Below are positions 1-64,000 of a stretch of 64,000 bases of DNA, in pieces. Source of the stretch: Capitulum mitella (taxonomy: Eukaryota > Arthropoda > Thecostraca > Pollicipedomorpha > Pollicipedidae); the NCBI GenBank assembly GCA_030062745.1, contig CP099841.1:29949398-30013397 (forward strand), given 5' to 3'. Below the pieces are notes generated by a model. That model did no database searches, was not told the origin of the DNA, and saw nothing but the letters and a program-made list of their open reading frames with translations. Position 1 is the stretch's first letter. Every line of letters starts with the position of its first letter. The translations under genes and the position numbers were made by a program.

Positions 1-123
1 GGCCTCGCGCATTTTGACGCTTCCACTGCCCACAAATCTCGCTGGAGCCCGCAGACGACCCCTCACGTGGTCGGCATGCCCTGCAGCCGGTTGAGGGCAC
101 GTCACGGCCAGTGAAGCGACGTG

Positions 124-414
124 CAGTCCCAGCCTGGCTGACCGAGGCGCCAGTGGTAATAGTCCCGGACACCGGCGGGGCCCACAGTCCCAGCCAGGCT
201 GGCGCGGCACCAGTGGTAATAGTCCCAGCCCGGCTGAGCGCGGCACCAGTGGTAATAGTCCCAGACACCGGCGGGGCCCACAGTCCCAGGCCGGCTGAGC
301 GCGACACCAGTGGTAATAGTCCCAGCCCGGCTGAGCGCGGCACCAGTGGTAATAGTCCCGGACACCGGCTGAGCGCGGCACCAGTGGCAACAGCCCCGGA
401 CGCCGGCGCGGGCA
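124..414. repeat. Composite minisatellite (36/60-bp units)
   Basis: The core CACCAGTGGTAATAGTCCC recurs six times from about 149. It is followed alternately by a short spacer (AGCCCGGCTGAGCGCG, 36-bp unit) or a longer one carrying ACACCGGCGGGGCCCACAG (about 60-bp unit). The long and short units alternate, so the array has a higher-order structure. The last unit is degraded (gtggcaacagcccc). The open frames across it are a by-product of the repeat. Confidence 0.85.
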
Positions 415-429
415 CCGCTGTAACTCTAA

Positions 430-835
430 CCGGGTGCGCCGAGCAGCGACCACTGTTTATACTGGCCAGCAGGCCCGTCAATGGAAGCATACCGCCGACC
501 TAATGGGGTTAATAAAGATTTCCGCCCGAGATAAGATTCCCGTGACGTGCCGGTAAAAGGGGCTGAGCTGCAGATTAAAACGTCCTCACAATGGCCGGCG
601 CGCGGCCGCCGGGGGGCGCCAGCGCCGGCGGAAGCGCAGCGCTGGCTCGGCCGCCGACCGGACACTGGTACTGGCGCTCGGGACCGCGCGGAGTCGTGCC
701 GCTCCGAGGCCGACCCGCGCTGGCACGATTTCAGCGCCCCTCGGAGGCGTCGAGTCTCCTTACGAACCTGCGGGCCGACGGCCAGTCCGTACCCGCAGTG
801 CTCAGTGCCGCGCGGACAGGATAAGCGGTGTAATT
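430..835. other. GC-rich, CpG-dense block upstream of the Rx homeobox exons
   Basis: This block is very rich in GCCGGC, CGGCCG and GGCGCC words (about 585-830) with no tandem period. It ends abruptly at an AT-rich stretch with ATTAGCG and TAATTA-like words. The short ORFs in it run on both strands and match nothing I recognise. It could be a CpG island or promoter-proximal DNA of an upstream Rx exon. Confidence 0.35.
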
Positions 836-1260
836 AGCGTTTATTCATTAGTCACAAGTAATTATTTCATGGACTTCTGCGTACCATGATAAAGGGACAA
901 TAAGTGCTGAAAAATGATGCCTCTGGTCTCGGTGCATGCCTTTTGAAGCAGATTACACCTTGTAGCATTTACACGTACCTGCACCTACACCTTGCTGCAT
1001 GTGTGTCTGAGCCAGGTTCACTTCCCAATTGCTGGGCAATATAGCTGCATGTCGCCCCCCGTAATTGTTATTAATAGACCAATAATGGCAGTCATGCAAC
1101 CAGGAGATTACTACGTGGCGCGGGACTGTGTTTAATCATACCGATAATGCCATTACCGCTCTAATGGGCCCGGCCTCTGCGTGAGCCAGACGTCAGGCCG
1201 AGGGCTGCTCAGCAGAATCGGTCAAAAGAATTAAGCTGCCACCGGCTACGGGTCAGTGTT
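832..1260. promoter_or_regulatory. Candidate cis-regulatory element (TAAT cluster)
   Basis: This is non-repetitive DNA dense in homeodomain-type words: TAATTAGCG and AAGTAATTATT at 832-868, TAATTGTTATTAATAG near 1060-1076, CAATAATGG, then TTTAATCATACCGATAATGCCATTACC and CTAATGGG at 1131-1168. Spacing is irregular and there is no coding frame. The composition matches developmental enhancers. The assignment is inference and would need cross-species conservation. Confidence 0.33.
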
Positions 1261-2081
1261 CAGGGACAATTGACTAGGGAATGAGTCACAAGTCGGCGAC
1301 TGTGGCGAGGTGCAGAAGTTTATGACTGGGGCTGATCCAAATAGGAATGGTGACTTTTCGCGGCTGATTATGCGCTAAATGCAGGATGTTTGGAAATAGT
1401 TTATGAAAAGACGTTGCATAACGGCAGGAGCGTGTGAAAAGACATTCGTCAGTGAGACTAACACGAACATTACAGTTTGGCAAACGACTGGTGTAACAAT
1501 CATCGTCCTGGGCGAGTGGATTTGAAGCCATATGACGAAATCGGCTGTGTGCCCGGCGCTTGGTTCGTGTCCGGCGACAGCCGTCGATGTTTGACTCTAG
1601 GCTGAGACGGCCGACTGACCGAGAGGAAATCGTATCGTGAGAGCGCTAAGATTTTCTATGTTTTCTCGAGGCCACATCGAATCCCCTTCGTGCCCTGCGT
1701 AACACCATCAGTTTCGGGTAAAATAGCGTCACACGCACTAGTGGATCCAGACCATGAGCAGAAGGAGGAGGGCCATCCCGACCGTCGATTTCTGCCCGGA
1801 TTTCCGGTCACCTTGTTCCGTCATTCTGCGAAAAGTATGCTTTATGTAAAATAAGTTTTGTTTCCCAAAACAAAATAGTTCCTGTTTACGTCAAAGCGTC
1901 ATGAAAAACACGCTGGTCCCAGGTTTTCCAGCATAAGGGAGTCATGGGTCCAGTGCTTCCCCTCGATCCAGCAGTGGACACATATTGAGTAAGAGTCCAG
2001 CGTGTATTACATAGCCAAGGGAACTGGACTGGATCTCTACAGCTACTTACGTCATTTGACGACCCAATATCTCTTCCTCAG
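1261..2081. other. Rx: Unassigned DNA upstream of the homeobox exon
   Basis: I see no coding exon, repeat or RNA gene here. The last ~30 bases before 2082 form the polypyrimidine tract and acceptor of the Rx homeobox exon, so this is probably the 3' part of an upstream Rx intron. Confidence 0.5.
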
Positions 2082-2299
2082 GCGGCTCAGAAGAGGTCCG
2101 GAGCAGGCAAAGTGACGACACAGACTCGCCGAAGGCAACCGACGACTCGAAGTCGAAGAAGCACCGTCGCAACCGCACCACCTTCACCACGTACCAGCTG
2201 CACGAGCTGGAGCGGGCCTTCGAGAAGTCGCACTACCCGGACGTCTACAGCCGAGAGGAGCTGGCGATCAAGGTCAACCTGCCGGAGGTCAGGGTGCAG
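2082..2299 (+). CDS. Rx: Rx/rax homeobox exon, first half of homeodomain
   Basis: Internal coding exon of a paired-like homeodomain transcription factor. It follows a pyrimidine-rich acceptor (ctcttcctcag, AG at 2080-2081) and ends at a donor gtgaga at 2300. Whole codons run from 2084: an acidic/serine stretch (SDDTDSPK...), then a basic KSKKH leading into homeodomain residues 1-46 (Arg5, Phe8, Leu16, Phe20 visible; LPEVRVQ at the end). The intron falls between homeodomain residues 46 and 47, the usual site in paired-class genes. The [22 protein letters not shown] signature is typical of Rx, which specifies eye/anterior brain fate in animals; the vertebrate paralogue is Rax. The start codon and the N-terminal octapeptide lie in exons I cannot see, probably upstream of the window. 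No frameshift or stop occurs, so the exon looks functional. Alx, Prop and Arx homeoboxes are the alternatives, but the flanking basic residues and the C-terminal exon favour Rx. Confidence 0.93.
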
Positions 2300-2754
2300 G
2301 TGAGAAAAGGCACTAGATTTTGGATGGCATGAAGGGAAAGACCAGTTGTGTTTCGGCTTGGGGTTATGGTGATTTAAGCCGGCAAAGGTACTTTGTTGGC
2401 TGATGTCTGCGGTATGTATCTTTTCACAAATATTTTTTTCAGAAACCGATAAGCACGAATCATTCTATTGTCGAGCGCATGTAGAACATTGATACCTTTG
2501 GGTATTGTGGTCTTACAAAAGGAAAACATTGGCGCGTGGCACGGACGAGGAACTGCAGATCCAGAAACATATTCCCTTTTAGGAAAAGCGCAAAGTTCGA
2601 TCGCCGCCATCTAAAGCAGCTATTATGTCTATACCTCGTCTTCTACGTCGTTATCCGAGCCTACTAATGCATACAAAAGTTCGTGAGAGGCGCCTAACCC
2701 CTCGTTATTTGCGTTTGGTCAGCACGCATCCTTTTCCGTCCAAACCGCCACGCA

Positions 2755-2830
2755 ACGCCCGCCAATTAGCGGTGGTTTAACCTCATTTCATCGCTAATTA
2801 CCCTAGCCTATTAGTGGTAAATTTGAATTG
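2755..2830. promoter_or_regulatory. Intronic paired homeodomain-site cluster
   Basis: CAATTAGCG (2763-2771) and its inverse CGCTAATTA (2792-2800) face each other across 20 bases, followed by CCTATTAGTGG. TAATTA-type cores are the recognition sequence of Q50 paired-like homeodomains, the class encoded by this gene. An autoregulatory site is therefore plausible but is inference. Confidence 0.4.
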
Positions 2831-3489
2831 ATCTTTGTGACAGGACCTTCTGCCACGTTCCCACCGTGGCGCCGTCACCGCTTCTAATGACATCGATTCT
2901 TTCCCCGAATGCAAACTAGATAACGTCTGGTTGCGACAGTCACCGCGTAGGCGAGGATCGCACGCTCCCCACTCCCCCCTTCCAATTCCCCATCCCTTCC
3001 GACCAGGCCGCTGGGCCACTCTAGGAGAGTGACACCGCTGACACACCGACACCGACACAGACACCGCCGGATACATTCGGAGCCATCAGAGCCCAGAATG
3101 GCAGGCCTCTCCTACATGTGACGTCCCGTCGTGAAGTGTTTGTCTTTATTTTAGGTGAGTCAGTCATAACGCGTTTTTTTCTGCAAGGTTTATGCAGTCA
3201 CGTTGTAGACAGGGTCGCACGTAGAAATCTTCAGAGATGGGCGAGGAGGTAAAATATGTTATCAGGCTCGCTTTCACTTCCACAGTGTTTCTTCTTTCTT
3301 CCAACCACCTATTTTTCGTTCCTAATCGCGGGGAACGGACCCGCAGCTTCCTTTGGATGGGCCTGTGGTTGTGGCTGCCATGAAAACCATAAAAATCATA
3401 AGAATAATTTGGTTTGCGGCCCGGTTTTCCGTGAAATTGTAAACCACGCCTGGCTTTTGATTACACGGAAACAGATCACGGCAGGCAGA

Positions 3490-3850
3490 TCCCAACGCGG
3501 CGCGGCATGGACGCGCAGCCGCCGCCGCCGTGGGCAGCTCCTGCGGGCGGCCGGCGCCATTAATACTGGACGACGGGCCGGCTGATAGTTTGATCCGGCG
3601 CCCGAAGTCCAGCGTGGGAAGGCGGCACGTGGCCAGCCGCCGGTCGTATTATTGTTTGATTGCCGCCTTCAGCGCGGCATTAGCTGTTTTACAGCCGACC
3701 GCGCAGCTCCCGACGCTCGGCCGGCGATGGTCGTCGTTGCGGTGCCGCAGCCGGCGCCGGCAGCTGACGGGCGTGAGGGGGCTGCTCGGGGGATGTGAGA
3801 GACACCGCTTGGTCACACCCAAGCCATTATTGTCGCCTGGAAAACGTATA
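3490..3850. other. GC-rich intronic block with TAAT words
   Basis: CpG-dense DNA (GCCGCCGCCG, CGGCCGGCG) is interleaved with CCATTAATACTGG and GTCGTATTATTGTTTGATTGCCGCC. Open frames exist on both strands but none resembles a known protein. It is similar in style to the blocks at 5640-6160 and 41700-42230. Confidence 0.3.
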
Positions 3851-4129
3851 TTGAAGCGCAGTTGATTCACGGCCCCATTTCGGTGTTCAGTTCCACGTGG
3901 TGATTTAACGCAGTGTTAGCTGCCGCTGTCCGGCGGTTTTGCTTTCAAGAGCTGCCGTTCTCTCGGATTTTTTTGAAGTCGGACGGGGTCTGTCGGCGCC
4001 GGACGAGGTCTGTTGGGTCCGGACGGGCTGGACAGGGTCTGCTGGGGTCGGACAGGGACGGGCGCTCCCGCCCCCCTTCCGTCGCCGACAAAAGCCGATT
4101 ATCGCAAACAGAGGCCCTCAGTCCCATTA

Positions 4130-4240
4130 GCAGAACAGGTAAATGATGGCATTAAATTAATTGGTTAATATAGCCGCGAAAGCTGCCGCTGAATTATTTA
4201 CAGTGGCATTCCGTGCGATCGTGCGGTCCGCAGTGCACAC
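4130..4240. promoter_or_regulatory. Short TAAT/ATTA-rich intronic element
   Basis: The run GGCATTAAATTAATTGGTTAATATAGCC is followed by GCTGAATTATTTAC, embedded in otherwise mixed DNA and next to a GC-rich segment. It is a candidate homeodomain-responsive element only. No conservation data are available. Confidence 0.28.
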
Positions 4241-5635
4241 AGATAGGGCCGACTGGCAGCCGGTGTGTGACAGGATTTTGGCGAACGGGAGCCGGGCCCT
4301 GCAAGAGACGTGCTTCGGAAAATATTGCACGTGAAGTTTGAAAGTGATTATTGTTTGCGCAAGTTTTTCGTCTTTACAGGGCTTCTTTCACCAGAATCAC
4401 AAGAGGCCAGGTTCTCTCTTTGCACTCATCAACATAGCAGTACTGAGTGGCCAGGAAAACGAAAACTGCATTCAAAGGGCATACAATCGATGTAAGTCAC
4501 TCGATTGAACGTCAAGACATTCTGCTTCAGTTAACAGAAATCTTCTCTTTAGTCCAAAACTGGTGAGACATTCACCACAAAGATCTGTTGCGCAAAATTA
4601 ACTGCTGTTGTGTTCTTCTTAACCTGACATAATTACATTGCTTTTTAAGGAATTACGATATCTCCGTTCCAGAAAATGCCACACCTTAGAACAGCTTGCA
4701 TCAAATCACAAGCATGTCCTTCATTATTTGCATGCAAAGGAGGATCCAGCTTATTAAGCTGAGAGCAATAATTAATTCTGTTGGAACTGTGTAATCTCTG
4801 ATGACATTTACAACTCGTGCCACAATGCCGGCAAAAGGTCATACAGCACGGCTCTTTTGAAGCCTGGTCAAACTGACCGTCGTCTCATCGCGCTTAAAAC
4901 ATCCTCTGTACTGCAGGCACTTTCATAATTAAATTGATTAACGCTACTGTTTCCCAATCCTTGAACGACTTTAAGTTTGCCTTGAACCTGAGACATTCAG
5001 TGAATGACCAAACTTTCGTGAACTTGGAACAAACTTGGCGAATGTTAATTGCTCCACAAGATCATGCAGTATTGTTCAGAAAAAAACCTCGCTGACTTCC
5101 GTACCCGAAAACAGTTACCTAAACCAGTAATTTTCCCTGTTTGAATTTAGTTTTGTGTGATTGACCACTCCTATGATTTCAAAACAAATGTGACTCTCAA
5201 ACAGTAGTCTTTTCAGCAGGACACTGAAAAATGGTGCTGATAGCCTACCATACCATTGCTATTATGTCTTATATACTATTGCATACCATTACCTCTCATT
5301 GGGTGGACGGTTGATGGCTTTTCGTGGAGAGGGTTGGACAAAGCTGTCCACATCTAGAGTTTTAAGCCGCTTGGAGAAGGAAATAAAGCAACTCCAGAAT
5401 AAAAAAAAGCACATCCAAAAAAATGTCGTACACAACCAAACCGATGACTTCTTTCACCTGACTTTTTATTTAGGCAAACATATGCTTTGCATGTGTCTGT
5501 TGATATCGGGACTGGTTACTCTAGAGCAGCGTTTCGGCTCGTGTTCGCTCGACCCCCATTGTCACTAGCAATCGCTCCGAGGAAGTCATAATTCATCGTT
5601 CAAGGATCAAGGATTTCCCGAGTCGTTCCCGACTT
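4241..5635. other. Intronic stretch without recognised features
   Basis: AT-leaning intron DNA with scattered short ORFs on both strands and no repeat period or protein similarity that I can see. Confidence 0.5.
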
Positions 5636-5639
5636 GACG

Positions 5640-6170
5640 ACGCGCTCCGTGACTGCTGGATGGAAGCAGTCCCCCGGAGCTGTGCGTTCAGATCTGGCAA
5701 CGCGCTCCGGCCGCCGAGTTTCCCCGCGGCCAGCTCTGCGGCCAGCTGCAGTGTCCCCGCGCCCCTGCTACCCTCTCCCCCGTGCGGCGCCGGCGGCGGC
5801 CGCGGCGGCCGCCTCTTGATCACCTGACGTCACCGGGCGATAATTGATTCGGCAGCGGCCGCTTTGTCGGGGGAGAGCGGCGGCCGGTCCGGCGCCGGCC
5901 GCCGGGGGCTCCGCGCCGTGCGCCGACGCCGAGATCCACTTCATAAAGTGAATTAAGATGCGTCCGATAGCGGCCAGAATCTATACATTAGCCCATCAAT
6001 CGGCAGACGCCAACGAGCGGACATTAAGTGACTCTATTACCGTCGCCGACCGCCGCGCACCGCCTGTGAGTGGCTGCGGCGCGATAAGAGATTATCGCCT
6101 CGACGAATTAGGCGCAGGTGTCGGGCGGCGCGCCGCGCCGCCGCCGCCGAGGCCGGCCCCAGGTGAGAGT
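5640..6170. promoter_or_regulatory. Candidate intronic enhancer, GC-rich with TAAT/GATA words
   Basis: The block opens GC-rich (CGGCGGCGGCCGCGG near 5790). It then has CACCTGACGTCACC (E-box plus CRE-like TGACGTCA, 5821-5834), GCGATAATTGATTCGG, CATAAAGTGAATTAAG, CCCATCAATCGG and ATTAAGTGACTC, with GATAAGAGATTATCG and GACGAATTAGGCGC at about 6083-6115. The dense mix of unrelated transcription factor words in unique sequence is what a developmental enhancer looks like. The call is inference. Confidence 0.4.
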
Positions 6171-6439
6171 GGCGAGACTGGAGAGAGCGTGGCGTGGCAG
6201 GCATACCGTACATGGCACGAGGTTAGTCACGGACGCTCTGGAAACTGGCACGTCAGAGATGGTGAGAGGATGAAAGTGATGCTGCGGTTGAATACATTTG
6301 TTGAGAATGCTTGTTCACGGTTCGCCGGAGCTCCATGCTTGTCACGATATCTAGATACTTCAGCCTGCCAGATGAGCTTGATTTATCACTTCCTGCTTTG
6401 AGACAAAACTAGATAAGTTAGCGAAATGATTTACTCGGA

Positions 6440-7172
6440 ACCATTTAACACTAAATGTGTCGAAAACGCAGGCAACCATGTTGAAGCAAAGCAAAGCAAA
6501 GCTGAGACGTGTCAGCGTAAAAGAGTTTCGGATCACAGTTTCGGATCCTCCTTTTCCTATCAGATCGTCCATTTTAACCTTGGTCATCACAATAGATTGC
6601 TGCCTCAACTGGAGCAAACACGCAGACACTATCGCGAGTAACTGTGCATGCATGCTGATTCGCCTCAGCCTCCTTCGCCATGTCATATTTGTAAAGACCG
6701 TTGGTCTCCTAACTAATGCCATGGTCCTTCCCTGCCTTCGTTTCCGTCTTGTTGTGTGGGGTAACTTAACATCACGTGGAAGAAAAGGATCAACAAAGTT
6801 ATCATATTTGCCCGTCACATCGCGGGTCGAGAGGTGAAAAGCCTAGCATGGCTCGGCGACCTGGCCTCTCAGCACAAACCTCGATCCGTCACACTCATCC
6901 GCCAATTCCTGGTTTTCCCTGATAATATGCCATCTCGTTTGGAATGCCTTTTTAAATTATGGCAGACGAAACGACCAACTCGGCAGTGGGACAACCTGGA
7001 CTTCCCACCGCCACAAACTCTGTTTAAAAAAGTGTCGCTCTCTCACTACGGCCCCAAATTATGGAATGGTGTCTTCCCTCTGGTTAGGAACCTACCAAAG
7101 AAAGGCTTAATAAAAATATTCAGGTGGCAGTTTCGTCAGCAGCATGATTGTTTTCATGTGTCCATTGTTTGA
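6440..7172 (+). pseudogene. Non-LTR retrotransposon RT C-terminal remnant (CR1/Jockey-like)
   Basis: Two overlapping frames (6457-6837 and 6834-7172) read as the end of a non-LTR reverse transcriptase. The first has the LGV-iD--L-W type box as VITIDCCLNWSKHADTI and the RL-LLRH thumb-like segment, then VVWGN. The second has the tail motif SHYGPKLWNG followed by a basic end. They are joined by one frameshift near 6780. No catalytic YADD box is present, so the copy is 5'-truncated and inactive. A3-rich DNA (aaataaataaacaagg, 7381-7397) lies beyond an AT microsatellite and may mark the old 3' end. It is inserted in the Rx intron in the gene's orientation. Confidence 0.72.
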
Positions 7173-7270
7173 TTTCGAATGCGTGTTATGTATTTTCATG
7201 TGTATGCTTCGTGTTCATCGAGTGTGTCATTTATAGCGTATATAGAGTGTGTTGTGCGTGCGTTTTGTCC

Positions 7271-7272
<2 letters not shown>

Positions 7273-7325
<53 letters not shown>

Positions 7326-7332
7326 TACATAT
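7273..7332. repeat. (AT)n microsatellite
   Basis: More than twenty AT dinucleotides, then a short ATATAC tail. It lies just beyond the non-LTR remnant inside the Rx intron. Confidence 0.97.
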
Positions 7333-7409
7333 CATTTTGCCTGTCGTAACGCCCATAACCCTATGGTTGCCGGAGACATGAAAATAAATAAACAAGGAAA
7401 TAAATAGGT

Positions 7410-10115
7410 ATGTTTTCAGCACTTCTGTTTCCGCAAAAAATTCCTAAGTCATTCAGTGATGATGTAATACGGGGGTTCAGCCAACGTTCATTGGGCTGTG
7501 GCTTCTTTAGTCGTCACAACGGCAAGATGGCAAGGGCAAATATAACCCTGCACAGTTTGCGGGAAGTTGGGTGAAAACTCCGTAGATATAAGGTTTTAAT
7601 CTGGTATGTCTACGATGACACGAAATAAATCGATCTGTAACTCTACAAGTTTTGACTTGCCTATCTCAATTCAGAACTCGTATTACAAGCTGAATGTTGA
7701 ATGAATCTCGGCAGATCTGTTGAGGTATCATTCTCTGTTTTATGTGCATAAATGTTGTTCGTGGTCATTAATTCCCAGCTATTTCTGGCTTCACAGCATA
7801 GCTGAGTAAGCGTCAGCTTGAATTACTTTTGAGCAGATCAAGCCTGACGTGCGACTATTTACAAAGGGATGGTGTCGTTTGACTAAATGCTTCGCCATCC
7901 GAATAGACGTCGCTACAGTAAGCGTGTCGGCTGATTTTTTTTTTGTAAAGGTGAGATCCAACATTTGCTAGAGTTTATAGCACGCTTCTGTCTGGCCACT
8001 AATGACGTCAGAAGCCGGTATGAGCGGGACACGCCCGCACTGGTGGACGCCCGAGCCACTTGCACATTGGGGGAGGGGGTTTCCAGACCTCGTTTAATTT
8101 TTGTCGAATGATCGTAATTGTATGCAACTTGGATACATCATCATTGTTATCTTAAACGATCAGCCTGGAAATTTGCAGGCAATAATGCTTTGAATTGAAC
8201 TGATGTTTCTTCCTGTTCCACTGTCTGAAGCCCGCGTACGACATATCGGTCTGCAGCCGGCTGTCACAATGCCCGCCAACTTTCTAAGGAAGCGTGAGGT
8301 ACACATATAGTTCATAAAAACACATTTTTCCCCTGTTGATTTATTCTGGATCCATGAGACGGGCAATAAAAAGTTACTTTCTCACGCAAGAGATCATAAT
8401 GACTGATTTTCCGGTTCGGCACGGTGACGTGCAAAAATTCCTTGACGTTACAGGCAACGATGAACACACCTTACCGTAGATATTACATGCCCTTTCCTGA
8501 TAAGCCTATAGCAGTTGTGTTGCGGAGTTGCGGACAACGAACGTTTTAAAGAAACGCTTGAAACCCGTTTTTGGCCTGGCCGGACCTCTCAGAAATCGGA
8601 AATGGCCCATCACAGATCGAATCCCGGAGCCATCTATCAAAGGCTCAGTGTAAAATGGGTCCGACACGACCCCTGAGTACAGTTCTGACTCCTGAGATGC
8701 ACCCTGTTAACTGGCTTGGTCCAGTCGTCAGTCAGACGAAACGGAGCGGTGCCTTTACCAAAGACGGGTCTCCAGTCCGGAGCTCCTGATGCGGGATATC
8801 TGTCCATTCAAACGGATTCAGCCTGCCGAGGGCAGCAGGTGGTATCGGCGTCAACCACAGTTATCCCTAGTTTCCCGAAAAAAAATCAGCAATGTCGGCT
8901 TCACGTTGAACAAAATTAACAAACGGCCGTTTCAACTCCAGCTGCGTTCTCTCCAAGGGCCGGGGCAAAATCGGACACAAACAGCCGGTTTTTCCGATAG
9001 ATGCCAATGCTTTAGATATTCATATTACTACAGATGCCCGAACAGAGGCTTTGAGATCGATCATGCCACATCGTTCGCCACATCAGCGGCCGGACCGACA
9101 ATAAGCGACCGGCCTGATTGGTTACTGGACGCATAGGCGCATCCCAGGCCAAGAAGTGAGTCCATCGGACTCGACCCCTTCGTTGTCGGTCGAAATTATC
9201 GAAACACACGTCCTAGCGAAAGTTATGAACGAAGGTGTTAACACATGCATCGGCTTGATTTCAAAATACCATTAAAAAGAATCGCAGCGCATGGTTGCGC
9301 CCATAAAGGGCAGGGCGGGTTCTAGACGTTAGCTGGGCGGCGTCTCCCTAAATCCCCTGGCTCTGCGTGGTTTCGGGCCACTTGTAGCGAGGCGTTTGAC
9401 CAACCACGCATTTGAGAGAAATTTGGATTAAGTATTAGGTTTATTAGTATTAGTATTATTAGTGAGTATTGGATTAAGAAATTTGACATACCGCATGATG
9501 CGGACAGTCTACGTATCGATAGTGGTGGATGGGGAGTGGAGGGGGTGGACGCGTTAGTAGTTTGCAATTTTAGACGCGTCTTGTGTTATGAGTCACGTGC
9601 CTCCTCTGTGGACTGATTATCGGAAAATTTTCAAATCATGTTCTAAAAACAGTTTCGGGTTTAAATATATCTTCATTTTTTTTCATTGCCTTGTTTGTAA
9701 GGGAATGTAAAACTGCCGACCCACTTTCCGAATATTTTGTATCCACTTCTGGTCGGGGCTCAAACCTTACATCATTGGTTCGCGACAGGGCATGGAACTG
9801 GCAAGACGTGCGAGCGGTTTTCGGACTCCTGATCACCCGTGCGGAAAACCTGCATTACCTTCCCGTCGTTCTGACTGTCCTCTACTCGACCACACTGATC
9901 ATATTTTCGCAGTCCACATTGCTCTTGCCTGGTTCCATCCGTTCTTTTTGCGACGTGAATCACTGGGCATGCCACAATACTCCTTCTCCGTTCGGCAGCA
10001 GCAAAAGGAATGACTAGACACGATGTGATCTGTCCACGCTTATATACGTCTCAAAATCTTCATTTGAATTGAAATGAATATCTGCAATGCATGATCCATT
10101 TTTAGCTACAGTTGC
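7410..10115. other. Intronic stretch without recognised features
   Basis: Short open frames occur on both strands (for example near 8790-9130 and 9690-10017), but none has a known domain, signal peptide or codon bias that I can defend. A small ATTAGTATTAG run occurs near 9440-9465. Confidence 0.5.
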
Positions 10116-10125
10116 AATATATATA

Positions 10126-10128
<3 letters not shown>

Positions 10129-10163
<35 letters not shown>
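10129..10163. repeat. (AT)n microsatellite
   Basis: About 17 AT dinucleotides preceded by an imperfect ATATATACTC segment, within the Rx intron. Confidence 0.97.
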
Positions 10164-10166
<3 letters not shown>

Positions 10167-10439
10167 AAGTGAACGCCGAGTGCAATACCGACAGCGACGT
10201 AGTTTCCACTCACGTAATACACCCGAAGCCATCGGCGAACACAACATTTCTCAGGACCACACCGCTCAATCCCCGGTACAAGCCAGCCGTGTCCTCGGCA
10301 GCAGCCATCACCGCATCCGAACCGGAGCAGCAGACCCCGCCCCCGACCGGGCCGCCCGCCTTCCAGAGCACGTGACGACTCCTGGCGCGTCGCTCCCATT
10401 CAGGCGGGCTCAAAGGGTTGAAAGGAGCCGGCGGCACGG

Positions 10440-10618
10440 CGCCGAACGGCCGGCCCGCCACCCCAGCTTGTCTTTATTAAATTACCGACATCTTGAGAGA
10501 GCTAATTCGCCGGCCATTCTCGGGCGATAAAAGCGGCCGAGGTGACCCCGCGCAGCGGCGCGTCCCCGGCACCCTTTAATGTCGGCTCCGATTTCGGCCG
10601 CGCCGGCGGCGATTCTCC
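10440..10618. promoter_or_regulatory. Candidate intronic regulatory block
   Basis: GC-rich DNA flanks a short AT-rich core containing TTATTAAATTACCG and GAGCTAATTCGCC (10471-10512), with GCGATAAAAGCGG just after it. The GATAAAAG word could act as a TATA-like or GATA site. It sits immediately upstream of a 47-bp tandem repeat. Confidence 0.3.
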
Positions 10619-10768
10619 CTGTCCGCGGCCGTGCCGACCCACGACTGGCCTGAGCGTCTGGTCGACTGTTCGCAGCCGTGCCGGCCCACGGCTGGCCTGG
10701 CTGTCTGGTCGACTGTCCGCAGCCCTGCCGACCCACGGTTAGCCTCGGTGTCTGGTCGGCTGTCTGAG
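10619..10768. repeat. 47-bp tandem repeat, three full copies
   Basis: The units start at 10619, 10666 and 10713, each reading roughly CTGTCCGCAGCCGTGCCG then ACCCACGGCTGGCCTG then TGTCTGGTCGA. A fourth unit begins and decays at 10760. The copies differ at a handful of positions, so the expansion is fairly recent. Confidence 0.88.
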
Positions 10769-10769
10769 G

Positions 10770-11480
10770 ATGAGGCGGCCGTTGTTGTTTGGTCGGACGG
10801 TCAGTGACGGCTCAGACACCTGGCGTCGGACGGTGCTGCTCTTGAGAGCGGCCGGGGATGAGAGGTGTTGCTTCGTTCCTGAATGTTAAAGTGATCTAGC
10901 CAAGTATTCAAGATAGGGTTTTTTAGTGATGCTTTCCACTCGTCCTTTTAGATGTGCTGGAACAGAAGGCGCACAAAAAGCGCTGTACCTGGTATTCAGG
11001 CTGGATCAAATTCCTAATTAAACGGCTGCCAGACAGTGGCAACAGCTTTGAATGTAGGCAAGGTCTTCAAGAAAGCGTGGATAAACTGCGGGCTGAATTG
11101 CTTTTCAGCGATTTGCAAGTTTTCCACACTATTACTTGACTTTGTCTCCAGTAATCTACCCGTGACGACAAGATTGTTTGCGGTGACAGAGATGTTCTTT
11201 TTCTGACCGCCATCCTTTTGTTATACTCGCAACGCATCCATAGCCTTTGTTTTTGAACGCCACCCGTGCTATCCTCTGTGATCGAGACTGCTCCCTGAAC
11301 CATCGTCTGGGACTGGGACTGTGCGTCCTTGATGACCAGCATTACTCCCTGTGCTGGACTGGGATAGGTTGGGGCAAGACGGTGATCGGTATTATTACAT
11401 GTCGGCACACTTTTCATCTCCCAGCTCCCACTGCAACGCTTCTCCAGACTGCAACTGTGTGTCTGTGTGTTGCTGGGAGC
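10770..11480. other. Intronic stretch without recognised features
   Basis: Mixed-composition intron DNA with no repeat or protein similarity seen. It leads into an AT microsatellite shortly before the Rx acceptor. Confidence 0.5.

Positions 11481-11481
<1 letters not shown>

Positions 11482-11526
<45 letters not shown>
11482..11526. repeat. (TA)n microsatellite near the Rx acceptor
   Basis: About 22 TA dinucleotides end only ~165 bases before the exon at 11692. Length polymorphism here would change intron sequence close to the splice site. Confidence 0.97.
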
Positions 11527-11528
<2 letters not shown>

Positions 11529-11691
11529 GAACATATATTCAGGTCCACACACAGAACAACCGACGACCATTGCTTCCACATGCCAACACGTGCCTGAATC
11601 ACAGCGAGATCCCCGCCATCAGTGGTGGCACTGCATGTCAGTGCGGCTCGCATCCCTCGCAGCCCCGCTGACGTTGGCCCGCTGCCGGCAG

Positions 11692-11991
11692 GTCTGGTTC
11701 CAAAACCGGCGCGCCAAGTGGCGTCGCCAGGAGAAGATGGAGGCCAGCCAGCTGCGGCTGCAGCAGGACTATCCGCTGACGCCGCCGCTTGCAGGCCTGA
11801 CCGGGCCGCTCGACCCCTGGCTCGCTTCGTCCGTGTTCGGCTCGACGCTGATGCAGACGCTGCCCGGCTTCCTGGCGCAGCCCCAGACGCCCTACCCCAG
11901 CTACCTGACGCCGCCCAGCTCGCTGACGCCGCCGCTGAGTCGGGCGGAGACGCGCCAGCCGGCCGGGGGGCGGGCCGACCCGTCTCCGTAG
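11692..11991 (+). CDS. Rx: Rx/rax exon: homeodomain helix 3 and C-terminal region
   Basis: The exon starts after ctgccggcag with VWFQNRRAKWRRQEK, homeodomain residues 47-60, including the DNA-recognition residues Val47, Gln50, Asn51 and Arg53. Gln50 is the Rx/paired-like state. A proline-rich tail follows: QLRLQQDYPLTPPL, then LDPWL and LPGFLAQPQTPYPSYLTPP, which recall the arthropod Rx C-terminal region. The frame closes with TAG at 11989-11991, 99 residues after the acceptor. No OAR motif is present, although Rx proteins usually end with one. Either this species uses a short isoform, or a donor lies inside the exon (weak GT candidates near 11938 and 11988) and the OAR is in a later exon not recognised here. 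The last ~17 residues (RAETRQPAGGRADPSP) are low-complexity and may be read-through into the intron. Confidence 0.9.
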   Translation, partial: VWFQNRRAKWRRQEKMEASQLRLQQDYPLTPPLAGLTGPLDPWLASSVFGSTLMQTLPGFLAQPQTPYPSYLTPPSSLTPPLSRAETRQPAGGRADPSP

Positions 11992-12748
11992 ACGTCGCCG
12001 GACGCCGCTCCGTGGTCACCGGCGGCCAAAACGGCCGGCCACTCTTCAGGCGGCTGGTCTCGTGCTCCACAGCTCAGTGTGCTGGAATGAGCGGCCCGCC
12101 CGAAGGTACCCGCGAAAGGTCGCGGTCCACGTGCGCACCTGAGGCAGCGAAAGCGCGGCCACCCCGCACTGTGCCGCGGACCTGCTGCGGCCGACTGGAC
12201 GATCGGCGCCGAGACCGAGGCTAGGAGTGTCGGTCTGAAACCCTGGGTGGCGGATTGACGCTGTCGCCGACACGAGTGGAAACAGACGGCAGGCGCTCGC
12301 CTCGCCGGCCATTCCTGGCATCCATCGCCTCATGACGCAGCGGCAATGCCGACTCCCGAGTCCTGCGTCCTCAGCGTTCTGGCGGCCGGAACGCCTCGCT
12401 TCGGTCGTCCGCCAGAGGAGACGCCGCTCCAGGTGTCTCCGGAGGAGGCGCAGCTCGAGGCTGCTCTCGGACGAGACGCAGGTCGAGGCATCCCATGGGG
12501 ACCGGCGGCCGATCACTTGAAGAACAAGGAAGCCCTAACCCAGTTAGTGCCGCTCCACGAGGTTCCGCTCTCGCAGCGCAGTGCAGACGGAACGGCGCGG
12601 AGGGCCTCGACTTCGGTACTCTCCAGTCAGAGCACGACGGGCTGTCCGAAAACGTGGCCTGGATCCTCTGACTGCTATTAGTTCGATGGTCGAAATGTTC
12701 TGCGTTCGTTCCTTGCGTAACCAACGTTCAGCTGATTGCCTGGCAGTA
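11992..12748. other. GC-rich DNA after the Rx stop codon
   Basis: This is 3' UTR or the following intron of Rx. Several frames are open because of high GC, but none continues Rx or shows an OAR motif. I see no AATAAA before the hAT-type MITE at 12757, so the transcript end is not located. Confidence 0.45.
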
Positions 12749-13459
12749 AGCATAGCCAGGGGCGGATCCAGGATTTCGCCAAGGGTGGGAGCGAATGGTC
12801 AACGCGGGAACTCCTCCCGGCCGCCCCCCCCCCCGTTTAATATTTGATGTATTTTGCGCTTTGTACCAAATCATGTAGTCAAAAAATTCAAGCGCGCCAC
12901 CTTATTTGGGAAAATTGTGTTTTGTTGCAGTACAAAGTGGCCCGAATATGACAAAAAAGGGCGGAATTTTAGAGCTTCAGGGGCCTTTCTTTCTATCTTA
13001 GAGGCCATATTGCTGTATCATAGTCTCCTTAACCCTCCTGGAGGCCCTCTGACCGCACCGAGAAGCTTCAGCCTTTCACATAGGCCCGTGAAACCTATTC
13101 GGGGTCCCTATGACATACCGGGGGTCCCTTTGCCGTCCCAGGGACTCAGTCCTCATCTTGGCATCTCAGGAGACCTATGACAACTCTGCCGGCCTCAGGG
13201 GCACTTTGCCTTGTTGGAATCCTGTTGTGGTCTCAGGGGCTCTTTGGAGCCTTCAGGGGCCTTTCTATCCGTCCCAGAGGTCATCTAACCCTCCCAGAGG
13301 CTCCCTGAGTGCATCGAGAACCCGTTACGGTTTCACAGAGACTCCGTGAAGCTCATGCGGGGCCCCTTCGAGACCCCTTTTTGTCTGGCCTCACAAAGAT
13401 TGGGGGGGGGGGGGCGATCGCTGTTATCACCCTCCCTTGGATCCGCCCCTGAACATAGC
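12749..13459. mobile_element. hAT-type MITE with 8-bp target duplication
   Basis: The element spans 12757-13451 (695 bp). Its left end is CAGGGGCGGATCCAGG and its right end is the inverse (TTGGATCCGCCCCTG). The flanks are 8-bp direct repeats, agcatagc (12749-12756) and aacatagc (13452-13459), matching at 7 of 8 positions. CAGGG termini with 8-bp target duplications are the hAT superfamily signature. There is no transposase frame. The interior is made of loosely repeated 25-30-bp phrases of the CCCTGAGG/GGGGCCC kind, and poly-C (near 12825) and poly-G (near 13405) runs sit just inside each end. Confidence 0.85.
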
Positions 13460-14220
13460 AATGTTACCTGGGAGTAACGCATATGCTTTTATGGTCTCCT
13501 GTTGTTGCCATCCATCAGATCAACTTTTTCGTGTTGTGGAATCGACCTAACCATCTGACGATTACCATGCTTTTGCGTTCCGGATTTAAATTTGTAGACT
13601 CCAAAGTAAGAACACACGAACAATCCCCATACAATCATGAAATGAAAATGGGCGCTGTTGACGTATGTTCCGGGCGCCACAGAGCTTTCTTTTACGTGAT
13701 TTCAGCACCAAATTTTATTCGGTATCGAGGCGGATCGTCGTACATGTGGGTGATGGTAGCGCGCATTTGCCAACTCAGCAGAGGAATGCTCATCTTTAAC
13801 TTCGTACTACCGTCGTGCAGCGTGCTTGACAGCACTACCCAGTCCTCGTTTGCCATAAATGTGATATTTATGTAATATCTGTTATTGTTTATTGTAGTGG
13901 TAGCGACGTACCCCACTTGTTAGCGTCAGGAAACTACCAGGAGTGTGTGAAGAGGGAATGCGAACCTGTTACATTCATTGTCTCATGAAATGCTGTTTCG
14001 AGCATGTCAAATAAACGAAAGCGTTGGTATTAAAGCCAGCAACGCCCAACAAATGCTGAGTTGGCCACATACATGCCGCAGATACGGACATCTGGTCAGC
14101 AGTTGTCAGCAGGTTTCGTATTCGGTTCAACAGGCAAGTAACGTGATGACCAAATGTTACTCACTCGCTGCGGTCTAGTGTAGATAGAGTTCCGCTTCTG
14201 ACGCTGGTGATTGCCGACAG
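13460..14220. other. Stretch without recognised features
   Basis: A 130-residue open frame at 13483-13875 (+) and overlapping minus-strand frames are present but match no family I know. AT-rich words (ATTGTTTATTGTAG, 13884-13897) occur near its end. Confidence 0.4.
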
Positions 14221-14224
14221 TTCC

Positions 14225-14785
14225 TCATTGTGTCCGTTACTTCATTTAATAAACGTTCAGCTGCGCAGAGCCGGCTGTCGCCCGCCCGGCCCGAACCGCC
14301 CATCCGTCTCCAATAACGCCGAATCTCGCCAGATCAGCCGATTCCTTTTCTGATATAAGTCGAGATTACATCAGTGGTCCCGCCCTGCCGCTTCAGGTGA
14401 CGTCACAGTGACAACAGTTCAATCGGTCCCGGCCCAATAATATGGTAATTGTGTTTGCACAGACTAACCGAGCAAAAAGAGCCCAGCAAATTGGGTCCAA
14501 TAAAATTTTCCGAACAATTACGGCCTGGCCGAGTTCCCGGGGCGAAATCGTTAGGTCTCCATTTGGGCGCGAAATGCCACGATTGCTGGTATGAGCCGAC
14601 GCTGTTGTGCGCGAATTAAGTTTGATAAGTTTTCTGTATCCCGCAAAACTTGATTTTTCATCAATGGCCGCCGTAGCTGCGTTCGAGGTTTCGGCGAAAT
14701 TGCGTTAGCAGATGGCCCGAATGGAATTATTCCATTGGCGATTTTCTATTAAGTAAACGTTTCGCAAAGCGGGGATCTATTGAAA
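14225..14785. promoter_or_regulatory. Candidate enhancer downstream of Rx exon
   Basis: About 550 bp of unique DNA with a high density of developmental factor words: CATTTAATAAACG, CCAATAACGCCG, GTGACGTCACAG, CCCAATAATATGGTAATTGTG, CCAATAAAATTTTCCGAACAATTACGG, GCGAATTAAGTTTGATAAG, CATCAATGGCC, GGAATTATTCCATTGG and CTATTAAGTAAACG. It lacks tandem structure and coding frames. This is one of the strongest-looking candidate regulatory islands in the window, but the call is inference from composition. Confidence 0.42.
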
Positions 14786-15850
14786 GACAGCCCAATGTGG
14801 CTCGTGTTCCGGACACACCAACAAGTAGTTAATCGACTCGCACATTAGATGACAGTCCTGTAAATGAGAAAAGATTAAACGATTAGAAAAATGAAACGTT
14901 TTTTATTACAGTTTACTGCCAGAGCTTTATCTTGCTTGTATCCGCTTCATCTGCAAAAAACATGATACAAGTTTGCTTCATCTAAAAAAAAAAACACAAA
15001 AAAGCAACTCGTGGAGGTGAAATCACGGGCCAAATGAAAAGAGACTGCCGTCACATTATCATAAAATAACGGTACTTTGGCTGTCAATAACTGTATCTAT
15101 TTTGATTCTTGTCGTCCAGCTTTAGAACCACACTGATTTCGTCGGAAACAACATCCCAGCAGCACAACACTTCCAGGACTGTCGTTGCTTTTTACATGAA
15201 GACGTGCGAGGCAAAGCCTAAGTGCAATCGAACCCCGAAGAGCCCTTCTTGATAGTCATTCTTCATTCGACGGACTGGTTCAAAAGATCGCAGGTCCGCT
15301 GCTGCTAAGCCTTGGCCTGCTCGCTTTGACAGTCGCGACACCAGCGTGGCAGACCGGCGCGAAGGACGGCCTCCCCTGCACAGCTGATGATTCCCCGGCC
15401 TTTGGGTGATCTGGCCTGCGGCTGATGTGTTTCCCGCTGGACTTGTCCCACGGACGCCGACCAGCGACAGCCCGGGCCGCGCGCATAGCATAGGGGGCGT
15501 CCCAGGCTCGACAGCAGGGTCAGGGAGAGGCCGACTCGGACGTCCTGTGGCGCCGACGACGCCCAGACCTAGCCGCCATAGTCTGGAGAAGGACAGCCAG
15601 CAGGCCTGACGTGGAAGAGGTTGCGCTCTTTGGAGATGACGTGCTGCAAACGTTTGGCATAACGTCCACAGGACACTGAACTGGGCTCGGTAATAGTATG
15701 GCATACCATGCTGTAATTCATCTTTGAGCTATATTTTTGAGCCAAAGGCGGTAAACCGATATGCCACTATGAATAGTTGTACGCTAGTTAGTCAAAGTGT
15801 ACATGTTCTGCGTTGATGTATCGTAACCCGCCATTGACGAAGGGGAGGAC
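14786..15850. other. Unassigned DNA with a GC-rich block at 15270-15610
   Basis: An A-rich segment (14880-15005) is followed by a GC-rich block that leaves a 170-residue minus frame open (15192-15704). That frame lacks recognisable domains. I do not call a gene. Confidence 0.4.
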
Positions 15851-15852
15851 GT

Positions 15853-17012
15853 TTAACCCTATTCCCGGAGGGCTAGACGGTATGGTCGATTCCCGGCAAG
15901 GGGGTGGGTGGCGGATTCGGCCCCTGAGATCTCGAGAACTACACATCCGATTTCAACGCAATAAAGGGCAATCGATTTGCCATGACGTAAACTACACTTT
16001 GAAGAAAGAAATTTTCAAAATTTTGAAAGGAATGGATACAGGGGGGGAAATATCGAAATGGGGGTACATTTGGACTTCTTATAACTCCGTTGTTTATGGA
16101 CAAATTTTGATGAAATTGGCATGAATCGAGAGATTGTGGATGGAACTTTTAAAATTAGCACACACATTTGAAATTTTGAGAAAATTCATAGGGGTTGACA
16201 GGGTTTCAAAAATAGGAGGATTAGTTCTTTAACATCTGAATGAACAAAAAAGGCAACAAGCACTTTTTTGGCGTGACTCTGCTAGTCATGGTATGCTAAA
16301 GAAATACAAATCGTATTACAATGTTTGTATAATCTTAGCATAAGCGGTGTCAGGGACATGAAAAAGGGGAACTATCATGGTCACATGTTCCTCAGATCAA
16401 CTTGTGATCTTTGACCTCAAAGGACCTCCAGTGACCTTGGAGTCACTTGGAAGGATCTCGTGTGCATTTAATATTGTCTGCAAACGTTTCCAATCATTTG
16501 AATCCACCCCATTTCAAAAATCCCATTTTACGGCTATTGAGATATAGGGTACGCGCACTGACATTTTAGGTCATAACTCCGTGACCCGACCTGATTTCAA
16601 CCTGGAACTTGATACACAAGTAGAGGGCAAACTTCTACGTCAGATATATTCCGGGTTTGGTATTTCAAAGAATAGCAACGAAATTATTACTATAAAATCA
16701 AATTCCAAATTTTGATCTTGATCTAACCTTGTAAAGTGACCTCAAATAAACAAAATTGTATTTGCACGTTGCCCAGCTATTTAGCTATACATCCATATCA
16801 AGTTTAAAGTTCTATCTTAAAAACATTATTTTCGACAGTCATTTTCCTTTTACCCTCAGCAGGGCCAAAAATAGCCATTTCGTCACAGTACGAAGAAAGA
16901 ATAGCTAGGAAAAGTCACCAAGTTTCGTAAACCTGAGTTAAGAACCCTGGAATTGGCAAGCAGAAAACCCGAAGGGCCGCGGATTCAGCCCCCCTACCAG
17001 GAATAGGGTTAA
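15853..17012 (+). mobile_element. piggyBac-like MITE, copy 1
   Basis: TTAA (15853-15856) is followed by CCCTATTCCCGG at the left end. The right end is the near-inverse (CCAGGAATAGGG) and is followed by TTAA (17009-17012). TTAA target duplication with CCCT termini is diagnostic of piggyBac-type elements. The 1152-bp body has no transposase. A short open frame at the left end (FNPIPGGLDGMVDSRQGG...) recurs in other copies but shifts frame between them, so it is not a preserved protein. A second ATTCCCGGCA word lies 35 bp inside the left end. Inside is an inverse-strand AGGTCA half-site set at 16405-16437. This copy lacks the ~45-75-bp CAGGRGCGGAGCC insert seen in copies 2-4. Confidence 0.86.
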
Positions 17013-20000
17013 CGCCCCTTGGTGCATTTCTTAAATATCTTCCAAACGAATAAAAGCACCGTCCTGAAACTTTCAGTGCCCTTTTTTTACACTAGTTCCG
17101 CACATACTGACAAGTTTTTGGAAACAAATTCATCTTATCTCATGTCTTAATGACGTCATAAAGATGACCAAGTTTTGCAGTTTGACATTCAGTTCTACTT
17201 CACCGCCGTATTACCGGTGTTTGACCTTTAGTAGTTTTATTTAGATTTCAGCCTAGCGAATAAACTGGTGGCGTCTGATAGACATTGTGAATGACCGATG
17301 TGCAGATATCGGCCTATGCATTGTTGTGCTATATTTCGTTGAAATTCCGAAATGTACGACATGGGCAGACTGACCTGTAGGGTCATCCAGAGATGTCGCA
17401 TGGAGGTCATTTGCGTGCTCGTGCTACTCCGAGTATGAAACTACGAAATGTTGCAATGTTGCCTGTGCACGATGATTGGGGCTATTTCGGTTTTTTGTGG
17501 CCAAGGTTCTTTAAAAGTGACATGTTTAGAATCTTTGTGTCAAATGGGCCAGGAAACAGGTATCGCACGCCACGTTACAACGGAGGTGAACTCGATCTGA
17601 CAAGTGATCTTGACCTTGCATGACCTTGGGCCAGGTGGCACTGGATGTGAAATCTAACTGCCAGGAGCATATTACCACGCAAACTTTGGTTTCGTTCTTC
17701 TTTTCATTGGGATAAGGCGACCCTGAAAAAATGGCCACTTTTTCGTATTTGACCTAACCTGTGACGTCATCAGTCATCCCAAAGTAAAAAAATACACATG
17801 TCATAGTACCGCAAGGTTCGGTGCTATCGTTTGCCGTTAAAATCAGCCAGATCGGACCACTGGTTCTCGAGAGAGACGGGGGAGCGTTAAACGCCCCCCC
17901 CCCAGTCGATGGAAGGTGGCGAAATACCCCAGTCAATGCTGGGTTGATATAACGGCTGTTATTGCATTGCGCATATTGGTCGTTATCATGCTCTCTGCAA
18001 ACCATGTAAGAATGCAATCGATCTAGGATCGCAAGCTGTCAATGTTTGAACTGAGCGGTAGGAAAGGGCACACCAAAAATAAATGCCAGTAATTGCAGTT
18101 CTTCCCAGAATCCATCACCTCTGTCTGCAGTGCGTTATAACTGTTATCGATCTGCGATCTAATCGAAAGTTAGCCCAACACCTCATCTTAGATGCTCATT
18201 TGGCCTGACCTGGATTATCATGGGCTTAGATAAAGTGCTGGTCTGCTAGAAACGCAAACACTGCACGATGCCCATTTAAGCCTGAATGGAAAAATTACCA
18301 TGTTAACTGCGCTGACCCAACTTGATCCGGTGTACAGGGCCAATCGTGACGCATGCATAAAAATACTTTGGGACTTCACTGTAAAAAATATAATCTATCA
18401 AGTGCCGTTTTTCCAAATCACTCTTTGTTTTTGAACGACTGAGAGGAGAGTGAGTCGTCACTTTTCATAGGCCGTATTGGTTAAAATGCTCCGCAGTGCA
18501 TGGGTTAATAATGCTTCTGTTCAGAACATGCGTGCCATTGAAAAATGGAGATATCTGGACCAGGGAACTGTGTTAAATTGTCAACAGGTGAATGCTGGCA
18601 GCAAAGAACCTGCGCCAGACCAACTGCTCTCCAGTCCAAATCCAAACATGATCTTGTTCAGCGAGCAGGCGTAACAGGAGGGCGAGCTCGTCCACCTCAT
18701 TTAGTTACATGTATGACAGACTTCACCGTAGGCGGCAAGCGACACAGAATCAGCTGTATACCGCTGTCCAATACTAGTATGTGCATAGGAGCACTCAGCT
18801 CTTTGTATATACCAAACAGATAGGCACCACGCCGGCATGTGGTTTCTTACGGTTCGATTGCAGAGTGGAGGTAGTAAACCCACGTTTTCCTCCAGCGAAG
18901 AGTGCAAACCACACGGCAGAACATCCAAAAGGACCTTGCAAGGTTGCACATATGCGGAAATAGCAGACATTCTAGCAGAGGTAGGATCGTCAAGAAAATG
19001 CCTCCTTTTTCGGAAGAAAGTGGTTCGCACCGTCACCATCGAACATGGCATCTCCCAACAGTTTCTTGCCCGGAAGCTCGGAAACCCTCAGTGCTATAAC
19101 CGGATAACCCTGCAAGAGGCTGAAATAAAATGTCGGAAAAGAATGAAAGCACCCCAAGTGGACGAGTTTCCGGCGCAAACAATTCGACTCCGCCAACTTC
19201 CATGTGCGTCATTTTGGGCGCCGAATGACCCTGTAGTCGGTGCGCCCCTAAGCCCCAGTAACCAACCAACCAACCACGTGCGTCACTTAAGAGTGGAGGG
19301 CAAGTGGAAGCCGTCATGGATGACGAATTCTGTTTCGAGTACAGTGGCAGCCATATGCCTTCATACACCAGATTTTATGCTTCAGCTCGTGGAGAAGTCC
19401 CTTGCCAAGTCATGTACCGACCAAACAGCAGGTACTCACGTAAGCCCCTTGTCCAGATTCCCATGAGTTCGAGGTCTACTCACCCAGTGATTTTAGCCTG
19501 AAGTACAATACGAACGGCGAAATATACCAGAAAAGTACTTGCAGAATGTTCTGTTACCGTTTATGGACGCATGGTGTCCGGCCAATGACGAATTGTGTTG
19601 CCAAGAACTCGCCAGCGCTGAATACAGCCGCCAGACCCTGGAGCTTCTGGAGGAGGTCATTGTGCTCGTACCAAATGAAATGGACGCATTCTGTGCTCCC
19701 CCCCCACACAGTTCCGGCTTATTAAAGGCCTGCAGGGCATCATTAAGCTGCAAGTGTATCGGGAAGGGTGGCAGGCGAATCAGACTTTCGGCTGAAACGG
19801 AGAATAAAGCACCTACGTGCCAGGTGTAGGCGGAGGTGCCGCGAAAGATGATTGAGGGAGCGCTCGCTCGCATGAGTCTGGCGCCCAGCATAAGCATAGT
19901 GTTGCAGGTTCATTAAATACGGCATGACCGCAATAACGTGAGGTAACCGTGACATTCTTTTTGTTTGTATTGAACGAGGCCTAGGCAAATGCAGAGCTTT

Positions 20001-20375
20001 GTCTCATTTCATACCGCCACACGTTAATGTTTTCCCCCCTCATGTACTTTTTCTGGCATAACTCCCGAACGAACGTGTTTTGAGCTGCGATAGTCAAGCT
20101 GGAGCCTGCACTCTCGCCAAAATTTCGACAACTCTAAGTCACACGTGAGAACACCGTCGGAAATGTTTTTGCGAAACTAGAAGGAAACACCCAGAATTAG
20201 CTCAATCAGGTCAATATTTTGGTCACTAGAGGTCGTCCACGTCAAATCACCTGTTGACGTTTTTTTTTGGCAGAAAACTGTAATAATTAAGTCGTTCACA
20301 TTACTCCAAAGATGTTAGACTAAAAACAAGGCGCAATTTGCCTTTTTGTTGTAGTAAACGAGCAGACGAAACGTT
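17013..20375. other. Gene-poor stretch with unassigned open frames
   Basis: It contains scattered AGGTCA/TGACCT words. The longest open frame (18837-19466, +, 209 residues) and its neighbours at 19304-19501 and 19539-19829 (+) lie in different frames over ~1 kb. They could be pieces of one decayed mobile-element ORF, but I recognise no motif. Confidence 0.35.
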
Positions 20376-20379
20376 TGTC

Positions 20380-20936
20380 ACATTTAAGTCGGGAATTTCT
20401 GATGTCTGTTGTGTCATCTACCGCATTGTCATCGATCAGACATAACACTGCATAAGATCCTAGCATAACATCGATTCATGCGATATCACTTTGACATCAT
20501 GAAACCCATCCCTCAAATAATTTCTGTCACGTAATTCACAAAGACACAGAGCGGTGCTGTAGTAAATGAACACCTGAAGTCATATCTGGCCATTTCACCT
20601 GACATTGCAACTTACGGGAAAATGTCTTGCTAAAGGCAAGAATCGCGTTTTTTTCTCATTGCAAAAAACTATTTAGGCTAAATCACGCCGAAAATGCGTT
20701 TAGGATGCATATCAAGTCTGAAACCATCATACGAAGGTCAAACAAGGTCAACCTAGGTCAAATGTTTGTCACATTTAAGTCGGCAATTCCTGATGTCTGT
20801 CGTGTCATCTACCGCATTGTCATCGATAAGACACAGCATAAGATCCTACAACATCGGTTCATGCGATATCGTTTTGACATTATGAAATCCATGTCCTAGA
20901 TCATTTCTTTCACGTAATTCACAAAGACACAGAGCG
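20380..20936 (+). repeat. Direct duplication of a ~175-bp segment
   Basis: About 20383-20552 and 20766-20936 share GTTTGTCACATTTAAGTCGG, CTACCGCATTGTCATCGAT, GCATAAGATCCTA, TTCATGCGATATC and CACAAAGACACAGAGCGG in the same order, separated by a ~210-bp unique spacer. The spacer ends in three AGGTCA half-sites at 10-bp spacing (20735-20760). Confidence 0.85.
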
Positions 20937-22990
20937 GCGGGTGAGGCTAAAGTGCAAAACACCAGTATATGACAGGAAGTTATTTAAGCAACAGCCGGGG
21001 TTTATATTTTGACGATCAAACGTAAGAGGACTGGGGCATTACAAACTGAACAAAAAGTAAACATGCGTGTGCTTCTTACCAGCTAAGGTCACATAAAGTG
21101 TGTGCGCATTGAAAACAAACAACATTTTTCAAAATGTCAAATGAGGCCAACCTGGGCTACATGGGATTAGGCCAATCTTGTACATTAAATTTTTATCATA
21201 TATCAGTGTTTTTAAAGCACTCATGGCTATTGATAAATCCTCGAAGGCCGTAAATCGGCGAATTAGATTCGGCCGCGAGTCTCATGACTAAGTACAAAAC
21301 GGTACCTAAGCCCAGATCACGGGTCAGAAGGTATACTTGCATGTGCAAAAGAAGTGAGAATCATCAGATAGTATATGCAAAGTTCAAAACTACCGAACTA
21401 GATCCACAATCTCAATTTATGGCCTAAAAAGGTCAAAAGTTTAGCTGACCTGAGGCCACTGACCTCAACATTTCTGAAAAAATCGAGATAGGAGAATTGT
21501 AATATCTGTCGTGTTTTGTCATTGTAGCAAGTTACAAGTTAATCGAAACATGCGACAACAAGCTATGACACTGCTATTTTGGAAAATGGTCTTACTTGAG
21601 TTCCCCTGGGCCGGTGACCTGACATGGCCTAAAGCCGAAAATCTAGAAAAATGTGTCAAAGTGGCGTATGAAAGGGTACACCGAGTTCAATGCCCCTGCG
21701 CCTCTTCGTTTTCTGGCCATCCTCTAAAAGCCGGAGTGGAGAGTTGTCATGAACCCCTGCCGCCGCCCGGCGAAGGTTAATAGTATTTTTCGACATTGTT
21801 GAAAACAAGTTCTGAAAACATAATCAGCGGTATTTTTGACGAACTAGGCCTATTTTTGAAAAGCCGACAAAGGCGGATGATAGTGCCCTTCATAGTGGTC
21901 TCGCCATCTCAGCGACGGGGATCAAAAACCTGATACGAGTTTCGACGGCGACCTGAGCATGCTGAGCAGACATCTGACGGTTTCGCGTTACTTAGTAGTT
22001 ACAAAGATAGCCAATAGATGTCAGCAAAAGTACCAGTAGTTTTGGTCATTCCTATCGATCCAGAGTTCCTCTCCTGGTGCACTGCCGCCCCATAGACGAA
22101 CAAAACGTAAGAAGTAGTACTCAGAAAGATCCCTAGGTGACAGCAGCAGCGTGGGACTCGGGCCATAGGCGTCGTAATACTTGCAGGCCTTCAGAGGTGG
22201 GAATTGTTTACCCGCACCCAGCTCCTCCCCGACATCCAAAATTTTCACCCGCCCGTTACCTGTGAATTCCAAATTTGTTGGCCCGTACCCACCCGTTACC
22301 CGTCAATGATCAAAGACACAAAACTTTGATCCAAATTTTGCCCATCGTTTGAAAAAAACTGTTCTTAATATTACCTGGCACAGTCAACCCACACAGCTGC
22401 AGGTCATAACACATAATGTCAGATGGGCCAATCAGTCCAGCAATAAAGTATTAGAATCGCTTCTCTTTCTTTTTACAGCTGCTTTTTTGAAAATCTGAAA
22501 GCGTAACCTACCCTGCAAGCCAGGCATGAAATTTGCACCTGTCCTGCATAAATTTCCCACCCAAGCTAAACATAACACAGCCTGCATTTTTTGATGGGTG
22601 ACATGGCCTTTTTTGATACTAAAAAATGAGCATACCGCATTTGGTTTAAAAGACTGTTTTTGGTAGATATATGCATACGCAATCATGCACATCACACCAT
22701 ATAGTGTAAATAATAAATAATAAAATGATACACTCCTCTACTCCGAAATCACATGTTTAAACATGTATTAACACATCAGGTCTGGGATGCCTTTCAGGAG
22801 TAATTTTCTGAAACTGACACACTTCTGCACCAATTGACTAGCTTTGGAACCTGAGCACAGCAACTGCCTTGTGCAGTATACTGACCTCAGTTCATTATTT
22901 TATGGCAATCCAATGAAAGTGCAAACAACTAAGGATTCAGGATAATATCATTCATGTTACAGTCATCTGCGAAAGCATCAACTAAAAAGT
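20937..22990. other. Stretch without recognised genes
   Basis: Old repeat-like DNA with AGGTCA/TGACCT words (for example near 21430-21465) and a small duplicated phrase CACCCGCCCGTTACC / CACCCGTTACCCG at 22247-22302. The open frames are short and unrecognised. Confidence 0.45.
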
Positions 22991-22996
22991 ATCAAC

Positions 22997-23200
22997 GTGC
23001 TCAAATGCGGGGAGCCTGAAGGCCTAGCAGCTATTCTGCACAAGAATGGTGCCAAGCGACAGCGGAGCACCAGGCAGGACAGCCTGCCACACGTCGCTCA
23101 ATCCAGGACTGTAGCTGGGAAAAGGCGTTTTAGCTCCACAGCTCCCAGCTTGTACAACCGCATTTCTGCTGGCCCCGACTCGGAGAGTATTAGCCACTGC
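22997..23200 (+). pseudogene. Possible tail of a non-LTR retrotransposon ORF
   Basis: An open frame contains SRTVAGKRRFSSTAPSLYN, resembling the conserved R-FS--AP-LWN tail found after the RT domain of many CR1/Jockey-type elements. No RT box is visible and the frame starts with no 5' context, so this rests on one motif. Confidence 0.3.
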
Positions 23201-23391
23201 TTGAATGCAGGTAACCCCACAATCGTGCATACAGAATACAGAATACGGAATACCACGGCAAGATTCATGCACACCACAATAGCCTAAAGCAGGTGTCAGG
23301 CGTATGCATAAGGTCTTGGGCATCAGCATCCAACGCCACTGCAAATTCACAAACTGGGTTTTAACAAATGCACCACACAAATCTCGTCTGC

Positions 23392-23600
23392 TTCCACCTC
23401 ATGTCTGCCTGTTCGTGAGTTGGGCACATACCCTCTTGTGCTCAGGTGTCCAGATTCTTGAGTCAAGTCTTATGTCTCGTCTGGCGTCAGTCAGTCCCTT
23501 CCATCTCATGTCTGTTTGTTTGTGGGTTACGACACACAGCCTCTAGAGCTCTAATGTCCATAGCCTTGGGTCAAGTCGTGTGTTTCGTCATGAAGTCCTT
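23392..23600 (+). repeat. Two-copy tandem repeat (~107 bp)
   Basis: TTCCACCTCATGTCTGCCTG at 23392 recurs as TTCCATCTCATGTCTGTTTG at 23499. Each is followed by a GTTCGTGAGTTG-like phrase and then TTGAGTCAAGTCTTATGTCTCGTC / TTGGGTCAAGTCGTGTGTTTCGTC. Confidence 0.75.
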
Positions 23601-23679
23601 AGTTTTATGCTTCCATTTCATGCAAATTGGATGAGTGATTGCTCACTGACTCGTGTGCGCCATAATGCGTGGACAAGGT

Positions 23680-25075
23680 TCGCCATCACCATTGGCCTGG
23701 TCGTGAAGCCAATGGTGATGGCGGATCCAAAGCTCCCGGAGTCAGGTAGATCTGATCGCCACGCAAACCGAGCCGAACGGGCAGTTTAGGTTCATACTTA
23801 CAGATGTATTTTGCCTATTTGGTGCCCCCTTCACCATAGTGAAGGGGGCACCAAATTCCGCATAGTGACAATGGACGAAAGTTCGCCAAGCGAGTCATAA
23901 CTGAATTCACTAACATGTGGAGAGGCTTAAAAATCGTTCACGGAAAACCGCGTCAATCACTAAGTCAGCGCTCTGTTGAGAGGTACAATAGGGACGTCAG
24001 AGACATACCGTCAGCATGACTGGTCGCTGAGGGGACGGACAAATGGGGAGAAGGATTCAGGTTTATTCAAAATATGAAGAACCGCTCACTTCACGCAGAC
24101 ATCAAGCGCAGCTCGTGTGAGGCCATGTCTGGCGCAAGACAGCGCACTGGATTCGCCGACCGCGTTCTTCAAAGTGGCATGCTGGCACGCACAGCTGCGG
24201 AAGAAGACCTCGAGGCGGCGCTGACGGAGCTGTTTCATGACAACGTCACACTCACATAGTCAGATGATGAACGTGATGACAGTGGAGGAAGCCGAGCTGT
24301 CAGAGGAAAACATGAGGGTTGGAGAAAGACAGGCAAGGAGCAGTTGTTCACCGGAAACCGATCAAGTTGAATGGAGAAGAAGCATGTGCAGTGTGTGGAA
24401 ACAAACGACAGGTTAGTCATGTCAGTCACATCTAGTAATGCACCGTTTTATGCGTGAGCTTTACTTGACATCGCCGCCCTCTGACCCCTGCGATGTTTTA
24501 TCACCTCGACGATGGGCTGTAATAGCCACAAGTACTTTGTGGATCGCCCAAGTATTTGTCTATGTCTATGATGCCAACATGTTTCAACTATCACTATAAT
24601 GTGCACGCAGTATATGAAAAAGACGAGGGAGACCAAGAAGGGTACGGTAGCGAACTACTATGCAGCTTTTGTGTAAGTTTAAACGTTGCAATGGAACACG
24701 GACAGGCAAAGAAAGCGCTCACTGAACGGGCGGAACGAATGACGTCAGCGTCCACCAAAACATTTCCGCCAGCGCAACGCGAAATAAATGTCTTAGCTCG
24801 GAGACCTGATATCAGCAGGAGAGGATGGCCCCCAAGAACGTCTGGGCTGTTGTTATGGAGGTGAATGAGAACGGCCTGCACAAACTGGGGATCCAAGCCG
24901 GTGAAATACGGCGGCTCTATTTGAGGAACGAGTTTTCGCTGCATGACTCAGATATAAGAAATGTAGGGTATACGGTAGGCATTCGGGAACATCTCTGGAT
25001 CAGTCCAGGCCACAGGGATTCATCAAGTGCCAGTGTAAGCGGTATTGTGTGTCGATAGGAAGTGGTGTCTCAGCA
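23680..25075 (+). pseudogene. Decayed KRBA2/SCAND3-like integrase element, copy A
   Basis: The frames in order read as the integrase type found in KRBA2/SCAND3 and related Ginger-like transposons. VVKPMVMADP (23709) comes first, then FCLFGAP, and NGRKFAKRV near the second catalytic Asp region (~23870-23895). HGKPRQSLSQRSVER (~23938-23982) carries the catalytic Glu; a TGA follows, then KWGEGFRFIQNMKNRSLHADIKRS up to EEDLEAAL (~24230). Downstream come EACAVCG (24383), EGYGSELLCSFC...AERM (~24637-24745), PKNVWAVVMEVNENG--KLG...LYLRNEFSL (24827-24945) and a Cys-rich QGFIKCQCK in another frame (~25010-25040). It carries frameshifts and a stop, and lacks ~90 bp between the first Asp region and FCLFGAP that copy B keeps. 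It cannot encode an active protein. Confidence 0.75.
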
Positions 25076-25504
25076 ATGCTGTGAAATTCAGCTCGAAATG
25101 TCATGGAAGTAGCTCGTGCAAGAATAAATAGATATTGCGGTAGTTGCTTTGGATGGTTGATTCCGTATGGATTGGGCTTGGGGATACAGCAACTGATTTT
25201 GAGGGTGCAGCGTGCGAATGTTTGCCCCAATGCTGACATGCTACATCACTTTCAGACTTGCTTAAACACCGACTAGATATGCCTCACGTGCATGCACATG
25301 TCATAAAGCGTATGACTGACTTGGTATAACTGGCAATGCGCACGGTACAAGCCATACATGGCTCACGTCCTTCACAAAACCGGACTATCGTAAACAGACC
25401 CAAAGATCCGTGCCAAAACGTTGGCAAAACTGCCAAAAATTTTGCCAAAAGTTACAAAACAAATAAAACTGCCCAAAGCCTGCCGGGCTCCCTGGCCTTG
25501 GGAT

Positions 25505-26150
25505 GACAGACAATGCTGGCGCATACATTATGTCTGTCAGCACCGTCGGCGCCGCCTCGAGGTCTTCTTCCGCAGCTTTGTGAGCCAGCATGTCATCTGG
25601 AAGAACGAGGTCGGCGAGTCCAATGCGCTGTCTTGCAACGGACATGGCCTCACACGAGCTGCGCTTGATGTCTGCGTGAAGCGAGCGGTTTTTCATGCTT
25701 TGAATAAAGCTGAGTCCTTCTGCCCACTTGTTCGTCCCCTCAGCGGCCATTCATGCTGACGGCACGTCTCTGACATCCTGACTAGACCTTTCAACAGAGC
25801 TCTGACTTAGTGAGTGTCGCAGTTTTCCGCAAACGATTTTTATGCCTCTCCACATGCTAGTGAGTTCGGGTATGACTCGTTGGCGAACTCCCGTCCATTG
25901 CCATTATGCAGAATGCAGGGGCACCAAATAGGCAAAATATATCTGTCCAATGATACGCCACTTCCTTAACGGTTTTCGTTTTGAGTGCTCAAAGAACTGT
26001 AAACTTCTTGAGGTGATCTTGGTAGTTAAGTATGAACCTAAACGGTCCGTTCGCTTCGATTCGCATGGCGATCAGATCTACTTGAAAGCGGGAGTCTGGA
26101 TCCGCCATCAACATTGGCTTGACGATCATGCCAATAATGATGACGAATTA
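25505..26150 (-). pseudogene. Decayed KRBA2/SCAND3-like integrase element, copy B
   Basis: The minus strand reads IVKPMLMADP (~26130-26100), then QVDLIAM with the first Asp of the DDE triad, FILNYQDHLKKF, a stop, KTVKEVAYHW and DIFCLFGAP. NGREFAN follows (~25905) and, after a 1-base frameshift, ELTSMW, GKLRHSLSQSSVER with the catalytic Glu, a TGA, then KWAEGLSFIQSMKNRSLHADIKRS to EEDLEAAP (~25548). It is clearly the same family as copy A at 23680-25075, with its tail pointing toward it. The homology stops at ~25545, so the C-terminal Cys-rich part is missing. It is inactive. Confidence 0.75.
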
Positions 26151-29100
26151 TGACGCATACGATTCAGTGCTTGATCATTCATCCAGTTTGTATTTTTTTC
26201 TGGTGCTATGCACATGCTAAGAATAATTTTGATTGTCCTTTCCACATGGCTTGGAAGGATGCCTTTTTTAACGATCCAGACTTCTAACCCAATTTCGCGC
26301 CTTCAGCCGTAGCCAAAATATAAAACACGAGGCAAGACTTTTCAGTCTGTACAGGTACATGATAATCAGTACCCCACCGTCATTTGATTATGGGATACTG
26401 CTTATATTCATTACCCCACAATACTGGCAACTTTCGTGATGTGAAATACAATCCTGATGTTGATTTGCATACGGAAACATTCTGGAAACTTGTTCACTTC
26501 AGTGAAACTGGCTGGTGCGAGACGATTATCAGCCCGGCTTTGATAGAGATCTGAAATCCGGTGCATAGTACAGCCTAATTTTATGACGTCATTTTGCCGG
26601 CGAAATTTAACTTCGGATATATTGTGACAAAGTTTGCATTAATGTCGGTCTGTTTTGTAATGTAAGACACAAACTTTTCTGAAGAGGGATTACCAATTTT
26701 ATCGCTATTTCGGCCAGATGACCGACAACTTTTTATTCTAAAGATCGTAAATCCCAAAATGACGTTGCCCAGATCCGGGGAGAAGCCCAGTTTTGAGACG
26801 GGGGGGGGGGTCCTTTAAGAGCCCATCGTCTGGTTTGCGCCACTGGTAGCGTCCCACAGTGAAAAATCCTTGGTGCCGCCCTTGCATACAGAAGTGGAAG
26901 TTTAACCTTCAAGAGCTTGATTTGACTTGTCATGAGTTACGTGCGGGTATTTCCAGAACAAAGCACCAAGGTACGGATAGAGACGTTCATCACGCCTCCT
27001 CACATTGCGTTCAGAATTGGTAGAAGGGGCTGTTCTGGACCCTGATTTAAGTTTTGGGATTTATGAAGTCGCGAGGTCAAGAGGTTACGGGATACAGGAT
27101 CATTGAAAATGTGAAGTCAAGGCCGCCGATCAACTAAGCATGTCGCTAGATTCCTATGATCAGAAACCTCTGCAAGGACAAAACTTTATATTATTAGGAA
27201 GATGAAGAACCTAGAAATGTGCTCCCATGAAACCTGGTTGTCTTGGGTCAAAGTTGCAAAGTTTATCCTTTGATGTATTTTTAATGTCAAGATCAAACGC
27301 ATTTTGCTCGTTTCGATTTCTTTTAAATTCACGCACAAACTAGGTCACACTGCTGGTAACAAACTCACAAAATTTCATTTAGTAATGGGAACTCTTGGGG
27401 TCAATGGGGGTCATGCGCCATGACCTAATTTAACCTCAGTGTTTACTAACCTCGCTTTATTTGAAAATAAGCGACATGAATGCCATTTGAAAACATTTGT
27501 CATATCCAGTGTATGCATGACATCAATATCCATCTTTCGGTATGTTTTCATAAACTTTACCCCTCGTCAGTGAACTGCATTTCGACAACTACGATGGTGC
27601 ATGGAGGGGGGATAAGAACCCTATGGCCATTGGCTCTAAGTTGAACCGGAGCCAGGAAACGAAAAACAGACGCGTTGTTTGTTATGTTAGAAAGCCAATA
27701 ATATCCGGTTTTAATGTCTTAGGTTAACCGGGGACCTCCCAAGTCAGTGATCCGAAATGTAAATGAAAAAAATGAAAATCGCGAAGCGGTTTCTTTGGAG
27801 GGCCACAGAACAAAACATTTCACAGTTCTCAAAGCTGCAAAATATAGGACTCATTCAGGCTTTGCAAATTTGATCGTGGCCTTTATGGTTACTTACGGCC
27901 AATAGCGCAGGTCATGTAAGGTCAAATCCCTCGACCGCCCGGAAAGGCGTAGAAACTAAGGCCATTACATGAACATGAATGAGTCAGAATGGTTTGAAAG
28001 GGATACCAAATAAAAAATCAACATTTCTAAATACCCTGCTCGCAACACATCACCGGTTGCTTGTGCCGTTTGTTGAGTTATCTTTCTAAAGTGACTTTGT
28101 TGGTGTCTTCGATGTGTACAGGGTACCCTGTGGCGTTGCAACGGATCGCAGAATTTCATCACCAAAGTGAGGTGCGCCGCACGTAAATGCGCACAGGACA
28201 CCGACAGACGTCAAAAGTCGCGCCGCCCTGAGCCCGCGCATACCGCATGCGCAGCGCGTGCTGTGCATTTCTGCAGAAAGGACAATAAAGCATTAAAGTA
28301 GAGCCTTCTCCGGCAGGAAAACGCAATACGCTTGCCGGCTGTGGGTGACAAACACGCTTCCACCGTCACCTCTGTCGAGCCGCTGCCCTCAGGGTGGTGC
28401 AATGTCTGAAACTGTCTACGGGATAGGCAACGACTAGGGGATGTTCGTCATTGTCAATCGTAGCAAGTGTAGGGACGGGGGATCCAGTCAGGTTTTTCCG
28501 GGAACCACAGAAACACGAGAGGGGTAGCGCGCCACGGTTCGTACTATCCTCGTGAGCATCCGTCGCAGACATTTCAAAACAAATCAAGTCCAGGTCATGT
28601 TAAGGTCACTGACCTCTGATGTCATTTCTGGAGCTCTGCAAAGCCATTTTTCCGAAATGTCGGGAAATCATAAATTTACGAAAGCAAGTGATACTCAAGA
28701 CGCAAGCTCGGGTCAAACTACATGTAAACACCTATGAGTTCCGCTAGGTTTGTGACCCCTTGTTTAATGACCCCGGTTGACCTACAATGGCCATTTTAAC
28801 CTCGGGTCGACTACAGGGTATTTTGCTTCCCAATTAGCCTACTCGACTATCGGTTAACCTAAAGCATTAAAACCGGATACCATTGCTTTCTTTCATGACG
28901 AATAACATGCATATTTTTGTTACGCGATCCTTCTCTCATGTAGAGGAAAATTGTAAGAGGATTCTTATCCACCCCATGCACCATCGGAACTGTTGAAATG
29001 CCGTATACTGGCGAGGAATAAAACATATGACAGCATACTGAATGACTGGGTACTGATGCCATGCACGTATTCGACAAAACAAATGCTTTAAATAATACCC

Positions 29101-29680
29101 ATATTGCTTATTCTTTATATGCTTGCTTATACAATATTATATATATTATATATCGAAATTTGTTAGCATGCAGGTCAAATCAGGTTATGAAACGTAATCC
29201 CGTTACTCCCGAAGGAGTTCCTATACAAGAGGAAATTTTGTCAGGATGTTACAATGTGAAATATTTTGCGTGTGAATTTAAGAGAATTAGAAAACACAGC
29301 ATGTCTTTGACTTTCTCTGATCTGAGAGCGTCAAATTTCACGGAAATATATTTCTTCGTTCTTCCTCTTTCGAATGATACATAATTTTTTCCTTACGACT
29401 TTCTTGATCATCGAGATACAGTGGCATACGCAGTTGGCCGTTGGCCTTGACCTCACATTTTTAATGACCTGTGCCTTGTGACTCCTTCACCACATAACTT
29501 CACAAACACAAAATCAAAATCAGGGCCCAGAACGACCCCCTACATCAATTTCGAGCGAAATATGAAAGGGTGTGGTAAACTCCCCTTCGTGATCTCTGTC
29601 CTGGAAATACCGATAAAGCCTCGTTCAACGGCGCTTGTCTGAAGCAGGTTCAGGAGAGCCATCGGGTGCCTTTTCCCCAT
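26151..29680. other. Stretch without recognised genes
   Basis: Ancient repeat-like DNA with recurrent phrases such as GACCTCA and AGGTCAA (for example near 27410-27435, 28590-28615 and 29445-29470). The short open frames match nothing I know. Confidence 0.45.
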
Positions 29681-29689
29681 GGAACGCAG

Positions 29690-29890
29690 CACGCTTAGTT
29701 TGCGAGATAGCGGGGAGCGTATAAGGCCCCCTCGTCGGGCGGAGGTGAAAAAAGCTGCCGTCGGGACGGGAGGCTAATAACGAGGCCGTTATTAACGTAG
29801 GCCGAAGGAAGTCACTTTGACCTTACCCACTTCGACTACGGAAAAAACCCGAGCGGCACGAACCGCTCCGCTCCGATCACATTGCCTTTT
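29690..29890. promoter_or_regulatory. Candidate regulatory island with a TAATAACG palindrome
   Basis: GC-rich unique DNA around an exact inverted repeat, TAATAACG-AGGC-CGTTATTA (29775-29794), continuing into ACGTAGGCC. Paired ATTA-type half-sites in inverted orientation suit a homeodomain dimer. CACTTTGACCTTACC follows at 29812-29826. The regulatory role is inference. Confidence 0.35.
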
Positions 29891-29899
29891 GCAAGTCTT

Positions 29900-30555
29900 G
29901 GTAAGCAATGACCGCTGATTCATGCCCATGCAGACCTCACGCCATATATCTGTTTGTCTAGGTTTCATCTAAGATCTTATCGACTAGGAGCTTTGAGTTT
30001 CAGACATCAAGGACGGGGCTGCACTGTCTTTTTCAGGAATTTGTATGCGAGTCTCTCCCCCCCCCCCCACATACACACAGAAAACCAACACAGCCAGTTC
30101 TCAAGAGATATTGCCACCGCTGAATGCGACCCAGAGCTAGTTTTTCGTCGTCAGGTGTGGCAACGGCATATTGCATGGCAAGCAATCGTAGATGTTCGTT
30201 TTTCTTTATTCTTTTAGCGACTATACGCTCTAAATGCGCTCACTGTCTCAAACATCCATGTCGTCTTTCACAGACGACAAGTTCTCGTCGACGGGATGGT
30301 CGTGGCTCGGTGCAAAAGCTTGGCCTCGGCGGTCCTCCTTTGGGCCGCCTGTCACACCGTGTTTGCACAGGTAGTACGACGCAGATGTCTACAACGCATA
30401 CAAAAAATTCCATGCGTCTTCGTCCAGTGCTACATTTTGGACGTTGTGCCACGTTGCCTGCCGTCTGCCGCCAGAAAGCGACCTTCTTCAAGATCGAGAA
30501 GTGCAGTATCTGCGGATTGCCTGTTTGTCCGCCAACAGTAAACGCAGAGCAATCT
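29900..30555. other. Stretch without recognised features
   Basis: Includes a poly-C run (30058-30069). Open frames on both strands around 30120-30570 lack recognisable motifs. Confidence 0.4.
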
Positions 30556-30559
30556 CTAT

Positions 30560-31110
30560 TACGTTGGTCGTAGTTATGGAGCTACGTCTGTCGTGATGAC
30601 AGTGCTACGTCCGTGGATCGTGGTGACAGCGGTGCCATGTCCGCCGTTCTTTCGAGGAATGTGAAAGGAGTTGACTGCTATCGGCCGTCAGCGGTTCTCG
30701 TTCTTTATGATAGTGTTGGTGTCTGCGCAGTGTCTCGCTTTTCATCAATCTTAGCTAAGAAGAGCACTGCTATGTTTGTCGGCCGTACTGATGACAGTGT
30801 TGTGTCCGTCGCTCGTGATAAGAGCGGTGTCCGTCGGTCTTCTGGGAGATGTTAACCAGGGTGCTCGCTATCGGCCGCTAGAGGGCGTCGCCCTCGATAG
30901 TGTGAAGTGTCTCCGGTGCCTCCGATGAAGTCCTCCGCTTGTCCGTCCATCCTGAGTGCAAACAGTGGTCCTTTTTGCGTCGGTCGTGGTGCGGAAGAGA
31001 GCACTGCCGTCTCCGTCGGTTCGCAGTAAGAGCGGCGCCGTGTCCGTCAGTCCCTGTGAGAATATTGCAATCCATGTCCATCGGTCTTCTGAGATATATG
31101 CCCGGATATA
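30560..31110. repeat. Highly diverged minisatellite-like region
   Basis: Variants of GATGACAGTG-TACGTCCGT, GGTGACAGCGGTGCCATGTCCG, GATAAGAGCGGTGTCCGTCGGTC and GTAAGAGCGGCGCCGTGTCCGTC recur irregularly through about 550 bp. GCTATCGGCCGTCAG and GCTATCGGCCGCTAG mark two larger copies about 190 bp apart. Confidence 0.6.
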
Positions 31111-31650
31111 GATTCATTTTCGTATGCAAAAATAATTTTTCGTCTTTGGATGATATCGAATAGGATTTTCAGCGGTGTCCATGAAAACGTTGCGATCAGG
31201 TGATGCCGTCTAGAAGCTTTCAGAATGGTGTGGTGTTCTCAGCTGCGAGAATCCCTAGTGGTGCCTGCAACCAGGACAGTCTCTCAACCATTTTAGGAAG
31301 TGCATAGGCGAGGTTCTCAGCAATATAGAGATGCCATAGTGATTACTTCATGCAGGTCTGGTTTGCTCAACTGACGTTATTCTAGGTTATCAGCTTGGCA
31401 GCCTTTTGAGATGGGAACGGTGGACGTAGTCCATGATCACTCTCTGACTTGTGATCTCGTGAGAACCCAGGCTCTTCTTTGAAACCAGGCAAGGTTATCC
31501 ATTGTTCTTCAGTGAACATGGAAATTACCGTCCGACTGTTGTAACACTGCTAGTTCTTGACATGGGATTCCACCACTGAACATGAAAACGGTCTGTGAAT
31601 AAAGGCATCAAAAACCATTTCCATCCTAATTTCTTCCATTAAATGGCATC
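31111..31650. other. Stretch without recognised features
   Basis: No coding, RNA or repeat feature seen before the hAT-like element at 31660. Confidence 0.5.
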
Positions 31651-31651
31651 A

Positions 31652-34105
31652 CACATACACAGGGGCACAGCCAGCCAAAAATTTCGGGGATGGTAATCCT
31701 GGCCCAGCGATGGGATTCATTACTTCATATGTGCCGCCTGCACAAAAGTACTAACATATGATTTTACAGGAGGGTTCACAGTAAGGGCACAGCCAGCCCA
31801 AAATTTCGAGAGAGGGGATGCCTAAACAATGGTGTGCCTCAGCCCTATCAGTGGGCCCCTTGAATAAAAAGAGCCAGTGAACATTTTACGGCAATGGTTG
31901 CTTGCCGCTCCCAAACGCTATTACTTGCAGCCAACTGACTCTTCTGACTGTCGACGTTGTGCCGGAAACATGGTTTATTGGGGCGGCCAGGGGTGTGGTT
32001 TCCTATCTCTTTCTGTGTGCTATCTCTTTCTTCCCCGGCACCCACAAAACTGGAATCGGCATGCACATTGCATATGGAGCACCCACAACCTGAGGCGTTC
32101 TCAGCGGTTTTCTTAGATACGCTCCGCAGAGGCGCACCAAGAATTTTTCTGAGAGGGTAAGGGGCAGGCGAATGCAAATACATTAAAAGGTGCACCAAGC
32201 CGGCTTGTCCCGTTCGTCACTATCCCTACGAAATTCGTGCAGAAGCTGAAAGCCCTCACGAGCGGAAAGCTCATCATACCAAAGAAAGAAAGTGATTCGA
32301 ACGGCCACGAAAACACTCGGGTTCCGGATCCGAGGGCAAAATTGTCTTTTTTAAAAATGTAAAATATCGTATGGATTTAGGCACCTAAAACTGTTTTTAG
32401 AAAACCACATCTGTGCCCTCCACAGCTGCCAGGCGCTCCTCTGCAGGCCATCTCAGAGGGCCCCCACCGGCCCTAAAAGAAACCATGCAGGCGGCGGCAA
32501 GGTCCCCTGCATTTCAGCACGGCTCCCGTCCATGCCGCCCAGGAGCCAGCTTCGGTCAAGCAAGAGGCCCCTTCCGAACGGCAGCTGACCCCTACGGGCC
32601 GGCAAGGCCCCATAGAACAGCAGGGAATCCCTCCACAGGTCAGGAGGGGCCCTCCGAAGGCTGGCGGTGGTCCCACAGGCCGATAGGGGGCCCTACAGTT
32701 TGATAGGGGCCCCCCTATCAGCCTTGATCTATGCATTTAATCTTTTGTCTTCTCTTTCCCAGCGTTCTTAACCCTATTCCCGGAGTGCTAGACGGTATGG
32801 TCGATTCCCGGCAGGGGGGGGGGGGGGCGGATTCAGCCCTTCTGAGATCTCGAGAACTACACATCCGATTTCACCGCAACAAACGGCAATCGACTTGCCA
32901 TGACGTGAACTACACTTTTGTAAAAATAAATTTTCAAAATTTTGAAAGGGGTGGATACAGGGGGCAAAAATGTCAAAATCAGGGGTATTTTTGGAGTTCT
33001 TATAACTCCCTTGTTTATGGACTGATTTTCATGAAACTGGCATGAATCGAGAGATTATAGATATGGCTTTTACATGGGTACACAAATCTGAAATTTTGAG
33101 AAAATTCATGGGCGTTCACAGGGTTTCAAAAACAGGAGGATTATTTTTCTAACAACTGAATGAACAAAAAGGGCAAAAACACTTTTTTGGCTTCCGCTAG
33201 TCATGTTATGCTAAAGAAATACAAATCGCATCACAATGTTTGTACAATGTTAGCATAGGCGGTGCCAGGGACATGAAAAAGGGGGAAACTGTCATGGTTA
33301 CACGTTCTTCAGATCAACTTGTGACCTTAAATGACCTCCAGTGATCTTGACGTCACTTGGAATGATCTCAGATGCGTTTAATATTATCTATAAACGTTTT
33401 CAATAATTTCAATTCACTCTCTTTCGAAAATTTCATTTTATGGCTATTGCGGTATGGTGTACGCTCGCTGACATTTTAGGTCATAGCTCCGAGACCCGAC
33501 CTTATATCAAGCTGAAACTTGGTACACAAGTAGAGGGCACCCTCCTAAGAGTCATATATATGCCGGGTTTGGCATCTGAAAAAACGGTGCCGAAATTATT
33601 GCAAAAAAAACAAGTTTTGACTTTTGACCTTGACCTGACCTTGTAAAGTGACCTCAAATGAACAAAATCACATCTGTACATTGCCCAACTATTTAACTAT
33701 ACATCCATATAAAGTTTTAAGTTCTATCTTAATAATTCTGTTTTGGCGGACATTTTCCTTTTACCCTCAACATGGCCAAAAATGGCCTGAGGGGCCTGCC
33801 AAAAACATTGGCTGGCTCCGCTCCTGAGCAAAATGGAATTTTGAAATTTTGTCACGGCGCGTAGAACGAACAGCTAGGAAAAGTGACCAAGTTTCCTGAA
33901 GCTGCGTTAAAAAGCCTGGAATTGGGAAGCAAAAAACCCTAGGAGGGGGGCGGATTCAGCCCCCCTGCCGGGAATAGGGTTAAAGCATTTTCGCGATAAC
34001 TTCGGTTCACATAAGAGTAATTTTCTAATCTCAGTAGGCCCCTTTAAACATTTCGGGGGTCCTGGGACCCCTAGGGGCCCCGCTGGCTGGGCCACTGCAC
34101 ATACA
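31652..34105. mobile_element. hAT-like non-autonomous element with perfect 8-bp TSD
   Basis: The left end CAGGGGCACAGCCAGCC (31660) and the inverse right end (CGCTGGCTGGGCCACTG, ending 34097) are flanked by identical 8-bp repeats cacataca (31652-31659 and 34098-34105). That makes a 2438-bp hAT-type insertion. Without the nested piggyBac-like MITE (32768-33983) it would be about 1.2 kb. A second copy of the left-end phrase (GGGCACAGCCAGCCCAAAATTTCG) lies at 31785, so the left end is duplicated or a second relative is nested. The interior includes GGCCCC-rich segments (32430-32720). No transposase frame is present. Confidence 0.83.
32768..33983 (+). mobile_element. piggyBac-like MITE, copy 2 (nested in a hAT-like element)
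   Basis: TTAA at 32768-32771 and 33980-33983 flank a 1208-bp body starting CCCTATTCCCGG and ending CCGGGAATAGGG. It aligns along its length with copy 1 (shared phrases GCTAGACGGTATGGTCGATT, GAACTACACATCCGATTTCA and others) in the same orientation. A long G run (near 32813-32826) sits close to the left end. It includes the CTGAGGGGCC...GGCTGGCTCCGCTCCTG insert absent from copy 1. It lies wholly inside the hAT-like element 31660-34097, so it is the younger insertion. Confidence 0.87.
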
Positions 34106-34375
34106 GGACGTCAAGTCACACCTTTATTAACTTCCAACTTATATCCTGGGTTCACTGTATCAAACAGCGCCAGGAAAATACATCAGATGATCATCAGTGA
34201 AAAGCAGTGAAAAGCATCAGTGAAAAGCAGACCCAAGGTTGACGTCACGACGTCGTTACGACATGACGTAGGAGGATATCGACACATTTTTTTTGTTGAC
34301 ACGGGACAAGTGGCGCCCTTCGCATAAACAAAATAAAATTGAGTTGCACTTTTCGGTGGCGGTGAATATGTGCTA

Positions 34376-34960
34376 CTCCCAGTAGAGCGTGGTGTCGATG
34401 GTCACGCCCAGCATCTTCACGAACGACGAGGGGGTGAGTAGGTGGTTTCCATTGTTAAGCTGGAAGGAAGAGGCTTTCTTGAAGGACTGTCGAGCTCCGG
34501 CAGTGAGGAGGGTGATGGATTCATCAACAGGGAGTTGGGAAGAACATATGACCGTACAGCGAGGGTGGTCTCCTCCTGCCGACATTTGAGGGCAGACAGG
34601 TGAACAGGAAGCACGGAGTCCAGCAGATGGGTGTCGTCGGCATTGGACACTAGACACGAGACACGTCTATGTGGAAGGTAAGAAGGGGAGCCGTTCTTGC
34701 AGGTGCTAAACCGGCGGGGACCAACAAGGGACCCCTGGGGCACACCATGGGATAAAGGAAGGGAAAGGGAGCCGCCCTTCACTACTTGCCGCCGGCCACT
34801 GAGGTAGCTTTCAAACCACCTCGGGTTGATGCCGTACCACTGCAGCTTTGTCAGGGCACCGTCAACAAGGCTGTCAAATGCTTCGCTGAGGCCGATGGAA
34901 GTAACGGCAGCTTCGTGTCCTGCGTCGATTCGACGCGAGATTCATTCGATCGACACAGTG
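34376..34960 (-). pseudogene. Non-LTR reverse transcriptase remnant (CR1/Jockey-like)
   Basis: Read on the minus strand, the RT boxes are in order: GLSEAFDSLVDGALTKLQWYG (first catalytic Asp, about 34890-34840), SYLSGRRQ, GVPQGSLVGP (about 34746-34718), and NADDTHLLD where the canonical box is YADD (34644-34618). After a frameshift come LLTAGARQSFKKAS and FVKMLGVTID--L-WE (about 34420-34376). The 5' end (endonuclease) and 3' thumb/tail are missing, and the YADD Tyr has become Asn. The element is dead. It lies ~280 bp beyond the hAT-like element. Confidence 0.8.
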
Positions 34961-34989
34961 TCGATCAGGGCATCCTTCGTCGAATCACA

Positions 34990-35515
34990 AAGCCTGTAAG
35001 GGCACCGAGAAGAAGAGAGCACATTACTGGTGACAAGTTTCAACTTTTTCACATAGCTTGGAGAGAGCAGGCGAAACGATGTAGGACGAAAATTACTTGT
35101 GACGTCACGAGAGCCAGATTTATGGAGTGGGACGACGCAAAAAAAAAACTATCCACGAAGACATAGTGAAACATGAGACGATTGAGGTATTAATGTAGCC
35201 GAGTAAATGGGGTCCGAAAACAGTAAAACCCTATCGAAGCTTGTGCAGTGGTACGACGTTATGTATGTAGATGTACCTGTCTTGCCTTTACCAAGGGGCG
35301 ACATGGAGTGCTAATGAACCTACGAAGCGATCAGTGTTTCGGTTGCAACTCGTCACAACAACGAAATGACGGCAATGAAGTACGGCATGCCTCATGCGCA
35401 CAACCGCAAACCGGAACCTGTAGAACACAAAGAAACGACGAGAATGGCAATCCAATTTTCGCACGATACAAGAGACGATGGTAATTCGCATGAATCCTTG
35501 GGCCACCAGACCGCG
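34990..35515. other. Stretch without recognised features
   Basis: No supported gene. Short frames on both strands are unrecognised. Confidence 0.45.
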
Positions 35516-35519
35516 CGGC

Positions 35520-35850
35520 GTTTTCCCGTTAACACGGCAGCGGCATTCTTCTGGATGTTTCGCGCCAGAAATTAGCGCGCCGCCGGCGAATGACGACGGA
35601 TGGTGAGCGCCCGTCCAAACCGCAGCGGGCTCATGCATATTTAAGGCGGCGGGCGCGGGCCGAGCGGCCGGCCACTCTCTGCCGGCGGCGCGACGCTGCG
35701 CCGGCGCCGACACGGGGGCCGCGCGCGGCGGGCCCAGACGCCGGCTAATCAGAATTGATTGCACCTGGCGGACGGCGGTGGCGCTCATCAGCCAGCCACA
35801 GCCGAGATTCGCCGCGAGGGCGCCAGCGCTGGCAGCGGCGGTGCCTGGGG
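35520..35850. promoter_or_regulatory. CpG-rich block with TATA-like motif
   Basis: The block is dense in GGCGCG/GCCGGC. CATGCATATTTAAGGCGGCGG at about 35633-35653 has a TATA-like TATTTAAG followed ~30 bp later by CCACTCTCTGCC, so a plus-strand promoter is conceivable. A TAATCAGAATTGATTGC phrase (35746-35762) and GA microsatellite follow. No downstream ORF supports a transcript. Confidence 0.28.
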
Positions 35851-35855
35851 GAGAC

Positions 35856-35858
<3 letters not shown>

Positions 35859-35896
<38 letters not shown>

Positions 35897-35927
35897 GAGG
35901 GGGGGAGGTAGGGAGGGAGAGAGAGAC
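35859..35927. repeat. (GA)n microsatellite with G-rich tail
   Basis: GA dinucleotides run from 35859 to 35893, then GGGGGAGG-type purine repeats to about 35927. This leaves a long poly-SL/SLPP open frame on the minus strand that is not a gene. Confidence 0.95.
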
Positions 35928-35989
35928 GCAGCAGCATAAACAATAGTGCAATAATGCATCATTGTATATAAACTTCGTGTTCACCAAAC

Positions 35990-36290
35990 TTTGCATTGGT
36001 GAACACCCAAGCCACCTTTGCATTAGTGACGTTTCCTAAACCCCTAACTTTTGATCCGATGATCTTAATTGCGCAACAGATGGCGGCCATTATTACTGTA
36101 ATTTCGCCGATCATCCTGAAAACTCGAACTGCGACTAGGCGCCTGCGGTACGGTCTGCAGACATTTTCAGCCGCCGTTCGCCGCGTTCCATTTCAGACAA
36201 CACACATTTTTATTTAAATGGGTTTCTTTTCAGTGCCATTAGATGCCCAATTACAGGGTGATTGCTTAAGCGAGAGATTATAATTAATGC
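35990..36290. promoter_or_regulatory. Candidate regulatory island
   Basis: Unique DNA with CAACAGATGGCGGCC (E-box), CCATTATTACTGTAATTTCG, TTTTATTTAAATGGG, GTGCCATTAGATGCCCAATTACAGG, GTGATTGC and GAGATTATAATTAATGCG. The dense, irregular homeodomain-type words resemble the Rx-proximal islands. Inference only. Confidence 0.35.
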
Positions 36291-36299
36291 GTCTCCATC

Positions 36300-38085
36300 T
36301 AAGGCACAACGATGTGAGGTGGAAACCTGCTATGGTTTACCGGCAACGAGCAACATCATACCGGCAACATACACCACAGGTGTTTTATGCCCTTTATCGT
36401 AGCACACGCCAGGAAACGTTACGGTCCACTCGAATTTCCAGTTCAGACGCAACAAAACGGTATAACAAAGAACAGACGACACTGTACCGGACGGCAGGTG
36501 CGGCCGCTTCAATGCCCCAAGCGGGTCAATAACATATCACGTTTTCGGGCATAATTACCACAAGTGGCATCTTGTCGAAATGTTCTGACATCAGCGCCGT
36601 CACGTGAATTGAGAAACAGATATAGGAAATTTTGCACGCCCAATCCAAGCCGTTCGTCTGTAGCACGCGAAAACCGAGGGGGGAGGGGGAGGGTGCCTTA
36701 GGAACCTCTTCCACCAATATCAGAGCTGGCTGTTAATCCACCCGGAATTTTGTCGTAAAGTCTAAAATGTTGATCAAAAGTGGCTACGCATGTACCCTGT
36801 GCGACGCTGTTTATCTGACCGCGTTTCATTTCCAGCTATTTTCGCCACACACCTGTAGTTTTGGAGTCGATCTCCACGCAATGCACCTTGAATACAATGG
36901 CTAGATAAAACTGTAAATCACAAAAGACTACTTTGCTATCGCACACCTGTCGAGGAACTTTTAGGTAACTTACGTAGGAGGCACCTAATGTAGTGTCTAT
37001 GAACCAAAAACGTATGTCGTGTCTGTTGTTTTAGAGAATATCTCCAAACACAAAGATGCGTAATGTCCTTGATGTCCTACCTTGGGATCGGTTCACACAG
37101 ACGGGCCTTCTGCCTTTCAGCCTTGTGCCTCTCAAATGGGCATTCCATCTCGATCAAGATGAAGTCATATCTCTCCGTCAGCGTCCGGAAGCATTTGAAA
37201 CCGTCCTCCGGATACTGATGCCTGAGATCCCGTACATACGAGAGCACAAAACAATCCAGAGGTCCTCCTCTACTGGAGAACATGTCGCACCTGGCATTTT
37301 CGTTTTCATGATCTGTCTCTTTTTCCGGCTCCTAACGTTAAGCCGCACCAAGTACTACACATATCGATGACATGTACATCGCTATTGGCCTGCTGTTTAT
37401 GCTACTGATGTCAAATCTGTACATGTCTGCAATGTGCCATTGCTGTATCAAGATTGTATGATAAGTTAACTAGCATTACCATCAGCATCAGAGGAATACC
37501 CAGCAATCTGCATTCCTAAATCGCAACAAAACGCCATTGCTGAACGTTGTGCAGTCACGTTTAGCACTCATCTGAAGCCCCATGCATTAACACAACTAAA
37601 AGAAGCTGCAGATATGTAAAGTCGGCTTTTATCTGTACTAGATGTGGGGATGACAGTGTTTGTGTGATGATGCTCGGACCTATGGTTTTTCGGTGCTCCA
37701 TCCCTCAGGTGCAGTAATCCTTTTTGACAGCGTTGTGGTTGTTGAGATCACAGCAGTGTTGGTTTCAGAAATGAATGACGAGTCATAGGCTGTTTAATTG
37801 CGTAACGGCTACTCGTATATGATGAAAGGACAGAGGAACATCGTGTGAGGACGCGGCCAGGGGCTAAAAAATGCCCACAATGTCCGCAAGCAAAGCCAAG
37901 CGACACAAAACTATTACCTTGGTAAAAAAGAAAATAAACAAAAAAGGAACAAAAAGGCTGAAAAGTCATGTACAGCGTTGTGGTGGATTACGACCACCCA
38001 TATGCGCTCGGAATACATTCCTTGCCTAAGTCAGAGCCGGCTGCGGCGCAAGTTCGGCTTCTGATGGTGCCGTTTCAGGCGGCCG
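36300..38085. other. Stretch without recognised genes
   Basis: Several 60-104-residue frames (for example 37056-37370, +) have no recognisable motif. Repeated ACCGGCAAC-AGCAACATCATACCGGCAAC phrases occur at 36339-36369. Confidence 0.45.
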
Positions 38086-38089
38086 TTGA

Positions 38090-38215
38090 CGGCAGTATAG
38101 TTATATGTGACAGAGGCGGCGGAGCGGTGCGTGCGGGCGTGAGTCATAGTTAATTATGTCATCCAAACGCGCGGCGCTTTATTTCTGATAATACTCCATC
38201 CAGGATTATCTGTTT
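38090..38215. promoter_or_regulatory. Small candidate regulatory element
   Basis: GCGTGAGTCATAGTTAATTATGTCATCC (TGAGTCA AP-1-like and TTAATTA) is set in GC-rich DNA and followed by TTTATTTCTGATAATAC. Confidence 0.28.
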
Positions 38216-39520
38216 TTCAGCAGTCGAGTGTCAAATAAAAAATACCGTCTGGGTAAACATCTCATAAAAGTCATGGAAGTCACACGTTGATCTCAGACCA
38301 TTGACAGTAAAGGTTCCTAGTTTTTTCACCAGCTTTGATAATCCATTGAATTTCCCATGCGGCACCATGGTTGCCACAGAATTTCGCAACGCTGCACACG
38401 CAAGAAAGATTATGTCTAGAACCTATAAATTGCGTTGTTCTAATCGAACTCTGAGTTTCATTTCATAATCTCAGTGACTGGTATAACTAAGGCGATGGGT
38501 CAGGGCGCGACGTGAAGCCTGTGACAGGAACGTTTCAATGCGACCTCGTCGACCAGATCATAGCATGCATTAGTCCTACGACTGGCGTTTTTCTTATTTT
38601 CAAGAATGTATGTGTTTCCATGATACTGTAAAGGATTCTGGAGACCTCTGGAAAGGCAAAAAGGTGCTCGCCGCCCGGTCGTAAATGAGCTGGTATGTAG
38701 TCAAGCATGCAGGCATGGAAGCATGAAAGCAAACATACCTGTATTGATATCGGTTGTCAGAGGCTTTTACGAATGACACGTCGCTGTTACAGCTCTGCAA
38801 TATCTTAAACAGTGAAAAGGACAAAAATCGTTGTCAGTACGGAAATGAACGACATTTTCCATACTGATTCCATTTCCGACATAAATTACCCCAAAACCGA
38901 CCCAAACCCATTTTCAGATCATACCAGATCAGTAACCGCACATTAACTTGGAGAGGTCTCTGATCTTTCAAAGCCTGATAGGCTGCGAAGCATATGTCCA
39001 GACAATCCAGGATCAAGAACTGGTCCTACATCTCATCATACTCCTAAGGAAGAAGTCAGACGTGATTCTGATCCAGAAAAAAACGGCTTGGAAGTACTCG
39101 GAAACAGCGTCATAACTCGGTGACCTGACATGATCTGGTAATAATTTATTTGCGGAAAAGATGGAGCAAGCACGTAAAGTCGGCTAGTGGAAATTCCGAA
39201 TAACTGATGTTCATCGCCGGCGGTCTAAGAAAACTTCAATGGCGGGGGGGTAGGGGGCGGGGGATCCACTCCCTCGTTCGGCGAGGGTTGATAATTGGGC
39301 CGGCTGGTGCGAGGAAAACATTGGTTCGACGATTTCCAAGCCGTCACGGGCCTTGGACTAAACCGACGCCAGCCCCGCCGAAACACCATCAGGCTATCTC
39401 AAGCAAGGGCCACACTGAACACGTACGATCTTTTTTGCCAAGCTGCGATTCATGCCGTGGACCACCATCAAACGAAGGTAGCAGACCCCGACGATTGGAT
39501 TGTTCGTCAGAGCCGGCAGA
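38216..39520. other. Stretch without recognised features
   Basis: No supported gene or repeat. Confidence 0.5.
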
Positions 39521-39524
39521 CGGT

Positions 39525-39780
39525 GCCGCCGTAAAGCTGCGGCGCCGGCCGGTGTCATCAATGACTGCCCGTTAATCACGCCGCCCGCCGAGCACGCCCC
39601 TGCCCCATTCGGAGTGTCGCATTACGACAACAAAGGCGGCGGTTATGGGCCGGCGGTGTTGGCTGCCTGTCTCTGATATTCATAGCCCGCCGGCGGCAGG
39701 CAGGCAGGACACAATGCTGCCGGCAGTGGCGGCGGGGCCGGCCATCTGCAGGTCCCCGGGGAGGTCTGACGCAGGCCGGC
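39525..39780. promoter_or_regulatory. GC-rich candidate regulatory block
   Basis: CGCCGGCCGGTGTCATCAATGACTGCCCGTTAATCACGCCGCCC and GTCGCATTACGACAACAAAGGCGGCGGTTATGGG are embedded in CpG-rich DNA directly before a 41-bp minisatellite whose unit shares the CCGCCGGC vocabulary. Confidence 0.28.
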
Positions 39781-39787
39781 GTCATCT

Positions 39788-40165
39788 GCACCCTGTGCGG
39801 CTACTGTAGCCGCCGGCCGGTGTTATGTGTACTCTGCCTGGCTGATGTAGCCGCTGGCTGGTGTTATCTGCACCCTGCTCGGCCACTGTAGCCGCCGGCT
39901 GGTGTTATCTGTACCCTGCTCGGCTACTGTAGCCGCCGGCTGGTGTTATCTGTACTCTGCTCGGCTACTGTAGCCGCCGGCTGGTGTTATCTGCACCCTG
40001 CCCGGCTACTGTAGCCGCCGGCTGGTGTTATCTGTACCCTGCTCGGCTACTGTAACCGCCGGCTGGTGTTATCTGCACCCTGCCCGGCTACTGTAGCCGC
40101 CGACTGGTGTTATCTGTACCCTGCCTGGCTGATGTAACCGCCGGCCGGTTATATCAGCCGTACCC
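39788..40165. repeat. 41-bp minisatellite, about nine copies
   Basis: The unit is CTGTAGCCGCCGGCTGG followed by TGTTATCTGTACCCTGCTCGGCTA. The copies alternate between TGTACCCTGCTCGG and TGCACCCTGCCCGG variants in the centre, suggesting two-unit (82-bp) duplication steps. The edges are more diverged. Confidence 0.93.
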
Positions 40166-40169
40166 TGCT

Positions 40170-41690
40170 TGGATACATCTGGTTGATCATCAATATGACG
40201 ATGATCACTATCAGTTGCTTGGTCCCCAAATACATTGATTCTATGACCAAACGTTATTGGCAGAGTCAAATCCAAGAACGCAAAGAACAATGCACAAATG
40301 AAAAAGAACGTAAGCGACAAGAGCAGAACTGACACACGACAATACAACGGTAAGAAGGCTTTAAACATGACTAGAGTGCACGACAAAAGACTAAAATACA
40401 GAAGGAACCGCAGTAAAATATCATTACGTTCATCACAGTCATTGCCACTTAGTCAGTCCAAGCAACGGTCTCGCTCTCACGCGAGAGGCGGACAGGCTCC
40501 TGAACACCCTGGTATCGCAGAACCTGCTCCCGGGAGCCGAGACTCGGCAACTACAAGACCGTGGGGCCAGCTCCGGCCACACGCGGGGCAACTGGAGGAG
40601 ATCGGTGGTAGTGCCCAGGGTGACGCAGATTTGCCACTGTAGACGCAGACACATCACTGCGGTGGGCGCGGAAGCTACGCTGGGTGGTGGGCGCCTTTGG
40701 GCACCGAAACAGGCGATGCATCATCACAATATCGCACTCATCGCCCATTGTATCCAGCTTTGGTGTCTTGGGTGTCAGCTTATCCATTGTGTCCAAATGG
40801 GCCTTTTCAGCTGCTCAAAACGGGACAGCTGTGTGAAGGAGAACATGCGTTCTGAGTGGGCGAGCAGTGAAAACAGCACGAGGACGGCGGTTGACATCCC
40901 GAATGCAGTGCCTTTGAATGACACCATGTACGGACCAATCAGACAGTACAAAGTATGATGGAAGACAATGGTTTTCGATTACAAACTTCTTGACGTCATG
41001 AGACAGGACAGGCTGTGTGCGAGGTTAGAAAGACCGCTGACAGTGATGCAGCAACGACGTACAGCTACAGACACGTGTACGTCCAACGATAAAATAGCGC
41101 CCACCATACACATTTAGCGACCTAATTGATGATGATGGACGCAGAAAAACGGAGCTAAGATTAATGCCAACATCAGCAGCGGTACGACATTGGCGTGTCT
41201 CGAAAAGGACGGCCAACGTCCAAGTCGCCACTTTAATTGTGTCCTTTATCCGAGTCTGCAGACACGCTGCCAGAATGGCTGGTTCTCCCGGATGGGAGAC
41301 CTGGACATCATCTGCATGCATAGCAATTTCAGCGTCAGACAGGGGAGATGGACAGCCAGTTTTAAATGGTAAAAACGGAGCCGATCAGCGGTCCCTGGAC
41401 AGTGCGTGGGCCAGGGTGGCTCAAACTGTGACGCCCTAGACACTTTAATAACGTCTGTTTTGGAAGTGATGACATCACTCGACGAAAACTGGACGTCCAA
41501 GTGGCGAAAAAGTGATCTTATTTTGAAATATGCTTCAGTTTGTTCGGCAGGCCCTGCGTTCCGCACTTACAGGCCCAGACCATTTGTTTCATTTTCTACT
41601 TGCTATCGGATACTTTTCGTGTTTTTTTTTCTGCCGATTTCTCATCCAGGCGGCTCTGATGCCCAAAGCAGTAATCCTATGACTTTGTCT
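40170..41690. other. Stretch without recognised genes
   Basis: Open frames on both strands of up to ~117 residues have no recognisable domains. Confidence 0.45.
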
Positions 41691-41699
41691 GCTATCCCT

Positions 41700-42235
41700 T
41701 CCGCACACAGCGGCGGCGGGGACTGAGCGTTGCCGGGTGGTCAGACGGCAGTGCGCGGCGCGTGAGACTCGGCGCGGCCGGGCGGCGCCGCTGCGGCAGC
41801 TCGCGGTGCGCGCGCTCTGACGGTCGGCGGCGCGGCGGCGCTGACAGCGGCGCTGTGTAGCCGGCGGCCGCGCCACGCCGACACGGGAAGGCAATCAGGG
41901 CGCCGCTGCCCCAGGAGGCCGCCGCCGCCGCTAAGCCCGGCCGGTGATAAACGAGCAGGATTCGCCGAGATTTGGCCGCCAACGAGCTGGTCCTGGTCAG
42001 CCGCGGCCGCCGCCGGCCCCATTGGAATGCATTGGCCGCCGCTGCTTACGGTCAGCCGGTGAATGCGTACGTTGGGGCCGGAGCCTCGGTCGACCGGCGG
42101 CGATAAGGATTGCATTCGGCGGCCGTTGTCGGGCCGTTAACGGCTTCAATTTGCCAGGCAGAAGCGCCCGAAGCAACAATCTCCGAGGGATTTAACTTTT
42201 TTCGGACGTTCGGACGGCGCCGGAAAAGCAAATCG
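41700..42235. promoter_or_regulatory. GC-rich candidate regulatory island
   Basis: CpG-dense DNA with CGGTGATAAACGAGC, CCCATTGGAATGCATTGGCCGCC, GGCGATAAGGATTGCATTCGGCGG, GGCTTCAATTTGCC and GAAGCAACAATCTCC. It has no tandem period, and the multiple open frames reflect GC content. It is comparable to the island at 5640-6170 in the Rx intron. Confidence 0.33.
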
Positions 42236-42364
42236 CCTCTGCTTTCTTATGTTTGGGGGAAGATGGACACGTAGAGCCGCCGGTTTTCTAACGTTTGCGA
42301 GCTCGGTCCAGCCCGAAGGCTGTCACGGGACACGTACGTTGATTTTCAAGGCATGTGAAGCGGG

Positions 42365-42675
42365 AAATGTAACCATGCTCTCCCTCGACGTCGCAGGAGA
42401 GGGTGCAACTCCGCCGCCCCTCATAAGATCCCGAAGACACGGACGAATGTAACCCCACCCTTCCTCCGCGTGATGCCGATGACGTAGACGGGCCTAACAC
42501 TACCCTCCCTTCGTGTGATCCCCGGCGACGCAGGTGAGTGTAATCCGACCTTCTCCCCATATGATCTGCGACACAGGTAAGCGTGATCCTGCCCTCCGTC
42601 CGTGCGATGTCGGCGCCGTGCAGGCAGGCGCAATGCCATGTTCGGTGCATGTGATGCCGGCGCGGCAGGTGTGCT
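42365..42675. repeat. Diverged ~53-58-bp minisatellite
   Basis: About six units each contain a GTGTGATCCCCGGCGACGCAGG-like segment, then TGAGTGTAATCC, then GACCCTCCCTTC. They are heavily diverged (GTGATGCCGATGACGTAGACGGG, GCGATGTCGGCGCCGTGCAGGC), so the array is old. Confidence 0.7.
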
Positions 42676-42689
42676 GGCCACCGCAGCTC

Positions 42690-44430
42690 CGGGTCGATAA
42701 TGCCTCGCCGGCGTCGGATCGGCCGCGCCGGACGTCCGCTCGTCCTTTGTCGGCGCGTCGGAAGCGGCGCCGACGCCGCTGAAAGCCGACGACGCGCCCG
42801 CGCCGGCCCAATCGACGACACGCCATTGTGCCCCTGTTTAAACAGTGAAACAGCATTTTCGCCGAATAAAGAGCATCACTCACCGGCGGGCGGGCGGCCG
42901 GTGTTCAAGTCGTGCCTGGAAAGTGTGGCGAGCGCTGGTAAACGTCACGCTGTTCCTTTTCTTTTCCCGTCTGGCCATTTCGGAATGGGTTTTGCATTTG
43001 GTATTGCCATTGTTCATTAGTGAATAATCATATTTATCCGGAAAACATAAGCAAGAGAACACTCCAGCAAATGTAACTGGAAGGACGCACAATGCCGTTT
43101 TTTCCAGCATACCTACCATTTGGAAGCACGTTATTTCAAAGAAGCTGGCCATGTTCAGCAAACAAATTTCCTTCCTTGTCCGTCATGCCTTGTTTCGTGT
43201 CTGCGATGCATCGTGTACAATAGCGTCGTAATATTACGCTATTTAGCGCAACACAAGCAATTCAAAATGTTTCCGCTTCTAACAATTTTTCAACCTGAAC
43301 ATTTCACATCAACTACGTAGCCTCACACGGGCAGCTGGTCCTTTATGTCGGTTGTTTTAGACCATGAAGGGGTGGAAATGGGACATAATAAGAATAAGCA
43401 TCTAGCTCAGGGGTTAAACTGCATATTGCAATTGTTCATTGGTAACGCCAGTCCTGTGCGTCCCCGTTTCCCTTCAGTTTACATTTGACGCTGACACGCA
43501 GTCTCTTAAAGTCATAGCAATACTTTCCAACGCACCAGAGGAATACTCTTCAATTTCGTCTCCGTCATCAGGGCTTCTCTATATATCCGCTGAAAGTCCC
43601 CAGATTTTGCACAGTATTTCCCAGTTCTGGTTTTTATTATGACGATTTTAAATGTTTTCTGATATCCCTTATGGACAAAGCAGGAAAATTATTTTATGAT
43701 CTCGCCCATCTCTCACCTTCCAAGGCTCTGCACTGACTGGTAATTAAGTGGGTTACAAGGGGTTAAGAAGGTTTACTCTTGCCTTAAGGAGCATTTTGAC
43801 TAACGAGGGGATTGATTCGGCCCACTGAACGCGGAAAAACAACGGAAGATATCTCTTGACGAAAAAAGAGCGCTTGCCAAAAAAGCCACATGGTAATTTG
43901 TTATTCACAATGTTTGAAATATTTGCAATCCCTATCCAAAGACAATGACAATAACAAATAACAACGACACTGACAATGACAACAAGGATAACGAATCTGC
44001 AAGATCATCATCTGTCAGGTTGGGCATAGGAGCTTGCTGAGTACCTCCTTATGACCAAGCAGTGCTTTAGTTTGTACAAAAAATTGCAAAACCACGGAAC
44101 ATGCCTTGAAAAAAATGGCCATACATCTTCGGGACCGGAAGTAACCCCAGAGTGAAGTTGACCTGAAAATACGCAGAACTGAATAGAATTCAACCAACAA
44201 AGTCTCAACAAACAAACATTCATCTGCTCCATGCCAATCCACAGTTGCAGAGAGAAATCAGACGGAGGGCTGAATCGACCCCCTCTGTGGAGCGATGGTT
44301 AAGTAAATCGTTGACGCATTGTACTTGCCCAAATGCTACTTTGGAGCACCCCTTTTTACATGAAAAAAACAACAAAGCGCTAAACTACAACAAGCCTTCA
44401 AAGATGGTTTACAACTACATTTGTCCATAG
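42690..44430. other. Stretch without recognised genes
   Basis: A GC-rich start (to ~42900) gives way to AT-leaning DNA. A short imperfect AACAATGACAA / AATGACAATAAC repeat occurs at 43942-43992. No supported gene. Confidence 0.45.
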
Positions 44431-44439
44431 CACGGGACG

Positions 44440-44590
44440 TAATAAACAGGCAGTAATTGGCGCCCGCACGTGTCGGTATGAGGCAGCCACAGGCGTTGGC
44501 ACGTGCCGGCGCGGGACAGGCACCGGCGCCGTGGGGTCCGCGGACAACTTGGGCCGTAACGGGCGGTAATTGAAAGACCCCTTGCACTTT
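44440..44590. promoter_or_regulatory. Candidate element with duplicated TAATTG sites
   Basis: CAGGCAGTAATTGGCGCCC (44449) and GGGCGGTAATTGAAAGACC (44562) sit at either end of a GC-rich core with CACGTGTCGG and GGCACGTGCCGG (two CACGTG E-boxes). It is compact and unique. Regulatory role inferred. Confidence 0.35.
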
Positions 44591-44599
44591 TGAGTTTTA

Positions 44600-45545
44600 G
44601 TCTGGTCCAATCCAACCAGCTTAAAGGCAATAGCGAATACCTTTGATAGACAGCAATCACATACTTAAATACGTCTAGATGAGTAGTTAAATTCGTGCAT
44701 GCAGATAGAAGTGGACTTATGGTAGAGGGAGGCTTCTTCACGCAACAGAAGCTGCCTACCGGAGTTCATGCGACCAAAAGGTTGTGAAATCAGACGTTCA
44801 TTGTTCTTGGACGTGGCAGTGTCGTCCAAGAACAAAAGTGGTTTTTTGTGAAGTGATGTCTTCAGCATCGTGTGACTATGAATCACCAGTAATCGTTGGG
44901 AAAGCCTTTTATGAATACAGAGGCGTGAAAAAGGGAGCCACGGCTCTTAGGCTCCTCTTTGTGGGAGGTCCATGGTGATGCGTATACACACATGCCGCGA
45001 AATCTACCACTGCGCGTTCCATTTTTTTGGTTACTAGTGCTGTTATATGCCACAACTTTTAACAAAGTTCCGCGGGCATGAATTTTTGCTTTTTGAGTAA
45101 ATGGCTGTTACTGTCGAAGAAGATCACGCGAAACCCATGACACCTTTTCCAGCCATGTCAATGCAACTCGCGGACAATAATATGAAATAATTAAATAGCA
45201 ATGGTAGGAAATCCAAACTTGACACTATGGAACAATGAGGCAAAACGAGTACAGCGTTGTCTTTTCGGTTAAAGGTTAAATCCAGTTGGACCACTTTTAG
45301 TCACACCTTTGCCTTACCGAGGACTTCAAAGGAGATTACGTCGGTGGATTCTGGCTTCCATTAGGTCCTGTGGGACGTAACCTTCAAAGGGTGCTTTTGG
45401 TAGATATGGTATGGTAGTAGATACACAACGATTTCTGGCAATGAACAGGGACTGACGTTAACTTTACTATGCAAATTAGCGTTTCGACCTCTTCGTGACT
45501 CCTCCAAAGTCAGTACAGGATAAAAAGGGCAACGATCACTATTCA
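44600..45545. other. Stretch without recognised features
   Basis: No supported gene. It contains a short inverted pair GTTCTTGGACG-TGGCAGTG-TCGTCCAAGAACA around 44809-44836. Confidence 0.5.
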
Positions 45546-45549
45546 TGAC

Positions 45550-46793
45550 TTAACCCTATTCCAAACAGGTGGGGTCTGAATCCGCCCCCTTCAGGTTTTT
45601 TGCTTGCCAATTCCAGGGTTTTACTTGTCTTTACTTGTCCTAGCAATTCTTTCTACGTACTATGACAAAATTTCGAAATTCTATTTTGCTCAGGGGCGGA
45701 GCCAGGTAACGTTTTTGGGAGACACCTCAGACCATTTTGGCCCTGTTGATGGTAAAAGGAAAACGACTGCCAAAAATAACATTTTTAAGATAGAATTTAA
45801 CACTTCATATGGTTGTATAGCTAAATAATCGGAAAACATACTTACGCAATTTTGTTAATATGAGACCACTGTACAAGGTCAGGTCAGGGCCAAAAGTCAA
45901 CATTCGTTTTTATAGTAATATCTTCGGCGCTATCCCTTCAAATGCCAAACCCGGAATATATATGACGCGGAACTTGTTTTGAACTCTTTTTTTGAACAAA
46001 ACTTGAACTCTACTTGCCTATCAAGTTTCAGCTTGATATCAGGTCGAGTCACGGAGCTATGACCTAAAATGTCAGTGCGCGTACCCTATATCACAATAGC
46101 CATAAATTAGAATTTTTGAAACAGAGTGAGTTCAAATGATTGAAGACGTTTTGAGATAGTATTAAATGCACACGAGATCATTCCAAGTGAGCCCAAAGTC
46201 ACTGGAGGTCAGTTAAGGTCAAAGGTCATAAGGTGATCTGAAGAACATTTGGTCATGACAGTTCCCCCTTCTTCATGCCCATGGCACCGCCTATGCTAAC
46301 ATTACACAAACATTGTAATGCGATTTGTACTTTTTCAACATAACATGATTAACATAAACATAACATAACACAACATAACATGACAAAAAAATGTTTTTAT
46401 CTTTTTTGTTCATTCAGCTGTTGAAAAAACTAATCCTCCTGTTTTTGAAACCCTGTGAATGCCCGTGACTTTTCTCAAAATTTCTAATGTACGTACCAAT
46501 GGCAAAAGTCCCATCCATGGTCTCTCGATTCAAGGCAATTTCATCGAAATCGATCCATAAACAAGGAAGTTATAAGAAATCTAAAAATATCCTGAATTTG
46601 GCATTTTCCCCCGGGATCCACCCCTTCCAAAATCCTGAAAACTTCGTCTTTAAAAGTGCAGTTTACCTCATGGCGGATTGATTGCCGTTTGTTGCGATGA
46701 AATCGGAAGTGTAGTTCTGGAGATCTCAGGGGGGCCGAATCTCCCCCCTGCCGGGAATCGGCCATGCCGTCTAGCTTCCGGGAATAGGATTAA
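45550..46793 (-). mobile_element. piggyBac-like MITE, copy 3
   Basis: The orientation is inverse to copies 1 and 2. TTAA lies at 45550-45553 and 46790-46793; the termini are CCCTATTCC and GGAATAGGA (one mismatch). The phrase GGCCATGCCGTCTAGC near 46760 is the inverse of the copy 1 left end. It has a private expansion of an ACATAAC microsatellite (about 46337-46384). The half-sites AGGTCA-GTTA-AGGTCA-A-AGGTCA lie at 46206-46228. Confidence 0.84.
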
Positions 46794-47575
46794 ACTTACG
46801 AATGCCCAAGAATGACTTTGATCCAAGTAAGGACCCATGTGCGAAGAACACTGGAACCATGAACTGCACCCATGAATAAGGCTGAGGAAAACAGAATAAC
46901 CTAAAACGAAGTTGTCTTTATGATGACGACTGTCGTTTTTTCATAAGTTCTTCATGAAGTTCATTCATGCCCTTGGCAGAGGAGAATATATGTCAGTGAC
47001 AGTAAGTTACCGATACCTTTCACATTTTAACAGAATACCTCAACCGGTTCTACAGTAAGCTACTCAAAATATTAAAGGTGATTAGAGCAATCGTTGTAGA
47101 ATAGCTCATAAGAAACCTCAGGGGGATGGGGTTGCACCAGTGGGTTGGTACCCTGTGCTGGCGAGTGTTTCAGGACCTTAGCACCGTTATGGTGTGGACA
47201 CGGCCGACCAGTAGTGTATGGAATCATTTATGATGGCTGCTGCTCAGGATATCAAACCCCGCCCGAAATGGGTGGCGAGTACATACCACACATGCCGCTG
47301 CACAACACAGGATTAACATTACGGCCAAACGTCTGTTAAAAGTCTGCGCCCTTTACCAGGAAAACCAGCCAGGAATTGCGGCTGAAGTGAATGAAACGTT
47401 TGAGTTTTCCATGTTAAACCTTAAACGGCTGATCAATGCTAACGATTTCGTTTTTAGGAGCCATTTCATCGTGGCACTTGTACTGGCTCAAAGTTGATCG
47501 AGAAGGACGAATATTATCCGCCATCCATACTCACCCGGTCATTTGACGGCACATAGTAAGCCCACTCCGCTTGGT
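46794..47575. other. Stretch without recognised features
   Basis: No supported gene or repeat between MITE copy 3 and the island at 47580. Confidence 0.5.
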
Positions 47576-47579
47576 CCGG

Positions 47580-48010
47580 TTCCCATGACAACCGGCGGAT
47601 ACCGAACTGGGTTCCGCCGGCATGCCGCCAGCGACGTCATAATTGCCATTGATGAAGTTTTATTAGCTTTCAAAGGGAGCTGCGCCGCGATATTGGTGGC
47701 ACGAGCCAACGTTATGAGTCCGCATCGCCGTTTCATTAGGCTAAGCGTAGACGGAGATTACTGAGGGTGTGCTTCCCGGGTCTGCGATCACGTCTTTTTG
47801 CGCGCGAGTTGCGCGGCGATATGGCAGTCGGCGGAATGGCAGGTTGGTATCGGAATTGAACAGCTCCTATCGCATCATCCGGGTGCATTGCGGCATACCT
47901 TGGTCACTCGCTACGCCGATATCGCATAAAAACACGCCTCTAGCTATACTGTTTTTCTGGCCGGCGATGTTCAGGTTAATCCGGGATTTGCTGACGTATT
48001 TAAAACCACG
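47580..48010. promoter_or_regulatory. Candidate regulatory island
   Basis: CGACGTCATAATTGCCATTGATGAAGTTTTATTAGC, CCAACGTTATGAG, CGTTTCATTAGGC and GACGGAGATTACTG are followed by a pyrimidine/GC-mixed segment to about 48010. Unique sequence with several homeodomain-type words. Inference. Confidence 0.3.
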
Positions 48011-48014
48011 CGAT

Positions 48015-51000
48015 TTTTTCGGAGACTATTTTTCCTCCGCTTAAATTTGTAACTAATGTATGAATCAAAACGTTTCAGGTCGCTAAAGATAGTCTTCAAC
48101 GAGGACTCTAAAAAAACGTGCGGCTTTCAGTGCTGAGCGTTACGGATGACATCACAAGTCCGGTCAAATAGTAAAATAACGAATGCCTCCTCCCTTTACG
48201 CTACCGTGGATGTTCTTATAACAGTCGGAATCGTAATTCATCACATGGAGCCGTTTTAAAACCTTCAAAAGGCGTTCCAAAAGTCAGAGGAAAGGACAAA
48301 CGGTCAAGGTTGCAGGTCAAAGCCAATGTCAGCTTAAAGGCCAAGGCCAACTTTTCATTAAAAAATGACTTCAGATGCCACAAAACTGTTCTGTACATCA
48401 ATAAGAGGGTAGAATGAACGCCGGCATGAGAATCGACGTCTCCGATTACCCCAGAAACCATGTAAATAGGATGACATAGAGAAAAATGCATGACACTGGA
48501 CTGCACATTCCATGACGTTAGCCTGAGCACGAAATTAGATGAAAAAGACATTATTTGCAGAATCTTGGTTGATCCATTGATACCATATTTGTTGCCTCAT
48601 CTTCATAACTAAATTTCTAGCGAATCTTTCTGCTCGACTGGGACTTGAACGGATCGGTTCACGCGATGCTCAATTTTGACCTGCTCTTGCTCCGTAAAAG
48701 GCTTGAAAGTATCAAGAAAAACCCAGAGGGGAGAATAGCGCCGCCCCCAAGCGAAAGGCGAACTAATCTTGAGAATGGCACATCGCATAGGCCAGGAAAT
48801 TTGCATGTGCATGCGGCACCACCCGTAGATGGGCCTTTACCGACTTCTAAAGCGCCAGCTGCACCATTTTCTCCGCAGCATGTTGCACGAGTTTCGTGAC
48901 TGAGAATTACCCGAAGGGACGTGTGGTGATCAAAGGACGTGTCCTAATGAGATAAGAAAATTCCAAAATTGAGAGAATGCAAAGAGCAGGCACAATGACA
49001 CTGTCTGATGGCCAAAGAATGTCGTATGAGCTTGATCATATAGATATACAGATGCGTTTTCATGGAGACTAGAAGTGGAACCCCAGTGCCTTCGGCGTTG
49101 CATCAGTAATCCTTAACTTTAGCATTAGGCCTATGGGAATGCTTGCCAAGAATGAACCTAAATCGCTCTTAGCAGCACCAGTGATATGGACGTGGCTACA
49201 CCCTTGATGGCGACTGAAAAATAATATACTGCAGTTCTAGCGCATGTATTGATTTATGTATCGCTGACACGTAATTAAGTCAGCAAGAGAGGGCAGGTGG
49301 GGGTATGGGCAAGACAAGTGTATTTCAAGGACAAGAAAGAAAGGCCAAATAAAAGACCCAGTGATCGGCACTGTGGAATGCGGTGGAATGAATACGCAAA
49401 GCTGTAAATGGACAAACGTATATCATATTCAGCCATTGCAGTCTTGTGCCTTCGTCAAGTGATCAAATTACTCCACATATTTCTCTTATTTCAGCTAACT
49501 GGCCTTCACATCGGCTCCTCGAGCCATCCGTTATATTAAGTGGCAGATATTCGGAGGAGGCATTTATGTGCTGCGTTAGCCCGACACTGCCTGGGAGAGA
49601 TTTCAAATAGGACACCACTCGGTTTTTGTTGGATAACTCCTGAACAGTTAGAAAAAAATAGAAAATTAACCACCGAATTTTCAGTTCCTAGAACTATTTT
49701 CATGCTAGGTCAGGTCGTGGAGAAATTATGTCATAAGTGAACCTTTGCATACATGTTTTGTTTTCTTCGGACGGTGGAGCGAGCATGCTTCGTTTTTTGA
49801 CTATATTCATGAATATAACGCATTAATTATTTCGATATACATAGGCAACGGTCCCCAAATGGATATGCAACCATAATATGTCAACATTAGAGGTCCTACT
49901 AGGTCACAGATGATGACAATGACACTATTTGCATTGTGGGTGACAAAAGTGGTTGTCGCTGACAAGCAAAGATAAGAAAATCTATATGCAATCTATATGG
50001 AAATCTATAAGCAAATCTGGGAAGCAAATCTATATGCGACTCTTAGCAAGGTTCACCAAATGCAACGTGAGATCATTTCAAGTCACGTCACAAGTGAATG
50101 TCAAAACGATATCAAATACAACATTGTGGAAGATCGTTCGGCAGAGAGTAATTATTGTTCATAGTCAGAAAAAGGAAAATAACTATCCTGACCTGCCTAG
50201 ACCTGGACCAGATAAAGAGCAGACAGCGCAGATTTAATTATCACGAGATGTCGTTTCAGTTCAGTACTTGACGCATTCACGAATCCCGACAAGTATTCAT
50301 TGCTCTTTGTCAGGAAGAATAAGGTAACCTTGTCTGACCTGACCTAGACTGACCTCGACTAGACGAAAAACAGGTAATGCACAATTCACCATCAGAAGGT
50401 TTCACTTCCGACATTTCTGTCACATGGATTAAAATGGTTGTAAGAATCCATCTTTGGTATGTAACGTAAAACGGAAGTTTCACCTGACCTAGGTTAATCC
50501 TGACCCGACATATTTCAACATTCTGGCATGCTTCTCATGCAGAAGATCGCGACCTTTCGTTTCATACCCAGTTAGGACTCTAAGACCATTGTTGCCGATG
50601 ATACGAAGTACAAACCAGTGTCAGTTTTCCCGACGTCGTGTTGTGCGTTTTACCTGACCTGGCGTCACGTGACCAGGGCTAACATAGTATCTTCTGAATC
50701 GCAAGACCCATGGCTACCGATTGCTGGTAGACCGGTTCAGATCCGACCGTTAGCTCCTGAAATGACGGGAGGGCGGCGGGGAGGGGGGGAGCGTGGTGGG
50801 AGACGCCCTTCTTGACACTCCCAGGCGGCCGTGGGCACAAAAACACGTCAGATGATGCCGGGTTAAGTGATGACAATCTCCTTCCGAGCCATGCAGAACA
50901 GGACCGAACAAAACCAGGCACATGGATGTTACTGAGAACGGATGGAAGCGACTGCATTGTACACGGTCGTCAACGGGAATTGAAGCAGGACATGCCGTGC

Positions 51001-51860
51001 AATGATCCCTGTTTGTTCAGCTCCTGGACGATGGGTTCTTACCGGAAGTAACATCGCCAAGCAGGTCACGCCGAGTGCCGAGTGAGCAAACGAGCAAACG
51101 AAACGAGGTCTTGGGGAAATACGCTAGCCGAAGGCCATAGTTTTCCGCCAATGTGACAAAGTTCATACACCAAGAAATATTTAACGAGCGGTTGAGATAA
51201 CGCCATTGTCTACTCGCACATGCATGTCGGGCGACTGCAATCGCGTTTTTTTGCTTGTCTATCAATCCAAAATGGCAATTTGGTTTCCAATCCACCAGTC
51301 TGAGTTAATGTAGGAATGGAATCATATTTCATGGAGTAAAAAGTTCAGTCCTTCCTGCACGCCCCGTTATTGCACATGTCCTCTGGGTGAGTATCAAACG
51401 GTGGATTCTAACCGATGTGCCCGAAAGACTGTGGGAACTGAATCATATCTCAATGCGGAAGCACAGCTGGACATTCTTGTGGGCCCAGTGACATGCATGA
51501 CGTTCCTCCAGGGTCAATCTTCGATGCTAGTCGACGATCCTTCCTCTTCTTTTTTATAGCGTTCAATAGATGAAATGACGCGGAAAAGCCGACCGAAATC
51601 CTGACCCTTGCATCAGTGGCCGTCCACGCCACATAACATTCTTGGGGTTCATAAAAACCCCATTCCGATTTCTGATTCCGCAACCAGAATAAAATAATAT
51701 TCGATACAAGTCGTCAATGTTTTCTAAACTGATGCGTCTGCAGACTGGGTAACTCGGCAATCGTTACCCTTCTACCCATGCTGTTGGCGAGAGGGTATAT
51801 TCCAAGCAGAAATTCAAGGCTTCCATTTCATATCATGACGTCATCCGACTTAAAGTGCCC
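48015..51860. other. Gene-poor stretch with dispersed AGGTCA words
   Basis: No supported gene. TGACCT/AGGTCA words recur (for example 50336-50356, 50484-50506). A small ATCTATATG repeat occurs at about 49980-50036. The open frames are short. Confidence 0.45.
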
Positions 51861-51867
51861 TCTTCAC

Positions 51868-53300
51868 AGAAAAGGCGTGAAGAATAATCTTAGCGTAGCC
51901 AGAAGCAGGGTCGCCGCCTCCCATTGTGATGACCCACCGAAGTAATAATACATATTTCGCAATCTAAAAGTGAAGAATAATTCATGGCAAAGCTTCCAGT
52001 TCATGGGTTGGCAAAAACTCAACAGCGACGGCGTCAGGGGTAAAGCAATACAGGCCTGCGACGTGCTTCTTGCCCCCCCCCCCCTTTCCGATTGCAAGAA
52101 CGCCATTGAAATAAAAATGACTGTTTTGTGGGTCAAATAAAGAAGAAGAATTTAGCACAGAGCTCCCAACTCATGGGGGAACAAAAACTCGATAGTGGCA
52201 GTCAGGACCAAGGCAAGGGTGGCATATACTACCCTTCCCCCTCCCCATACAGTGGCACCATCGAAGCGTATAAGTGCCCATGGCCTGGGCCAAAAGCAAG
52301 GAACGATTGACAACAGAGCTTCCAACTCATGGGACAGTAAAAAATCTATGGTAACCGAGTCAAGACCACTGCCAGGGAGGTGAATATCCCCCCCCCCCCA
52401 CATTGTGGTGACGTGATCGGATTAAGAGTGCGTATTTTGGGGGCCAAACGGAAGGAATAATTTACGGCAGAACTTCCCACACAGAGGCAAAAACTCAGTA
52501 CAGCGGAGGAGTCATGACTAGGGCAAACAAGTCATACGCCCCCCCCCCCTTGTGGTTACGTCATCGATGTAGAAGTGCCTTTTTCGCGTGCCAAACGAGA
52601 GGAATAGTTCACGGCAAAGCTTCCAACTCACGGGACAGTAAAAACTCCACAGTGACGGTGTCAGCCAAACGAGAAGAATAATTCACGTCCAACTCACGGT
52701 ACAGTAAAAACTCAACGATTGCGGAGTCAGGACCACGGCAGGAAGGCGGATGCCCCCCTTTCCCTTTCCCTATTTTGGTGACGCTATCGAGGTATGAGTG
52801 CCTATTACGCGTGCCAAACGAGTGGAATAATTTACGGCAGAGTTTCCAACTTACGGAACAGAAAAAAATTCAGCAACGGCGGAGTCAAGACCATGGCAAT
52901 AGAGGCGGAAGACCCGCCTCCTCTTATCATGATCATGTCATCGAAATAAAGTATATTTCGCGAGTCATGCGGGAATCATAATTTACAGCAGAGTTTCAGA
53001 ATCGCGGGACAGTGAAAACTGGCACACTGGCGGAGTCAGGCCCAGGGCAAGGGAGTCATGCTCTCTCTCCCCCTCCACGCCATATTGTGTTGGCGAAGGA
53101 ATCAAAGTGCCTATTTTGCGGGCCAAACACGGAGAATAATTCGCCGCGGAGCTTCTTAATCACGGGACAGAAAAAACGCAATTATGGAGGAATCAAGACC
53201 ACGGCAATGGAGGCGGATGCCTCCCCTTATTATGGTGACCTTGTCGAAAGGTATCTGTTTTGCATCGCAAGCGTCAGAAATAATTTACATCGCTTTGGAA
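51868..53300 (+). repeat. ~150-bp satellite array, nine to ten copies
   Basis: The unit opens with GAATAATTTACGGCAGAGCTTCCAACTCA then CGGGACAGTAAAAACTC, continues with GGAGTCAGGACCA-GGCAAG, a poly-C stretch, TGGTGACGTCATCGA and AAGTGCCTATTTTGCGGGCCAAAC. Starts are near 51868, 51972, 52141, 52299, 52452, 52601, 52824, 52973, 53131 and 53274, with one short unit at 52673. Spacing is 143-169 bp in most cases. The poly-C tracts differ in length from unit to unit. Confidence 0.88.
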
Positions 53301-53895
53301 AAGTTACTCACTTATCTCCGCGACCTTTTTATTTAAAATCAGTACCTTCACAGTATCCTGGCCTATGAGCTCTTTTTTCAGGGCATGCCATAAGAAAATC
53401 ATGATATGGCGACTGTCATCATCGAAAACAAATGTTTGCAGCGTTTTACGGTGCTCTGTCTTCATCGCACATATGGATGGTATTATGATGTTGGAGGCCT
53501 CCTCACTCATGCCACTTGGATCAAGATCATCTTAAGCGAAATCATGAGCTAAGCTCACTGACCTTTTTGACCATTTTAATGGTCATTTAACTGATCACCT
53601 GACCATGCAACAACCTGATTAACCGTAATATTTTATCAAAGAACGGTATGTAAAGGCTAGCAATGGCAACAATATAAGTGCAAAGCCACTGCAGATCATG
53701 GGCAATACATCGAAAAGACTGCTACCAAGCAGTGAGGCCATTTATTTGTCTCTAATCCCACATACGAGGGTACATGTCCGCAAAGTTAACGACGAATTCT
53801 TCGACATCTGCAACTACATCCAAGACGACAGAACGTCAAAACCGTCAAACCTACGTCAACGTCAAAACCTACCAAAGTCCTGATATCAAACAACA
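53301..53895. other. Stretch without recognised features
   Basis: No supported gene between the satellite and the dispersed repeat at 53900. Confidence 0.5.
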
Positions 53896-53899
53896 CTAA

Positions 53900-56890
53900 A
53901 ACGAAACCTCTTGTTAAGAGCAAGCGTTGAATTGGAGGATCATATCTCACTTCTGGTTACAGCACGAATATGACTAGGTCAAAATCTTGGGTACCGTTTT
54001 TTGCTCTGATCACTGCTTTTGAGGAACGTCGCGACCCATCCATATGAAGGTCAGGGCTCCAAAAATGAATTACACAGGGGTTTGGGCCGATAAAGGCCGT
54101 CTTTTGACCTTGACCTCAGGTTTGAATCTGGGGTCCTGTTTATTGCCACTGTCACGACTTTGAGAATCTTCGTAAACAATTCCTATGAAGGCCAGAGCAC
54201 TAAAACTAAATCACGCAGGGTTTAACCCTATTCCCGGCAGGGGGGCTGAATCCGCCCACCCTCGGGTTTTTTGCTTGCCAATTCCAGGCTTTTTAACGAA
54301 GCTTCACGAAACTTGGTGACGTTTCCTAGCTATTCTTTCTACGAGCTGTGACAAAGTTTCACAATTCTACTTTGCTCAGGAGCGGAGCCAGGCAACGTTT
54401 TTGGGAGGCACCTCAGGCCGTTTTTGGACATGTTGAAGGTAAAAGAAAAATGTCTGCCAAAAACAGAGTTTTTAAGATAGAACTTAAAACTTTATATGGA
54501 TTTATAGCTAAATAGTTGAGAAATGTGCATGCAAAATTTTGTTTATCCGAGGTCACTTTACAAGGTCAGGTCAAGGTCGAAAGTTAAAATTTTTTTTTTG
54601 CAATAATTTCGGCGCCGTTCTCTCAAATGTTAAATTCGGAATATCTATGACGTAGAAAAGTGTCCTCTACTTGTGTAGCAAGTTTCAGCTTGATATCAGG
54701 TCGGGCCACGGAGCTATGACCTAAAATGTCAGTACGCGCATCCTATAACGCAATAGCCATAAAATGAAATTTTTGAAAGAATGAATTCAAGTGATTGAAA
54801 ACGTTTACAGATAATATCAAATGCACATGAGATCATTCCAGGTAACCCCAAGGTCACTGGAGGTCAGTTAAGGTCAAAGGTCACAAGTTGATCTGAAGGA
54901 CGTGTGACCATGACAGTTCCCCCTTTTTCATGTCCCTGACACCGCATATGCTAACATTATACAAACATTGTAATGCGATTCTTACTTCTTTAGCATAGCA
55001 TGACTAGCAGAAGCCAAAAAAGTGTTTTTACCTTTTTTGTTCATTCAGTTGTTAGAAAACTAATCCTCCTATTTTTGAAACCCTGTGAACGCCCATGAAT
55101 TTTTATACAATTTCAGATTTGCATACCCATGGTAAAAGCCCTATCCATAATCTCTCGATTCATGTCAGTTTCATTGAAATCGGTTCATAAACAGCGAAGT
55201 TATAAGAAGTCGAAAACTACCCCCCATTTTGACATTTTTGCCCCCCTGTATCCACAAATTTCAAAATTTTGAAACTTTCTTCTGGTAAAAATGTAGTTCA
55301 CGTGACGGCAAATCGATTGCCGTTTGTTGCGATAAAATCGGACGAGTAGTTCTCGAGATCTCGGGGGTGGGCCGAATCCGCCCCCCTGCCGGAAATCGAC
55401 CATACCGTCTAGCCCTCCGGGAATAGGGTTAAGCCGATACAGGTCACAATCTGACCTCGGCCTCGGTGAGAAACCTGGGGTACCGTTTTTTGTCCTGATC
55501 TTGATTTTTACGAATCGTCGCAACCAATTCATGTGCAAGCCATGATGCCTAAGACCAATTACAGAAGAATGTTTGTCCGGAAGAGATCATCATTTGACTT
55601 TGACGTCAGGTCAAAATAAAAGCCCTCATGATGAGATGTGTTGGTCGTTGCGGCTCGTTTATATGGATGTCAAGGTTCAAAAAATCAATTATGCAAAGGT
55701 TTACGTCACGGACGGGCAGTTATCTGACCTTGACATCAGGACTCCAACGATGTCGTTAGGAATGTACGCGATAACGCCTTCGATGACAGAGAACGACCGG
55801 ACTGCTTAAAGTGAACTGTTAACCTCTGTATGGGGTTTTGAGCTGAGATAGCAAGGTTGTAGCTTGGATGTCGAAATCATATCATCCAAAAGCTGTTTGT
55901 CCCCAAAAGCTTTCTTTTATGGTGCTAGAACAGATTATGTGAATGATTCTGAAGGGGAGTGCCAGATGCATAGTGACGTCATAGTACTAATGGCCAAATT
56001 TTGTTGATAATGTCAGCCGAAGTTGGCTAATCTTGGACAAGAGCGTTGACTTCGTTGCGGTTCGATTTGATGTCAGCAGACGACCGACTGGCGCTTGACA
56101 AGCCACACGACTTGATACGAGACTTGTCGTCTTCCGACCACGACGATAATGTTCACCTCTGATTGATGCGTCGAAAAAGAAGCCAGAAAACAAGCCATTC
56201 ATTGCGATTGCCAGCGGTTGCCACTCGCGGGAATAATGGTGGCCTGGGTCCCAAGTCATGCGGTTAAAATGTTGCGTTTGTGGTGCTACGGGGACTGTTC
56301 CTTCGTGAGTATTTGGCAATGTGGTGTTGCAGATGTCAGTGCTGCGCAGACGCAGTTGTCAGTATGATTTAGCACGAACTGTCACTGCAGCGCATCTTTT
56401 ATCCGTATTTCGTTTTCTCCTAGAGGCATGACGCCATATCACTGGGCGTCTGGCGTCACTCCTAAAATGACGTCAGGGTGTTGAGCACTTTCATCAAAAT
56501 TTTTGCATTTCCCGGGTTTTATGACAGAAACAAATAACGGAATCGTTATCTGCATACTTTGTTTAGTAATCTGCTGGACTGCCACCAAGGTGAGCTATTC
56601 TCTTTAACGCAGAATCATCAAACGATGCTCAAACAAAAGCTCACATCAAGAGCAAGCGTTTGTAGAAGAGGGAAGGGTAGATTACCTGTCTATCCGTTTC
56701 AACGTGGCATCAAGTCAAAACCCAGGGCATCGTTTTTCGATCTAATCGTTATTTTCGAGAAACGCGGCGGCTTAATCATACAACAGCCAGGGCGCCAAAG
56801 ACAAATTATGCAAAAGTTTTTGGCTGAAACAGGTCATAATTTGATATTGACCTCAGGCCAAAGTTTGCTGAACAGTTTATTTCTTCAGTA
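53900..56890. repeat. Diverged repeat cluster split by MITE copy 4
   Basis: Phrases recur on both sides of the MITE. AAGAGCAAGCGTT appears at 53920 and 56647; GGGTACCGTTTTTTG near 53990 and 55480; GAACGTCGCGACCCATCCATATGAAGG near 54024 and its relatives at 54165, 55512 and 55655; and GACCTTGACCTCAGG near 54105, 55605, 55725 and 56850. The units are ~100-170 bp and badly eroded. The MITE inserted after they formed. Confidence 0.65.
54222..55432 (-). mobile_element. piggyBac-like MITE, copy 4
   Basis: TTAA lies at 54222-54225 and 55429-55432, with termini CCCTATTCCCGG and CCGGGAATAGGG and a 1203-bp body in the same orientation as copy 3. It carries four AGGTCA half-sites at 54851-54883. The right-end frame (minus, about 55200-55538) shows the recurring LNPIPGGLDGMVD stretch, which breaks frame relative to the other copies. 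It sits inside a larger dispersed repeat (about 53900-56880). Confidence 0.86.
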
Positions 56891-59270
56891 TATGGCTTTT
56901 TAAAAGAGGCCACAAGTTATCTACGCAAAAGACAATATTCCAAATTTCTTAGAGTGAAATTCTGATCTGCTAATAAGATTGGTCTACAATGACAAGTGGT
57001 TCAAGCATTCTTAAGTATGAAGCACTTCCTACTTTAGAGAAGTGATTTCCTGGGTGTTAATTTGTGTGTTTAGTTCAGTTGGAATATTTGTGGAATCCGC
57101 TGAAGTTTTCGTATGTTTTCATTGACGCAATTTTTTTCGGACGGACTTTAGCTACGCTTTTCGTAAGGTACTGCATTTTTTGGCGTTGCAGTCTTGGTAC
57201 AGCGTTTGCTTGTTGATGTGAAGGTGTTGGCGAAACGCGTTAATTGCGCAGGTTTGTAGTGAGATATTTCTGGTTCCACATTCCACATAATCTGCTCATT
57301 TCGCAGTCGATTCGTTTAGCCGTAACTAGGACAAAAAATTGACGAGATACGCACCTATGTGCTTAATGAAACACAGGCTGTCATTGTGAGAGACGACCAG
57401 CTGTTCATCCTCCAGATCCAAGACCTTAATGCTATATTAGTTTACAACTACCGCCAAAACAACATCAGATGCCCAGTGGGCGGCACTTTGTACAGCATGA
57501 TCATTTGTTGGGCCTGACTTTTCATCCCAGACGACATCCACTATGATGCTATGGGTTATTTCATCACCGTTTGCCAAACGTGAAGCAGCTGACAGGACGT
57601 TGAGTTTTGGGCTACGTCCTCTTGAGAAAAGTGTCACTCAGCACAGAGCGTCTACGAGTCTTGTCAAACCATATCGCACACCGCGAACGCTCTCTATTCA
57701 TGCAGGTAGGGATACAGTGAATAAATGCATGTCTGTATTACCTTATCAGTTTCGCATGTGTAAGCACATATGTACAGATCTTCAGCAATAATTGATGACG
57801 TATGTACTTTTGGTCCCAACCCCTCTTGAATTTCAACTTCTTTCTTCTGTGACGAAACTTCAGCATCCATACGCCTCTTCACGCAAAAGCCTGTGGCACT
57901 GCCTGCACTATCGCCAAAGTGGACCGATTATTGACACATCCTTACTTTTAAGCAAAACAAAAGGAAAATACTCGCACAAGCTTCTTTTTTTGGTTTGTCA
58001 TTACAGCCCCAAAAATACGCTTATAACGAGACAGCTTATCTATCGATTCTTATTCATTAAATGATCTACAGCGAAGCATTGTCCCATCCCTAAAACTGGG
58101 GTCCGCTGTTCAAATAGTCAGATCGTGAATGCGCCACTAGTATGCTCTGTCAGCTAGTGAGAGGATGTGACAAACGATTACTGTAGTCCATCGCGTAACA
58201 TTGGCACGCAAAACAGGAATCGCTATCACAGAATTATGCGTCCCTGTACCGTTCTACATTTAGGAGTCTGCCCAGCGTGTGTAGGACGGCCTAAATTTCA
58301 CGCTTCGGAAAACGGCGCCTCCATGGAACTTGAAACCTATGCTCCAAGTTCCATCTGGACATAACGTTATCATTCTGATGTTTGTTTTTTCTATGTCTAG
58401 GCCTTGGCCTTATTTTCAGTTCAGGGGGAGGGCGTTTTGGCACCTTCCCGTTTTTTTCCAGCGCCAAGGTCAAACCGCATTCGATGTTGCGCTGAAGTTT
58501 CATTATTTTTTCTTCTACGAACATTTTTTAGGCATCACATTAAAACTGGAAAGTCCGAAGAGAACAAAATGAAGCAGATGTGTGTCCACGACGCCTTTCT
58601 GGGATGCTTACCAGGTCATCATGAGGTCGTTTCGGAGGCGTGGTCTCTTGTTTTGATATCGGTATCGATTGTAAGCCAGTATCCAAAAATGCCTATGATT
58701 TCAATGAGTGACTTGTATGGTAGCTGATATCCAAATAGTCTTAAAATTACTGAAATCCACCAACGGCGAATACAGGGAACACCATATGGGGTAAATCTAT
58801 GTCACGCCTAGGTGGCTGCTGAAAGACCGGCAAGTGCAAGTAAAGGTGCAAGGTGCAATGCAAGGTAAGTAAGGGAAATAAGAGGGCCTTGATAAGTAAA
58901 CCTTTTTAAATGTGGTATCACGAAGAACATAAAGTTAAGGGATATATGAACGTAGACTGTAATAATAACATAAACGGGAATCAAGGGTGGAGCCAGGTAC
59001 AAATATCTGGAAGGCTTAGACTTCATTCACAGACTTCTTTAGAACTGGATTATGCGCGGTAAATGGCCTTATTGTACAGCGGACCTCGGATCGGGAAACC
59101 CACTTTCAAATTTAATCGCTTTTACTCACTAAGCAAGCGAGACATCGGTGCGATTTTACGCATGTCGTGAGTTGATAGAACGGACAAGATATCCTGAAAG
59201 ATTAATTTTGGTCGGATTAATAGTTTCGTCGTGACAATGGAATATTTATATTCGAATATTATGGCCCCTC
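56891..59270. other. Stretch without recognised genes
   Basis: Short frames on both strands only. No known domains or repeats. Confidence 0.45.
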
Positions 59271-59279
59271 CCAGTCGTG

Positions 59280-59417
59280 TAATCAAGAGAACTGGAGTCG
59301 TCCCACAGTTGTGGCGCGTGAATTTGTGCGAGACTTTTCCTGTTATTTAAACATTTAAGTATGCCAGGCGGATTAGCTATGGCTGTTACGTAAAAGTTGG
59401 ACGATTTGGATATTTAC
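59280..59417 (+). mobile_element. BEL/Pao-type LTR fragment (5' part)
   Basis: It aligns with the start of the LTR at 62991: AATTTG-GCGAGACT-TTCCTGT, AAACATTTAA, GCGGATTAGC, ATGGCTGTT and CGATTTGGAT occur in the same order. The homology stops at the GATTTGGA phrase, and the next part of the LTR picks up at about 61544. Either a 2.1 kb segment separates the two halves of one LTR, or these are separate fragments. Confidence 0.65.
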
Positions 59418-61543
59418 AAAGTCATCTTCAATTAGGCGTAGTTTGTAACAGGCTCACAAGGTCGTGGGTGCCAGGACGTGGAGCTGCATAGAATGGACAC
59501 TCAATCTGAACCTTGTTAAGCATAGTTTTGGTGCCGTTGCTAACAGACGCTGGTCGTGGCCGACTAGTGCTAAAATAACTTACCCGACCTAACCGGCCAG
59601 ATATGGCTAAAACTCCCACCGAGTACCGGAAAATGAAAAAAAACCAGCTTTTCGGCCGTACATGATATTCGGTGCATGCCTTCGGCCGCTACTCCACTAT
59701 CCAACGATTTTCGGTTTTACACAGTTTTCTTACGTACAATGGGCTGGGACAACGTCGTCAAAAGGGCCCATTAAAAACCTTTCCGGCCTGCACTAGGGGT
59801 GGTGGCTATTTCTGTTTCTGTTTGCTGTGTTCATCGGGAGGATACAGGGAGTAAAACAGCGTTTCACCGGATATGGTGAAGGGTTTCGCTCGAAGCATGA
59901 GGGAACATTCATGAACATTTTGGGGACAAACATATTTACTGCACACCAAATATATGCAGCTGTGTCTGAGTTGCATCCTCTATCCATATATTGCATATAT
60001 TGCATTTAAAGGGATCCATCTATCCATATATTGCATTTAAACTGTATTGCATTTAAACGATAACCTATCTGGGGCCACTAACACGACTCCTCACAACTAA
60101 CAACTATGTTAGTTGTGAGGAACTCCAGCACAACTCACTGATATGGGAGACCCGATATGGATGAGTGTGCGGAACAAGACTATTTCCTTCAGGTGAGAAA
60201 AAAATAGATCTTACCAGTCCAATAATTTTGGGGTCAAACGTCTTAAGGTCTGAAAACTTTGAAGATTACTCAAAATTCTTGCTTGGTGACCCAACAGCCT
60301 TCAGGCGATGTCACCAGATCATTGTGTCAATCATCACTTCGACACCGGACCGTTATGCAGTACACCACACCGCAACACGGCGATGACTGAAAATACACGA
60401 ATTAAAAAATTGTGGCACTGAAACAATGACAATGATATTAAGATTGCCAGCAGGCCAGCGGGCGGCCGATGCCGGCGGCGACGGCGGGCGGTGGCAGTTG
60501 TCCGGTGCAGAGTCCGATCATTCAGACGTTGGCGTCCTGTCGACGTATATGCGTCGGCGCCGAGCAGAGCGCTGGGACTCAGAGCCCGGCGAACGAGAGC
60601 TTCCCACCGTCGGCGTTTGAATTTTTGCAGCCTGGCGCAACACACCCATCAGATTTAAGTCCATGGTTTCGGTTCATATTGAGATGATATTACGATATTT
60701 GAGAACTAAACGCAGCGGCATGTAAAATGTATTTGCGGGAGAGAAAACATTATCAGTTGATCATACGCCAACTGCGTATGTCCCGCCAACAGAACGTAAC
60801 ATCCTCCCGCATTCGTGTTTGCCAGGCACTCCTCGCCTCTGGCCTAGCATGACTCAACTTCCCCTGACTCGCTCGATCCCTTCCCGCTCTTCCCTGTTCC
60901 GGCCATTTTTTTTTACCCCCCACGGCTGTCCTTTTCCCCTTCTGACCATTGGGCATTTCCCAACATACTCCTTTCTGTATGTGTTGCCTAGCCAACTCGT
61001 AATTTCAGTTTATACACCTCCCTCACGCGCAGCAAATGTAACACCTTGTACAAAATTCAATGCACGCGAAAATTTAATGGCAAGCATGACTTATCCTAAA
61101 CAAAAATCCGACAACACAGTGCGCAGGAAATAGTGCAGAAGACTTGTTCTTATTCTTGGAGGGCTAGGACGCGTAGCCTCACGAGCAGAGAACACGAGGC
61201 GAGTTGTTCGCGTAAGCATTTCGACTGCCATGCGCGGTCATGCGCCAGGTTATGCCCCAAAAAACTCCCATTCCTTCAGCATTGCCGCCAGATCGCAGTG
61301 AGCTACACGCGTGTCCCACAACAATGCAATGCCGCCAGCTTTTTGGGTCTCAAACAACGAATGCTGCACAAATTTTTGATGTCAGTGAAATTGTTCGCTT
61401 CTTACAGCTACACCAGTGGGGGCTAATGTTTTTTTAAAACTGTTCTGCATTTTTAAGATTAAAATTGATCTGGTTGGCACACCAAGTTCCCACTGTCCTG
61501 TGTTTAAGAGCCGGTACCGTCTTACCTTGTTTTTAAGTTAGTT
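59418..61543. other. Segment between two LTR pieces
   Basis: Contains short direct repeats of ATCCATATATTGCATTTAAA (59982-60060), a 13-bp-arm hairpin at 60089-60120 and a GC-rich block at 60440-60600. No transposon termini or ORF explain it. Confidence 0.35.
60089..60120. repeat. Perfect hairpin (13-bp arms, 6-nt loop)
   Basis: The left arm CCTCACAACTAAC is exactly inverted at 60108-60120 across the loop AACTAT. No T-run follows. Origin unknown. Confidence 0.9.
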
Positions 61544-61650
61544 TGGATTTTTAAGTTTCGGCCGTTAGTAAAAGATGTCGTGTCGTGATTTTCCGGGTAG
61601 GACACGTAAAGCTTTTCATCAGTCGCTGGGCATTTGATGGCATTTTAACG
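61544..61650 (+). mobile_element. BEL/Pao-type LTR fragment (continuation)
   Basis: TTTGGATTTTTAAGTTTCGGCCGTTAG and GATGTCGTG-TCGTGATTTT match the middle of the LTR at 63119-63170. Homology to the 3' LTR fades after this point. It directly precedes the gag-like remnant. Confidence 0.62.
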
Positions 61651-61703
61651 CTGCGACATTTATTCGCTACAACAGGGTGATCATTTCTCCGTCTCGTGTG
61701 TCG

Positions 61704-61727
61704 GACCTTAGTCGGCCGACTAAGGTC
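61704..61727. repeat. Perfect 24-bp palindrome
   Basis: Each half reads GACCTTAGTCGG followed by its exact inverse with no loop, between the LTR piece and the gag-like segment. Confidence 0.95.
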
Positions 61728-61809
61728 TGAAGACCAGGAGTGAAGTTGGCAGAGGGGTTTCGCGATCAACAAAAACGAGCTCGATTGCGGCTTCCCCATC
61801 AGTAAGTAC

Positions 61810-62102
61810 ACTGAAGAGGAAAACAAAACTGTCTCGGCTCAAAGCCGAGCAGGCGCAGAGAACCGCAACGGCGCGGGCCACAAACCGGGCGCTCAGGCTG
61901 AGATCAATGTTATGGAGGCTAAGGCGGAGACGAAGTGCGTCTTGGATCAGGCTGAGCTCAATAATTTGGAACTATGCTTGCTGGACGACGAGAGAAATTC
62001 TCAGCATGGACGTGAAGATGTTGATGTAGCTCAGTCGGATCATGTTCCTTTGCGCCGCTACATTTTACAACCCCCTGTAGCCGTCTGCACAAGAACGTCG
62101 TG
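61810..62102 (+). pseudogene. Gag-like N-terminal remnant of a BEL/Pao element
   Basis: One frame reads KLSRLKAEQAQRTATARATNR and a second (from 61912) reads EAKAETKCVLDQAELNNLELCLLDDERN. Together they look like the charged helical start of BEL/Pao Gag, broken by a frameshift. The assignment leans on position between LTR pieces and a DUF5641-like end. Confidence 0.4.
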
Positions 62103-62246
62103 ACCGCATCTAGGGAGGAGGGGGCTGACAGTGTTCAGCGAGAAAGCCCCAACTGTGGTCATACCATAACAGAGCCCAATGCCTTGTTCCGTGCCGCAAC
62201 GCACTGCTGCCCAAGCTACGACTTGAAGAATTCGTTGGCTCCCCAA

Positions 62247-62607
62247 GTAAACCGGGACTCAGCAGCGACTCCCCTAGACAAACGGGAGTCAGTAGCAGCT
62301 CCTGAGGTGGATCGGGAGTCGGCAGCGGTTCCCCAAGTGGACCGGGAGTCGGCGGCGGTTCCCCCTAACGAACCGGGAGCTAGCAGCAGCTCATGAGGCG
62401 GACCTGGAGTCGGCAGCGGCTCTCCGAGCGGACCGGGAATCGGCAGCGGCTTCCCTTGTGGACCGGAAGTCAGCAGCAGCTCCTGAGGCGGACTGGGAGT
62501 TGGCAGCGGTTCCACAAGTGGACCGGAAGTCTGCAGCGGCTCCCCTAGTGAACCGGGGGTTAGGAACAGCTCCCGGTGTGGCCCGGAAGTCAGCAGGTCC
62601 CAAGAGG
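62247..62607 (+). repeat. Coding decapeptide repeat, 12 units of 30 bp
   Basis: The units read (V/A)(D/N)RESAA(A/V)P(Q/E/L), starting with VNRDSAATPL at 62247. After unit 4 a one-base gain in a C-run (about 62361-62365) shifts the frame, but the same repeat continues in the new frame (units from 62371 to about 62607, such as VDRKSAAAPE). There are no in-frame stops within either half of the array when each is read in its own frame. It lies between the gag-like and integrase-tail remnants of the BEL/Pao element. Confidence 0.85.
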
Positions 62608-62723
62608 CGATTTCTCCCAGTTCACTTCTGCTTGGATGTCATATCTATGCATTGCCTCTCGGACTGTTCAGGCCGAGAGAAGTGGGAAGCAGAAGGGTTT
62701 GGCGGCGACCACAAGCGGCGGCC

Positions 62724-62985
62724 GACCAGTTTTGGAGAAAGTGGCTGAAGGAGTGCCTGCCTACGCTGACCCGTCGTCGGAAATGGACAGCAAGCTATCG
62801 AGCACTACAAACCGGTGACTTGCTGCTCACTGTTGATGACTGCGTGCCGCGACGGACTCATACACCGGCATGAAACACACTGTGCTTGTTGGAAGAGGCA
62901 ACGGGGTGCGGTTGATTTATATCGTGGTCTGCATGCGCGGTGAGCACGTGATGCACGTCGTGCGTAGCTCCAACCTTTGCGGGGG
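62724..62985 (+). pseudogene. BEL/Pao pol C-terminal (DUF5641-like) remnant
   Basis: DQFWRKWLKECLPTLTRR, then KW, LQTGDLLLTVDDCVPR match the conserved end of BEL/Pao polyproteins (FW--W--EYLP-L---KW, L--GD-V-v-d-n-PR). Past 62855 the frame changes, with GNGVRLIYIVVCMRG and HVVRSSNLCGG recalling the G-V-V--V-T--G---RPV--L ending. A purine run (gcggggggagga, 62977-62988) just before the LTR is a plausible polypurine tract. RT, RNase H, protease and the integrase core are missing. Confidence 0.68.
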
Positions 62986-62990
62986 GAGGA

Positions 62991-63190
62991 CGTGATCAAC
63001 AAAACTGGAATGACCGTTTGGTTTTTGGGCTGTGAATTTGCGCGAGACTCTTCCTGTGGCGTAAACATTTAAATAGGCCGCGCGGATTAGCAATGGCTGT
63101 TGGATAAACGTCGAGCGATTTGGATTTTGAAGTTTGGGCCGTTAGCAATACATGTCGTGAGGTAATTTTAGAGTTTAAACAAGTTGAAGC
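62991..63190 (+). mobile_element. BEL/Pao-type 3' LTR
   Basis: It begins after the polypurine-like run with TGATCAACAAAACTGG. It contains a TATA-like AACATTTAAATAGGCC (63063-63078) and matches LTR pieces at 59280-59417 and 61544-61650 in order. The 3' limit is not determined; homology ends near GAGGTAATTTTAG (63158-63171). Confidence 0.62.
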
Positions 63191-63490
63191 CATCCGACAA
63201 GAATAAGCAGGTCGTAACGTCATTTTTACAATTGGCAAAAAGGAAAAGTGGATGGGCAAAACCTCATTTTGCCTCCCTCAAAACTAACAGCTAGATCCGT
63301 GCCTGGGCGACGCTGCAATCCCAGCCAACGATCGGGCGCCGCAGGACTGGCGGCCGGAAACCTGGGGCCGCTGTCCAACCACCGTTCTCAAAATAACCGT
63401 TCGTGCGAAGTCCGAGAAGTGTATGCTTCGATTCACATCTACCAATGATTTGCATTGCACGTCATTCGGGCATAACTGATGGATGTACTG
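63191..63490. other. Stretch after the 3' LTR
   Basis: May include the rest of the LTR. A 66-residue open frame (63248-63448) is unrecognised. Confidence 0.4.
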
Positions 63491-63496
63491 GGACCA

Positions 63497-63935
63497 AAGC
63501 CAGGGTCAATAAGGGTCAAAGTCATCAAAGGTCAAGGTCAACCAGCTTGTGACCTGATCCAGATTTGCTTTGTAACATGTCGGTTTGTATGAAATATGCA
63601 TTCAGAGACCCCAGTAAAAACACGTGTGCACAAACTGATATGCTTACTTATACCAGTCAGTGAACGTCAAGGTCCAATATCTTGTGACCTGGTCCAGATT
63701 TACTTTACGACATGACGATTTGTATGAAATATGCATTCAAAGACCCTAATAAAAACACGTGTGCGCACATGAATACGCGTATATATACCAGGGTCAGTGC
63801 AGGTCAAGATCATCAAAGGTCAAGGGTAGGTATTTTGTGACCTGGTCCAGATTTGCTTTGCAATATGTCGATTTGTATGAAATATGCATTAAAAGACCCT
63901 ACTAAAAACACGTTTGGCGTATTAATATGTATACA
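63497..63935 (+). repeat. ~135-155-bp tandem repeat, three copies
   Basis: TTGTGACCTG-TCCAGATTT recurs at about 63548, 63683 and 63837, each followed by TTTGTATGAAATATGCATT, AGACCC and AAAAACACGTGTG. Between copies lie CATCAAAGGTCAAGG-type segments rich in AGGTCA words. The array runs almost to the window edge. Confidence 0.9.
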
Positions 63936-64000
63936 CATATATACGTATACGTAGATACACAAACATAAACGTTGGAAGTGCTCAAATATACCGATGTTGG

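Follow-up and report, generated by a model that had tools for sequence, protein, structure and literature searches.

Four mobile elements in a 64,000-nucleotide stretch of DNA from the barnacle Capitulum mitella (the window) carry arrays of the hexamer AGGTCA, and they raise the question of whether elements gain from host transcription factor sites or hosts gain from them. The analysis described here makes that question directly testable.

The four elements belong to a large piggyBac-like MITE family

The copies lie at 15853..17012 (copy 1, + strand; full length, with an internal deletion near the 3′ end), 32768..33983 (copy 2, +), 45550..46793 (copy 3, −; about 15% diverged from the consensus of the sampled copies), and 54222..55432 (copy 4, −). 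All four are bounded by TTAA and are about 1.2 kb long, which is at the upper end of the MITE length range, and they are members of a large TTAA-targeted, piggyBac-like MITE family. This class assignment, made in the original prediction, was supported by three features. First, TTAA was found at both ends of 70 of the 74 full-length copies, that is, copies aligned end to end with the family consensus of 1,217 positions; beyond TTAA, the insertion flanks of these copies showed no sequence preference (maximum of 0.23 bits per position). Second, CCCTATTCCC directly followed TTAA in 69 of the 74, and CCC-type terminal inverted repeats are thus present, as in piggyBac-like elements, whose terminal inverted repeats begin with CCC. 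The element ends of copies 1, 2, and 4 matched the termini at 11 to 12 of 14 positions. Third, two host repeats (loci L034 and L043) were interrupted by the MITE with a single junction, L043 with an overlap of 5 nt. A 25-mer outside the module described below placed the family at 9,822 sites in the 477-Mb assembly, and no open reading frame longer than 128 amino acids overlapped the window copies; the elements are therefore short, noncoding, and of high copy number, as MITEs are. Searches of the window with Rfam and for tRNAs gave 0 matches each.

Half-site arrays lie in the interior of the element

The interior of the MITE holds two clusters of four AGGTCA half-sites and a single half-site. 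The first cluster, a module with 1-4-4 spacing at consensus positions 551 to 583, is a textbook DR4/DR1 arrangement. The second, at positions 858 to 887 and about 300 bp from the module, was overlooked in the original prediction; neither is near the ends. By their sequence, AGGTCA half-sites with DR spacing are candidate nuclear receptor response elements. The family consensus contains 10 AGGTCA hexamers, whereas 5,000 dinucleotide simulations gave 0.43 on average and never more than 4. The tenth (position 1017), in which the third base is split between A and G (51 and 35 copies, respectively), was excluded from the hexamer set, and nine half-sites were tested. Chance can be excluded for the module because the exact 1-4-4 pattern had 4,427 matches in the 477-Mb assembly (2,189 + 2,238), compared to 0 for the reversed pattern. 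There were 0 matches to the module in viral contigs. Of the 92 sampled copies, 53 had an intact module and 48 an intact second cluster.

In the window, the hexamer coordinates claimed for the four copies all proved correct. Copy 4 has an exact module (54851..54883, +; AGGTCA at 54851, 54861, 54871, and 54878). In copy 1 (16405..16437, −), two of four hexamers are exact (TGACCT at 16412 and 16432) and the other two are one base off, as predicted (TGATCT at 16405 and GGACCT at 16422). Copy 3 (46196..46228, +) has the predicted DR4 plus DR1 (AGGTCA at 46206, 46216, and 46223), and a one-off AAGTCA at 46196, beyond the claim, completes a four-site module with three exact sites. Copy 2 (33322..33347, −) has three hexamers left, the DR1 partner having been removed by a 7-base gap; of the two DR4 pairs claimed for it, the first is exact (TGACCT at 33322 and 33332) but the second is imperfect (TGATCT, one base off, at 33342). 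The second cluster is exact at all four sites in copy 2 (33625..33654, −; TGACCT at 33625, 33631, 33636, and 33649), at three in copy 4 (54550..54579, +; AGGTCA at 54550, 54563, and 54568), and at two in copy 3 (45863..45892, +, both ends placed by alignment; AGGTCA at 45876 and 45881), and it has decayed in copy 1, where only TGACCT at 16737 is exact (16713..16742, −, start placed by alignment). The single conserved hexamer (consensus position 714) is found at 16568..16573 (+) in copy 1 and at 33478, 46060 (−), and 54717 (−) in copies 2, 3, and 4, respectively.

Half-sites are kept in the source lineage and decay after insertion

Family copies were sampled from contig C1 (0.26 to 19.9 Mb) and the window, using anchor matches listed with 0 mismatches, so that young copies are over-represented. 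Short pieces not spanning the module were dropped. The module-selected loci L001 to L008 were also dropped from the branch tests; L009, L011, and L012 were module-selected too, but were retained because the anchor found them independently. The test separates changes on the internal branches of the copy tree (source lineage) from those on the terminal branches (after insertion). With 88 copies, the window copies left out, and a tree built without the half-site columns, the half-sites had 2 internal changes compared to 20.5 expected (p = 1e-4), and none of 1,055 circular shifts was as low. On the terminal branches there were 122 changes compared to 136.9 expected, which was not significant (p = 0.15). 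Because of this internal deficit and terminal changes near expectation, we conclude that the array is kept in the spreading lineage and that landed copies decay at a near-neutral rate. When 92 copies and all columns were used, the counts were 5 compared to 23.2 expected on internal branches (p = 2e-4; 1 of 1,053 circular shifts as low) and 131 compared to 150.3 expected on terminal branches (p = 0.11). The internal count depends on the sample and the tree; with 74 copies, for instance, the hexamers had 8 changes compared to 21.8 expected. The module alone gave a weaker result (3 internal changes compared to 10.5 expected, p = 0.03; 52 terminal changes compared to 67.6 expected, p = 0.07), and 25 of 745 same-shaped windows (3.4%) were as low as the module in the source lineage. 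The half-sites are not the sole kept part, as other blocks of the element are equally well kept in that lineage. A consensus built from only the 11 most diverged copies departed from that of all copies at 74 sites, and at 0 of 53 in the hexamers.

The prediction that the fixed module is conserved in the family therefore holds for the source lineage but not for landed copies. The test set beforehand, whether half-sites change more slowly than neighboring positions, likewise divided: they did on internal branches, but on terminal branches they decayed at close to the expected rate, the outcome that had been named as counting against the prediction. Averaged over copies, landed copies were not conserved beyond neutral expectation, and the proposal that the element spreads hormone-responsive sites and the host then retains them found no support at that level; individual landed copies could be in host use. 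Hexamers were intact more often than control 6-mers in every age class (0.566 compared to 0.404 in the oldest), a difference that could reflect partial retention in landed copies, although the measure mixes source changes with decay.

AGGTCA and DR4 arrays occur in other repeats

The motif is not special to the MITE family. The window outside the four copies contains 71 AGGTCA hexamers compared to 25.6 expected, an excess overlooked in the original prediction. Hexamer statistics, with hexamers of under three different letters excluded, were computed on a family-masked sample of 147 kb and later of 193 kb. In the latter, pooled sample, AGGTCA was the most over-represented hexamer (275 compared to 85.8 expected). 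It also ranked first in the flanks; in the masked window its ratio was slightly exceeded by that of GACGTC, and in 45 kb of unselected stretches it was first when unmasked and third when masked. The idea that all AGGTCA clusters belong to one MITE family was rejected, since most of the enrichment remains after masking the family. Genome-wide, there were 32,896 DR4 pairs compared to 499 for the control, and 23,264 pairs with spacings 5 to 9 together compared to 1,040.

DR4 pairs are carried by at least four other repeat groups; a count of five was lowered because locus L002 has R4-like and R7-like stretches flanking one family copy. Examples in the window are a DR4-DR4 array in group R5 (20735..20760, +) and a DR-1 plus DR4 array in group R3 (50335..50355, −). 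Further DR4 pairs outside the family lie at 17611..17626 (−), adjoining copy 1, and at 27909..27924 (+), and a 135-bp tandem repeat (group R4/R7) has a DR0 pair at 63529..63540 (+).

What may maintain the arrays

We give about an even chance to the explanation that the half-sites of this two-cluster MITE are selected in the spreading source lineage and released after insertion, likely via a host receptor. Selection for spreading would maintain the half-sites, and insertion would release them. The likeliest reason for such selection may be binding of the arrays by a host nuclear receptor that acts in the germ line or the early embryo; bound receptor would leave source copies either accessible or close to active chromatin, and array-bearing copies would out-multiply others. 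The half-site recurs in other repeat families here, frequently as DR4, which suggests that elements have followed this route on more than one occasion. A broader version is tentative: several separate repeat families may have gained AGGTCA/DR4 arrays, with receptor binding in the germ line aiding their multiplication and the half-site serving as a shared spreading device.

A different reading, which we regard as rather unlikely, is that the hexamers are cis-signals for transposition, bound inside the element by the transposase or by a partner of it, with no nuclear receptor involved. Some transposases do recognize short repeated motifs in the interior of their elements, and this reading predicts the same pattern, in which source copies retain the sites and inserted copies lose them. 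The hexamer is also present in F2, a second family bounded by TTAA, which has weak 3′-end similarity to the MITE (nhmmer E of 1.8e-7). However, the hexamers of F2 are arranged differently, both clusters of the MITE are away from its ends, and DR4 arrays also occur in repeat groups for which TTAA ends are unshown.

It is improbable that the array is a neutral passenger, held by the founder by chance, with its few source-lineage changes due to chance or local low mutability. One founder could explain all copies, and the module is matched by about 3.4% of same-shaped windows. The nine half-sites together, however, were below all 1,055 circular shifts in one sample and all but 1 of 1,053 in the other, mutability after insertion was near normal, and the arrangement recurs in other repeat groups, whose similarities to each other, among the 12 of 26 matches listed, are 16 to 24 nt long and lie over the motif.

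Slippage, in which DR-1 and DR4 arise from AGGTC pentamer tandems (periods 5 and 10) that are repeatedly captured or generated, with no receptor-related selection, is a poor candidate. DR-1, DR4, DR9, and DR14 do share a 5-bp phase, the tandem spacer GGTC occurs in 12 of the first 100 DR4 matches listed, and DR-1 pairs are frequent in masked sequence (7); but DR0 and ER1 pairs (9 and 8 there, respectively) are off that phase, and about 47 of the same 100 matches are neither AGGTC tandem nor MITE family. As a source of the MITE module it was rejected, since the MITE spacers CTGG and TTTA are unlike GGTC.

That the copies are hormone-responsive enhancers kept by host selection is very improbable and was rejected as an average reading of the whole family, since terminal changes are near neutral and the module is intact in only the 53 of 92 copies noted above, its textbook arrangement and possible individual exceptions notwithstanding. 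Precedents with receptor binding at such copies are described for Alu (PMC1785376, PMC3252374).

The split between source lineage and landed copies, if it holds in more copies, points to a benefit for the element. Barnacle molting and metamorphosis depend on hormone signaling. If a receptor binds, some 33,000 DR4 pairs would be a large load on that signaling; and if receptor-guided spreading across families is true, the genome has been flooded with tens of thousands of DR4 sites, which may dilute or rewire the hormone network.

Comparison with known systems

The MITE resembles piggyBac superfamily MITEs in its TTAA target, CCC...GGG termini, non-autonomous nature, and high copy number, and differs in its interior arrays of nuclear receptor half-sites. 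Alu elements are similar in that they, too, are a mobile family through which direct repeats of the AGGTCA type have multiplied across the genome; in human they are reported to hold 90% of the consensus DR2 motifs and 50% of the consensus DR4 motifs (PMC1785376). However, Alu is a primate retroposon rather than a TTAA DNA transposon, and its DR2 is described as arising largely by CpG deamination after insertion (PMC1785376), whereas in the MITE the source lineage already had the array, which landed copies then lose. HNF4alpha sites, likewise nuclear receptor sites borne by repeats, are reported in Alu and in further repeats, Tiggers among them, with support from binding and reporter data (PMC3252374); there binding was measured, in another host and element class, whereas the MITE is known from sequence. 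Brassicaceae MITEs that amplified E2F sites (Henaff et al. 2014, as described in PMC12595863) are similar in that most genomic copies of one host transcription factor motif lie in MITEs of several superfamilies. That case, as described, concerns a single 10-bp motif in plants (PMC12595863); the arrays here have multiple half-sites, are in an animal, and were analyzed with a test that separates source-lineage change from decay.

The half-site array of a TTAA-bounded MITE family

A family of TTAA-bounded elements of ∼1.2 kb, four copies of which lie in the window, carries an array of AGGTCA half-sites that was retained by the spreading lineage and lost in landed copies. The consensus (1,217 to 1,218 nt) has TGACCT at 551, 558, 568, 578, 858, 864, 869, 882, and 1017, and AGGTCA at 714; across 5,000 simulations under a dinucleotide model, hexamers averaged 0.43 and never exceeded 4. 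Eight of these form two four-site clusters: a module spaced DR1-DR4-DR4 and an overlapping cluster spaced 0, -1, and 7. Of 92 sampled copies, 53 have the module intact and 48 have the second cluster intact. The second cluster, read in the AGGTCA orientation, includes TCAAGGTCA, which we take to be the extended half-site recognized by receptors of the ERR and FTZ-F1 type.

The hexamers of the original prediction were all confirmed at their positions in the window sequence. Copies 1 (15853 to 17012), 2 (32768 to 33983), 3 (45550 to 46793), and 4 (54222 to 55432) each have TTAA at either end. Copy 3, credited with DR4 plus DR1, has both and also an uncounted fourth hexamer, one base off, at 46196. 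The hexamers of the two DR4 pairs assigned to copy 2 are present, the last of them one base off, and the DR1 partner was lost through a 7-base gap.

The predicted piggyBac-like MITE identity was borne out. Among 74 copies aligning end to end with the consensus, TTAA flanked both sides in 70, CCCTATTCCC directly followed TTAA in 69, and bases outside TTAA carried at most 0.23 bits. Furthermore, at locus L034, a family copy splits a repeat that is unbroken at 49.7 to 50.8 kb of the window, and at L043, one interrupts another TTAA-bounded element, leaving a junction overlap of 5 nt. This is the pattern expected of TTAA-specific, piggyBac-like insertion. No open reading frame of >128 amino acids overlapped any window copy in the window scan.

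The assembly (477,042,490 bases; 16 contigs of 45.5 to 18.3 Mb), in which the window is G000:C3:29949398-30013397, contained 2,189 + 2,238 exact matches to AGGTCA-N4-AGGTCA-N4-AGGTCA-N-AGGTCA, compared to 0 for the reversed pattern, and a family 25-mer outside the module gave 4,971 + 4,851 matches with up to three mismatches, compared to 1 for the control. Pieces of the family were found in 4 of 15 unselected 3-kb stretches from other contigs (1,980 of 44,577 bases, or ∼4% of this small sample). Repeats in Capitulum mitella were reported as 3.53% (PMC8416341); if the assembly is from this or a closely related species, such elements were for the most part left unannotated.

Half-site changes before and after insertion

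Copies were sampled through the 25-mer anchor rather than the module (module-found loci L001 to L008 were dropped). Parsimony on trees gave the number of changes, with CpG columns, the anchor, and the outer 20 bases excluded. The 1017 hexamer, whose third base is split between A and G (51 and 35 of 92 copies), was left out of the hexamer set. On internal branches, which represent the source lineage, the 53 half-site positions changed 5 times compared to 23.2 expected from base-matched positions (P = 2e-4; 92 copies), whereas on terminal branches, i.e., after insertion, they changed 131 times compared to 150.3 expected (P = 0.11). When the nine-site pattern was slid round the element, internal counts were as low at 1 of 1,053 positions and terminal counts at 419 of 1,053. 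In an 88-copy rerun, with the window copies removed and an IQ-TREE tree built without half-site columns, the predicted slower change of half-sites than of their neighbors held for internal branches (2 changes compared to 20.5 expected; P = 1e-4; 0 of 1,055 shifts as low) but not for terminal ones (122 compared to 136.9; P = 0.15; 448 of 1,055 shifts as low). The module alone gave 3 internal changes compared to 10.5 expected (P = 0.03) and 52 terminal changes compared to 67.6 (P = 0.07) in the 92 copies; 3.4% of 745 same-shaped windows were as low. An earlier 74-copy run gave 8 internal hexamer changes compared to 21.8 (P = 0.007). A consensus built from the 11 most diverged copies departed from that of all copies at 74 positions, none of them within the 53 half-site positions. 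Finally, intact fractions over four age classes were 0.94, 0.83, 0.71, and 0.57 for hexamers compared to 0.88, 0.67, 0.58, and 0.40 for control 6-mers, a measure that confounds source changes with decay. These higher fractions may reflect some half-site retention in landed copies, which would count against release after insertion.

AGGTCA and DR4 outside the family

After the family was masked, AGGTCA was still over-represented in samples that overlap one another: it ranked first among hexamers in 88 kb of flanking sequence (148 compared to 39.9 expected), second by ratio in the window (71 compared to 26.3; 2.70-fold, with GACGTC at 2.71-fold), third when ordered by z across 42.6 kb of unselected stretches (51 compared to 18.5), and again first in the pool of 193 kb (275 compared to 85.8; z of 20, the next being ACGTCA with a z of 10). 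The CRE-like ACGTCA/TGACGT was second in the pool, at 187 compared to 90.8. Of 20 repeat clusters seen at least twice in the pool, 8 had 3.9 to 10.7 hexamers per kb, 1 had a single hexamer, and 11 had none.

Spacings 4 and 5 to 9 were counted genome-wide, and spacings 0 to 3 in the pooled masked sample. DR4 (AGGTCA-N4-AGGTCA) occurred 32,896 times (reversed control, 499) and spacings 5 to 9 combined 23,264 times (control, 1,040). Among the first 100 DR4 matches listed, 41 had spacers within one base of the family's, 12 were AGGTC tandems, and 47 were other; among 100 listed for spacings 5 to 9, 49 resembled the second cluster, 7 were tandems, and 44 were other. Extrapolated from the initial 3 Mb of a single contig, with matches sorted only by the appearance of the spacer, this gives roughly 15,000 DR4 pairs outside the family compared to ∼2,000 per other spacing. 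The pooled masked sample held 10 DR4, 9 DR0, 8 ER1, and 7 DR-1 pairs and no DR2, DR3, or DR6 pairs. A tandem AGGTC array at G000:C1:111538-111683 yields many overlapping DR4 and DR9 matches.

Of 20 "other" DR4 places fetched, 1 belonged to the MITE family, 8 had no relative in the sample, and 11 lay in other repeats of at least four groups: R3 (also at 49.7 to 50.8 kb of the window), R4/R7 (63.5 to 64 kb), R5 (20.4 to 21.7 kb), and R6. R4 and R7 were counted as one because locus L002 has both, flanking one MITE-family copy. Similarity between groups round DR4 was short (26 matches, of which the 12 listed were 16 to 24 nt), and their DR4 surroundings matched the MITE family and F2 over 13 to 21 nt. 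F2 (L088:573-1799; 1,227 nt) is a second TTAA-bounded, MITE-like element with the same ends in six loci and related copies in L021, L023, L040, L043, L044, and L057. Its eight AGGTCA/TGACCT hexamers are arranged unlike those of the first family and include TGACCTGACCT-N-AGGTCA twice; the two families are weakly related at the 3′ end (nhmmer E value, 1.8e-7).

Other features of the window

A homeodomain exon lies at 11650 to 11730 (PF00046; E value, 1.1e-5) in an Rx-like context, and its C-terminal part presumably resembles arthropod Rx; judged by this exon, the genome is that of an animal. A reverse transcriptase fragment at 34417 to 34941 on the minus strand (PF00078; E value, 9.7e-4) falls below the curated cutoff, as does a weak SCAND3-like zinc finger match in an open frame at 24526 to 24864 (PF23663; E value, 1.3e-5; 25.4 bits, cutoff 27). 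A long inverted repeat (23891 to 24232 and 25538 to 25879; 342-nt arms, 87% complementary, 1,305 nt apart) contains no AGGTCA hexamers. A 41-bp tandem array of 9.3 copies occupies 39770 to 40149.

Possible partners of the array

In the economical reading, the array would serve the element itself, and its partner would be a host nuclear receptor active where transposition counts. The main rival is that the array is bound by the transposase or another element-specific protein. A host receptor would be the likeliest partner, given that DR4 and DR1 repeats of AGGTCA are a classic nuclear receptor arrangement and are common to separate repeats. We found no comparable nuclear receptor motif described for invertebrate transposons, piggyBac MITEs, or repeat families in the open-licence literature. 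Elsewhere, Alu accounts for the majority of consensus DR2 motifs and half of the DR4 motifs in humans (PMC1785376), sites in Alu are bound by HNF4alpha (PMC3252374), and E2F sites have been multiplied by MITEs in Brassicaceae (PMC12595863).
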